DNA from: Siphonodentalium dalli
Taxonomy: Eukaryota > Mollusca > Scaphopoda > Gadilida > Siphonodentaliidae
Assembly: GCA_032622095.1 (NCBI GenBank)
Contig: CP136066.1
Location: 103,375,319-103,439,318 of the forward strand
Reading direction: 5' to 3'
DNA length: 64,000 bases
The notes under the pieces were generated by a model that saw only the letters and a program-made list of their open reading frames with translations, was not told where the DNA came from and searched no databases. Both the position numbers and the translations under genes were made by a program. Each line of letters opens with the position of its first letter. Within the stretch, counting starts at the first letter, position 1. Below, piece after piece: positions 1 through 64,000 of the stretch.

Positions 1-1640
1 AGGATTTCGTAATCAATCCCGACCAAATGTAATTCCTTCAATTTCTCGATAGGAAATGTAGAAAGAATGTTTATGTTAAAATATTTCATAGTGATGTAAA
101 TAGGTCTATGTCTAAACTGGCAATTTCTTTATATGTGCACGTACTTCAATAGTTGCACTGTTCTTGGTGAAGTTCTGATATTTGGTTGAATTTTGGTCCA
201 CATCTCCATCTGCCGTGATCCCTTACACATATATTTAAACGGACATTGCTGATTCGAGCTTCCAAATTGTGTCCACGTAATTCGGAAGGAGGTATTTATA
301 TAAGACGGGTTGACGCATAGGCGATATATTGGTATACCGGCTTGATGTGCACTGAAAAATACTTTCCGTGGTTGATTTTCAGCTGTTACTAATTTCCCCC
401 ACAAGTGGAAGAAACGCTCTTTATTTCAACCATATAAGGAATATACAAACACTGAACGCTCTTTTCTGTTTCATTGATGTTTTGTGTTTTCGACCCAAAC
501 AACGTGGACTTCAATGCGTCATTCTGGGACACATAATGCTCGTATTTGTCGTTAGAATCTTTAGTCGCGACTATGGGGTTCATCGGCCATACACGAAAAT
601 GCTATATTTAGACAGTATTTTGGACAACAAGCAATGAGTATTTGGTCATGTTGTTGAAACCAGTGTCTGTAAATAGCCTTATTTTGTTGGTACTTTAATT
701 GCCTGCAAGCTTACATACTGATTTATGCTATTTCGATGACTTGACCTCGGTCAACTAAGCCGGATATATGGTGATTCGACGTCCAAATCTGCCAAAATTC
801 AACGGAATAACGGGGTATATAAGCTCACCATGAGCTAATTTCAAAATCAAATATTTTATTCCAACATGAAACTAGGTGAATACTTAGGTCTAATATGAAC
901 CTATTTGTACGAAGATATTTGGCCAGGTAATGAATTGCTCTTGTTGACTATACTATTGCGGACAAGCTGCAATAGTTGGAGTACTGTATTGATAATGTTT
1001 GGGCCTATGTGTGCGTTGATATCATTACATTCGAGAGTTTTGATGTATAGTCCGTAGACTGTGTGCATATGGTTTCACACGGAATGCTGTGGAAGACGCT
1101 TGCATCAGTGTTGATCTCATCGCAACTGCGAGTAGACTATTCTGGTCCAGAAGCTCTTTTCATTCAGCCAGAGCTGAATATAGTATTGAGGCCATTTTTC
1201 ACAAGTTAAACCAGATAACGACGACTGTCGTGATTACATAGCCAGTCAAGAAAACACTTTAATGTGCATTCCTGTTTCTGAAAAACGAATTGTCTATGAT
1301 GGTTTTCTGCTCAAGCTAATTACCAACAGGGTGAACAAGTGCAATTGAGGAATTATTTGCTTTGCCATGTGTGCCGACTGCGTGACTCTTCTCGACTAAA
1401 TGGTACTGAAAGAGACATATGACCATTTGGATGTCACACACGTGGTGTCTCGATGCTGCCTATAAAGCATGTGGAAGAGTAGCTCCGCCTTGTAAATCCA
1501 GAGTCCAACAACATAATGCTCGTTTGTGATTGTCGAGGTAGTAGGGCCGAATAATAGTTGGTATCGGCTCTTAAGGGCGCTCCCACTTGTTTTATCGGTG
1601 GTTAAAGCAGGATAAAATTATTTTAAACACCACTGACAAT
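1..1640. repeat. Satellite unit, copy 1 (1640 bp)
   Basis: First full unit of the tandem satellite, phased on AGGATTTCGTAATC at the window start. It is almost identical to copy 2. It carries the subtype-A variants (CTAATTTCCCCCACAAG, CGACCCAAAC, CGCGACTATGG) and a 6-bp insertion in the GGTAT..AAGACGGG segment that only copies 1 and 2 share. Short open frames on both strands are by-products of the repeat; no known RNA or protein gene is recognised in the unit. Confidence 0.95.
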
Positions 1641-3214
1641 AGGATTTCGTAATCAATCCCGACCAAATGTAATTCCTTCAATTTCTCGATAGGAAATGTA
1701 GAAAGAATGTTTATGTTAAAATATTTCATAGTGATGTAAATAGGTCTATGTCTAAACTGGCAATTTCTTTATATGTGCACGTACTTCAATAGTTGCACTG
1801 TTCTTGGTGAAGTTCTGATATTTGGTTGAATTTTGGTCCACATCTCCATCTGCCGTGATCCCTTACACATATATTTAAACGGACATTGCTGATTCGAGCT
1901 TCCAAATTGTGTCCACGTAATTCGGAAGGAGGTATTTATATAAGACGGGTTGACGCATAGGCGATATATTGGTATACCGGCTTGATGTGCACTGAAAAAT
2001 ACTTTCCGTGGTTGATTTTCAGCTGTTACTAATTTCCCCCACAAGTGGAAGAAACGCTCTTTATTTCAACCATATAAGGAATATACAAACACTGAACGCT
2101 CTTTTCTGTTTCATTGATGTTTTGTGTTTTCGACCCAAACAACGTGGACTTCAATGCGTCATTCTGGGACACATAATGCTCGTATTTGTCGTTAGAATCT
2201 TTAGTCGCGACTATGGGGTTCATCGGCCATACACGAAAATGCTATATTTAGACAGTATTTTGGACAACAAGCAATGAGTATTTGGTCATGTTGTTGAAAC
2301 CAGTGTCTGTAAATAGCCTTATTTTGTTGGTACTTTAATTGCCTGCAAGCTTACATACTGATTTATGCTATTTCGATGACTTGACCTCGGTCAACTAAGC
2401 CGGATATATGGTGATTCGACGTCCAAATCTGCCAAAATTCAACGGAATAACGGGGTATATAAGCTCACCATGAGCTAATTTCAAAATCAAATATTTTATT
2501 CCAACATGAAACTAGGTGAATACTTAGGTCTAATATGAACCTATTTGTACGAAGATATTTGGCCAGGTAATGAATTGCTCTTGTTGACTATACTATTGCG
2601 GACAAGCTGCAATAGTTGGAGTACTGTATTGATAATGTTTGGGCCTATGTGTGCGTTGATATCATTACATTCGAGAGTTTTGATGTATAGTCCGTAGACT
2701 GTGTGCATATGGTTTCACACGGAATGCTGTGGAAGACGCTTGCATCAGTGTTGATCTCATCGCAACTGCGAGTAGACTATTCTGGTCCAGAAGCTCTTTT
2801 CATTCAGCCAGAGCTGAATATAGTATTGAGGCCATTTTTCACAAGTTAAACCAGATAACGACGACTGTCGTGATTACATAGCCAGTCAAGAAAACACTTT
2901 AATGTGCATTCCTGATTCTGAAAAACGAATTGTCTATGATGGTTTTCTGCTCAAGCTAATTACCAACAGGGTGAACAAGTACAATTGAGGAATTATTTGC
3001 TTTGCCATGTGTGCCGACTGCGTGACTCTTCTCGACTAAATGGTACTGAAAGAGACATATGACCATTTGGATGTCACACACGTGGTGTCTCGATGCTGCC
3101 TATAAAGCATGTGGAAGAGTAGCTCCGCCTTGTAAATCCAGAGTCCAACAACATAATGCTCGTTTGTGATTGTCGAGGTAGTAGGGCCGAATAATAGTTG
3201 GTATCAGCTCTTAA
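1641..3214. repeat. Satellite unit, copy 2, left part
   Basis: Second unit, interrupted at its TTAA (3211-3214) by the piggyBac element and resumed at 9084-9149. The two parts add up to 1640 bp, the length of copy 1, so nothing was lost at insertion. The intact site in copy 1 reads GGCTCTTAAGGGCG. Confidence 0.95.
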
Positions 3215-3227
3215 CCCTTTGAACCCT
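3215..3227 (+). repeat. piggyBac left terminal inverted repeat
   Basis: CCCTTTGAACCCT, preceded by the TTAA target duplication at 3211-3214. It is the exact reverse complement of 9067-9079. Confidence 0.96.
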
Positions 3228-3292
3228 AGCGGCCGGTATACCGGCCGCTGCGTGAACCTCCATATGCCCCAGCGGCCGGTATACCGGCCGCT
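3228..3292. repeat. Two subterminal 22-bp GC palindromes
   Basis: Perfect 22-bp palindromes at 3228-3249 and 3271-3292 (half-site AGCGGCCGGTA), separated by 21 bp and directly adjoining the left terminal repeat. They are strikingly GC-rich in A+T-rich DNA. No copy is seen at the right end. A subterminal binding site for the transposase is a reasonable inference, since piggyBac elements use internal repeats near their ends, but this is untested. Confidence 0.9.
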
Positions 3293-3384
3293 GAAGCGGC
3301 ACGAAAACCGACTGCCACGTGTTTATTGTTTTTCGCTATATCCGATTCAATAACACATCGACGTCTATATTCTAGTTATTTATC

Positions 3385-3569
3385 GAATATAAAAAGCATC
3401 TTTACATTATCTTTAGTTTGGTATTATTCATATTTGATGATTAAAATACACCAAAACATGTTAAAAATAAAAAATATATATATACATATTTTGACGGGAT
3501 TCGAACTCACGTCGCAATAAAACAGGAATTTAAGGTTTTACGCTCTCGCCACTCGGCTACGCACTGCGC
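3385..3569 (-). repeat. tRNA-derived SINE-like repeat, copy 1
   Basis: On the minus strand a tRNA-like head carries an A box (TAGCCGAGTGG, reverse of 3549-3559) and a B box (GAGTTCGAATCCC, reverse of 3496-3508), followed by an A+T-rich body shared with 4476-4657. The acceptor stem does not pair, so this is not a working tRNA gene. It lies inside the piggyBac element. Confidence 0.75.
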
Positions 3570-4475
3570 TGTTAACTTATTGGAAAATATATTAGTATTA
3601 AATAAATAGGCATATAACTGTATATATATAAACTTTATATCCAATCTGATTGAAATGCTTGACTATATATACCCCTACCCACCCATCTACACCCCCAATA
3701 ACAATTTCCCCGTGAATAGGCTTAACGGCACATTTGTTAAAAAATAAAATTAGTCTTTGAAATTGCAAATCTAATACCGTAGTAATAATATGACGGCCTA
3801 CCGGCACCAAACTAGAAATAAACGAACAACTACCTAAAAGCTAAATATTAAAATAGTTATTAGAACTGAACAAAATTAAAATCTGCCAAGAACAGGGTTT
3901 GAACCCATACGCCTATGCTAGTAGCCTGACTGCTGGGATTTTGAAAGCTCAATGTTCAAAGTTCAATGTTCACTGATCCTAATGGCAATGCGCCCCCTGT
4001 CGTCATACATTGCTACTATTGAGTTCATCCATTGCATTTTAATGTGTCAAATAAAGCAAAACTAATATACAATTACCAAACGTAGTGTTGCACTGAGAAG
4101 ATCCAGACCAAGAATACAGACCAATTAATTCAGAGTTCTGCAGGTAAGCATATAAATATTATAATTGCATGCCATTCTGCGGTATCGAGGAAACGTCCGT
4201 ATTATCACATAAACAGTCTCAGTCTCACAACATTGACCGTGAACATGATCATCGACGACAGTGGTGATCGAACTATACAAGCGAGTTAATTAGTATATTT
4301 TAACATCATGTCCGGTTGTGTCATATTATTGTAACTAGTAAAGACATATTTTATTTGAAAACCTGGTCAACATATTACTTTTAAAAACATAGCCTTGTAA
4401 CGGTACTTGAAATAAGAACGTCTGCTCTTGCGTCGAATTTCAACTTCGCAAATTACTTGAATATATGTCGAAATT
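3570..4475. other. piggyBac left-arm noncoding DNA
   Basis: A+T-rich, no supported gene. Around 3893-3935 the reverse complement holds a further B-box-like GGGTTCAAACCC, possibly a decayed tRNA-derived repeat. An AG-preceded GTAAGC occurs near 4142-4148 and could be a splice donor for an untranslated exon of the transposase gene; this is speculative. Confidence 0.5.
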
Positions 4476-4657
4476 GAATATAAAAAGCATGTTTACATTA
4501 TCTTTAGATTGGTATTATTCATATATGATGATTTAAATACACAAAACACGTTAAAAATATATTATTATTATTTTTTTTTTTTACGGGATTCGAACTCAGT
4601 CGCAATCAAACACAAACTAAAAGTTATGCGCTCTGACCACTCGGCCACACATCACGC
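4476..4657 (-). repeat. tRNA-derived SINE-like repeat, copy 2
   Basis: Same family and orientation as 3385-3569: an A box GGCCGAGTGG and a B box GAGTTCGAATCCC on the minus strand, then an A-rich stretch and the shared body ending GAATATAAAAAGCAT on the plus strand. Divergence between the two copies argues for separate insertions or an old duplication. Confidence 0.75.
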
Positions 4658-5139
4658 TTGTAACGTAATTGTAAATGCAACGTATTTATATTTTACGTCT
4701 GAGCTTTGTTGGAAGTTTTGTTCACATTTATGTAGGAAAATATTTGAATGTTTTGTAATGAATGAATAAAAAAACAAAAAATTGGAGGGCGGATGGGGGG
4801 GGGGGGGGGGGGGGGTTACTTATTTGACCCTGATCCGGAGTACGTTGTTTTTAATAATAATAATAATAAAAAAAAAGGACAATAATTAATTAAAAATATC
4901 AGATGTTATGATTTCTTGAAACTGCATCGACGCCACATAACCGCTTACGCAGTTTTTATTAACCCTGCTCTAAAGCAGCCTTGTTATGTCGTAGTGTACG
5001 TCAGTAAAACTGTTAATTGTTTTCCCATTTCCCATAAACAGTAACGCAACGTTATTCTAACGTGCAAACTTAGAGTTATCCCTCCTGTATTGGTCGTTTC
5101 TGGGATTGGGGGAGGGGGGGGGGGGTATAGCACAGAAGG

Positions 5140-5320
5140 GACTATTCTCCACTGCCAAATAACAGTGATGTCATTATTATTTAGTTTGCGGGAAATGTGC
5201 AGCATCACTATTATTTGGTAATGAGACAATTAGAGCAAATATGTCATTGCTATTATTAATTGGGGAGGAGTAGCTTCACTATATATTTGACCATCACTAT
5301 TGGGGCCAATTGATGTTGAT
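5140..5320. repeat. Relic of an AATAATAGTGATG-type foldback repeat
   Basis: Contains repeated CATCACTATTATTTGG and CATTGCTATTATTAATT segments that match, in inverse orientation, the foldback element at 15015-15208 and its relative at 42861-43052. The ends are not intact. Confidence 0.55.
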
Positions 5321-5465
5321 AAAACTGTCTAACTGTTGGGAATTTCATACCTAAATTACATTTAAATACATACCTATAAAACTCTCTTTTCTATTTTCAG
5401 TCATGGGGAAAACTCATGAAGAAAAGCAGTGGGCATATCAAGAGAGATATAAGACGTGAATTATT

Positions 5466-7384
5466 ATGCCTAAATTTTCGGTAGACGAGGTGGTCCGTCA
5501 AATTCTTGAATCGGACGCAGAAGATTTGGACGATGATGACTACGATAGCTCTGATTTGGAATGGGAAAATGACAGCACGGTGACACAGGGGGGCATTCAG
5601 ACGACAATCGCTCATGCAGCTCCAGCTCCAATTGTTCCAAGAACCGACACAACCAGGGGTCAATGCATGGGACAGTTGAGGTGCTGTGGACGTGGGCGAG
5701 GTATGGGGCGTGGGTTCAACTTCAACCCTGCATTAAGTCACGGTAGTCAGAATGTCCATACATGGAAAAAGGACACAAGTTCGTTTGTCGAAGGAGTCTT
5801 TACACCAAGAGAGAATCCCGGACCCAAGAATATTCCAATTGAAATAAGTGTTGACAGTACACCTCTTGATTATTTAAATTTATTTTGGGACGATTCACTG
5901 TGGAAGTTGATTGTGGACGAGACAAACCGTAACGCTCTTCGTGTGATTTCGGGAAACCTCAACAACTATGCTGCTAAATCCATAGTACGCAAACCGATAA
6001 CTTCGTCAGAACTGAAGGCATTTATGGGTCTTAGGATTTCAATGGAAATGCTAGTTCACAAGGACAAATATGCACACTATTGGAGATCGAAGGACTCGAG
6101 TATCACCAATACGCCCGGTTTCGCAGAGATCATGACTCGGGACAGATTCCTAGCAATATGGCAATTACTTCATTGCGTAGACGAAGATGATCCAACTTTG
6201 GATAAAACTGACAAAATTTACAAGACCCGGCCAATACTTGATTACCTGTTGGAAAAATTCAAGTATCATTATGATCCATACTGTGAGCTTTCTTTAGACG
6301 AGGGAATGATACCAACAAAGAATAGATTATCCTTCAAACAGTATATAAAGGATAAGCCAATCCGCTGGGGCATTAAAACATATCTTGTATGTGACAGTGC
6401 CAATGGGTATGTGTGTAATGCTGAAGTCTACACTGGAAAGAAAAGTGATTCTAATGAGATAGCAAACCTTGGAGTGACAGGGAATTTGGTCGTCCGGATG
6501 TGTGAGGAATTTTCGGGACAAAACTACACTATCTATACAGATATATTTTATACATCTGTTCAACTAGTTGAATATCTCCTAAAACACAAAAGCATACGAA
6601 TGTGTGGAACGGCCATGACGAACAGACGGGAATTTCCTAAAGCGATCATCAGAAAACAAAATGAAATGAAGAGAGGTGAGTGGGATATACTGTTCGATGG
6701 CAATGTAGCTGTAATAGTGTGGCGTGACAAAAAAAACCCATCTATTTTGTAACATCTGTCTACGTATCGTCACCACCTGAACATGTTCATCGTTACGATG
6801 CTACAGAGAAACGGAAGGTTCCTGTTCCGTGTCCAAAATCAGTGAAAGCATACAACGCTTACATGGGCGGAACTGACAAAAATGACCAAATGACCAGACT
6901 TCAAAAATGCCGCCGACACTACAAATGGCCAAGGCGATTGGTTATCAAATTCTTTATGTGGGCAGCATTCAACGCATACATACTAATGGGGTTTGTAAAG
7001 CCACACGACCAACCTAATAAACGGACATTCACCTTTCATTTATTTATTGAACAACTGTGCAATGAGCTTGTTGCAGACTCTCGGTTTATGGGGACCTTTG
7101 GATCGCGACACTTTGCAGACTGTTCAGACAATAATCGACTGATTGTTGACGCACACCATGATGCAGAAAGAGCAGAAAACGCTTCCAGTAATAACAGATG
7201 TGTCGTGTGTAGAGAGAAGTATCTTCGCGCGAAGAAGCGTGACCCCACAGCAACAGACAATGACTTACCGAAACGATGCAAAACTGTATATCGGTGTACA
7301 TTCTGCAAAGAATTCTTGTGTATTGGCAAGCCAGGCAATAACTGTTGGGTTGACTGGCATCACAAACAAGACTATTGGCGATAA
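5466..7384 (+). pseudogene. piggyBac transposase, frameshifted once
   Basis: Encodes a DDD piggyBac transposase in two frames: 5466-6752 (428 aa) and, in the next frame, the stretch after 6727 to 7384. The first part has an acidic N-terminus (residues 17-36), the first catalytic Asp in SLDEGM (D278) and the second in YTDIFYTS (D359). The second part has the family hallmark YNAYMGGTDKNDQ with the third Asp, then a C-terminal zinc-binding cysteine domain (CVVC..RC..CTFC..FLC..C..H) just before the stop. The break lies in an A8 run at about 6728-6735, where one extra or two fewer A would rejoin the frames without other stops, so it may be a recent mutation or a sequencing error. A pyrimidine-rich acceptor (TCTATTTTCAG, ending 5400) upstream suggests a 5' untranslated exon. 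The start at 5466 is the first ATG of the open frame. Confidence 0.93.
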
Positions 7385-7412
7385 ACAGTTACAATGATAA
7401 TGACACTATGGG

Positions 7413-7691
7413 GTCACTCTCACCAAATAAATGCTGAAGGGTACACAGGTTTTGAAATTTCGTTCTAAATTACGTTTTGTTATCGTATCTGCCATGATTT
7501 TTGTAAGATAGCAAATGTTTACGTTCCAATGAAAATTAAATTGAACTGAAAACAAACTCGTAATGCGGGTCAGACATCCATGCAGAAACAAAGTTGAATT
7601 AACCGCATTAGTGCAGATCACAAACCATGTGTATATTCAGCACCCTTTCAAAAACGTGTGTACCCTTCAGCACTTTTTTGGTGAGAGTGAC
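7413..7691. repeat. Foldback element just after the transposase stop
   Basis: GTCACTCTCACCAAA...TGCTGAAGGGTACAC on the left is repeated inverted on the right (GTGTACCCTTCAGCA...TTTGGTGAGAGTGAC). The arms are about 45 bp. No clear target duplication is visible. Confidence 0.7.
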
Positions 7692-7902
7692 TTCTTCAGC
7701 TTAAATGACTGATGTCTATTCTAAGTGTTGTTTGTTTGAGTAGGCTAAGATATAACGCTATTCATTGTTTTTGTTCAATATAAATTATTTAATGTTATTC
7801 TACAATAAGAATAGTTCAGTTCATATCCAGCCATCTAGCACAATTTGAGATAGTTATTTATACCACAGAAGTCTAATATAACCAGCACCAAATGCCTAAA
7901 TT

Positions 7903-9008
7903 GGGGCATACTACATTTCAATGCTCAGGACAATTGACAATTTGATTTAGCAACTGGTGCTACTCTTAAACAGAAACTAGGTTCACTCTCATGGCCGGAT
8001 ATATCACATTTCACAACGGATCATTGGCTGCACAGAAAACGTCATTTCCCATGGCTCAATTACGATGATAAAAGATATTATTGCATTTTACATTGAATTC
8101 CGGGTAGTTGCATAGCAACCGTTACCAGGGGTGATAGTTTGACATCTATCCCGATCTAAAATACTAAGTGGTCCATGGGGAACACACCTCTACACTCTCA
8201 GACCTGTGGCACCAATTAAACATAATCAATACATTCGCCTAAACAATGTCTAAAATGGGGCATAATGCATTTGAATGCTCAGGGCAATTGTGTCATTTGA
8301 TCATTTTGGGTATTTGCTTAGCAACCGTTGCTACCCGTAAACAAAAGTTGGGTTCACACTTCTGACCAGATATATATCAAATTTCGCAATAGCGCATTGG
8401 CTGCACCGAAAACGCCACTTCCAGAGGCTGAATTACGACTATGAAAGTTATAATTGCATTTTACTTTCAATTCCGGGTAGTTGCATAGCAACCGTTACCA
8501 GGGGGTTATCGTATGGCAATGTATGTCGATCTTAAAATACTCATTGGTTCATGGGGAACATACCTGTACAGATTCAGACCTATGGCACCACTTAAACATA
8601 ACCAAGACACATACGCCTAGGCAATGCGTAAATTGGGGCATAATACAATCGAATGCTCGGGGCAATGATGTCACTGGGTCATTAGGGGTAATTGCTTAGC
8701 AACCGTTTATACCCTTAAACAAAAGTTGTGTTCACTCATCTCATAGATGTGTATAATATTTCACAATAGGACATGGGCTGCACCGAAAATGCCATTTACG
8801 AGGGCTGCGTTGCGATGATAAAAGTTGTAATTGCATTTTACTATACATTCCGGGTAGTTGCCTAGCAACCGTTGCCAGGGAGTAATCGAGTGGCAATGTA
8901 TCACGATCTTAAAATATTCAGTTGTCCATGGGGAACATACATGTAAAGTTTCAGACCTGTGCCTCCACTTAAACATAACAAACATATTGCTCCTAAACAC
9001 GGTCAACA
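7903..9008. repeat. Tandem repeat, three units of about 354-378 bp
   Basis: Units start with GGGGCATA at 7903, 8257 and 8635. Each contains a GGTAGTTGC.TAGCAACCGTT motif, a CATGGGGAACA motif and GGCACCA.TTAAACATAA. They form the right arm of the piggyBac element, ending about 60 bp before its terminal repeat. No gene is seen in the units. Confidence 0.85.
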
Positions 9009-9066
9009 ATTGATCAAAAATAACACTGGGAGCCCAGGGTCACGGTGTCGATCGTTGTGGGGAGCC

Positions 9067-9079
9067 AGGGTTCAAAGGG
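9067..9079 (-). repeat. piggyBac right terminal inverted repeat
   Basis: AGGGTTCAAAGGG, followed by the TTAA target duplication at 9080-9083. Confidence 0.96.
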
Positions 9080-9083
9080 TTAA

Positions 9084-9149
9084 GGGCGCTTCCACTTGTT
9101 TTATCGGTGGTTAAAGCAGGATAAAATTATTTTAAACACCACTGACAAT
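9084..9149. repeat. Satellite unit, copy 2, right part
   Basis: GGGCGCTTCCACTTG... to the next unit start; it completes the unit begun at 1641. Confidence 0.95.
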
Positions 9150-10782
9150 AGGATATCGTAATCAATCCCGACCAAATGTAATTCCTTCAATTTCTCGATA
9201 GGAAATGTAGAAAGAATGTTTATGTTAAAATATTTTATAGTGATGTAAATAGGTCTATGTCTAAACTGGCAATTTCTTTATATGTGCACGTACTTCAATA
9301 GTTGCACTGTTCTTGGTGAAGTTCTGATATTTGGTTGAATTTTGGTCCACACCTCCATCTGCCGTGATCCCTTACACATATATTTAAACGGACATTGCTG
9401 ATTCGAGCTTCCAAATTGTGTCCACGTAATTCGGAAGGAGGTATAAGACGGGTTGACGCATAGACGATATATTGGTATACCGGCTTGATATGCACTGAAA
9501 AATACTTTCCGTGGTCGATTTTCAGCTGTTACAAATTTCCCCCACGAGTGGAAGAAACGCTCTTTATTTCAACCATATAAGGAATAGACTAACACTGAAC
9601 GCTCTTTTCTGTTTCATTGCTGTTTTGTGTTTTCGACACAAACAACGTGGACTTCAATGCGTCATTCTGGGACACATAATGCTCGTATTTGTCGTTAGAA
9701 TCTTTAGTCGCGCCTATGGGGTTCATCGGTCATACACGAAAATGCTATATTTAGACAGTATTTTGGACAACAAGCAATGAGTATTTGATCATTTTGTTGA
9801 AACCAGTGTCTGTAAATAGCCTTATTTTGTTGGTACTTTAATTGCCTGCAAGCTTACATACTGATTTATGCTATTTCGATGACTTGACCTCGGTCAACTA
9901 AGCCGGATATATGGTGATTCGACGTCCAAATCTGCCAAAATTCAACGGAAGAACGGGGTATATAAGCTCACTATGAGCTAATTTCAAAATCAAATATTTA
10001 ATTCCAACATGAAACTATGTGAATACTTAGGTCTAATATGAACCTATTTGTACGAAGATATTTGGCCAGGTAATGAATTGCCCTTGTTGACTATACTATT
10101 GCGGACAAGCTGCAATAGTTGGAGTACTGTATTGATAATGTTTGGGCCTATGTGTGCGTTGATATCATTACATTCGAGAGTTTTGATGTATAGTCCGTAG
10201 ACTGTGTGTATATGGTTTCACAAGGAATGCTGTGGAAGACGCTTGCATCAGTTTTGATCTCATCGCAACTGCGAGTAGACTATTCTGGTCCAGAAGCTCT
10301 TTTCATTCAGCCAGAGCTGAATATAGTATTGAGGCCATTTTTCACAAGTTAAACCAGATAACGACGACTGTCGTGATTACATAGCCAGTCAAGAAAACAC
10401 TTAATGTGCATTCCTGATTCTGAAAAACGAATTGTCTATGATGGTTTTCTGCTCAAGCTAATTACCAACAGGGTGAACAAGTGCAATTGAGGAATTATTT
10501 GCTTTGCCATGTGTGCCGACTGCGTGACTCTTCTCGACTAAATGGTACTGAAAGAGACATATGACCATTTGGATGTCACACACGTGGTGTCTCGATGCTG
10601 CCTATAAAGCATGTGGAAGAGTAGCTCCGCCTTGTAAATCCAGAGTCCAACAACATAATGCTCGTTTGTGATTGTCGAGGTAGTAGGGCCGAATAATAGT
10701 TGGTATCGGCTCTTAAGGGCGCTTCCACTTGTTTTATCGGTGGTTAAAGCAGGATAAAATTATTTTAAACACCACTGACAAT
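9150..10782. repeat. Satellite unit, copy 3 (1633 bp, subtype B)
   Basis: Subtype-B variants: CAAATTTCCCCCACGAG, GGAATAGACTAACACTG, CGACACAAAC and CGCGCCTATGG. Still has the short C5 tract, unlike other subtype-B copies. Confidence 0.95.
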
Positions 10783-12119
10783 AGGATTTCGTAATCAATC
10801 CCGACCAAATGTAATTCCTTCAATTTCTCGATAGGAAATGTAGAAAGAATGTTTATGTTAAAATATTTTATAGTGATGTAAATAGGTCTATGTCTAAACT
10901 GGCAATTTCTTTATATGTGCACGTATTTCAATAGTTGCACTGTTCTTGGTGAAGTTCTGAAATTTGGTTGAACATAGGTCCACATCTCGACCTGCCGTGA
11001 TCCCGTACACATATATTTAAACGGACATGGCTGATTCGAGCTTCCAAATTGTGTCCACGTAATTTGGAAGGAGGTATAAGACGGGTTGACGCATGGACGA
11101 TATTTTTGTATACCGGCTTGATGTGCACTGAAAAATACTTTCCGTGGTTGATTTTCAGCTGTTACTAATTTCCCCCACAAGTGGAATAAACGCTCTTTAT
11201 TTCAACCATATAAGGAATATACAAACACTGAACGCTCTTTTCTGTTTCATTGATGTTTTGTGTTTTCGACCCAAACAACGTGGACTTCAATGCGTCATTC
11301 TGGGACACATAATGCTCGTATTTGTCGTTAGAATCTTTAGTCGCGACTATGGGGTTCATCGGCCATACACGAAAATGCTATATTTAGACAGTATTTTGGA
11401 CAACAAGCAATGAGTATTTGGTCATGTTGTTGAAACCAGTGTCTGTAAATAGCCTTATTTTGTTGGTACTTTAATTGCCTGCAAACTTACATACTGATTT
11501 ATGCTATTTCGATGACTTGACCTCGGTCAACTAAGCCGGATATATGGTGATTCGACGTCCAAATCTGCCAAAATTCAACGGAATAACGGGGTATATAAGC
11601 TCACCATGAGCTAATTTCAAAATCAAATATTTTATTCCAACATGAAACTAGGTGAATACTTAGGTCTAATATGAACCTATTTGTACGAAGATATTTGGCC
11701 AGGTAATGAATTGCTCTTGTTGACTATACTATTGCGGACAAGCTGCAATAGTTGGAGTACTGTATTGATAATGTTTGGGCCTATGTGTGCGTTGATATCA
11801 TTACATTCGAGAGTTTTGATGTATAGTCCGTAGACTGTGTGCATATGGTTTCACAAGGAATGCTGTGGAAGACGCTTGCATCAGTTTTGATCTCATCGCA
11901 ACTGCGAGTAGACTATTCTGGTCCAGAAGCTCTTTTCATTCAGCCAGAGCTGAATATAGTATTGAGGCCATTTTTCACAAGTTAAACCAGATAACGACGA
12001 CTGTCGTGATTACATAGCCAGTCAAGAAAACACTTAATGTGCATTCCTGTTTCTGAAAAACGAATTGTCTATGATGGTTTTCTGCTCAAGCTAATTACCA
12101 ACAGGGTGAACAAGTACAA
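10783..12119. repeat. Satellite unit, copy 4, left part (subtype A)
   Basis: Ends ...AAGTACAA at the left edge of the 37.7-kb insertion. The rest of the unit is at 49823-50118; 1337 plus 296 bp gives 1633 bp, a normal unit length. Confidence 0.95.
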
Positions 12120-12961
12120 CCCAGATAGCAATAATATGTTGGCCCAACGTTGGCCCAACCGTTGGCTAAACGTTGGGCCAACGTTGGGTCATACGGTTGG
12201 GCCAACGTAATTTTGCTCGTAGGCCCTACGTTGGGCCAACGTGTTGGGCCTACGTTGGGCCAACGTTGGCAAATCATAAGTTACGTTGGGCCAACGTTGG
12301 CCCACCTATTTTTTATGGTGGCCCCACGTTGGGCCAACGCGTTGGGCCTACGTTGGGCCAACGTTGGCAAATCACAAGTTACGTTGGGCCAACGTTGGCC
12401 CAACCTATTTTTTATGGTTGGCCCTACGTTGGGCCAACGTGTTGGGCCTACGTTGGGCCAACGTTGGCAAATCATAAGTTACGTTGGGCCAACGTTGGGC
12501 CAACCGTTGGCTAAACGTTGGGCCAACCGTTGGCTAAACGTTGGGCCAACGTTGGGTCATACGGTTGGGCCAACGTAATTTTGCTCGTAGGCCCTACGTT
12601 GGGCCAACGTGTTGGGCCTACGTTGGGCCAACGTTGGCAAATCATAAGTTACGTTGGGCCAACGTTGGGTCAACCTATTTTTTATGGTTGGCCCTACGTT
12701 GGGCCAACGTGTTGGGCCTACGCTGGGCCAATGTTGGCAAATCATAAGTTACGTTGGGCCAACGTTGGGCCAACGTTAGGCCAACCTATTTTTCATGGTT
12801 GGGCCTACATTGGTCCAACATGTGTGGCCTACTTTGGGCCAACGTTGGCAAATCATAAGTTACGTTGGACCAATGTTAGCCCAACGTTGGACCAATGTTT
12901 AGGCTAGCCAACATTGGACCAACGGTTGGAGCAACGGATCAACATATTATTGCTATCTGGG
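12120..12961. repeat. Left terminal GTTGGGCCAACG array, bounded by perfect 22-bp inverted repeats
   Basis: Starts CCCAGATAGCAATAATATGT and ends with the exact inverse (12940-12961), with AA on both outer sides, so the 842-bp segment looks like a complete element by itself. It is filled with the 12-bp palindrome GTTGGGCCAACG and variants, ordered into a unit of about 100 bp marked by GGCAAATCATAAGTTACG (at about 12271, 12369, 12469, 12639, 12739, 12850). One block with ATACGGTTGGGCCAACGTAA occurs twice. Open frames through it are low-complexity by-products. Confidence 0.93.
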
Positions 12962-12992
12962 AATGGAAACATAACCAGAGTTACACATTTAA

Positions 12993-13252
12993 CCCTTTGA
13001 TGACAGGAGCTTCCTGACATTTTGCGAAAAAACCCTGTGCTTGGTGCCAATGCATTCTCTTATATATGCTAGTCACCCATAGGGCGCCTCAAGTATATAC
13101 GAGAATGTATTGGCCTAACAATATTTACCTTCATCTTGTAAGCTAGTGCATTCTCTTCTGCATGAGAGGCTATGGGAGACTCGATTACATAAGAGAATGC
13201 ACTGGCACAGGGTCTTTAATGTTGCACAAGCACAGCTCCCATCATAGAAGGG
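12993..13252. mobile_element. TTAA-type MITE (piggyBac-like ends), 260 bp
   Basis: TTAA at 12989-12992 and 13253-13256. Ends CCCTTTGATGACAGGAGC and GCTCCCATCATAGAAGGG are inverted with few mismatches. The inside has hairpins built on GTGCATTCTCTT and CCAATGCATTCTCTTATATA. No coding capacity. Confidence 0.88.
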
Positions 13253-13256
13253 TTAA

Positions 13257-14304
13257 CACTTTTCTGACAAGCATATACTTCATACACATTCATTTGTATG
13301 GATGTTGAGATGATAAATTCAAAAGCCTAAGGCTGTTCGTTGAGCTTATTATCTGAACATCACTATAAATGAATGGGAATTCTTGGATAATTCTCAGTGC
13401 TGTTTTCTCTGCCGGCTGTCTGCTTAAATTTTTGGAACATCCCTGCAAATGAAGATACACTTTTAGAACTGAATTGGGAAATTGCTTTCAGTTATGAATG
13501 GGTTAAATTGAAAACTAATATCTTTGAAGTCATAGCAACAAGTGTCATATGCAACTACATCAGTAATAAATCATTAACACTGGAGATCTCTACCTATATA
13601 ATTTTCTTTCTTCAGTAATGACTTCACATTTGTAGTCAACAAATATTGTGAACTCCCAAAGAATTTCTGGAGAAAATCAGATGAAATTTGTTGAATTGTT
13701 TTATTCCTTAACACTTAATATTATAATAATTATAATCTTATTCAACAATTATAACAATATATAACAACTTTATTTTAATTTAAAATAAGTCAATAAATAA
13801 ATCATTTTAATAATTTGGGAAAAATCCTTAATATTATAAGGACTATGGTCATGGAATCTCAAATTTCCTATAAAAAAACGTAAATAATAAACAACATTTA
13901 GATGTATCCAAGTGTGACTACCTGCTAAACAAGCTAGATAAAACATCATAATTAATACTTGTGACACCAGCAACTACCAACGTGTCCCAATTTTATGACT
14001 GAAATTTCAATGTAAACATATGTATCACAAATTGGCCCAATAAAACATCTTATGGATATCTTACAACCAGACCAGGTGGCAGGCAGATCACAACACAGGG
14101 ATAAATCTTTATTAGATTAGTATGTCTGTCTGGAACAGGCAACCGACCACCCCACTGATTTGATTAAGTGACTAGGGAAGCATACATGTCTACTGGAAGT
14201 GATCTCTTCACTACAATATGACACACACTTGTGATGATGGCCCTCTGACTGGGCTGACTCATTTCAATCACTGTTGACACATGAAAATTGAGATTCCATA
14301 GTCC
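13257..14304. other. A+T-rich DNA, no gene seen
   Basis: Short open frames only. A weak inverted pair near 13290-13375 is the only structure noticed. Confidence 0.5.
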
Positions 14305-14308
14305 TTAA

Positions 14309-14788
14309 AGGTACTCAATCCGAACAGAGGGTCCCCATCTCAACAGATTCCAACAACAACAATCCGATCAGAGGGTCCTATATTACTATTTCTTTGGCTT
14401 TGGGGGTAAAAAATATTTGATTCGAGTCGAGGAACCCATCAAACAAAGCTCAGAGTTATTAGATATTGATTTTTGAAATTTGTTATTTACTCGAGATGAG
14501 TACTAATAATTGCCTTCAACTGCCGTAATCTGCTAGGGATGTGTACACCAAAATCTATTCAAACAGACAAGGATGGATAACTCTAAAATCAAGTGGTAAT
14601 AATAACGCAATTTTGACTGAGTTCTGGGCCAGAAAGTATTCCCGATAATGAAAAATAATAGATTTCTAAAATCGCTATCTAACAAATCTGAGCTTTGATG
14701 GGTGACTTCCTCGACTTGAATCAAATATTTTTGACCCCCGAAGCCATTGAAATAGTAATTGAGAGGAGTTTTATTGGATTGAGTACCT
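14309..14788. mobile_element. AGGTACTCAATCCGA-type TTAA MITE, copy 1
   Basis: TTAA at 14305-14308 and 14789-14792. Left end AGGTACTCAATCCGA pairs with the right end TTGGATTGAGTACCT, and the arms are imperfectly inverted over most of the element (AGAGGGTCC, ATTTGATTCGAGTCGAGGAA and TCCTCGACTTGAATCAAAT). Related copies are at 26769-27207 and 42364-42799. Confidence 0.85.
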
Positions 14789-15014
14789 TTAAAAGATAAT
14801 ACATTTAAATTTTACACATAAACCAGGCCTTAAAATCAGACTTGATCAGAAATTGACTCTCGCAAAATTTGATGTATTTTATGACCTGCAAACTCAGGCT
14901 TTTCATTGGAGTAGGAAACTTCATCGATAGAAATATATAGCATTAAAATGTTGAAATTATTAAGAAATTGCCACACAAGAGCTGGGTTTATCAAAGATAC
15001 CATGAGAGCCACTA

Positions 15015-15208
15015 CTCTTAGGTGCCTAATAATCGTGATGGCCTAATAATCGTGATGGCCTAATAATAGTGATGGGTGGTGATTTAGGCTGAAATTAATA
15101 ATAGTGATGGCAATTTCACTCTATGTCTCAATGCCAAATAATGGTGATCATTGGGAATTTTCTCCAAAATTAATAATCGTGCTGACACTATAATTAGGCA
15201 CCTGAGAG
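15015..15208. mobile_element. TA-flanked foldback MITE (CTCTTAGGTGCC ends)
   Basis: TA-CTCTTAGGTGCCTAATAAT on the left and ATTAGGCACCTGAGAG-TA on the right. The inside has repeated AATAATCGTGATGGCCT units. A diverged relative is at 42861-43052. TA flanks suggest a Tc1/mariner-type mover. Confidence 0.7.
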
Positions 15209-15210
15209 TA

Positions 15211-15605
15211 GGCTCCAGTGAATTGTGGTATTGTGCAACCTGCTTGAGTGCGGTAATTTATAAATAATCTCAACAAAATTGTGGTCCTATTTTTATTACA
15301 CATCACTTGGTTTTGGACAGTAGAGGATTCAAGAAAGTTCCACGAAATAGACCAGATTACTCATCGCACAAGCAGTCTGTTGAAAGTTATTCTAAGATCG
15401 ACAGAGATTGAAAGTTGGTTAATATGTGACAGAGTTTTCAACCTGTCCTAGTTAAGAAAACAGTAATTTCCATACTTCACAGTGTATTCAATTCACACAC
15501 GAGAAGTAAATGTTCATGCAAACTGGTTCAAAAAGAAATAGTTTCTCAAATGTGAAATATATTTTAGAAATTACCAGTGTGATGTAATTATGTGTTATCA
15601 ACGCA
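15211..15605. other. No gene seen
   Basis: A+T-rich spacer without recognisable structure. Confidence 0.5.
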
Positions 15606-15609
15606 TTAA

Positions 15610-15832
15610 CCCTTTCATGACGGGAGCGAGTGCATTCTCTTATATATGGGAGGCTCCCAAAAGGAAGCCTTGCATATATAAGAGAATGAATTGGCTTACA
15701 AGGTCAATATTGTTAGACCAATATGTGTTCTCTTATATAGGCAAGGTTCCCTATGGGAGAATCAAATATATAAGAGTATATGCATTGGAAAAGGTTTTTC
15801 GCAAATTTTTAGGAAGCTCCAGTTATGGAAGG
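15610..15832. mobile_element. TTAA-type MITE, 223 bp
   Basis: TTAA at 15606-15609 and 15833-15836; ends CCCTTTCATGACGGGAGC and GAAGCTCCAGTTATGGAAGG. Same family as 12993-13252: it has the GCATTCTCTTATATATG hairpin arm twice, and the TTCGCAAATTTTTAGGAAGCTCC right-end segment also found near 17945. Confidence 0.85.
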
Positions 15833-16057
15833 TTAAGCCATGTAATTTTGAGGTTATAGTCGGAAACTGAACTAAAAGAATACATAGTCATACATTGTAC
15901 ATTATTTAATTTTGTGTCAAAATTAATGCTCCTATATTCAAAATGACATCTGAAACATAATTGATTACTTAGCAATGTCAATCTAGTAACACAATACTCA
16001 CAATGACATAAAGATAGCCATTCATTTTAATTTCATCATTTTAGAATATATAGAGGA

Positions 16058-16212
16058 TATCTGGTGTTTTTTAGTGGATACCGAAGATTATCTTATTTGT
16101 GACCATGACAAATGTCTATTTTTTCGCGAGTGGCTTGCCACGACCAAAAAATAAACATTTGTCACGGTCACGAATGAGATAATTTTAAGTATCCACTCAA
16201 AAACACTAGATT
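16058..16212. repeat. Foldback element with arms of about 70 bp
   Basis: TCTGGTGTTTTTTAGTGGATAC on the left is inverted as GTATCCACTCAAAAACACTAGA on the right. The inner arms GTGACCATGACAAATGT and ACATTTGTCACGGTCAC also pair, around a CGCGAGTGGC loop. Confidence 0.8.
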
Positions 16213-16820
16213 TTCTATTTATTTTACGTGTGCTTATGCCCATTATAAAAACGGGTCACATTCAAATCTAACATTTCATAATGGAATTATACGAATGCTA
16301 CTATATATGGTTAACATTTCACAATTTTATAATAGGTATTCAAGAAATTCAGATACGACATAGACGCGAATGTGAAAGTGTAATTTTCTATATCTTCATA
16401 GCTAGCGGTGGATAACGATTATTATCTGTTAGCTATTTCTTCTATAATCTATTGTTGAGCATATAATAAAGGTCTATTTCAGTATTGACAACAATTGTGA
16501 AAGAATAGATAAAGTTTTGGATAAATCATACACAATTAATACATTGAAGGCCCATTCAGATGGTGATGCGACTTCTGAGTCAACGCTCAATTAGGACAAA
16601 TGTAATATGACTATATAATGAATTCGCTCCATGCAAGCATAACGCAACCAAAGTGGCATCGAAAGAATAGGATTTGTACTAATTTAGCAATGTAACGATA
16701 AGCTTTCACCACAATATGAGTATGATTCATTGTCGGTAACAACCTACAAGTACACAAGGTAATAATAGTTTCATATGAAAGAATAAAGTTTGTGTGTCAC
16801 AAAATATACGTAACATTCAA
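16213..16820. other. No gene seen
   Basis: A+T-rich spacer, only short open frames. Confidence 0.5.
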
Positions 16821-16821
16821 G

Positions 16822-17437
16822 TTGCCATCTCTCTGGCTAACAAGGCCACTCTCTGGCAGACAAAGCTGCATCTATGGCCAGAACATTGTTTTTTTTCAGG
16901 AGGCTGCAGGCGTTTCATTCAATTAAAAACAGAGTGGACAGGTATGTATAACCATTAACACATTCATTTTACTGACTAGATATTCTCCTTAACAACAGAA
17001 ATAGCGCACAACCAGGCACAACTAAAAACAATTGGCTTCCCAAAGCAAGTGGGTATTATTAGATATCATCAGAAATTGGTAATTCTCCATTGATTATAAT
17101 GATCTTTATTGAAAAACAAGAGTGGTGTGTTGTATTTATCTTCCACTACGATCCTCGTTTTTAATGTGTCACTGGCATAAAAGAAATGGGCAGGTGAGTG
17201 AAAAAGTCATACTCACTCACTTTGGGTTCTTAGTTGTATGCTATTTCTGTTGTTAGGGAGCATGGGTATGGTCAGGTTATACTCACAGTACAGGGTGAAT
17301 GTGTTATTTGATACATACCTGTCCATTCTGTGTTTATTTATTTAAATACCCCCAGCCTCACAAAAAAACAACATTATGGCCCTAGAGGCGCCTTCTCTGC
17401 CAGGGAGCAGCCTAATTGTCAGCCAGAGAGGAGGCAC
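16822..17437. repeat. Foldback element, arms of about 140 bp
   Basis: Left arm TGCCATCTCTCTGGCTAAC ... GTGGACAGGTATGTATAAC and right arm GATACATACCTGTCCATTC ... GTCAGCCAGAGAGGAGGCA are imperfect inverted repeats around a middle of about 300 bp. No coding capacity and no clear target duplication. Confidence 0.72.
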
Positions 17438-17839
17438 ATCGAATGGTAGGTGTGTACATAGAACATATCAATGCTGTACATACTAGACTCATCAAAATGT
17501 CAATCGCAATTCAATGTCTGCATCTGTCAAGACAAATTAAAAAAAATCGTCAATTGCTTTGGTTTAAAGTATTATTTCCAGTTCAGTATTGATGCATACC
17601 AGTATATTGGGACATAACCGGGCAACTACCAACATAAGTTGACAGTCTATTGGTTTGGCGCCCATACATAGTAAATATCAATGTACATACTGGACTGAAA
17701 AAAAACTAAGTCACTGATGGGTTATCGAGATATCAATAATCGCAATTTAATGTCTGCATCTGTTAAGACTGTATTGACAAATTAAAAAATTCATTGTTAA
17801 TAGCTTTGATCAGTATTGATGCATACGAGTATATTAGGA

Positions 17840-17974
17840 CATAGGGAGTATCACATATATAAGATAATGAACTGGTTTACAAGGTCAAGGCCATTGTATT
17901 CTCTTATATCGCATACATATCAAAATGCATTGACACAGGGTTTTTGCAAATTTTCAGGACACTCCAGTCATGAG
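17840..17974. repeat. Relic of the TTAA hairpin MITE family
   Basis: Has CATATATAAGATAATG.ACTGG, GTATTCTCTTATAT, TTTTTGCAAATTTTCAGGA and an ACTCCAGTCATGAG end next to TTAA (17975-17978), matching the right half of 15610-15832. The left end is lost. Confidence 0.6.
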
Positions 17975-17978
17975 TTAA

Positions 17979-19211
17979 AATCTTTCAACATGTTTAATCC
18001 ATTTTTGACAAGAAAACTGACATGTGTAGATTTTCAAAGAAAAGTCGACTATGCCATTGACATCATAAGTTATTATGGTCAATTGAAAGTAACATAGTCT
18101 GAGTTTATATCTATGACCCTTTGTTTTCAAGGTTGAATATATACACCGACGACACACTTGTGTGAACGCTTTTGAACATAAGGCATGACTTCAATCACAC
18201 CATAATAGCAAGAGATACAGTATGCCTTGAGAGCTATACTTACAAGGTTGAACAAGTACCATATAAACTAAAGTGTTCACACAAGTATGTCGTTCTGTGA
18301 TTATTACACACCTCTAAATCAACCACTTAATGTTTATTGTGTGATACAGTATCTATAAAGGAATTATGACAAGTGTATAATAAAAGTCAAAGCCACAAAC
18401 GTCAGACTATGTCCCCGTCAATGTATACTTAAATTTCCATCAACAGCTTTGATCCTGATTGTTAAATATGTGTTAAGGTTATCAACGGTAGGGCTGCAAC
18501 AAGAGATGTGATTCGCAATTAAATGTCAAGTACATTGTGATATGTACGACATGTATAATGTCATTTCCTGCATCACTTTAACCGTTAATTTAAGAAATTA
18601 GGCAATTCCAAGTCGACCCACATATTGTCTTCATAAAACTAAGATTATCAATCACCGACTATTAATTTATTAATATTTGTAATTATAAGCAATCAACATC
18701 GTTTCTGATGCATCTGTCGGCATATAGAAGAGTCTGATGGCGAACTACATGTACATACTTAGTATAAGTTGAATTGAAAATGACGTTGATTGCATATATG
18801 ATGCAGTGAAATAATAATGATCCATAGGTGCAGTCCTATTATAATTCAAGGGCGGTTGCAGTTTTTATTTGACAAAATAATGGGAAAAAAATGAGAGATG
18901 GATTCATCAATCCATTTGACATTTGACAATTAATCATCACTTATGTTAACTATGCTATGTTAACTCAGTTAATAAAATTTGAGTTCAGTCCCAATAATCA
19001 GCCAATAATGCTACCATTCTTCTTATTTGTCACACATTTTACTGACTGAGCAAATTGGGCATGGTCTGAAAAATATATACCACATTCACAGAATCAAGTA
19101 TTCAATATGTATTGCTCTTTTAGCAAATGAAGCAGTATCATGAGATGCTATGGCGTATTTAACAAGTAATTGTCAAATGTCAATCAGACTGGCATAATAA
19201 ATAATTAGACA
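17979..19211. other. A+T-rich DNA, no gene seen
   Basis: No splice-bounded coding exon or clear repeat was recognised. Confidence 0.5.
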
Positions 19212-19215
19212 TTAA

Positions 19216-19571
19216 AGGGGTACTGTGCACTAAATTCGGCCATTTTTGGGACCATCTCCTTTTATTCTCAACAGAATATATGCAACAAATTAATTAATTT
19301 GAGCCATGGATGAGTCCAAAATATACTCATTTACCGTATGAATGATACAATTAACATGGTAATTATAACGAAAATGAATTGATGACTCCAGCCATAAATT
19401 CATTTTCGTTATAATTACCATGTTGTTTGTATCATTCATACAGCACACGAATGTATTTTGCACTAATCTATGGCTCAAATTCATTCATTTGTTGCATATA
19501 TTCTGTTGAGTATAACAGGAGAATCTCCGAGATGGTCCCAAAAATGGCTGGATTTAGCGTACAGTACCCCT
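19216..19571. mobile_element. Long-armed TTAA foldback MITE, 356 bp
   Basis: TTAA at 19212-19215 and 19572-19575; ends AGGGGTACTGTGC and GTACAGTACCCCT. The arms pair over about 150 bp each (including GGTAATTATAACGAAAATGA and its inverse) around a small GATGACTCCAGCC loop. A transcript would form a long hairpin. Confidence 0.88.
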
Positions 19572-19580
19572 TTAAGGTAT

Positions 19581-19705
19581 AAGGAATAATCCTTCACTCA
19601 CTTTTGCAGTCCAGCACTCTGGTACCAAATCACACTGGAAAAATCCAGTGTGCTTAAATATCAGAGTGTTGAACTGCATAAATGAAGTGCAGAAGGATTA
19701 TTCCT
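19581..19705. repeat. Hairpin repeat next to the TTAA MITE
   Basis: GGAATAATCCTTCACTCA with GAAGGATTATTCC, and CAGCACTCTG with CAGAGTGTTG, form nested inverted arms around CACACTGGAAAAATCCAGTGTG. Confidence 0.7.
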
Positions 19706-19904
19706 CAATTCAATCTACTTAGACTTTTCATAATGCTTCTTTGTTCTTTCCATCTCTCATCTTCTTCCCACCATTCCTGTCTTTCGCGAACCGCAACCAT
19801 CCTTGAATAATCCCTTTGATTTTTTCATTAGTTAGATTGGCACAAACCTGGTTTTGCCGAACAGCACCTGCATACAATATGGTTAAAGTATTATTACAAT
19901 ATTA

Positions 19905-20030
19905 GTTACCTTCGGCAACATCGGGGGTACATGGAGATTTAATACCTGGATGTCGATTTTAATGAGGGGTTCAAAAAGAGACATCCAGGTATTAAATCTC
20001 CATGTACCGCATGATGTTGCTGGAGATAAC
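19905..20030. repeat. Foldback element with near-perfect arms of about 45 bp
   Basis: GTACATGGAGATTTAATACC then TGGATGTC pairs with GACATCCA then GGTATTAAATCTCCATGTAC. Outer arms GTTACCTTCGGCAACATC and GATGTTGCTGGAGATAAC pair less exactly. Confidence 0.8.
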
Positions 20031-20354
20031 GATTTTGTCCCCACAACAATAACCATATCTCCTTAATTTAAGTGTGTTTTTGGCGTGCGAAAGCAACGTC
20101 ACGATTGGTGGAAACTGCCAGTTCAAGGGTCATTCATATACTCCCGATGTTTCACATGCTCATATACCCCCGATGTTTGGCGCACGTTCTCTTATACCCC
20201 GATGTGAAGGGTGACGGGGGACATAGTGATTTAAACGTGGCGTTGTAGCCAATCAGATTGCTAGTTACAACCGGATGTGGGGACAAATGTAATTGAACAA
20301 TTCTGGGCTGTATAATATTTAAAACCTGTTCTATACTATAACTGGATTCTCCCA

Positions 20355-20545
20355 TCAGTTTTTAGCTCACCTGAGCAGCCTTCATAATTGGCTACAGCAA
20401 TCAGCATTGCCGAAGCAATTTGCTGAAGCAAACTGGGCCATGGCATACTATTGCCGTAGCGGATTGCCGAAGCAAAACAATCTGAATTAAGTCTCAGGTG
20501 GAGCTATAGTCATCACTCCTCATCCGTCGTCCGTCCATCCATCCG
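20355..20545. repeat. AGCTCACCTGAG repeat end with a nested element of about 100 bp
   Basis: TTTTTAGCTCACCTGAG and CTCAGGTGGAGCTATAGTCA are continuous in the inverse copy at 26620-26690, but here are split by about 100 bp (GGCTACAGCAATCAGCATTGCC ...). That insert recurs inverted at 33250-33350, so it looks like a small mobile repeat. Confidence 0.65.
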
Positions 20546-20639
20546 TCAACAATTCTTAAACCTCTTCTTCAGAACCATAAGGCCAAAAAAAAACTCTTTG
20601 TTTCCGATACCCTGCCCGCCTGAGATTTTCTTGCCTGCC

Positions 20640-22080
20640 TCAATAGTCAAAAGTTAACTGTTAGAGTGTCAATGTGAATATTTATTGTTTTTCCCCAATC
20701 CCGAAAGCAAAAATAAGTCAGTTATTGGTAGAGAATCTCTACTAGAGATCATACTGCAGAGTAAATGAATTCAAGGGACAGCATGTTTTTACCCAATGCT
20801 TGGCTTATTTTCATTGCACATTTATCTACCATATTCCATGGGCTGTAACTACACTATTCTATCACTTACGGCTGAAAAGTTAAAAAAAAAAAAAATCCCT
20901 GCCTACCTGTCTGGAAAATTACCCCATTGTTATCGGAAACAGAAGTGTTTTGTTTTGGCCTAAACTGAATGGATTCATATTTGATGTGGATGTTCCCTAG
21001 GTGACACACATTAAATTTCTTCTCAAGAACCAATCGGCCTATTTAGCTTATGTTTGGTATGGAGGGTCCTTCGCTGACTGAGGTTTAGATTTGTAGTCCG
21101 GATCTATGTCAGAACAACTTGCATCCATACTCTATGGAACACAAGCAAATCAACATCCATTTCTTAATTTATTAATATTAGATATCAGAATAATTAGTAA
21201 ATTCAGTCTATGAAAATAGCACCCAGAATTGGGCAGAAACAAAAATAATTGGCAATTTCTATGTCAATAACTGGTAAAAAAATAGGTGGACCCAGGGTTG
21301 CGATTTTTTTAAAGAAATATAAAAAACCAATTTTTTATTTAAATCTGATTTTTTAAATGGTGTAGTTAAAAGTGCTGAATCTGAGTGTAGTTACAAACAA
21401 TATTAACAATGTTAAGCAAAGCAGGTCATTGCTGGAGGAGCAAAAGCAGTATGCCTGAAGTTTCTATAGGGTTGCAAATTACTGTAAAATTAACTCTTTA
21501 CCAGTTGTGACGTAATATCAAATGTTGCGAGATATCTGGTGACATATTTTGACACACTAATTATAAAACGCTCCAGCTATATGGCTATATGCAAAATATG
21601 TCAAATCATGTCACCAGGTGTTTAATACCCCTCGACACAAAGCCAATGTTCAGCAAGTTATTATTTGACAGCTCTGCTATATAATTGATATTAATGGGAC
21701 AGCAATGAGGTCTTATCTTGATGGCTGTGCTGTTGGAATAATTTGATACACTATTATTTTAACTTAAATTGGACTCTTATTAACCCAAATATTCCATGTC
21801 CCGTCACTGTTTCACATTTAATCCAAGGCTGTGCTGGTTCAACATTACAGATCCTGCGCCAGTATATTCTCTTATATATGCAAGTGACCCTTAAATTCCA
21901 ATAATCATAGTAATTTACAGTCGCCAATGGATGGGTTAACATCTGCCAATCATGATTGGCCTCTCGTTTAAAATAAAATTCATTCATTTAAATCTTGATT
22001 TAAATAAATGATTTAAATTGTCCAACCTTGGGTGGACCAAACCCAAATTAGAAATTGAGCCAATTGAATAAAAATTAATA
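20640..22080. other. No gene seen
   Basis: A+T-rich DNA with scraps of repeats, including a CTCTTATATATGCAAGTGACC fragment of the hairpin MITE family near 21870. No further exon of the neighbouring minus-strand gene could be identified. Confidence 0.45.
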
Positions 22081-22361
22081 ATCATAATTTACCATTTACT
22101 CCCACCAGAACCTTTTCGCAAGCTGCAATTCCATTTTTATGGTCTCCCATCCCAGCCCAATTCAGTTTCTTGGCCAATTCATGGCTCACCAGCGCAGCCA
22201 TGATGTTTCTGACCACCGCTTCATCGTTCCGCCCACCGAGAACACTAAGTTGCACTATCTGAAATAATTCAAAAAGTGAAAAAATAATTAAGAATTTGTA
22301 AATGCTGCAAAGGGGGGGGGGAGGATGGGTGGTGTCATTGAACATTCTGACAAGAAGGCTC

Positions 22362-22694
22362 TAAAGATGGGCAGTACTCGGTATTTACCGTGCGGTATCG
22401 GTATCAGCTTAATACCGATTTACCGAACCGAATAAAAACTAAAAATACCGTATTTTCGGTCATGAAATTATTATGTGTTGCCAACGTATATGCGTGACCT
22501 TGTCACCGCGGCCATGCTATGCATGAATTGTATGACCGGTCAACCGTAAGCAACGAGAATCGGATAATTATGATAACTCAATGTAACAAGTCGGTACTAC
22601 ATGTATTAGTCTATTACAATGTTGTTACATCAAGGGCGCAGCTGCCCGAGGGCATCTTTGATCTTTACGACATATTCAATACCGCCCATCTCTA
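22362..22694. mobile_element. hAT-type MITE with 8-bp target duplication
   Basis: GAAGGCTC at 22354-22361 and 22695-22702 flanks ends TAAAGATGGGCAGTA and TACCGCCCATCTCTA. The 8-bp duplication and the AGATGGGC end are typical of hAT elements. It sits in the last intron of the DUF4806-type gene and has no coding capacity. Confidence 0.9.
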
Positions 22695-24777
22695 GAAGGC
22701 TCTTTTTTATCACTTTCAGGACACACCACCCTAGTTTTCTATTATTATAATAGTCTGGTATCATTTTAATACCAGTGTGAATTTTACACAAGCAAGTACA
22801 GTTTAAATGTTCTGCCTCCAGTAAGAAACAACGAGAGGTGGGCAACATATCCCATGTTTATGTCGAGAGTATGGCCCTGTGAATCGGAAATTTGGCAACC
22901 GAAACAAATCTTGAATTGAATCGGGGGTCCGATGTCGACATTGATATCGATTGGGACAAGCACTGGTCAAATAAAAATCATAGCTGAAAATTGGATAACC
23001 TTCTCATTATTGTTCTTAAAAGTTGAGATTTGTTTTAATATGAAAACAAATAACCAACCCAGAATTCAAACATTCTGCCGCTGACATCAACTCAACTTTA
23101 ATATTTTGAACGAAAATCAAAATTAGATATCACTTAATAGTAGAATAACATGTGATTTTCACGTCATGACTGGACGCCGACTATAATATGAATAACAAGC
23201 AGACGCAGATGGCGGTATCCCCCGTCGAAATGTGCAGTTGGGGAAGTGCATTATCAATAATGTTTGCGTTCTCTGTGTGTGCTAAAAAGAGGTGGGATTG
23301 TTGTATTTGGCTATGAAACTCTATCGAGGTAGGGAGTCAATGAGTGTATATAAGTCCATTGTGGGAACAAACGCACAATATATATATAAACATCGGAAAT
23401 AGGCCGATTGTGCCTCCAGTTATCGGAAATCGGTCCGATGGACTTTTTCATTATCGAAACATCACTAGTTAGATACATTAGAAACATTATAATGATTAGA
23501 GCATGTATTTAATATAGCATTGCAGAATTAAAAAGCCAAACTCACCAGGCCTTGTCCCAGTTCAGCATCCTCTCCCAGTCGTTTCTCTAATTCACAGAGA
23601 TCTTCATATGCCTTGACTGGGAGAGGAACTTTTTTGCTGTTATCTACATGTGTCTGTGAAGTTGTTGCTGTCGCATGGCGTTTCTGGCGTTGAAGAAGGA
23701 AGTCAAGTTTCATTGTATTGGCTGTGACCTCCTCCTTCAATTCCACGAGCAGAGTTAAGACTCTTCTTTCAAAAGCTGGAAATAGAATTTTAAAACAATG
23801 CAATGAGATTGGAAGAAAGTATTCTGCAATTAACTACTTTGTTTGTTGGCCGAACACCAAACAGGCCACATAGATCAAACAGACTGCAACTGTTACAAAC
23901 AAAAGTTTTAATGTGAAAATGAATATTATCAGGTGACATATCGGCAAATAGAGCCTTAACTCTCAGTATAATTAACATATAAATCCGAATCAAACATTAA
24001 CTCTTCCATGTGAAAAAAAACGAGGTGAAAGCGAAAATTACATATATGACTTTCTGTTTTAAAATGGCATTCTTGACTCAATTGTTTCTATTTGTAAAAA
24101 TTACTAAGTTGGGATGTTATATATCATTGGAGAGGTTTGGTTTTGTTTCTTCGACCTAACCCAAAATTTTGACACTGTAGCTTAATTATTTTGTCAAAAA
24201 GTTACAGTAAAGGGGCTTGTTTTGTGTAGATGAAACTAGAGGTGTGACGACTGTGTGTTATAGTGTTAGTTATAGCCATTCTGGATCATTTATATACAAA
24301 CAGCCCAAAGTGTGACACAGGCATGGCATGTGCCGGTTATTATTAACACAGTGACCAGTATGGAATATTCCACACAGAGCTATCACAACAATGACAGGCA
24401 GACATATGTACTTTTAAAGCCCTGACTGTCATCTCTGATTATTTCTTGTAAATGTCAGAACCAACTGATTTACTCTTTATTTATTACCTATCAGATATAT
24501 ATTATATATTAGAGTACAGTGAATGATTATTTAGTGATCTGAAAATCACCACTTTAATCATTTATTTATTTTGGCTCTATAGTATATAAAGTAGTCAACA
24601 TACCTGTAACTGACACTTTACTGGTAGGTGCCACAACTGGCACACATGGAGGTGGGGCCAAGACTTTTGGTATAGTTAGAATATTCTTTCTACGTTTTGG
24701 AGTAGGTACATCTACAATAAGGATCAGTCTTTTTAGAAATAAGAAATTGGTATTATAAGATATAATAAAAGGCCGTC

Positions 24778-25182
24778 CGGCCACAGTATCCCCCGAAAAA
24801 GTGGCTTCATTGGGGGCATCAGCTTTTCTGAAAAAACTAACGAGGACCCTAAATCTGATACTAAATTTCAGAACAATCCAACCAGTGTCCCCTGAAATGG
24901 TGGATAAACTATCATACCAAATTTGATTCAGATACGATCACACAAACTAAAGTTGCATCCGGAAACCAGAAATTAACAGGATTCTAAGTCGAAAAAGGGC
25001 CATAACTCTCTCAAAAATGGGCGGAGCAAACCCATATTCGAACGTGACCTGTATATAGGGCTGATAAACTCACATACCAAATTTGGTTCAGATATGATCG
25101 CACAAACTGAAGTTATCATCCAGAAACCAGAAAGCTGTTGCAGCTTTATTTGGCCGTTTTGGCCGGTTTGTTGGGTAAAGGG
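24778..25182. repeat. Repeat fragment ending in a TGTTGGGTAAAGGG terminus
   Basis: The end TGTTGGGTAAAGGG (25169-25182) next to TTAA (25183-25186) and the preceding GCTTTATTTGGCCG match the right end of the TTAA element at 33641-34019. Upstream there are two partial copies of an ACCAAATTTGGTTCAGATA.GATC segment. The left end was not found. Confidence 0.6.
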
Positions 25183-26119
25183 TTAAGTAACGAAAGTCGG
25201 CATTATGTCATACGTAATTAGCTCGATCGGCAAAAAATATTGGGTCGATAGAAAATTGATTGCAGTTAATTTCGGATGAATTACGGACAGTTACTGTTTT
25301 GGGGAATAAATATACATGTTGGTGGATGAACTACATCTATCCGTATCAATAACATTCCCATTGGAAACAGACAGTACTGTGAAATCGCTGCAAGTTCTTC
25401 GTAATAACATATATTAAGAACATAATAGACCGATTGTTCTAAGGTTTCTGTTCATTCCAATCCATGCTTTGTCATGCAGAACCGCAGCTGACATTGAATT
25501 TTATTCATATATAATGTGAATTGGATATCTTAAGTTCTAAACATAAGGTAATCAATTGAGTTCTGCATCTAGGGATCATGCACTGTGTAGAAAATTTATA
25601 TAGTGTGATACAGATTTCATATATATGTGGCGAATGATCACCATCACTGGTTGCGATCAAAGCACATAATTTGCATAATGCACGTCTATTCGGAATGGCA
25701 TACATAACATTACATACTATTATGGCTAACTTGTCAAACTTGTGCTTCAATTTTTGTGATTTCAGGTCATTCAGCGGACCGATTCGGTGTCGATCTCGAA
25801 TTGGTGCCCGATATCGACATCGAATCGAATCTCGAATATTCACAGGTCCAAATGAACATGCATGCACGTCATGAAAGGGTTAATTGGCTAATGTTTCCAT
25901 CGTACACAAACACTGCTATAGCTAACACAAATATAGACTCACAGTCATCTGATTCTTCCTCACTTGAAGTTAAACTTTCACTTGTTGTCACATACTTTTT
26001 GTTCACCTGTAAATATTGATGTTAGATTTATGGAATGACCAGTCTATTCGGTAACTGGAGAAGGCCCCATACGAAGACGGCCCCTCGTGAAAATGGCCCC
26101 AGAGAAATCGGCCCCCATG

Positions 26120-26690
26120 CAGTTATGTCCCTGGTCCCACCCTATTTAACCTGGTAACCCCATCTGAATAAATTTGAATCCCAGACACCAAAGAACCCTT
26201 CATACTAAATATCAGTAAAATAGACCTGATGGTCCTTGTGAAGGAAGCATATTAATAATTATTATGAAGGGAAACAGTCTTTCGCTTGGCCCTTACTTGA
26301 CCTGGTGACCCAATTTTAACAAATCTGAATTCCAGTCAATCAAGAACATTCCATGCTAGATAAGCCATTTGTACCTTTATACCAAATGTGAACCCATTGG
26401 CCCGATGGAATTTGAGAAGAAGTCGTTTTAAGACTTACTATGGTGGGAAAGAGTTATGGACCTAGCTTCGCAACTATTTGACCGAGTGACCTCATTTGAA
26501 CAAATCTGAATGTGAATCACCCAGGGAACATCCACACCAATTATGAACTCAATCGTTCCAAAGGATCTAGAGAAGATGTTCAAAGAATTGTTGATGGATG
26601 GACGGACAGACGACGGATGAGGAGTGATGACTATAGCTCCACCAGAGACTTCGTCTCAGGTGAGCTAAAAACAGGAGTTGTGCATCAAAG
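26120..26690. repeat. Dispersed invertebrate repeat ending in CTCAGGTGAGCT
   Basis: Three diverged units of about 180 bp share ACCTGGTGACCC.ATTT.AACAAATCTGAAT, followed by GGATGGACGGACAGACGACG and GGTGAGCTAAAAAC. The end matches 20355-20545 in inverse orientation. Resembles repeats I know from mollusc genomes; this was not searched. Confidence 0.55.
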
Positions 26691-26768
26691 ATGGCTGTTA
26701 TTGAGTTTTTTTTTTGCCCATAAGAGTTAATTTGTTCAACCGAGAAACACTACAAGTTGTCACATTAA

Positions 26769-27207
26769 AGGTACTCAATCCGATCAGAGGGTCCTATATT
26801 ACTATTCGAGTCGAGGAACCTACCAATCAACGCTCAGGGTGATCAGATATCGATATTTGAATTTTCGTTATTTCTATTCATTCTGGCCCAGAACACAGTC
26901 AAAATTGCGTTATTATTACCACTTGATTATAGAGTTATCCATCCTTGTCTGTTTGAATAGTGTTTTGGTGTACACATCTCAAGCAGATTATAAAGTTAAG
27001 GGCAATTATTAGTACTCATCTCGAGAAAATAACAAATTTAAAAAATCAATATCTTATAACTCTGAGCTTTGTTTGATGGGTTCCTCGACTCGAATAAAAT
27101 ATTGTTTACCCCCCAAAGCCAAAGAATTAGTAAAATAGGACCCTCTGATCGGATTGTTGTTGTTGTAATCTGTTGAGATGAGGACCCTCTGATCGGATTG
27201 AGTACCT
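26769..27207. mobile_element. AGGTACTCAATCCGA-type MITE, copy 2
   Basis: TTAA at 26765-26768; ends AGGTACTCAATCCGATCAGA and GATCGGATTGAGTACCT. The right flank is CTAA, probably a mutated duplication. Lies in an intron of the DUF4806-type gene. Confidence 0.85.
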
Positions 27208-28920
27208 CTAACTGTCATAAAAGGATAACAATAGACAAACTAAGGTTTGTAAAGCAGGTGAAAAAAACCAAACCTGGTTTTCAAACTTAATCAAGAAATT
27301 GTTATGAAAGAATTATAACAGATAAAACACTTGTTATTTTATCATATTATTAAATACCGTTTTCTTTCGTTTCAGTGGCAGCTCATTGTCTGTTTTTAAA
27401 TCAGTAGTCTTCAAAGCTAGCTTCGCTTTACTTTGCGCTTTCATATAAGTAACTGTAAAAATAATTGTTTTAAAGTAAATTGCGATGTTTTCACTGTTTC
27501 AAAATTGCTAAAATGTCAGAAAATTATAAAACATGTTGAGCCTTCTCTATGTTAAAACAAGAGCATCGCTAGGTGCTTCCAACTGTCTATTTTAACTATT
27601 TATCAATCACTCAATGACGGACACAAAATTCATCTGATGTATTTTCAACTTATAAGTTGTCACACAAAATTAACAGGTTCCCTGGTTCCCCAGAACAAAA
27701 GTTGACCTTTGTTGGACTAAGTATTATTTGGAGTGGGGTAAATTTTTGTTCTGCAGTAAAAATTCATTGGACGTAGCCCAGATTCATACTGGGCCCAGAT
27801 TCACAAGTTATTTTCATGAGACTAATCCACATACAAAATTTGAAAACAGTCAGATATATAAAACTAAAGCCTATTACATATACTGTTGACCATCTGGACA
27901 CTTTGAAAACTAAACACTGATATCAATAATTATCTAACAGTACTTATTTCATTTTTCAAAAATGAGTTCAGTATAACCAGGGTTTCCGCTATACCGACAG
28001 GGGGTCCCCTTGACGGCCCCGTTCCCGTCGCCAAGTTTTCCCCTCCTGCCATATCCCAGGACATACGGTACTGCATGTCTATAAAGGTATAAAGATGTTT
28101 AAAACTTCTGAATTTTGTTGGAATAGTACTAAGGAATTTTAAAAGGTGAATTTATTTTATATCTTGTGAGTGTACACACTCTAAACGCGTTGTTAGATTG
28201 AAACATGAAGTGATCGGAACTGACATCGCTAGAAGTTATGTCTTTGAGTCTGGTTAGTTACGTTGCGGTTAGTACCCGGTTATGTTATGCAAAAGAGCAG
28301 TATTTTAATCATACCTGTCATGTTTTATACCGCAAAATAAACTGTTCACTTTGTAATAGAGCGATAGAGAAATGTGGGAGTAGCCGCACCGGGCATCAAG
28401 GCATGTTACCCTTCCCCCTAGCGGAAACCCTGGTGTAACCCATTATTGTACAGTAATTTCAACATACCAGTTTTGGTCAGGATTCTTATTGAGCTGGTGC
28501 CAAATTCTTCATCAGGCTCCTCCTGTGCAACAACAGCTTGTGTTACCCGTCTGTCTGACCATCAAAGTGGTGGCCATTTAGTTTTGGACACCCCCACCAG
28601 CCACTTTATTGGAACTACATCCACCAAGTCATCGCCAAATTCTACCACTGCAAAGTGTGGCCTAAAATCAATATGTGGAGACTGTTAAGATTCAGATTAT
28701 TCAGCAGGTCATTACAGATTTTCACCAAAAAAAATAGAATTGTAATTGCACACATTCAAAGGGTTTCCACAATGGTTGCTTTGAGCGGAGGTAACCAAAT
28801 TACAGACCTACATATAGAAGTGGAACTTCTGAGTATTTACTCAAAATAATCAAGTTTCAAGATAATGTCACAAATGTCATGACAATAAAATATGCAGGAG
28901 ATGATATATGTCAAAATACT

Positions 28921-29450
28921 ACTGAGACAAAAAGTACATGTCCAAATGTCCCTGGATTGATACCAGCGACTGGGACTTCCAAAATGGCCATCCCAGCCCA
29001 CAAAGCAGTTTATACACTCCGCACCAGTACCAATAAAGATGTTACCAGGTAGATAATGGAATATGTACCATTTGAATCAATGATACCAAGACACCACAAA
29101 TATATCAATGTAATAGTAGTATATGAAAACTTCAAGCGGAAAATGGCAGCTAAACCAATCACTGAGACAAAAAGTACATGTCCAAATGTCCCTGGATTGA
29201 TACCAGCGACTGGGACTTCCAAAATGGCCATCCCAGCCCACAAGGCAGTTTATACACTCCGCACCAGTACCAATAAAGATGTTACCAGGTAGATAATGGA
29301 ATATGTACCATTTGAATCAATGATACCAAGACACCACAAATATATCAATGTAATAGCAGAATATGAAAACTGCAAGCAGAAAATGGAAGCTAAACAAATC
29401 ACTGAGACAGTAGATAATGGAATATGTATCATTTGAATCAATGAACATAA
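28921..29450. repeat. 240-bp tandem repeat, two copies and a partial third
   Basis: ACTGAGACAAAAAGTACATG recurs at 28921 and 29161, with ACTGAGACAG at 29401. Copies 1 and 2 are nearly identical over 240 bp, the third is cut short. A minus-strand frame runs across units because 240 is a multiple of three, but stops interrupt it and I do not call a gene. Confidence 0.92.
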
Positions 29451-29567
29451 CATACATCGGACAGACAAAAAAGTCAACATTTCCAGATAAACAAAGATGA
29501 ATAACTCTAACTCTAGAACGGAAAACCTGAACAAAATGATTAAATACTCCATTAAATGTCTTCACAG

Positions 29568-30273
29568 TATAATCCAGTGCATTTATGGTTTCACCTCAAA
29601 TTTATTGCAACACAAAGTTTCTCAGTAGGAATAAGTACATTGACCCATTACAAACAACATACTAAAAATAAAAAACAACCTTTATTTCACAAGGCCATAT
29701 TCATTTTGTAGTGTACATGTACATCATCCTGATAACAGAACAGACAACCATTCCCAGATATTTTGAGTAGTTTTCAAATTATGTGCCTACAAAGTTGGGA
29801 GTTTATCTAAGTTCATAGCCTCAATTTCTCCAAAAAAAATTTAATCCATTTTTATGGTCTTGTATATTAAAAATTAAAGAAAAATGAAGAGAGTTATTGT
29901 TGTTTTAGTAATTGCATCTCTGGGTTGTGCACAAACAATTATTTCTCTCTATGCATATGATTGAGAGGACAAATAATTTTGAAGACTCAAAAAATCTGGA
30001 AAAGGTTTTCTGTTCTGTAATCATGGTTGTGTACTCTACATAATGGATATATAAATGGAAAACCCTGTGAAATCAGTTTTTCATAAACATTTTTGAAATG
30101 TCATAAATTGAGAATTTTTACCAAATTTTGACAAATTTATTTCACAAAATTCATCAATTTCGCCTTTCTTGATTCTTTTTGATTTTTAGTATGTTATTTG
30201 TAATGGGTAATAGTACTTAGAAACTTTGTGTTGCAATTAGTTTGAGGTGAAACCATAAATACACTGGACTATA
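29568..30273. mobile_element. Foldback MITE with TATA-flanked ends, about 700 bp
   Basis: TATAATCCAGTGCATTTATG on the left is inverted as CATAAATACACTGGACTATA on the right. Arms continue through GGTTTCACCTCAAATTTATT, AACACAAAGTTTCT and AACAACATACTAAAAAT with their inverses. TA duplication is likely. Confidence 0.78.
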
Positions 30274-30877
30274 AATGCACTAGACTAGTAGTGAACATCC
30301 ATACTAAATTTATTTGAGATCTGAGCACTATTGCTATGACATGAACAAACAAACGGATGGACTGTTTTGCATCTGTCCGTCATCCATCTGATGTACACTA
30401 AATAATTAAAACTAAACATAAGTTACATGTTATTATGATATTTAGGTGGAAAGACAGAGTACACATGTATGAAAACCCTGGTGGGTGTGTTACTCATAAA
30501 TGAGTCCCACTTTGAGGGCTACTAATTTTGGTTAATGCTTCAGGAAGATACAAGTGAATTTCCCATTTAACTGAACCTAGTAAGCATTCCAACTGTAGAG
30601 GCAGAATTGTAAAAATACACCATTATTGATATTATTAAACCTACAATATGCCCATCCAGGTGTTGGAAATGGATAAAGCTTTATGGAATATGTAAGCTAT
30701 TCAGGTAGTACAATATGTGAAAAAAAAGTAAGTAATTCTGAAAGTTTGACTCAATACTGAGTTACATGTCAACCAGGGTTTTGATGAATTTGCACTCTGT
30801 CCATCACCAGATTCATAATAAAGGGAACTCCGATTCAAAATACCACTGAGAGAAAAAGATATTGCAATCTAAAATCA

Positions 30878-32935
30878 TCATAAATTGGTGTCAACAAAAG
30901 GCAATGCAATAAAATAATTGTGATGTGGGAGCAGGACACATTTGGCTTGCACTTCAGAAACATTTGTAATTCGAAAAGTTGAATTGAGATCTCTAACTTT
31001 GAATATCTGCAAGTAATCAGATTTAACTGGATTATCAAAAAAACTTTCCTTCGACTTGAAATATCGATAAGCCAAAAGTATTTCATCGCCTAGCTTTAAG
31101 ATGTTAAATAATTGACAGACTTTGTCTCCAATCAGAAAATTTTGGTCCTTTTGACAGACATAGATCTTAATCTTATTAAAGTACAAAGATCGGTATTGCT
31201 GATAATCACCTATAACAAATCCATTGGGCAATGGCCATTCAGAGTGTTGGCAAGATGGATATTTGACTGATTGGACAAAATTAGCAGGATATTCAGATAT
31301 TCTTCTAATTACCTGAGATAGAGCATTTGAAGGTTTGCGGATCATGTGTTTCAAAGTTTGAAGAAAACTTTCAAATGGGAATGCAGAAATATTATCCAGA
31401 GGTCCAAATCTAACAGCTTCGGCAGCTAAATGTACCAGTGCATGTACATTATAAACCAAGTTTTGTCTGCCATATATTACCTCAAAATTTGATACGAATG
31501 TGACCAATAGGTCATGAGCATATTGATTCAATCTTTGGTTCAGTGAATCACTGAGTAAAATCCTCATAGCAACAGATAGGGTCATAAAGTTATTAAACAT
31601 GTCTTTATTTAGCTTATTATGAAGTGAAACTGGTCCCGTATACAACAAAAACTGGCGAAATTCAGTTGCTTTCCAGCGATCTAAATGCACCAGTGATCGT
31701 GGTCTCCGGGAAAAATCTGTTGGGAAATACATATTGAAAACTGACAACTTATCCGATATTTCTTTGATAACATTTGGACCTAGTCTAAAATTTAGAGGGC
31801 CACTTGTCCATAACTTTAACAACTTCCTCATTACTCCAAGACAAACCAAATGCATGTAATCAATAGGAAAGCTTGATATCATTCCAATTCCAGTTCCTTC
31901 CAAGGGGGATGGACCTTTGTGGTATGTGCCATAGCCTAACTCATCAAATTCAACATCAGTTCTTAGGGGAGCATTAGTTTCAGGATATATTACTTTGTTC
32001 TGCCATTCTCCTTTTTGGGTACACTTATCACAGCCGCTATATGCAGAAAAGGGCATAACATTTTTCACATATGATTTGGCTGGGACATCACATATAATGG
32101 ATGTACACAAAATAGAGAATTCCATGCCATCAACATTAAGGCCTTCATCCTTTAAATGTATATATTCATCATTAAATTGCTTCAGATATAATACGACATC
32201 ATCTGGTTTTTTAACACCATAATAAATTCCAACAATGAAAGGCTTTCCATCACCAAAATTTGTGACTCTGGCAAGGATTGGCCAAAACTGATGGTTTGTA
32301 CTCTTGAAGAGTGGAAGTCCATCAATACTAAGTTGTAAGGATATTGAGTTCAAATTCAGAGCTGCAGTTGCATGATTCATTATGTAAGATGTCAGACCTG
32401 ACGAAATACCAAAGTGATGATATTCTCCACCACAGATATTTTGAATGTTGTAAACAGTCCTAGTCTTCAAGAGTGTCCTTGGGTCCTTTGGCAGATATGG
32501 GAAAAACAATCTTAAAATTTGGAGCAACCCCGCCAAAGCAACCAAAGATACTTTGAATTGTGTTGCCCAACATGCAAGTTTCTCAGCTAAGTTCAGTTCA
32601 GGTTCTGTGTCAGTATCACTGGGAGTTGTATTATCTGAATCAATGCTTGAATGATCCACATAATCATTAAAATCATCATTAATGCCTGTTGTAGCATCAG
32701 TATCAGTTGACAAATTACTATCAGAAGAAAAAGCATTATCTGCCGTATTATCAACTGCGATGACATTATTAGAAATTTCCATATCTAGTGGTTGTGTATC
32801 ATGACTATCCCGCTCAGAAACAATATCAGTAATATCATTTTCTGACCCTTCTATTTCCTTGATATGCGTTTCAACATTTGTTTTTATTTTCCTTCTCACA
32901 GTCCAGTATGAAGTTTGTTTTGAGGATTCATCCAT
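30878..32935 (-). CDS. EnSpm/CACTA-like transposase, intact, 685 aa
   Basis: Single long open frame. The N-terminal 110 residues are acidic and Ser/Thr/Asp-rich. From about residue 120 the protein matches the animal 'transposase domain-containing' family related to EnSpm/CACTA: SIDGLPLFKST with a likely first catalytic Asp (D205), ICDVPAKSYV (D283), a zinc-type SGCDKCTQKGEW (C302, C305), FPIDYMHLVCLGVMRKLL with a D(2)H signature (D359, H362), WKATEFRQFLLYTGPV, VYNVHALVHL and FPFESFLQTLK, a likely catalytic Glu (E522). Assignment of the acidic residues is by motif position and is tentative. It should cut and rejoin transposon ends in the nucleus. No frameshift or internal stop is seen, so it may be active. 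It lies on the same strand as, and upstream of, the DUF4806-type gene, and near the middle of the 37.7-kb insertion. Confidence 0.88.
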   Translation of the reverse strand: MDESSKQTSYWTVRRKIKTNVETHIKEIEGSENDITDIVSERDSHDTQPLDMEISNNVIAVDNTADNAFSSDSNLSTDTDATTGINDDFNDYVDHSSIDSDNTTPSDTDTEPELNLAEKLACWATQFKVSLVALAGLLQILRLFFPYLPKDPRTLLKTRTVYNIQNICGGEYHHFGISSGLTSYIMNHATAALNLNSISLQLSIDGLPLFKSTNHQFWPILARVTNFGDGKPFIVGIYYGVKKPDDVVLYLKQFNDEYIHLKDEGLNVDGMEFSILCTSIICDVPAKSYVKNVMPFSAYSGCDKCTQKGEWQNKVIYPETNAPLRTDVEFDELGYGTYHKGPSPLEGTGIGMISSFPIDYMHLVCLGVMRKLLKLWTSGPLNFRLGPNVIKEISDKLSVFNMYFPTDFSRRPRSLVHLDRWKATEFRQFLLYTGPVSLHNKLNKDMFNNFMTLSVAMRILLSDSLNQRLNQYAHDLLVTFVSNFEVIYGRQNLVYNVHALVHLAAEAVRFGPLDNISAFPFESFLQTLKHMIRKPSNALSQVIRRISEYPANFVQSVKYPSCQHSEWPLPNGFVIGDYQQYRSLYFNKIKIYVCQKDQNFLIGDKVCQLFNILKLGDEILLAYRYFKSKESFFDNPVKSDYLQIFKVRDLNSTFRITNVSEVQAKCVLLPHHNYFIALPFVDTNL

Positions 32936-33018
32936 GTTTCAGTTTTATCTTATATATATTTTATATCCCCTGTATATATGTTAAATTTGTAAGTTTGGCA
33001 TATATTTGAATACTCAAA

Positions 33019-33113
33019 TTACGTTTTAGCGCTCTGCTCATCCATTTGATTTATAGAAATTAGAATAGACTCTGCAGTGGTAGTGATAGACTGGTCAACT
33101 GGTTTCTGTAAAC
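33019..33113 (-). other. Possible small exon upstream of the transposase
   Basis: After a good acceptor (CTTTTTATTTTTAG, ending 33114 on the minus strand) one frame is open for about 30 codons (KPVDQSITTTAESILISINQ) and ends in TAA. It could be the last exon of an unrecognised gene or an untranslated exon of the transposase gene. Confidence 0.3.
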
Positions 33114-33352
33114 CTAAAAATAAAAAGAATAAAAAATGTGTTAATCCAACAACCAACAATATAAGTTCTATATTTTCAGACTGACAAAATATTATGAGAA
33201 GTTACACCAAATCAGCATAGGCTACTGATGCACATTAAGCTCGTAATTAGTGCACTAATTCAGATTGTTTGGCCTTGGCAATCCGCTATGGCAACCCTTT
33301 GTCATCGCCCAGCTTGCTTCAACAATTTGCTTTGGCAATGCTGATTGCTGTA

Positions 33353-34158
33353 CTCTTGGGCTCCAATAAAACATGCATGCACGTTTATTATTTTCTTGGG
33401 TAATTTCCCCCTGCACAGTGCTTATTTGGGTCTGCACTTTTGAAATGAAAATTGAAATCAACACAAGATTTCTATATGATTCCGATATCAAAATGTTGAG
33501 CTTACCGGTATAACTTTATGCATGTACATGTATATGGCATACATGGGAACATTTAAATATTGAATAAAACACCACATGACACATACCATCTTAATTCCTA
33601 TAATTGACATACTATAGTACAATACAAATACTTTGTTTAACCCTTTACCCAACAGAAGGGCCCTGTGCCAATGCATTCTCTTATATATGCGAGTCGACCA
33701 TAGGTCGCCTCACATATATAAGAGAATGCATTGGCTTAACACATTAAAAATTATAATATTGTTAAAGAATGTAAGAAAAAATGGTAAAAAGTGTTAATTT
33801 TTTTTTTTTAGGCCAATGCATTCTCTTATATATGCGAGGCGACCTATGGTCGAGTCGCATATATAAGAGAATGCATTGGCCTAGGGCATAACTATAACCA
33901 TCACAATGTGGTCAATGAGCCGGTTCCAATGATATCCATATGTGTATGGTTTTATTGAGACAGACCCAAGATATTTTAGGCTGTTGAAGCTTTATTTGGC
34001 CGGTTTGTTGGGTAAAGGGTTAACCACAGTTAAAATGTTGATGTTTTGCTCAGAGTTCACCCTGCACTATTATTTGGGTCTGCATGTTTATTAAGTTCCA
34101 ATGGAATTTACCCACTGCACTATTATTTGGGCCTGCACTTTTATTTGGAGCCCAAGAG
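33353..34158. mobile_element. TA-type element with CTCTTGGGCTCC ends, carrying a nested MITE
   Basis: TA at 33351-33352 and 34159-34160 flanks CTCTTGGGCTCCAATAAAA and TTTTATTTGGAGCCCAAGAG. Inside are inverted segments with TATTTGGGTCTGCA and CCCTGCAC. The TTAA element 33641-34019 is inserted in it. A second copy is at 36772-37321. Confidence 0.82.
33641..34019. mobile_element. TTAA-type MITE with two long hairpins, 379 bp
   Basis: TTAA at 33637-33640 and 34020-34023; ends CCCTTTACCCAACA and TGTTGGGTAAAGGG are perfect inverted repeats of 14 bp. Two hairpins (33667-33735 and 33811-33891) have near-perfect stems of about 24-30 bp starting GCCAATGCATTCTCTTATAT. Their loops are inverse copies of each other (GAGTCGACCATAGGTCGCC and GGCGACCTATGGTCGAGTC), so the element is an inverted pair of hairpins. 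Confidence 0.9.
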
Positions 34159-34499
34159 TAGTCAATTCTGAGGTGTGGTGTCTTACAATCATTGCAACAT
34201 TGAAGATTTCACCATGATTTATTGCTTTACATACATCATGTGAATAATTGTGTTCAGATAGCTCATGAGTCGTACTATTTTTCAAAATAATAATGGTAGA
34301 ATTTAAATACCAGTAAGGTAACTAAGAAACCATAACTCAAAACTAAGGCTTAGTGCCATAACACACAAACCTGGTTTTTAACTCAATCAATATATTGTTG
34401 TGAATGATCCATATGCCCCATATGAATGGAATCAGTTGAAGTATCTTCAATTTGTCAGTCATAAAATTGCTAAAAACATAGACAAACTAAGGGCTGTAC

Positions 34500-35080
34500 C
34501 TTTCTAATAATTTTGGAGATAGCCTCCGGCCACTATTTACATATCTTAAAATTTGGACAGAAACTTTGGCCACTATTACATATCTTATATTTTTTACATA
34601 GCCTCCAGGCCATAATTACATATTTTTTTCAATTTGGATGGCCTCTGGCCACGATTTACATATCTTAAAATTTGGATAGAGCCTCCGGCCACTATTTACA
34701 CATTTTAAAATTTGAACAGAGATCGGGCATCTATTTACATATTTAAAATTTTGGACATAGCCTCCGGCCACTATTTACACATTTAAAAATTTGAACAGAG
34801 ATCGGGCATCTATTTACATATTTAAAATTTTGGACATAGCTTCCGGCCACTATTTACACATTTTAAAATTTTAACAGAGATCGGGCATCTATTTACATAT
34901 TTTAAATTTTGGACAAAGCCTCCAGCCACTATTTACACATTTTAAAATTTTAACAGAGATCGGCATCTATTTACATATTTAAAATTTTGGACATAGCCTC
35001 CAGCCACTATTTACACATTTTAAAATTTTAACAGAGATCGGGCATCTATTTACATATTTTAAATTTGGACAGAGCCTATA
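34500..35080. repeat. 79-bp tandem repeat array
   Basis: GCCTCCGGCCACTATTTACA alternates with GAGATCGGGCATCTATTTAC. From 34690 the ACTATTTACAC motif recurs every 78-79 bp (34691, 34770, 34849, 34928, 35006). The first part (34500-34680) has shorter, diverged units. Confidence 0.88.
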
Positions 35081-35144
35081 AAATTTACTATTTAAAAAAC
35101 TTCTCATAGTCATATTAGAGCTAAAACGATTCATCATCATTTTG

Positions 35145-35360
35145 AAGTATTGTGATACGCTTTCACACGATACGCGTATCGTATCATGTGAAGTGTATCA
35201 CGATACACAAATATCACAATAGTAGGTCATTGTAAATGAAAATAACCCATATTTACTGTGTTTTTTTTTGAATTTAGGTAGAAATCCTTGCAAAACATGG
35301 TTTTTGTGTATCATGATATGTATCGTATGGTTGTTCATGTATCGTGATACGTATCGTTTA
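35145..35360. repeat. ATCGTGATAC palindromic cluster
   Basis: Repeated and inverted forms of GTATCGTGATAC, including ACACGATACGCGTATCGTAT, with outer pairing TATTGTGATACGCTT and TATCACAATA. No gene. Confidence 0.6.
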
Positions 35361-36771
35361 GTGACAACCATATCAGTCCGGCAGGTCGCAATAAGTCAAC
35401 CGGCAGGATGCCTCATGCAAGCATCATTTTATTGAGATTTTTATCAACAAAACAGAAAAACCGCCTCTGTAACTTTTATGCGAACTTGACAAATGAAACA
35501 AGTTTCGTCATTGGATACAAATTAACCACAATCAGACTGCCGGATTATCATGACACGATGGACGGAAATAATGCCACTTTAGTAATATTTAGTTAAATCT
35601 ACGTATGTCCAGACTCGGGTTAAGTATATCATGGATCAAATTGTTAATTTTCTCTCAAAATTGGATATGTTTATGCAGTGTGGTTCCAGCATATTTACTG
35701 TTAATTGGAATCAGGCGTGCCGCGTACAGCTCTATAACAGACATAATCAGTTGTACAAAAAGGAGGGGAGGGTTATAGGTTCACGCAAGGCTGTATACAG
35801 TATACTAGTAATGTATATCACTAATGCTATCAGTATCATAAGTTACACATAACCAGATATCCCATCAATGCCAATAATAAACTTTCCTGTCTGACAAAAA
35901 AAAGAAGTTCCCAAGTATTTTCTATAATTAATTGAGTAGAGATTCAATCATTCATGGAAGGCCTAATTAAGTAATTAAATTATTAATTCATTTGAAAAAT
36001 ATTATGATTATTATGATTAATATAATCGCAAGTGTAGAAGTAAAAAAGGTAATTAAGCAGCTGTAAGTGTATGTCTGGAAATGTCTGTCTTCGACTTGGA
36101 AAATTCAATTGACATTATCAATAATAATTCAATGCCGGAAGTTGGCGAACTACATAAGTAAACAGACTGAAACTGAAAGTTGAAAGGCCAACTGAATTTA
36201 ATTTTTCAATTTAATTTTAAATTTAATGAAACTGAAAGTCTACAGATACACAAATCACAACACAGTCAATATTTTACACATTGACTCGGGACAATCGGAG
36301 TCGGGTACGCCCGTACTCGCCACTGGTCAGTATATTACATTGGCACTGCATTCTATAATTACTCACGTAGAAGTTGGAGTACGTTAAATTAACGCCATTC
36401 GCCCATTGATTGGGATTGGCCATATATTCAGTAAATCAATATTCTGTATCAGTGTATCATGCACTGACACTGTGACTGTCACTGCATGTGGACTGTGGTT
36501 GCCATACATTATGATACAATATTATATTAGTACACAAAGTGACAAACCTACAAGTTAGTACAAACCAAAAAAGTTGAAAGACGAAACGACTCTAATTTAT
36601 AGAAATTCGCCAGGCATTATTCAGAGAATATACTCAGTACCTTACTGGCTACTGCACTCTGACTATATAGTGTGAGTGAGAGTGAGTGCAGTGGGAATCG
36701 TCTATATATTAGATCTATATATAAACTCTAAACTTATAAAGCCTAACGTCAGTACTCTTGCCGTCTTGCCT

Positions 36772-37321
36772 CTCTTGGGCTCCAATTTTTTGAGTCCAAA
36801 TAAACATGCATGCACGTTTATTATTTTCTTGGGAAATTTCCCCCCTGCATAGTGCTTATTTGGGTCTGCACGTTTATTAATTTTCAGGCTATGAAAATTG
36901 AAATCAGCACAAACTCAAGATTTATATGTGAATTATGACTCCGATACCAAAATGATGAGTTTATAGTATTCTTTATGCATGTATATGACACACATGTGAA
37001 CATTTAAATACTGAATAAAACACCACATATGTCGATATGACATAACACATACTGTCAATGTCATTACTGATTACTATACTAATAACTACTAAGTACTATA
37101 AGTATAACTATGTTGATTACTATACTTGACCTACAGGCTACTGGAACTGTAAAAATAATATGTTTAACAGTTGATGTTTTGCTCAGAGTTTCTCCTGCAC
37201 TATTATTTGGGTCTGCACTTTTATTAACATTCAATGAAATTTCCCTCCTGCACTATTAGTATTAGTATTATTGCAATATTGTTGGGGTCTGCACTTTTAA
37301 GTTTTATTTGGAGCCCGAGAC
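36772..37321. mobile_element. CTCTTGGGCTCC-type element, copy 2
   Basis: CTCTTGGGCTCCAATTTTTT on the left and TTTTATTTGGAGCCCGAGA on the right, with the same TTTGGGTCTGCAC and CCCTGCACTATTATT inner segments as 33353-34158. No clear TA duplication remains. Confidence 0.72.
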
Positions 37322-39170
37322 TGGCGAGAGTAACGACTAACGTGACCAGAAGAAAAAAAACCCAACTCAGTCACAAGTTATCACTGTTGAATTAAAAATA
37401 ATCTGCCGATATTAAAGTTGCATTCTCAATTTATACACAATAAATGGTGTTAACGCAACAAACCTCAAGAGTGTGGCAGTGGCTTCTTCGACTTTTTATC
37501 GTCTGAAAAAATCACCAGCTTCCGCTACGTCATCACGTAAATCACGTTCACGAGTTTCGACCGCACGTTATTTCGGGCACCTGTTATATCCGCACGTTAT
37601 TTTCGGGCACCTGTTGCATCCACAAGCTTCCGCAGCGTCTCTCGCCGAAAACTGATTCTGGTAGAGATTAAATCCACCATTGTAACTAAACAAAATTACG
37701 TACACTATCGATGGGGATTAAATATTATAGAAGATCACATAATTGAGAACATGAGAACATTGTTAATTAATGTACGTACGTTAGTGCCATATATAAATAG
37801 ATGTATATATTATACGTATACGTACTTGCATCAATGATTGTTGATCGTTCATATATGTGATCTTCCAGACGAGTCCACTGATGTATTATCGCATTGCTGT
37901 ATGTCTATATATCGATTTATTTTAAAATAACGTTTTATTACTATTATATCAATATAATTAAGTATCAATTTTGTTTAACAAAATATAACAATCACATTTG
38001 CCTGGCCTATAACTGATCTGCGACCAGCAAGAGGTGGTGGGATTTTCCCACTGACAACAACGCCGTCTGCCGGAATTTTTTCAAAATTGTAGGTTAACTT
38101 GAAATTATGTCACACGTAAATATCGGTTTTTCATAAGTAACGAGGACATTTAAAGACTGCACGCAATTGCTGACAACAAGTATCCGAACCGCAACATATA
38201 CTCGTGTATACGTACACCTATAGTGGCTATACTGATAATTTAATTTTCCATTTTTCACAATTTGACTTTCAAAATTCATGCAATGTCAATTGTCGTACAG
38301 ACAGTCACTTTCCCAGTTCGGGATAACTGATCGCATTCTCTCTGCACAAACAGATCTCGGTTGATTTGCATGGACATACAATGTTCCAAGACATAAGAAA
38401 TCATATACTCTACAGTATTTTAAATTATTTTCCGATCGAGCTTTGACGAAAAAAAAAGTATTTGGTTCTGAAATGACCCTATCCATTTTTCCCAGTTCTG
38501 GATTTTTTTGTTGCCGGTTCGGGATAACTGAATATTTGACATACATGTATCTGTTATCTTATCTGTTATTTTTTGTGTATTAAAGTTTGATTTTATGTGA
38601 TTATATGCTAATTCCTTTCAACAGAATACATATTTGAGCTAATAAAACTGTTTAATGAGTGCGTGATAGCCTTTTGAAAATGACTTGATATCATGTTTTA
38701 TTCAGTTCAGGATTTTTTTTTAAACCTGCAGTATTTGCTTAATTCCAATGGTTACCTCATGTTTCTTCATGTGATTCTAAAAGACTAAAAGTAAAACATT
38801 TACTCACCATCACCATTATTAAAACAAATATAAAGATTAAATTTAATATACAAAATAATTGATGGTTAAACTATGACTGGGGTCAGCCTACCCAAAGTTG
38901 TCGATCCTGCTATAGTATTTATGTGATTGTACATAAGCATTGGTATAGTGTTACTTTAGAGAAGAATAGAATTTAATACTTTTATCGAATGTGTTGCGGA
39001 TGGCGCAAGGATATATTTCGCGAGAGCGTAGCTCGATAAAAGGTTCAAGATTATGATGCAAGTTGTGTTCTGTATTTATTGAAATTATTCTACACCGTTC
39101 AGTCACATAAGTGCAATCCATGAATGTCACCTTAATTGTTACTATACTAGTAGCTACCTTTATTGTTATT
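37322..39170. other. No gene seen
   Basis: A short open frame at 37473-37655 holds a CGCACGTTATTTCGGGCACC direct repeat but is not recognised. The rest is A+T-rich. Confidence 0.4.
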
Positions 39171-39173
39171 TGA

Positions 39174-39233
39174 GATTTAGTCGGAAATATGGCTTTCCGA
39201 TGAATGGCAACAAGCCATATTTCCGACTAAATC
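39174..39233. repeat. Hairpin GATTTAGTCGGAAATATGGC
   Basis: GATTTAGTCGGAAATATGGC and its inverse GCCATATTTCCGACTAAATC flank a short loop. The right arm with CTGAAAAGTTA recurs inverted at 48820-48905. Confidence 0.75.
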
Positions 39234-40388
39234 CTGAAAAGTTATCCATAATTCTGCTGTGGTTAAGGAGTCGATTAATTAGAGCATTACTGTATGGTTT
39301 ACTTATTGACATAAATCAGGGGAAAAACCCTATTTTCATATTATCAGCATCCCTGTCCAAAAAATGGTGTGTAATTACTGGAGCTTTGGGGTCTCAGTCC
39401 TGGAGCTCTAGTTTTTCTTATTAAATCAGCATCTCTTGCACAAATCTATAGTATTTCCATGATCATATAGTGTGAATGTGGTGTCACCGAGGGCTTTCTT
39501 CCCTCATATGGTGTGCCTGTATACTCGAAAATTGAAGGAAATCAATGTCCCTCCGACTAATACAGAAAGTAATGCTAATGCAAGTAGCCCCAGCTAATAT
39601 ACACCGAATATAATATAATGCTATCACGAGTCGCTCCAACTAAAACAGAAGGTGATACTATTGCAAGTCAGCCATTTTGATAAAGAAGTTGGGCTAGCTC
39701 CCTACCCAATGTACCCATCCAAACCAATGAAAGCACGAGGTGATATGACAAAAGGAGTTAATGCTAAGTTATCGAGAAACCTATTTATTCACCAGGGGTG
39801 TTTTGTTACATATAACCATGAATTGTGCTTAAGCGCAATTGATTGCACTTAAGCGAAAAAAATTACACTTAAGCGCAATTAATTGCCCTTAAGCACAATT
39901 AATGATTAAATGTGAATTTGGCCTCCCATATGGATGAAATTCAATTTATCATATAATTTGGCCATAAAAGCAGTTTCATAATTATCGATAATAGACACGT
40001 TTAATATCAGCGCGCGCGATGACGTCACAGCGTTTTTCAAATAACTTGCGATCGTTGTAGTTTATGATTGTTGTTTTCGATGAATATTTCGCGTTGCTTC
40101 GGGTTTATTTGATCATGTGATAAAAGGTATCTCACACTCGTCCTATGTTATACGTAATTTATCAACCTCGTCCTCTAAATTCTATTTGAGCCTCGGTAAA
40201 CCTCGGCTCAAATCGAATTTAGTGAACTCGGTTGATAAATTCCGTATAAAATAGAAACTCATGTGAGATCCTCTATTTACACCCCAACAACACCATTCTA
40301 TTTAGCTCTGTTTGAACAGTTGGGTCCACATAAAGTCCCAAAAAATAAACTAATTCTATTCTAAACACTCTTTTATTTATTTTTTCCA
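39234..40388. other. TatD gene 5' flank and likely intron end
   Basis: No other gene seen. A run of GCACTTAAGCGCAATT-like direct repeats lies at about 39828-39900. A TTTATTTATTTTTTCCAG tract ends at 40389, a strong splice acceptor 20 bp before the TatD start, so an upstream untranslated exon is likely. Confidence 0.55.
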
Positions 40389-40409
40389 GGTAAATTATAT
40401 TGTGAGGAA

Positions 40410-41294
40410 ATGGCCAATAGTGCCATAGAAATGGAATGGCCGCAAGTAGCTTCAGGCATATGCCCAGATTTTTTGTTTTGTGAATGTAATAAGCGCAGGT
40501 GCAATTTAAAGGAACCATTGTTCGATTCTCATTGTCACCTGGACTTATTACATCACCACCATCACACAGAATTGTCAGATATTTTGTTGCCTAGGAATTT
40601 TGGGGGATGCATTACAAACTTTTCTCATCCCTGGTTTCATCGCATGGTACCTAAAATTCTTATGCAACAGAATGTCTTGCCGGTCTGGGGTTCAGTTGGC
40701 ATTCACCCCAAGTTTGCCAGTTTTTATAACCAGCGGCGCTACACTGACAGAATGGTAAATTATCTTTACCGTCCTGACATTGTTGCTGTTGGGGAGACAG
40801 GTATTGACCGTTTCCATCTGCAGACGAATCCCCCTCTGAATATTCAGAAGGAATCATTTCGTTTTCACTGCAGATTAGCGGTAAACCACTGCCTCCCAAT
40901 TGTTGTACATTGCAGGAAGGCTGAGAAAGATACTCTTTCTGTAATGAAAGAGTGTCTTCCTCAGAATTTCAATATTCATTTACATTGTTTTACTGGGGAA
41001 TGGGAATTTGCGCAGCAGTTTCTAAATTATTTCCACAATCTTTATATTGGTGTAGCTGGCAAGACTGACCTTGCTCCGGTGAAGTCAGTTATTGCTAATA
41101 CACCAATAGAAAGATTAGTTATAGAAACTGATGCGCCATTCCTTGTCCCTCCAAAGGCAAAAGGTAAGTATTCACACACCCATCCTGGTCTGGTTCTGTA
41201 CCAGGCTAAGGCAGTGGCTGACATGAAATCAATGTCAGTCGATGAGGTGTGTCGCCATACAATAGTTAATGCAAAGACACTATATGGTTTGTGA
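40410..41294 (+). CDS. TatD-family metal-dependent nuclease, single coding exon, 294 aa
   Basis: TatD proteins are TIM-barrel nucleases that use divalent metals to degrade DNA ends, in repair or apoptosis-linked DNA breakdown. All the usual metal ligands are visible: DSHCHLD (H41, H43), GETGID (E129), VVHCRK (H167), LHCFTG (H192) and ETDAPFLVPP (D241). Length is normal for the family with a short N-terminal extension that is Cys-rich (C18, C24, C26, C31) and a His5 run at 48-52. The ATG at 40410 is the first in frame after a strong splice acceptor at 40389. Nothing is broken. Intronless coding sequence inside a region full of transposons suggests either a host gene whose intron lies in the 5' untranslated region or a retrocopy or cargo gene. 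Nearest relatives are probably TATDN-like animal proteins; orthology was not tested. Confidence 0.93.
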   Translation: MANSAIEMEWPQVASGICPDFLFCECNKRRCNLKEPLFDSHCHLDLLHHHHHTELSDILLPRNFGGCITNFSHPWFHRMVPKILMQQNVLPVWGSVGIHPKFASFYNQRRYTDRMVNYLYRPDIVAVGETGIDRFHLQTNPPLNIQKESFRFHCRLAVNHCLPIVVHCRKAEKDTLSVMKECLPQNFNIHLHCFTGEWEFAQQFLNYFHNLYIGVAGKTDLAPVKSVIANTPIERLVIETDAPFLVPPKAKGKYSHTHPGLVLYQAKAVADMKSMSVDEVCRHTIVNAKTLYGL

Positions 41295-42359
41295 GCAAAT
41301 ATCTTGTTTCACCAAATATTTATATATTGTATATATATTAATCTATTGTTTCACCAAACACAATTAGGGAATAAGCGGTTTTGTGAAGTCAGACATCTAT
41401 GTTTGTATATAGTTTTTTACAGCAAGTTTTAGCTTAACTTGATGAAGTCAATTTTGAGCTATTTCCATTGGTTGGTCTTGGTGTCTATCATTTGTGCGTC
41501 CGCCAACAAATTCCTTTAGCACAACCTCACATCCATCATCTGATTATCACTAAACTTCATGTGGATCTTCACGTGACAACTTGAAGGGAACAAATTTCGT
41601 TAAAGACATATGTACTTGTTCGGGTGTGTGAAACTGATAAGTTAGTGTTCAGGTGTTATGCCAACTGGAGGAATTTAGCATTCTACTAACATCACCGAAA
41701 ATCTCAAGCAGATCGACTGTACCACTGCATAGAAAACATTGTCTGAACTACGCTAAATTGTAAATATTTAGTACTCAAATCGGGACGCCTCTATCGGCGA
41801 TAAACTAACGAAAACGATTTCACCATCGACAGTCACTGCATTTAATTAATATATTAGAATGACGGTGTGAGTTGTCAATTTAGATATAATAATTGTAAAA
41901 ATAGCTACTTTGAACAAGATTATTCTCCATTTATATTTGATCACCCAAACCGGTGTGTTTCACATCACTTTAAAAAACTTGGCCACTAGCGGTGACGTTG
42001 GATTTCACATTTGAATCCATTGGCATACCCTGCAGCCGACATTTATTGGAGATATGTTTTGAAAATTTACAGGCATGTTCAGGATCGCTTCTAGATGGGA
42101 GCTATCAAATTTGAATGATATTCGATTTAAAACATTGTTGCCGAAGCCATCTTTGATTTTATTCTGCATCACTAAGTACTTTGTCATACGGTATCCTACA
42201 TCAAACATTTCTTATTCATTTGATACCAAGCTTCATATGGCTCTTCGAGTTGACCTCAGGTATTACTGAAACATGTAAATTTGCTGCAGTCCCAAATGCT
42301 TTATTGACTAATGTATGACAGTATCCTTTCTCCAAGTTGAACTATGGTGTTTCGGCACT
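41295..42359. repeat. TatD 3' flank with a TTTTAGCTTAACTTGA repeat
   Basis: About 41430-41600 (AGCTTAACTTGATGAAGTCA ...) matches 45945-46060 (AGCTCAACTTGACCAAGTCA ...), a dispersed repeat. No gene is seen. Confidence 0.5.
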
Positions 42360-42363
42360 TTAA

Positions 42364-42799
42364 AGATGCATAATCCGAATTAACGCTCCCAAATTACTAT
42401 CTCTGATTTCGGGGGTAAAAAATATCTGACTCGAGTCGATTAACCCACCATATGATCAGTTTAGAAGTTTTTTAAATTTGTTATTTTTCGAGATGTCTAC
42501 TTATTTGTGGCCCAGAAAAAACTCGTCAAACTGATGGTCTTGGACAAATTGCGGATGAAGATGGAAAACCTTCAAATTAAGGGGTAATGTGGCCAAATGT
42601 TGGGATACTCAAGTGATAATACGGCCATATTTCGTTGAACATCATGTTGATAAATAACACGTTTTGTGAAATTTTATACCATTGTTGACAGTGGTTAGCA
42701 TTATTTTGTTGTAGTTAATCGATTCTGATAACTAAAGCATATTTTGAAGAAATGTTGTAACTGTATGATATGGGGACCGTCTGATCGGATTGAGTACCT
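42364..42799. mobile_element. AGGTACTCAATCCGA-type MITE, copy 3 (diverged)
   Basis: TTAA at 42360-42363 and 42800-42803; left end AGATGCATAATCCGA, right end GATCGGATTGAGTACCT. Inside, GACTCGAGTCGATTAACCCA and TTTCGAGATG match the other copies. Confidence 0.78.
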
Positions 42800-42860
42800 T
42801 TAAATTATTTGCTATTGGCATTCGATATCAATTGAATACCATGGATTATGAGATTATTTA

Positions 42861-43052
42861 CTCTCAGGTACCTTAATAATAATAGTGATTACCTGATAAT
42901 AGTGATTACCTGATAATAGTGATAGGTGAGATTGTTGACTGAAATTAATAATTGCAATGTCCCTGTTTCATTACCAAATATTAATGATGGCTGATATTTT
43001 TGGTTGAAATTAATAATTGTATCAACACTTTTATTATATAGGCACCTGAGAA
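42861..43052. mobile_element. TA-flanked foldback MITE, relative of 15015-15208
   Basis: CTCTCAGGTACCTTAATAAT on the left and ATAGGCACCTGAGAA on the right, with repeated AATAATAGTGATTACCTG inside and TA next to both ends. Confidence 0.68.
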
Positions 43053-43059
43053 TATGCAG

Positions 43060-45620
43060 GATGGCTGTTAACAAGAGAATAGTTTCATCATATTTAAATA
43101 TATGTTTATAGCTTTAGTATGTAGTGACTAGCAATCTTGTTTTAAGGAGCAATGCATCAGTTTCGGTAATAGATGTATCATATAGAATTATGATACTTGA
43201 GATTTCATCATGCAAGCAGACATGAGTTACATGACAAAATATTTTTATTATGCAAGCAGACAGAGGTTAGGAATAATTGTAAATCAAGTCTTAACACAAA
43301 GTGTGGTTGCTGTGGAAGGGGACTCTGATCATAAATAAAACTCTAAAAGACTATGATGTCCATTCTGAGATTATCTGAGTACATGTAACCTGACTGAGAA
43401 CAAGCATGTATTAAAGTGCCTGGTATGTTGGAAACAGTTGACTTTGGTAGATGGTTGCCATTGAAGTCCATGTACTGCAAATCAAGCAGCAACACAGCCA
43501 GTATGAGACATCTTCATCGTGACATAACTGGTGAGTTGTGCATCGATGTCGAGTGAGCTGGCAGTGTGATTATGTTTTATTGAAAGCATTGGTACATATT
43601 AAATGCATGTAGTTGCAGAAATGTGTCAGGTTTTTTGTCTTCAGAATTTTTACGCAACAAAATTATCAGTAAAAATGGGATGGCACACCAATGGCAAGTG
43701 TTGGCATTGTCTGGTGTTATTGTTGTCTGAATGAATATGATAATTGTCAAAATATCTTTGAAGTGACATATTGTTTTGACTTCATTTATAATTAGACCCT
43801 GATCCTTTATAGACTATGAAAGGACCTGTAAAGTCAGTGATAATTTTGATGACATTATTTCTGCTTTCATTTTGTTAATAACATTAAATATTAAACAGTG
43901 GGTAAGTGTGAATCAGCACATAAATTTCTGTCAGTTGCTACTTAGCTGCTGACACTTTTTTATTCTAACTTAAATTGTGGATATTAATAATGATTCTAAG
44001 ACTTAGTTCTACACGGCTCAGATATACAGTACGTCACTGCAATTTTGCCTCTTTTATATTCAAATTAAGTTTAGATTATGGCAAATACAGGGCATAGCCA
44101 TCTTTTCATTTATAAAGAAAGGACTAGTAACAACGGGAAAATATCCCTATTCACCAATTCATTTGTTTATAAAGCCTGATTATAAATGGTTGTTCATTGT
44201 CTAAATGACAAAACAATTCAATTAACAGCAGCACAAATTGATTGGAAGACATTTGTATTATGAATCTTTTAAAAAAATCATCTTAAAACTGTGTGCTGTT
44301 TTGGCTGGTGCCAATAACAAAAATCACAATCAGGTTTATTATTCATTTGTCTGATTGGTGACAGAGTGAATATAGTATTGTTACTATTGTCAGGAATTTA
44401 TTTTACAAAAGGAGGAGCGGTAACAACCAGTGTATCACTTGTGGGCCAAGATAATGTGTGGAAAACAATAGTTGTGCAAAGTTTAATTTCTACTTTTCGA
44501 AACAAATGCAACTCCTTTTTTATTTCTTATGTAAATTATCCAAAGTTGATCTCCAGGATTCAGCCATCCTGCAATCTGGTCATATGTCTGGAGCACATGT
44601 AATATTAACATAATGATAGTCTGTTCGCCTGTCAGTCCTGAACAATTATAAATGCAATCATAGTTGATCGGCGGATTATTTGGATTATATGGTACAGTCA
44701 TTAATTGCAGACCATTAATTTAGAGAATGAATACAATTTTTAAAAGAGTAAAGTAACTTTCTTTTTCTTTCATTGATAGTGCTTTTTTGGTCAATTACAA
44801 TCTTCTAAGGGTATGCCTGTTTATGATGGCATGAGCAGACTAGGACTCTTGATGTGTTATATTATACTAAACATATCAATGCATGCAGACCATGAAAGGT
44901 GGATTAATTTTTGGTATTTTATGTCACTTATAATGTGGAAGATATAATCTCAACCTCAAAAACATATTAAACAATGAGCATTGGCTCAGAATTTATTTGA
45001 CATAAACAATTATAGTGTTGACAATTTGACATGACACATTATATCAGATGTCATCAAGAAATTATGACACTAGTCTACATCACATCAATAGTTTAGGATC
45101 TGACTGTGCAGTGCCACAATGAAGTACATGTACCTGTATTTGTTTGTATGTGACTTTATATACTGACACATTTTTGTTGAACATGAGGATGTCAGCTACA
45201 GTAAGCAAATAGCCGTCAAGCTTTACTCAGTACCCTGGCTTGAACAATGGCTTGATTATTCAATCATTGTGGTCAATTTATGAATCAGTTAAATTGAATT
45301 AAATCAAGTTGTTTTCTGGGGTTCCAAATACTTGTTTCATTATGTGTAATTTGTTGTTCTAGATGAACGATATGTAAAAATGTTATCGATTTTTATGAGG
45401 AAGTCGATTAAGAAGATACAATAATATAGGGAAACGTTTTATAGAAAAAAACATATTTGCCACCTGGTAAATTTGTTTAATAATTAAAAGAGAAACATAT
45501 GTATACTGCTCCATATGTGTTTTCTTTGTTGGAAAGTTAAACAAATAGACATAAATTTTAATTGTGAATTTTCTTAATATTTAAAACCATTCAGAGATAT
45601 ACTAGTATATACTTCAACTT
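43060..45620. other. No gene seen
   Basis: A+T-rich DNA with only short open frames; no splice-bounded exon was recognised. Confidence 0.45.
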
Positions 45621-45639
45621 GCAGGGGATACAATGGTCC

Positions 45640-46060
45640 TCTGTCCAATCGTCCATTAGTCAGTCCATCCATCTGTCTGTCAATTCACACATATACTATG
45701 TATCTCAGAAATGATATACCCCATCAGAGTGGCGTTCAAAGAAGGGTCCATTGATGTTATTCACATCCCCCCTTGGGTTTTCCATCTTTGTTTATGTGCA
45801 GAATGTCATGTTGGGGGTATATACCAGACAGTAGATCAATTGTTGTTAATTCAGGCTTACCGTGACTAAAACGGATCTTGTAAGATGTATATATGTACAG
45901 ATTATTGAAATTCTATTTAAAATTCTCAGTTGTGTTGAACTGTTTTAGCTCAACTTGACCAAGTCAAGTTTCAGCTATTGCCTTGTGTTGGCGTCTGTCG
46001 TCTGTTTGTCAGCAATTTCCGTTAGCACACCCTACAGGTCACATCTCTCATCCGTTAAAA
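45640..46060. repeat. Dispersed repeats (TCCATCCATCTGTCTGTC and AGCTCAACTTGACC)
   Basis: 45640-45830 shares CCATCCATCTGTCTGTCAAT, CATTGATGTTATTCACAT and GGGGGTATA with 48200-48670. 45945-46060 matches the repeat at 41430-41600. Confidence 0.5.
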
Positions 46061-47830
46061 AACATGGCTGACAGCAGCAGGGTTGGGGTAATCTTAATCA
46101 GTAATCATAATAAAAGTAATTGATTAAAAAATTTGGAGTAATCGTCTGTAATCATGACATTTCTTGATTTCAAATGTACCTGTAATCATGATTACATTTT
46201 GATTACTTTTTGATAATTTTACTAAAATATCCATATGGATGGCTATTGGATACTCAGTCTCATACTGTGGAGTGTGCAAAGATACAAACAACATATATAT
46301 CAGAAAGTTAGTTCAATTTTCATGTGTTATGTTAGTGGTACAGTGTGTATGAACATTCTGGCATTGGACACAGATAACAACACACAAAGGTTGAATACAG
46401 CATGAATGGCAATAAACTTGTGATACAGACAATTAAATGTTCTAATATGAAAAAAATAGGCTAGCGGACTTCAATTAGGATTAAATTGAATTGGGACTGC
46501 AAGCTGCAGACAATGGCTTTAGAGTCACACTGGTACAATAGGGCTAATTAACTGAACAAAGCAGGTATGATGTACATTGGTAGACCTAATTAGCTGGTTT
46601 GTCATTTACTGCACTCATAGAGTTAAGCCTAATTTAATCCTCATTAGGATTAACAACGGATGATTATAAAATAAATCTTAGTGTTATCTTCATTGTGTTG
46701 GGTAATGAATCTAACAGAACATGAAAATAATTTATAATTGTTTCTGGTGATATTTTCATAAATATTATGTGCTAGTTTGAATGCACGTAAGAAAATTAAA
46801 AATATATTAAAATATATTTACATAAATAAATACACATTATGACATAAAACATAATGTATTCCCAATAAGTTGGTGCATAACTTCATGATGAAACCTTTCC
46901 AATACATGTAAATGTAAAAAGTTAATATGTTTATTGCTTGCTTCTTTCTATTGTTTCAGTCTTTTCTTGTTTCCATGTTATGTGGTGATGTCTTTATTCG
47001 ATCAAATTTGATATGTTAATTTGAATTATCACCGCAGCCATCTTGGATTTAAAATATGAATCTCATCAGCACACCATGCAGTTCACTTTTATTGGAGTAT
47101 TGATTGAAAATGTACAGGTGTGTTTACTAACTTTACTATTGTTTAGGAGCCATAAAATGTCCCAAATTGATTGTATGTATTATTTGAAATAAAATCAATA
47201 TTAATTGATAGAAGACGGGTCATTGATACATTTTTATTATTTTATACCCATCGAACTATATTATTATAGTAAGGGGTAGATCATCTTTAATAATAACCTC
47301 ATTTGACAGTTAATTTTGTAAATAAAAAACGTGACACCAAATAGATCTGGTTAATAACACTGGCCTAAAATGTGTGGATTGCATATAACCCAACAGCAAT
47401 CTCCAGACATTTTTACAAGCAAGGATATTTCAAATATATTTGGACTAATCTTGCATGATAAATACTGGTATGTTACAGTTATACATGTACACATACCATA
47501 TATATTTCAATCAGTGCGATCCAACTCTACTGGTAAGTGAAGTCTTATGAATTCATGCAGTTGCTCAATATTGAAATATTTTTTTCATCATTTTAGAACC
47601 ATAACATTGTCTTCAATGATGTATCGATACTGTTAAAATGATCTATTTGTGTTATCCCTTAATATAGGGCTTTAAAATTGACATTCCAGTGAAATTAACA
47701 GAAATGATTGCCATTCTGAAGTTGGCTGCAAAAATCAATGCCACTTTCTAATGCTCAATATGCAGAATAATTTGTAAGTTTAGAATTATATGTTGCAATT
47801 TGAAATGCTGTCCCAAATATTATATATTAA
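46061..47830. other. No gene seen
   Basis: Includes a GTAATCATGATTAC-rich low-complexity patch at 46090-46220; otherwise A+T-rich. Confidence 0.45.
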
Positions 47831-47834
47831 TATT

Positions 47835-47915
47835 ACAGTTTTAACATTCGTTCAACATTTGGCCAACATTAGGCCAATGTTGACATGCCAATTTTGGGCC
47901 AACATTTTACGCTTC
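47835..47915. repeat. Decayed GTTGGCC-type array
   Basis: CATTTGGCCAACATTAGGCC and TTTTGGGCCAACATTTT resemble the terminal arrays at 12120-12961 and 49374-49820 with C-to-T-like decay (AACATT for AACGTT). It may be an old remnant of the same repeat type. Confidence 0.5.
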
Positions 47916-48199
47916 AACTGCTGAAGCCATTTTCACTATAACACTGTAATGCATGTGAGATGAAATACACTCAACTTGAGTCTGACTTTATACACAAATA
48001 ATTCCATCTCTAACTGTCTTTGCATTGAGTTTGCAACTCTAAACATTGGTGTTAAATGTCGATAATGGATTTATCACATGCATTAATTAAGTTACACAAT
48101 CTTCACTTTATTAAATATGGTTCTGTAATTCCACTGATTAAAAGCACAATTAGATAAGAAAATATCTTTACAGGTTTATTCGGGTTTTAATAATAATTG

Positions 48200-48680
48200 T
48201 TATATCCCAGAAGATGGGGGGGGGGGTATACTGGATTACATGCATCCTCCATCCATCCGTCTGCTCATATATCTCAACCATGGGTTATCAGATGGATGAT
48301 CAATGAAATTTGGTATGCAGGTTTGTCATCAGAAGAAAGGTTTTCAAAATAGGGTTCATTGAGGTTGTTCACATTTTCTGCTTAAGTGTTATCCCTCTTT
48401 GTTTTTCTGAAAATGTTGGATTTCTGTCCATCCACTCGTATTTCTCAACTATGGGTTATCAGATCTTGATGAAATTTGGTATGCAGGTTTGGCATCAGGA
48501 GTGCTTTCAAAAGAGGATTCATTGACGTCATTCACATTTTCCGTTCAAGAGTTATTATGCCTTTTTTATCTGAAAATGTTAGATTTCCATTCGTCATTTG
48601 TTAAAATTTTCACAATTTGGTTTCCGACAAGCCCATGTTTCAATTTTCACCATGGGGGGTATCCCAGCACCCGTGGTGCA
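48200..48680. repeat. Diverged tandem repeat, units of about 170 bp
   Basis: ATGGGTTATCAGAT..TGATGAAATTTGGTATGCAGG and GGATTCATTGA.GT..TTCACATTTTC occur twice (about 48280-48395 and 48450-48550). A G-run GGGGGGGGGTATA precedes. No gene. Confidence 0.65.
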
Positions 48681-48819
48681 ACCTCTTGTTTAATTTGAAT
48701 TAATATAGAGATATAACTTTATATTTCATGCGGAGATGAGAATTTGTACAGGGTAATTTTACCCGGGGAGTATTAATAGATAGGCTGCGTTGATCTCATA
48801 TGTCTTAAAGTTACAGTAA

Positions 48820-48915
48820 TGCCCTAAGTAATCGACCACAGCAGAATTATGGGTAACTTTTCAGGATTTAGTCGGAAATATGGCTTTTTGCCATTCAGCG
48901 GAAAGCTCTCGGGTT
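48820..48915. repeat. Inverse copy of the 39.2-kb repeat
   Basis: CAGCAGAATTATGG.TAACTTTTCAGGATTTAGTCGGAAATATGG is the reverse complement of 39213-39262. Confidence 0.8.
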
Positions 48916-49373
48916 AAAAGGGCACTAATATTTCATTTAAAAATATTTTGGCTATAGATGACCAAACGGCTGGACTCCAGGGGGGTCAATTCACCCAGGG
49001 AGTGTCATGGGATAGGTGTCGTTGATGCATCATATGTCTTAAAATGGCACTAATAATTAATTTAACTAAATAATTCATTATATACCAAAAATGGTTGGAA
49101 TCAGGTCTTGGAAAATTGATTAACAAGGGAAAATTTGATGTGAGGAGTGTCATGGTATAATTGTTGTTGGCCTCATTGACTCAAGGGGGCACTAATAAAC
49201 AATTTTGTTTAAAAATTAATTATATACCCAAAATCAGGTTGGACCCTGGTGATGAGTTGCATTAATAAAGGTATTATCTCTTGATTTTCCTAATAAATCA
49301 ACTGAAATAGATATTCTCAATTTATTTGCAAAATTAAAAATACACTGTTGAAATTTCAATTAGGTAGGTTGAT

Positions 49374-49820
49374 AGGTTGGGCCAACGGTTGGCTAAGTGT
49401 TGGCTTGCCAACGTTGGCCCAACGTTGGCTTAATGTTGGCTTGCCAACGGTTGGCTAAGCGTTGGCCTGCCATCGTTGGCCCAACGTTGGATTGCCAACG
49501 TTGGCCCAACGTTGGCTTAACGTTGGCATGGCCAACGGTTGGCATTGATACGTTGGGCCAACGTTGGCTTGCCAACGGTTGGCTAAGCGTTGGCTTGCCA
49601 ACCGTTGGCATTGATGCGTTGGGCCAACGTTGGCTTGCCAACGGTTGGTTAAGCGTTGGCTTGCCAACGTTGGCCCAACGTTGGTTTAACGTTGGCTTGC
49701 CAACGGTTGGCAATAATACGTTGGGCCAACGTTGGGCCAACGTATTTTTTGCCAACCGTTGGCAAGCCAACGGTTGTAACGTTGGGCCAACGTTGGCCCA
49801 ACGTATCATTGCTATCTGGG
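49374..49820. repeat. Right terminal GTTGGGCCAACG array with outer CCCAGATAGCAAT end
   Basis: Built from CGTTGGCTTGCCAACGGTTG, TTGGCCCAACGTTGG and GTTGGGCCAACG units; ends ...ACGTATCATTGCTATCTGGG at 49820, the inverse of the left end at 12120. The inner edge near 49374 has no CCCAGATAGC terminus, so this side is one-ended. The internal units differ from those of the left array (GCTTGCCAACGG rather than CAAATCATAAG). Confidence 0.92.
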
Positions 49821-49822
49821 AA

Positions 49823-50118
49823 TTGAGGAATTATTTGCTTTGCCATGTGTGCCGACTGCGTGACTCTTCTCGACTAAATGGTACTGAAAGAGACATATGA
49901 CCATTTGGATGTCACACACGTGGTGTCTCGATGCTGCCTATAAAGCATGTGGAAGAGTAGCTCCGCCTTGTAAATCCAGAGTCCAACAACATAATGCTCG
50001 TTTGTGATTGTCGAGGTAGTAGGGCCGAATAATAGTTGGTATCGGCTCTTAAGGGCGCTTCCACTTGTTTTATCGGTGGTTAAAGCAGGATAAAATTATT
50101 TTAAACACCACTGACAAT
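49823..50118. repeat. Satellite unit, copy 4, right part
   Basis: TTGAGGAATTATTTGC... to the next unit start, completing copy 4. The AA at 49821-49822 is the second copy of the target duplication. Confidence 0.95.
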
Positions 50119-51754
50119 AGGATTTCGTAATCAATCCCGACCAAATGTAATTCCTTCAATTTCTCGATAGGAAATGTAGAAAGAATGTTTATGTTAAAAT
50201 ATTTCATAGTGATGTAAATAGGTCTATGTCTAAACTGGCAATTTCTTTATATGTGCACGTACTTCAATAGTTGCACTGTTCTTGGTGAAGTTCAGATATT
50301 TGGTTGAATTTTGGTCCACATCTCCATCTGCCGTGATCCCTTACACATATATTTAAACGGACATTGCTGATTCGAGCTTCCAAATTGTGTCCACGTAATT
50401 CGGAAGGAGGTATAAGACGGGTTGACGCATAGACGATATGTTGGTATACCGGCTTGATGTGCACTGAAAAATACTTTCCGTGGTTGATTTTCAGCTGTTA
50501 CTAATTTCCCCCACAAGTGGAAGAAACGCTCTTTATTTCAACCATATAAGGAATATACAAACACGGAACGCTCTTTTCTGTTTCATTGATGTTTTGTGTT
50601 TTCGACCCAAACAACGTGGACTTCAATGCGTCATTCTGGGACACATAATGCTCGTATTTGTCGTTAGAATCTTTAGTCGCGACTATGGGGTTCATCGGCC
50701 ATACACGAAAATGCTATATTTAGACAGTATTTTGGACAACAAGCAATGAGTATTTGGTCATGTTGTTGAAACCAGTGTCTGTAAATAGCCTTATTTTGTT
50801 GGTACTTTAATTGCCTGCAAGCTTACATACTGATTTATGCTATTTCGATGACTTGACCTCGGTCAACTAAGCCGGATATATGGTGATTCGACGTCCAAAT
50901 CTGCCAAAATTCAACGGAATAACGGGGTATATAAGCTCACCATGAGCTAATTTCAAAATCAAATATTTTATTCCAACATGAAACTAGGTGAATACTTAGG
51001 TCTAATATGAACCTATTTGTACGAAGATATTTGGCCAGGTAATGAATTGCTCTTGTTGACTATACTATTGCGGACAAGCTGCAATAGTTGGAGTACTGTA
51101 TTGATAATGTTTGGGCCTATGTGTGCGTTGATATCATCATTACATTCGAGAGTTTTGATGTATAGTCCGTAGACTGTGTGCATATGGTTTCACAAGGAAT
51201 GCTGTGGAAGACGCTTGCATCAGTTTTGATCTCATCGCAACTGCGAGTAGACTATTCTGGTCCAGAAGCTCTTTTCATTCAGCCAGAGCTGAATATAGTA
51301 TTGAGGCCATTTTTCACAAGTTAAACCAGATAACGACGACTGTCGTGATTACATAGCCAGTCAAGAAAACACTTAATGTGCATTCCTGTTTCTGAAAAAC
51401 GAATTGTCTATGATGGTTTTCTGCTCAAGCTAATTACCAACAGGGTGAACAAGTACAATTGAGGAATTATTTGCTTTGCCATGTGTGCCGACTGCGTGAC
51501 TCTTCTCGACTAAATGGTACTGAAAGAGACATATGACCATTTGGATGTCACACACGTGGTGTCTCGATGCTGCCTATAAAGCATGTGGAAGAGTAGCTCC
51601 GCCTTGTAAATCCAGAGTCCAACAACATAATGCTCGTTTGTGATTGTCGAGGTAGTAGGGCCGAATAATAGTTGGTATCGGCTCTTAAGGGCGCTTCCAC
51701 TTGTTTTATCGGTGGTTAAAGCAGGATAAAATTATTTTAAACACCACTGACAAT
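50119..51754. repeat. Satellite unit, copy 5 (1636 bp, subtype A)
   Basis: Subtype A with a private ATCATCATT (+3 bp) at about 51133 and ACACGGAACGC at about 50561. Confidence 0.95.
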
Positions 51755-53389
51755 AGGATTTCGTAATCAATCCCGACCAAATGTAATTCCTTCAATTTCT
51801 CGATAGGAAATGTAGAAAGAATGTTTATGTTAAAATATTTTATAGTGATGTAAATAGGTCTATGTCTAAACTGGCAATTTCTTTATATGTGCACGTACTT
51901 CAATAGTTGCACTGTTCTTGGTGAAGTTCTGATATTTGGTTGAATGTTGGTCCACATCTCCATCTGCCGTGATCCCTTACACATATATTTAAACGGACAT
52001 TGCTGATTCGAGCTTCCAAATTGTGTCCACGTAATTCGGAAGGAGGTATAAGACGGGTTGACGCATAGACGATATATTGGTATACCGGCTTAATATGCAC
52101 TGAAAAATACTTTCCGTGGTCGATTTTCAGCTGTTACAAATACCCCCCCCACGAGTGGAAGAAACGCTCTTTATTTCAACCATATAAGGAATAGACTAAC
52201 ACTGAACGCTCTTTTCTGTTTCATTGCTGTTTTGTGTTTTCGACACAAACAACGTGGACTTCAATGCGTCATTCTGGGACACATAATGCTCGTATTTGTC
52301 GTTAGAATCTTTAGTCGCGCCTATGGGGTTCATCGGTCATACACAAAAATGCTACATTTAGACAGTATTTTGGACAACAAGCAATGAGTATTTGATCATT
52401 TTGTTGAAACCAGTGTCTGTAAATAGCCTTATTTTGTTGGTACTTTAATTGCCTGCAAGCTTACATACTGATTTATGCTATTTCGATGACTTGACCTCGG
52501 TCAACTAAGCCGGATATATGGTGATTCGACGTCCAAATCTGCCAAAATTCAACGGAATAACGGGGTATATAAGCTCACCATGAGCTAATTTCAAAATCAA
52601 ATATTTTATTCCAACATGAAACTAGGTGAATACTTAGGTCTAATATGAACCTATTTGTACGAAGATATTTGGCCAGGTAATGAATTGCTCTTGTTGACTA
52701 TACTATTGCGGACAAGCTGCAATAGTTGGAGTACTGTATTGATAATGTTTGGGCCTATGTGTGCGTTGATATCATTACATTCGAGAGTTTTGATGTATAG
52801 TCCGTAGACTGTGTGCATATGGTTTCACAAGGAATGCTGTGGAAGACGCTTGCATCAGTTTTGATCTCATCGCAACTGCGAGTAGACTATTCTGGTCCAG
52901 AAGCTCTTTTCATTCAGCCAGAGCTGAATATAGTATTGAGGCCATTTTTCACAAGTTAAACCAGATAACGACGACTGTCGTGATTACATAGCCAGTCAAG
53001 AAAACACTTAATGTGCATTCCTGTTTCTGAAAAACTAATTGTCTATGATGGTTTTCTGCTCAAGCTAATTACCAACAGGGTGAACAAGTACAATTGAGGA
53101 ATTATTTGCTTTGCCATGTGTGCCGACTGCGTGACTCTTCTCGACTAAATGGTACTGAAAGAGACATATGACCATTTGGATGTCACACACGTGGTGTCTC
53201 GATGCTGCCTATAAAGCATGTGGAAGAGTAGCTCCGCCTTGTAAATCCAGAGTCCAACAACATAATGCTCGTTTGTGATTGTCGAGGTAGTAGGGGCGAA
53301 TAATAGTTGGTATCGGCTCTTAAGGGCGCTTCCACTTGTTTTATCGGTGGTTAAAGCAGGATAAAATTATTTTAAACACCACTGACAAT
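51755..53389. repeat. Satellite unit, copy 6 (1635 bp, subtype B)
   Basis: Subtype B with a C8 tract at about 52143-52150 and GGTCATACACAAAAATG. Confidence 0.95.
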
Positions 53390-55029
53390 AGGATTTCGTA
53401 ATCAATCCCGACCGAATGTAATTCCTTCAATTTCTCGATAGGAAATGTAGAAAGAATGTTTATGTTAAAATATTTTATAGTGATGTAAATAGGTCTATGT
53501 CTAAACTGGCAATTTCTTTATATGTGCACGTACTTCAATAGTTGCACTGTTCTTGGTGAAGTTCTGATATTTGGTTGAATTTTGGTCCACATCTCCATCT
53601 GCCGTGATCCCTTACACATATATTTAAACGGACATTGCTGATTCGAGCTTCCAAATTGTGTCCACGTAATTCGGAAGGAGGTATAAGACGGGTTGACGCA
53701 TAGACGATATATTGGTATACCGGCTTAATATGCACTGAAAAATACTTTCCGTGGTCGATTTTCAGCTGTTACAAATACCCCCCCCCCCCCACGAGTGGAA
53801 GAAACGCTCTTTATTTCAACCATATAAGGAACAGACCAACACTGAACGCTCTTTTCTGTTTCATTGCTGTTTTGTGTTTTCGACACAAACAACGTGGACT
53901 TCAATGCGTCATTCTGGGATACATAATGCTCGTATTTGTCGTTAGAATCTTTAGTCGCGCCTATGGGGTTCATCGGTCATACACAAAAATGCTATATTTA
54001 AACAGTATTTTGGACAACAAGCAATGAGTATTTGATCATTTTGTTGAAACCAGTGTCTGTAAATAGCCTTATTTTGTTGGTACTTTAATTGCCTGCAAGC
54101 TTACATACTGATTTATGCTATTTCGATGACTTGACCTCGGTCAACTAAGCCGGATATATGGTGATTCGACGTCCAAATCTGCCAAAATTCAACGGAATAA
54201 CGGGGTATATAAGCTCACCATGAGCTAATTTCAAAATCAAATATTTTATTCCAACATGAAACTAGGTGAATACTTAGGTCTAATATGAACCTATTTGTAC
54301 GAAGATATTTGGCCAGGTAATGAATTGCTCTTGTTGACTATACTATTGCGGACAAGCTGCAATAGTTGGAGTACTGTATTGATAATGTTTGGGCCTATGT
54401 GTGCGTTGATATCATTACATTCGAGAGTTTTGATGTATAGTCCGTAGACTGTGTGCATATGGTTTCACAAGGAATGCTGTGGAAGACGCTTGCATCAGTT
54501 TTGATCTCATCGCAACTGCGAGTAGACTATTCTGGTCCAGAAGCTCTTTTCATTCAGCCAGAGCTGAATATAGTATTGAGGCCATTTTTCACAAGTTAAA
54601 CCAGATAACGACGACTGTCGTGATTACATAGCCAGTCAAGAAAACACTTAATGTGCATTCCTGTTTCTGAAAAACGAATTGTCTATGATGGTTTTCTGCT
54701 CAAGCTAATTACCAACAGGGTGAACAAGTACAATTGAGGAATTATTTGCTTTGCCATGTGTGCCGACTGCGTGACTCTTCTCGACTAAATGGTACTGAAA
54801 GAGACATATGACCATTTGGATGTCACACACGTGGTGTCTCGATGCTGCCTATAAAGCATGTGGAAGAGTAGCTCCGCCTTGTAAATCCAGAGTCCAACAA
54901 CATAATGCTCGTTTGTGATTGTCGAGGTAGTAGGGCCGAATAATAGTTGGTATCGGCTCTTAAGGGCGCTTCCACTTGTTTTATCGGTGGTTAAAGCAGG
55001 ATAAAATTATTTTAAACACCACTGACAAT
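53390..55029. repeat. Satellite unit, copy 7 (1640 bp, subtype B)
   Basis: Subtype B with a C13 tract at about 53778-53790 and GACCGAATG near the start. Confidence 0.95.
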
Positions 55030-56667
55030 AGGATTTCGTAATCAATCCCGACCAAATGTAATTCCTTCAATTTCTCGATAGGAAATGTAGAAAGAATGTT
55101 TATGTTAAAATATTTCATAGTGATGTAAATAGGTCTATGTCTAAACTGGCAATTTCTTTATATGTGCACGTACTTCAATAGTTGCACTGTTCTTGGTGAA
55201 GTTCTGATATTTGGTTGAATTTTGGTCCACATCTCCATCTGCCGTGATCCCTTACACATATATTTAAACGGACATTGCTGATTCGAGCTTCCAAATTGTG
55301 TCCACGTAATTCGGAAGGAGGTATAAGACGGGTTGACGCATAGACGATATATTGGTATACCGGCTTGATGTGCACTGAAAAATACTTTCCGTGGTTGATT
55401 TTCAGCTGTTACAAATCCCCCCCCCCCACGAGTGGAAGAAACGCTCTTTATTTCAACCATATAAGGAATAGACTAACACTGAACGCTCTTTTCTGTTTCA
55501 TTGCTGTTTTGTGTTTTCGACACAAACAACGTGGACTTCAATGCGTCATTCTGGGACACATAATGCTCGTATTTGTCGTTAGAATCTTTAGTCGCGCCTA
55601 TGGGGTTCATTTGGCCATACACGAAAATGTTATATTTAGACAGTATTTTGGACAACAAGCAATGAGTATTTGGTCATGTTGTTGAAACCAGTGTCTGTAA
55701 ATAGCCTTATTTTGTTGGTACTTTAATTGCCTGCAAGCTTACATACTGATTTATGCTATTTCGATGACTTGACCTCGGTCAACTAAGCCGGATATATGGT
55801 GATTCGACGTCCAAATCTGCCAAAATTCAACGGAATAACGGGGTATATAAGCTCACCATGAGCTAATTTCAAAATCAAATATTTTATTCCAACATGAAAC
55901 TAGGTGAATACTTAGGTCTAATATGAACCTATTTGTACGAAGATATTTGGCCAGGTAATGAATTGCTCTTGTTGACTATACTATTGCGGACAAGCTGCAA
56001 TAGTTGGAGTACTGTATTGATAATGTTTGGGCCTATGTGTGCGTTGATATCATTACATTCGAGAGTTTTGATGTATAGTCCGTAGACTGTGTGCATATGG
56101 TTTCACAAGGAATGCTGTGGAAGACGCTTGCATCAGTTTTGATCTCATCGCAACTGCGAGTAGACTATTCTGGTCCAGAAGCTCTTTTCATTCAGCCAGA
56201 GCTGAATATAGTATTGAGGCCATTTTTCACAAGTTAAACCAGATAACGACGACTGTCGTGATTACATAGCCAGTCAAGAAAACACTTAATGTGCATTCCT
56301 GTTTCTGAAAAACGAATTGTCTATGATGGTTTTCTGCTCAAGCTAATTACCAACAGGGTGAACAAGTACAATTGAGGAATTATTTGCTTTGCCATGTGTG
56401 CCGACTGCGTGACTCTTCTCGACTAAATGGTACTGAAAGAGACATATGACCATTTGGATGTCACACACGTGGTGTCTCGATGCTGCCTATAAAGCATGTG
56501 GAAGAGTAGCTCCGCCTTGTAAATCCAGAGTCCAACAACATAATGCTCGTTTGTGATTGTCGAGGTAGTAGGGCCGAATAATAGTTGGTATCGGCTCTTA
56601 AGGGCGCTTCCACTTGTTTTATCGGTGGTTAAAGCAGGATAAAATTATTTTAAACACCACTGACAAT
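55030..56667. repeat. Satellite unit, copy 8 (1638 bp, subtype B)
   Basis: Subtype B with a C11 tract at about 55417-55427, and the first copy with GTTCATTTGGCCATACACG. Confidence 0.95.
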
Positions 56668-58309
56668 AGGATTTCGTAATCAATCCCGACCGAATGTAAT
56701 TCCTTCAATTTCTCGATAGGAAATGTAGAAAGAATGTTTATGTTAACATATTTCATAGTGATGTAAATAGGTCTATGTCTAAACTGGCAATTTCTTTATA
56801 TGTGCACGTACTTCAATAGTTGCACTGTTCTTGGTGAAGTTCTGATATTTGGTTGAATTTTGGTCCACATCTCCATCTGCCGTGATCCCTTACACATATA
56901 TTTAAACGGACATTGCTGATTCGAGCTTCCAAATTGTGTCCACGTAATTCGGAAGGAGGTATAAGACGGGTTGACGCATAGACGATATATTGGTATACCG
57001 GCTTGATGTGCACTGAAAAATACTTTCCGTGGTTGATTTTCAGCTGTTACAAATTCCCCCCCCCCCCCCACGAGTGGAAGAAACGCTCTTTATTTCAACC
57101 ATATAAGGAATAGACTAACACTGAACGCTCTTTTCTGTTTCATTGCTGTTTTGTGTTTTCGACACAAACAACGTGGACTTCAATGCGTCATTCTGGGACA
57201 CATAATGCTCGTATTTGTCGTTAGAATCTTTAGTCGCGCCTATGGGGTTCATTTGGCCATACACGAAAATGTTATATTTAGACAGTATTTTGGACAACAA
57301 GCAATGAGTATTTGGTCATGTTGTTGAAACCAGTGTCTGTAAATAGCCTTATTTTGTTGGTACTTTAATTGCCTGCAAGCTTACATACTGATTTATGCTA
57401 TTTCGATGACTTGACCTCGGTCAACTAAGCCGGATATATGGTGATTCGACGTCCAAATCTGCCAAAATTCAACGGAATAACGGGGTATATAAGCTCACCA
57501 TGAGCTAATTTCAAAATCAAATATTTTATTCCAACATGAAACTAGGTGAATACTTAGGTCTAATATGAACCTATTTGTACGAAGATATTTGGCCAGGTAA
57601 TGAATTGCTCTTGTTGACTATACTATTGCGGACAAGCTGCAATAGTTGGAGTACTGTATTGATAATGTTTGGGCCTATGTGTGCGTTGATATCATTACAT
57701 TCGAGAGTTTTGATGTATAGTCCGTAGACTGTGTGCATATGGTTTCACAAGGAATGCTGTGGAAGACGCTTGCATCAGTTTTGATCTCATCGCAACTGCG
57801 AGTAGACTATTCTGGTCCAGAAGCTCTTTTCATTCAGCCAGAGCTGAATATAGTATTGAGGCCATTTTTCACAAGTTAAACCAGATAACGACGACTGTCG
57901 TGATTACATAGCCAGTCAAGAAAACACTTAATGTGCATTCCTGTTTCTGAAAAACGAATTGTCTATGATGGTTTTCTGCTCAAGCTAATTACCAACAGGG
58001 TGAACAAGTACAATTGAGGAATTATTTGCTTTGCCATGTGTGCCGACTGCGTGACTCTTCTCGACTAAATGGTACTGAAAGAGACATATGACCATTTGGA
58101 TGTCACACACGTGGTGTCTCGATGCTGCCTATAAAGCATGTGGAAGAGTAGCTCCGCCTTGTAAATCCAGAGTCCAACAACATAATGCTCGTTTGTGATT
58201 GTCGAGGTAGTAGGGCCGAATAATAGTTGGTATCGGCTCTTAAGGGCGCTTCCACTTGTTTTATCGGTGGTTAAAGCAGGATAAAATTATTTTAAACACC
58301 ACTGACAAT
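56668..58309. repeat. Satellite unit, copy 9 (1642 bp, subtype B)
   Basis: Subtype B with a C14 tract at about 57056-57069; shares GTTAACATATTTC with copy 10. Confidence 0.95.
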
Positions 58310-59951
58310 AGGATTTCGTAATCAATCCCGACCGAATGTAATTCCTTCAATTTCTCGATAGGAAATGTAGAAAGAATGTTTATGTTAACATATTTCATAG
58401 TGATGTAAATAGGTCTATGTCTAAACTGGCAATTTCTTTATATGTGCACGTACTTCAATAGTTGCACTGTTCTTGGTGAAGTTCTGATATTTGGTTGAAT
58501 TTTGGTCCACATCTCCATCTGCCGTGATCCCTTACACATATATTTAAACGGACATTGCTGATTCGAGCTTCCAAATTGTGTCCACGTAATTCGGAAGGAG
58601 GTATAAGACGGGTTGACGCATAGACGATATATTGGTATACCGGCTTGATGTGCACTGAAAAATACTTTCCGTGGTTGATTTTCAGCTGTTACAAATTCCC
58701 CCCCCCCCCCACGAGTGGAAGAAACGCTCTTTATTTCAACCATATAAGGAATAGACTAACACTGAACGCTCTTTTCTGTTTCATTGCTGTTTTGTGTTTT
58801 CGACACAAACAACGTGGACTTCAATGCGTCATTCTGGGACACATAATGCTCGTATTTGTCGTTAGAATCTTTAGTCGCGCCTATGGGGTTCATTTGGCCA
58901 TACACGAAAATGCTATATTTAGACAGTATTTTGGACAACAAGCAATGAGTATTTGGTCATGTTGTTGAAACCAGTGTCTGTAAATAGCCTTATTTTGTTG
59001 GTACTTTAATTGCCTGCAAGCTTACATACTGATTTATGCTATTTCGATGACTTGACCTCGGTCAACTAAGCCGGATATATGGTGATTCGACGTCCAAATC
59101 TGCCAAAATTCAACGGAATAACGGGGTATATAAGCTCACCATGAGCTAATTTCAAAATCAAATATTTTATTCCAACATGAAACTAGGTGAATACTTAGGT
59201 CTAATATGAACCTATTTGTACGAAGATATTTGGCCAGGTAATGAATTGCTCTTGTTGACTATACTATTGCGGACAAGCTGCAATAGTTGGAGTACTGTAT
59301 TGATAATGTTTGGGCCTATGTGTGCGTTGATATCATTACATTCGAGAGTTTTGATGTATAGTCCGTAGACTGTGTGCATATGGTTTCACAAGGAATGCTG
59401 TGGAAGACGCTTGCATCAGTTTTGATCTCATCGCAACTGCGAGTAGACTATTCTGGTCCAGAAGCTCTTTTCATTCAGCCAGAGCTGAATATAGTATTGA
59501 GGCCATTTTTCACATGTTAAACCAGATAACGACGACTGTCGTGATTACATAGCCAGTCAAGAAAACATTTAATGTGCATTCCTGTTTCTGAAAAACGAAT
59601 TGTCTATGATGGTTTTCTGCTCAAGTTAATTACCAACAGGGTGAACAAGTACAATTGAGGAATTATTTGCTTTGCCATGTGTGCCGACTGCGTGACTCTT
59701 CTCGACTAAATGGTATTGAAAGAGACATATGACCATTTGGATGTCACACACGTGGTGTCTCGATGCTGCCTATAAAGCATGTGGAAGAGTAGCTCCGCCT
59801 TGTAAATCCAGAGTCCCAACAACATAATGCTCGTTTGTGATTGTCGAGGTAGTAGGGCCGAATAATAGTTGGTATCGGCTCTTAAGGGCGCTTCCACTTG
59901 TTTTATCGGTGGTTAAAGCAGGATAAAATTATTTTAAACACCACTGACAAT
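58310..59951. repeat. Satellite unit, copy 10 (1642 bp, hybrid)
   Basis: Left half is subtype B (C13 tract at about 58698-58710). The right half carries the variants of copies 11 and 12 (CACATGTTAAACC, CAAGTTAATTACC, GGTATTGAAAG, GAGTCCCAAC). It reads as a recombinant unit. Confidence 0.95.
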
Positions 59952-61574
59952 AGGATTTCGTAATCAATCCCGACCAAATGTAATTCCTTCAATTTCTCGA
60001 TAGGAAATGTAGAAAGAATGTTTATGTTAAAATATTTTATAGTGATGTAAATAGGTCTATGTCTAAACTGGCAATTTCTTTATATGTGCACGTACTTCAA
60101 TAGTTGTGAAGTTCTGATATTTGGTTGAATTTTGGTCCACATCTCCATCTGCCGTGATCCCTTACACATATATTTAAACGGACATTGCTGATTCGAGCTT
60201 CCAAATTGTGTCCACGTAATTCGGAAGGAGGTATAAGACGGGTTGACGCATAGACGATATGTTGGTATAACGGCTTGATGTGCACTGAAAAATACTTTCC
60301 GTGGTTGATTTTCAGCTGTTATTAATTTCCCCCACAAGTGGAATAAACGCTCTTTATTTCAACCATATAAGGAATATACAAACACTGAACGCTCTTTTCT
60401 GTTTCATTGATGTTTTGTGTTTTCGACCCAAACAACGTGGACTTCAATGCGTCATTCTGGGACACATAATGCTCGTATTTGTCGTTAGAATCTTTAGTCG
60501 CGACTATGGGGTTCATTTGGCCATACACGAAAATGCTATATTTAGACAGTATTTTGGACAACAAGCAATGAGTATTTGGTCATGTTGTTGAAACCAGTGT
60601 CTGTAAATAGCCTTATTTTGTTGGTACTTTAATTGCCTGCAAGCTTACATACTGATTTATGCTATTTCGATGACTTGACCTCGGTCAACTAAGCCGGATA
60701 TATGGTGATTCGACGTCCAAATCTGCCAAAATTCAACGGAATAACGGGGTATATAAGCTCACCATGAGCTAATTTCAAAATCAAATATTTTATTCCAACA
60801 TGAAACTAGGTGAATACTTAGGTCTAATATGAACCTATTTGTACGAAGATATTTGGCCAGGTAATGAATTGCTCTTGTTGACTATACTATTGCGGACAAG
60901 CTGCAATAGTTGGAGTACTGTATTGATAATGTTTGGGCCTATGTGTGCGTTGATATCATTACATTCGAGAGTTTTGATGTATAGTCCGTAGACTGTGTGC
61001 ATATGGTTTCACAAGGAATGCTGTGGAAGACGCTTGCATCAGTTTTGATCTCATCGCAACTGCGAGTAGACTATTCTGGTCCAGAAGCTCTTTTCATTCA
61101 GCCAGAGCTGAATATAGTATTGAGGCCATTTTTCACATGTTAAACCAGATAACGACGACTGTCGTGATTACATAGCCAGTCAAGAAAACATTTAATGTGC
61201 ATTCCTGTTTCTGAAAAACGAATTGTCTATGATGGTTTTCTGCTCAAGTTAATTACCAACAGGGTGAACAAGTACAATTGAGGAATTATTTGCTTTGCCA
61301 TGTGTGCCGACTGCGTGACTCTTCTCGACTAAATGGTATTGAAAGAGACATATGACCATTTGGATGTCACACACGTGGTGTCTCGATGCTGCCTATAAAG
61401 CATGTGGAAGAGTAGCTCCGCCTTGTAAATCCAGAGTCCCAACAACATAATGCTCGTTTGTGATTGTCGAGGTAGTAGGGCCGAATAATAGTTGGTATCG
61501 GCTCTTAAGGGCGCTTCCACTTGTTTTATCGGTGGTTAAAGCAGGATAAAATTATTTTAAACACCACTGACAAT
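59952..61574. repeat. Satellite unit, copy 11 (1623 bp)
   Basis: Subtype A with a 12-bp deletion (CAATAGTTGTGAAG in place of CAATAGTTGCACTGTTCTTG...) and GTTCATTTGGCC. Nearly identical to copies 12 and 13. Confidence 0.95.
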
Positions 61575-63197
61575 AGGATTTCGTAATCAATCCCGACCAA
61601 ATGTAATTCCTTCAATTTCTCGATAGGAAATGTAGAAAGAATGTTTATGTTAAAATATTTTATAGTGATGTAAATAGGTCTATGTCTAAACTGGCAATTT
61701 CTTTATATGTGCACGTACTTCAATAGTTGTGAAGTTCTGATATTTGGTTGAATTTTGGTCCACATCTCCATCTGCCGTGATCCCTTACACATATATTTAA
61801 ACGGACATTGCTGATTCGAGCTTCCAAATTGTGTCCACGTAATTCGGAAGGAGGTATAAGACGGGTTGACGCATAGACGATATGTTGGTATAACGGCTTG
61901 ATGTGCACTGAAAAATACTTTCCGTGGTTGATTTTCAGCTGTTATTAATTTCCCCCACAAGTGGAATAAACGCTCTTTATTTCAACCATATAAGGAATAT
62001 ACAAACACTGAACGCTCTTTTCTGTTTCATTGATGTTTTGTGTTTTCGACCCAAACAACGTGGACTTCAATGCGTCATTCTGGGACACATAATGCTCGTA
62101 TTTGTCGTTAGAATCTTTAGTCGCGACTATGGGGTTCATTTGGCCATACACGAAAATGCTATATTTAGACAGTATTTTGGACAACAAGCAATGAGTATTT
62201 GGTCATGTTGTTGAAACCAGTGTCTGTAAATAGCCTTATTTTGTTGGTACTTTAATTGCCTGCAAGCTTACATACTGATTTATGCTATTTCGATGACTTG
62301 ACCTCGGTCAACTAAGCCGGATATATGGTGATTCGACGTCCAAATCTGCCAAAATTCAACGGAATAACGGGGTATATAAGCTCACCATGAGCTAATTTCA
62401 AAATCAAATATTTTATTCCAACATGAAACTAGGTGAATACTTAGGTCTAATATGAACCTATTTGTACGAAGATATTTGGCCAGGTAATGAATTGCTCTTG
62501 TTGACTATACTATTGCGGACAAGCTGCAATAGTTGGAGTACTGTATTGATAATGTTTGGGCCTATGTGTGCGTTGATATCATTACATTCGAGAGTTTTGA
62601 TGTATAGTCCGTAGACTGTGTGCATATGGTTTCACAAGGAATGCTGTGGAAGACGCTTGCATCAGTTTTGATCTCATCGCAACTGCGAGTAGACTATTCT
62701 GGTCCAGAAGCTCTTTTCATTCAGCCAGAGCTGAATATAGTATTGAGGCCATTTTTCACATGTTAAACCAGATAACGACGACTGTCGTGATTACATAGCC
62801 AGTCAAGAAAACATTTAATGTGCATTCCTGTTTCTGAAAAACGAATTGTCTATGATGGTTTTCTGCTCAAGTTAATTACCAACAGGGTGAACAAGTACAA
62901 TTGAGGAATTATTTGCTTTGCCATGTGTGCCGACTGCGTGACTCTTCTCGACTAAATGGTATTGAAAGAGACATATGACCATTTGGATGTCACACACGTG
63001 GTGTCTCGATGCTGCCTATAAAGCATGTGGAAGAGTAGCTCCGCCTTGTAAATCCAGAGTCCCAACAACATAATGCTCGTTTGTGATTGTCGAGGTAGTA
63101 GGGCCGAATAATAGTTGGTATCGGCTCTTAAGGGCGCTTCCACTTGTTTTATCGGTGGTTAAAGCAGGATAAAATTATTTTAAACACCACTGACAAT
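61575..63197. repeat. Satellite unit, copy 12 (1623 bp)
   Basis: No difference from copy 11 was noticed by eye; recent duplication or local homogenisation. Confidence 0.95.
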
Positions 63198-64000
63198 AGG
63201 ATTTCGTAATCAATCCCGACCAAATGTAATTCCTTCAATTTCTCGATAGGAAATGTAGAAAGAATGTTTATGTTAAAATATTTTATAGTGATGTAAATAG
63301 GTCTATGTCTAAACTGGCAATTTCTTTATATGTGCACGTACTTCAATAGTTGTGAAGTTCTGATATTTGGTTGAATTTTGGTCCACATCTCCATCTGCCG
63401 TGATCCCTTACACATATATTTAAACGGACATTGCTGATTCGAGCTTCCAAATTGTGTCCACGTAATTCGGAAGGAGGTATAAGACGGGTTGACGCATAGA
63501 CGATATGTTGGTATAACGGCTTGATGTGCACTGAAAAATACTTTCCGTGGTTGATTTTCAGCTGTTATTAATTTCCCCCACAAGTGGAATAAACGCTCTT
63601 TATTTCAACCATATAAGGAATATACAAACACTGAACGCTCTTTTCTGTTTCATTGATGTTTTGTGTTTTCGACCCAAACAACGTGGACTTCAATGCGTCA
63701 TTCTGGGACACATAATGCTCGTATTTGTCGTTAGAATCTTTAGTCGCGACTATGGGGTTCATTTGGCCATACACGAAAATGCTATATTTAGACAGTATTT
63801 TGGACAACAAGCAATGAGTATTTGGTCATGTTGTTGAAACCAGTGTCTGTAAATAGCCTTATTTTGTTGGTACTTTAATTGCCTGCAAGCTTACATACTG
63901 ATTTATGCTATTTCGATGACTTGACCTCGGTCAACTAAGCCGGATATATGGTGATTCGACGTCCAAATCTGCCAAAATTCAACGGAATAACGGGGTATAT
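63198..64000. repeat. Satellite unit, copy 13, cut by the window end
   Basis: First 803 bp of a unit of the copy 11/12 type. The array continues beyond the window. Confidence 0.95.

Follow-up and report, generated by a model that had tools for sequence, protein, structure and literature searches.

The window, by which we mean the whole 64,000-nucleotide stretch analyzed (C6:103375319-103439318; genome of 2.23 Gb in 9 contigs), contains a 37,701-bp block at positions 12120-49820, inserted at one AA of a satellite repeat. The features of the block and its borders are given below; C5, C6b, and C6c are three other copies from the same genome.

12118..12119, no strand: AA target duplication, left; the 11 other satellite units that cover this point in the window each have a single AA
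12120..12961, plus strand: 842-bp left end, made up of the outer terminus, a GTTGGSCCAAC palindrome array (24 sites), and an inverted inner terminus
12962..35752, no strand: interior common, with gaps, to C5 and partly to C6b and C6c at about 95% identity (copy comparison)
22085..23833, minus strand: DUF4806-like protein in two exon-like pieces, 23531-23833 and 22085-22360 (Pfam on the joined sequence, tblastn)
30878..32938, minus strand: EnSpm-type transposase, an intact frame of 686 codons whose predicted fold is RAG1-like and whose C-terminus is BAH-like (Pfam, relatives, alignment, fold prediction)
35753..43378, no strand: stretch absent from C5, C6b, and C6c (copy comparison)
40365..41294, plus strand: TatD-DNase-like intact frame of 309 aa (Pfam, 4.5e-49)
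43379..49370, no strand: right interior common to C6c except for 47149-47586, its last 1.2 kb also common to C6b (copy comparison)
49371..49820, minus strand: 450-bp right end, made up of a GTTGGSCCAAC array (11 sites) and the terminus
49821..49822, no strand: AA target duplication, right, seen at the junction

Insertion site and terminal arrays

At the left junction, GTACAA is followed by CCCAGATAGCAAT, with which the block starts at 12120; on the right, the block terminates in ATTGCTATCTGGG at 49820 and AATTGAGG comes next. When the flanks were rejoined over 400 bp with one AA, the result matched each of the window's other 11 satellite units unbroken, at 98.8 to 100% identity; GTACAATTGAGG is exact in 9 of these units, and GTGCAATTGAGG, with one change, is found in the other 2. 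The initial annotation had described a satellite unit split between GTACAA and TTGAGG with AA on each side, and the 11 intact units bear this out. Its statement that the flanks rejoin into one unit also stands, but the "exact 1633-bp" length given for that unit is only approximate, since the next unit lies 1,636 bp beyond the junction and the spacing among its neighbours is 1,623 to 1,642 bp.

The outer ends of the block are inverted with respect to each other, with 31 identical positions over 34 bp and 37 over 40 bp, in agreement with the inversion of about 34 bp with three mismatches first reported. The arrays proposed for both ends were likewise recovered: all GTTGGSCCAAC sites fall within the two end regions, with none in the interior (36,409 bp) and none in the flanks, and one-mismatch matches to GTTGGGCCAACG number 72 in the window, compared with a mean of 0.15 in shuffled sequence. 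The left and right arrays are unlike each other. A third terminus, overlooked in the initial annotation, lies at 12949-12961 in the opposite orientation; it is identical to the left end over 22 bp and AA comes next, and 12120-12961 therefore resembles, by itself, a complete 842-bp element. The left end is thus double-ended; the right end is single, with no inner terminus there.

Coding content of the block

The transposase previously placed inside the block is an intact frame in which D206, D284, C303/C306, H499/H503, and E523 are invariant across 54 sequences; judged by position, the catalytic acids would be among D206, D284, and E523. The CMCT clade is defined by a DDE transposase in which C(2)C and H(3-4)H motifs lie between the second D and E (PMC12730594); both motifs are found there in this frame, and the predicted fold is RAG1/Transib-like. 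Its named relatives include proteins of Lingula, Holothuria, and fishes. A search of PDB by sequence gave no match. Comparison of the transposase alignment with viral_contigs gave 19 pattern matches, none of which was confirmed, and the end and array patterns had no occurrence in viral_contigs, nor the end pattern in genome_contigs.

The DUF4806 match (E of 4.2e-05; 24.2 bits against a cut-off of 25) was obtained only on hand-joined sequence; taken singly, the pieces gave no DUF4806 match, and one of them gave 4HBT_2 at 0.0033, below the cut-off. The pieces have tblastn matches in all four copies compared, and dN/dS is about 0.18 in one of them. The TatD gene lies within 35753-43378, a stretch private to the window copy among these four, and had no tblastn match in the C5, C6b, and C6c stretches or in the other fetched facing-pair elements; it is possibly cargo of the window copy. 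An inverted pair at 39192-39294 and 48812-48906 was considered as the ends of an element carrying TatD and set aside, the repeat being dispersed and present also in C6b, C6c, and other loci. We did not believe a CtaG_Cox11 Pfam match (0.02, below the cut-off). The named relatives of the neighbouring piggyBac protein include those of Styela, Patella, and Lineus; together with the transposase relatives, they point to an animal host.

Related elements elsewhere in the genome

The genome (all 9 contigs) was queried with the exact 13-base end and with a probe consisting of window positions 12962-13962. The exact end occurs 90 times (37 + 53), and a reversed-pattern control gave 0 + 6. From these we sampled six long facing pairs (one of them, 90.7 kb apart, at its ends only), four short-pair places, and then three larger regions. 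Of the 90 exact ends, the first eight were inspected; five lie close to one or more full array sites, and the three without any look unrelated. Facing adjacent pairs at 5 to 60 kb numbered 5, compared with 0.054 from 90 random ends (maximum of 2 in 2000 simulations), in a simulation for which the sizes of four contigs were assumed, that of C4 too short (its actual size is 299 Mb); the window copy and C6b are uncounted among the five because inner ends intervene. The 2-bp duplications match in eight of the eight long pairs counted, with one pair omitted.

Two further giants are complete: C6b (C6:138844358-138876291; 31,934 bp) has TA on both sides, and C6c (C6:127921184-127960110; 38,927 bp) has AT on both sides and a left terminus that is damaged beyond CCCAGATAGC. 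The incomplete copy C5 starts at C5:178646104 and matches window 12517-35752. No right end turned up in the 54 kb fetched on the right-hand side of this copy, which counts against our main reading. In the window copy, 28,655 of the 37,701 bp recur in one or more of these three and 14,835 bp in two or more, and their long matches to it have mean identities of 94.9 to 95.5%. C6b is without window 26200-48125 and C6c without window 22907-43378; about 14 kb of C6b and about 20 kb of C6c are absent from the window copy, and the private interior pieces of C5, C6b, and C6c are largely unlike each other, with few long mutual matches. One large stretch, 35753-43378 (7,626 bp), is matched by none of the three, and some of the 37.7 kb may accordingly have been inserted later.

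With the 12962-13962 probe, for which 40 of 9,245 candidates were scored, at least 85 matches were obtained, mostly to a dispersed repeat within the probe; among the scored candidates, at least 8 further places, at 83 to 98% identity, reach the junction or run beyond the repeat (one of them is a tandem duplicate), and another, at 76%, runs slightly beyond it. A left end also stands at a separate site, C4:118129621, where the left interior is 98% identical. The inner terminus and AATGGAAACATA recur in C5, C6b, and C6c and, with one change in the inner terminus, at this C4 site; because of this recurrence we rejected the reading of the 842-bp piece as a late, unrelated insertion beside the giant. 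The piece is absent from the 16.2-kb C2 element described below, in which the left end continues at window 13168 after about 55 bp, and it is not recognizable in a copy at C2:200966412; a copy at C4:212978911 showed no left end within the 1.1 kb fetched.

Five shorter elements have the same ends and 2-bp duplications, with lengths of 23,368 (CA), 16,185 (AC), 15,722 (AT), 9,899 (AT), and 14,576 bp (GA); the 15.7- and 9.9-kb elements were counted as one site because their flanks are common to both. What the five share with the window copy is mainly the end regions and dispersed repeats, their interiors being mostly different. In the C2 elements of 9.9 and 15.7 kb there are fragments of an EnSpm transposase, 27 to 28% identical to the window transposase. 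Among the short facing pairs, one of 697 bp (C2) is without matching flanks, which counts against our main reading; one of 116 bp (C3) has mirror-image flanks, and those of 477 bp (C5) and 549 bp (found twice in C6b) represent the double-ended left ends.

The initial annotation had called the block a candidate giant DNA transposon, had proposed a search for other loci with the same ends, and had taken the finding of such ends solely on sub-kb elements, with unrelated DNA between, as fatal to the idea. That search yielded C6b and C6c, which are partly collinear with the window copy at 31.9 and 38.9 kb and have 2-bp duplications of their own at other sites; the candidate is largely supported.

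Nature and origin of the family

We put at roughly 0.83 the probability that window 12120-49820 is one copy of a multi-copy giant family of cut-and-paste transposons of the CMCT clade (EnSpm/CACTA-Mirage-Chapaev-Transib). The copies are point insertions with a 2-bp duplication and the units are now 31.9 to 38.9 kb long, although some of this length may have been added after insertion. Membership of the clade follows from the transposase, provided that the transposase is the family's own. The duplications of the eight long pairs, again leaving one out, fall within the 2 to 5 bp of the clade; its termini are 5'-CA..TG-3' "in most cases" and those of the window copy are CCC..GGG, which counts against the main reading, and the other copies are uninformative on the terminal bases because they were sought by CCCAGATAGC. 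Canonical EnSpm/CACTA elements have CAC(TA) termini and a 3-bp duplication; because of its CCC termini and 2-bp duplication, we file the family as CMCT-clade and EnSpm-like by transposase, not as canonical CACTA. It resembles EnSpm/CACTA elements in its DDE transposase (C(2)C and H(3-4)H motifs, RAG1-like predicted fold), its subterminal repeat arrays, its short target duplication, and a possible accessory protein gene; it differs from them in its size (32 to 39 kb), its termini, the 2 bp duplicated, and a double-ended short element serving as the left end.

The largest EnSpm/CACTA elements that we met in the literature are those of 16 to 20 kb in the red alga Chondrus, given in a review that terms En/Spm families of this size significantly enlarged (PMC6431247), and Tgmt* of soybean, with 20.5 kb (PMC2613891). 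In the open-licence literature, as far as its accessible passages extend, we met no animal CACTA-type element of such size, and that literature yielded no EnSpm transposon with TatD and no EnSpm transposase with a BAH domain. The Ac/Ds macrotransposons of maize are large mobile blocks delimited by the outer ends of two elements that lie close together. The window block could be bounded in a similar way; unlike a macrotransposon, the fused unit here is a family at several sites, and the complete short element expected at each boundary is present at the left and not at the right. The Ising TE of Drosophila, DNA between foldback elements (PMC6431247), is similar as a large block with a foldback-like end, but the window copy is double-ended at the left only. 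KolobokP (PMC9587614) is a composite-like animal transposon that has a Kolobok transposase and, at either end, direct long terminal repeats. It too has a terminal part enclosed by short inverted repeats of its own, whereas the window copy has neither direct long terminal repeats nor a Kolobok transposase and has an inner terminus at the left only. Teratorn, another giant DNA transposon in an animal, is a piggyBac-herpesvirus fusion of about 180 kb (PMC10175614); no Teratorn-type piggyBac/herpesvirus genes were recognized by eye in block frames of at least 55 aa, and the target here is AA, not TTAA. Nor did inspection of these frames by eye reveal the polymerase B and integrase of Polinton/Maverick or the tyrosine recombinase of Starship; Pfam covered four read-through minus-strand frames and single frames.

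Under the main reading, the transposase, perhaps with the DUF4806-like protein, would bind the palindromic arrays at both ends and pair the two outer CCCAGATAGC termini, and the whole unit would then be excised and joined to its target with a 2-bp stagger. With less confidence, we suggest that the family was founded by macrotransposition, the transposase having used a short 842-bp neighbour's outer end as its left end together with the right end of a larger element, which would have made all DNA between those two ends mobile; later copies would have kept the fused left end, with interior pieces lost from or added to each of them. In several copies the left end is a complete short element plus AA, and the right end is single, which points to such an origin, and recurrence of the inner end and following sequence in other copies suggests that the short element may have been captured as a left end. 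A similar structure could also result from a deletion that joined two elements at their left arrays.

Which enzyme moves these ends is a separate matter. We infer that the window transposase acts on the CCCAGATAGC/GTTGGSCCAAC ends: it is the sole intact EnSpm-type frame among the fetched elements and sits in the C5-shared stretch at the same place in C5. The C5 version has 2 stops and one frame break, and dN/dS between the two is 1.1, indicating no constraint; this transposase was found in only two of the four giant copies compared, and the window frame is about 17 kb from the right end, all of which count against the main reading. The different EnSpm pieces in the two C2 elements with the same ends, located about 0.9 kb from the right end, mean that the cognate enzyme may be of the C2 type. 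It is accordingly conceivable, if doubtful, that the giants are non-autonomous and moved by an EnSpm transposase from elsewhere, of the kind in the 9.9- and 15.7-kb C2 elements, with the window transposase and TatD as passengers; absence of the window transposase from two of the four giants would fit this, the intact frame and its shared position in C5 argue against it, and movement as a unit is compatible with it.

It is improbable that the transposase is part of its own 13-kb element within the block, delimited by inverted arms of 95 bp (20395-20489 and 33256-33350) and flanked by TA on each side. The arms are alike over about 95 bp, and one lies 412 bp upstream of the transposase frame, but C5 is without the left arm though the transposase and right arm are there, and the same short repeat occurs elsewhere in the C5 stretch. 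We similarly think it unlikely that a short element entered the satellite and the other 36 kb came later by recombination between end arrays, without transposition: the arrays are repetitive and could recombine, and the 842-bp left end appears complete alone, but other giants have both ends at unrelated sites with 2-bp duplications of their own, and the window right end has no inner terminus. Misjoining of arrays and satellite during assembly is very unlikely. Such sequences are hard to assemble, and in C6b a stretch of 2.63 kb recurs 5.9 kb away at 99.9% identity, while in C6c the right-end region is present twice next to an identical flank, either of which may be a haplotype error; against this, the duplications match in all eight long pairs counted and interiors are common to several sites.

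Cut-and-paste elements of the CMCT clade are usually small. A bolder reading, which we hold less likely than not, is that a single macrotransposition in an animal gave rise to a self-moving giant of about 30 kb or more that was amplified, in which a CMCT transposase of RAG1 fold, with a BAH-like tail that would read chromatin, and a DUF4806-like partner would act on palindromic end arrays and carry intact genes (TatD) to new sites. An animal family of 32 to 39 kb makes transposon growth and gene carriage directly testable; it concerns a transposase clade related to RAG1, and the possible route by which it gained its left end can still be read in its sequence.

Other elements within the giant element and its satellite

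Two short elements with AGGTACTCAATCCGA ends are nested inside the giant element:
14305-14790, nested short element at TTAA
26765-27211, nested short element at TTAA

On comparison with the incomplete copy on contig C5, the element at 14305-14790 was missing from the corresponding point of that copy. A piggyBac element (3215-9079), which has CCCTTTGAACCCT ends and TTAA flanking each side, splits a second unit of the satellite repeat in which the giant element lies; its transposase is broken across two frames.

Duplicated and paired ends on C6 and C1

At the 31.9-kb complete copy C6b on contig C6, a 2.63-kb stretch that takes in the left end of the element together with flanking sequence occurs at two places (L029-L030; C6:138875040-138877671 and 138880898-138883528), with 99.9% identity between them and 5.9 kb separating them; this doubling is either a recent tandem duplication or a haplotype error. 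On contig C1, two ends lie 90.7 kb apart (C1:25528190-25618912; L024, L025), with flanks that mirror each other and zinc-finger frames on either side; the region looks like a large inverted duplication and not one element.

Shorter and diverged relatives on C2

Within the 16.2-kb element, a shorter relative with the same ends, frames at L012 (C2:77802803-77803877) resemble, as judged by eye, a DIRS-type tyrosine recombinase. A more diverged copy (L043; C2:200965300-200966480) has AATGGAAACATAACC with array sites upstream and no recognisable inner terminus ahead of it, an arrangement that may represent an earlier state or decay.
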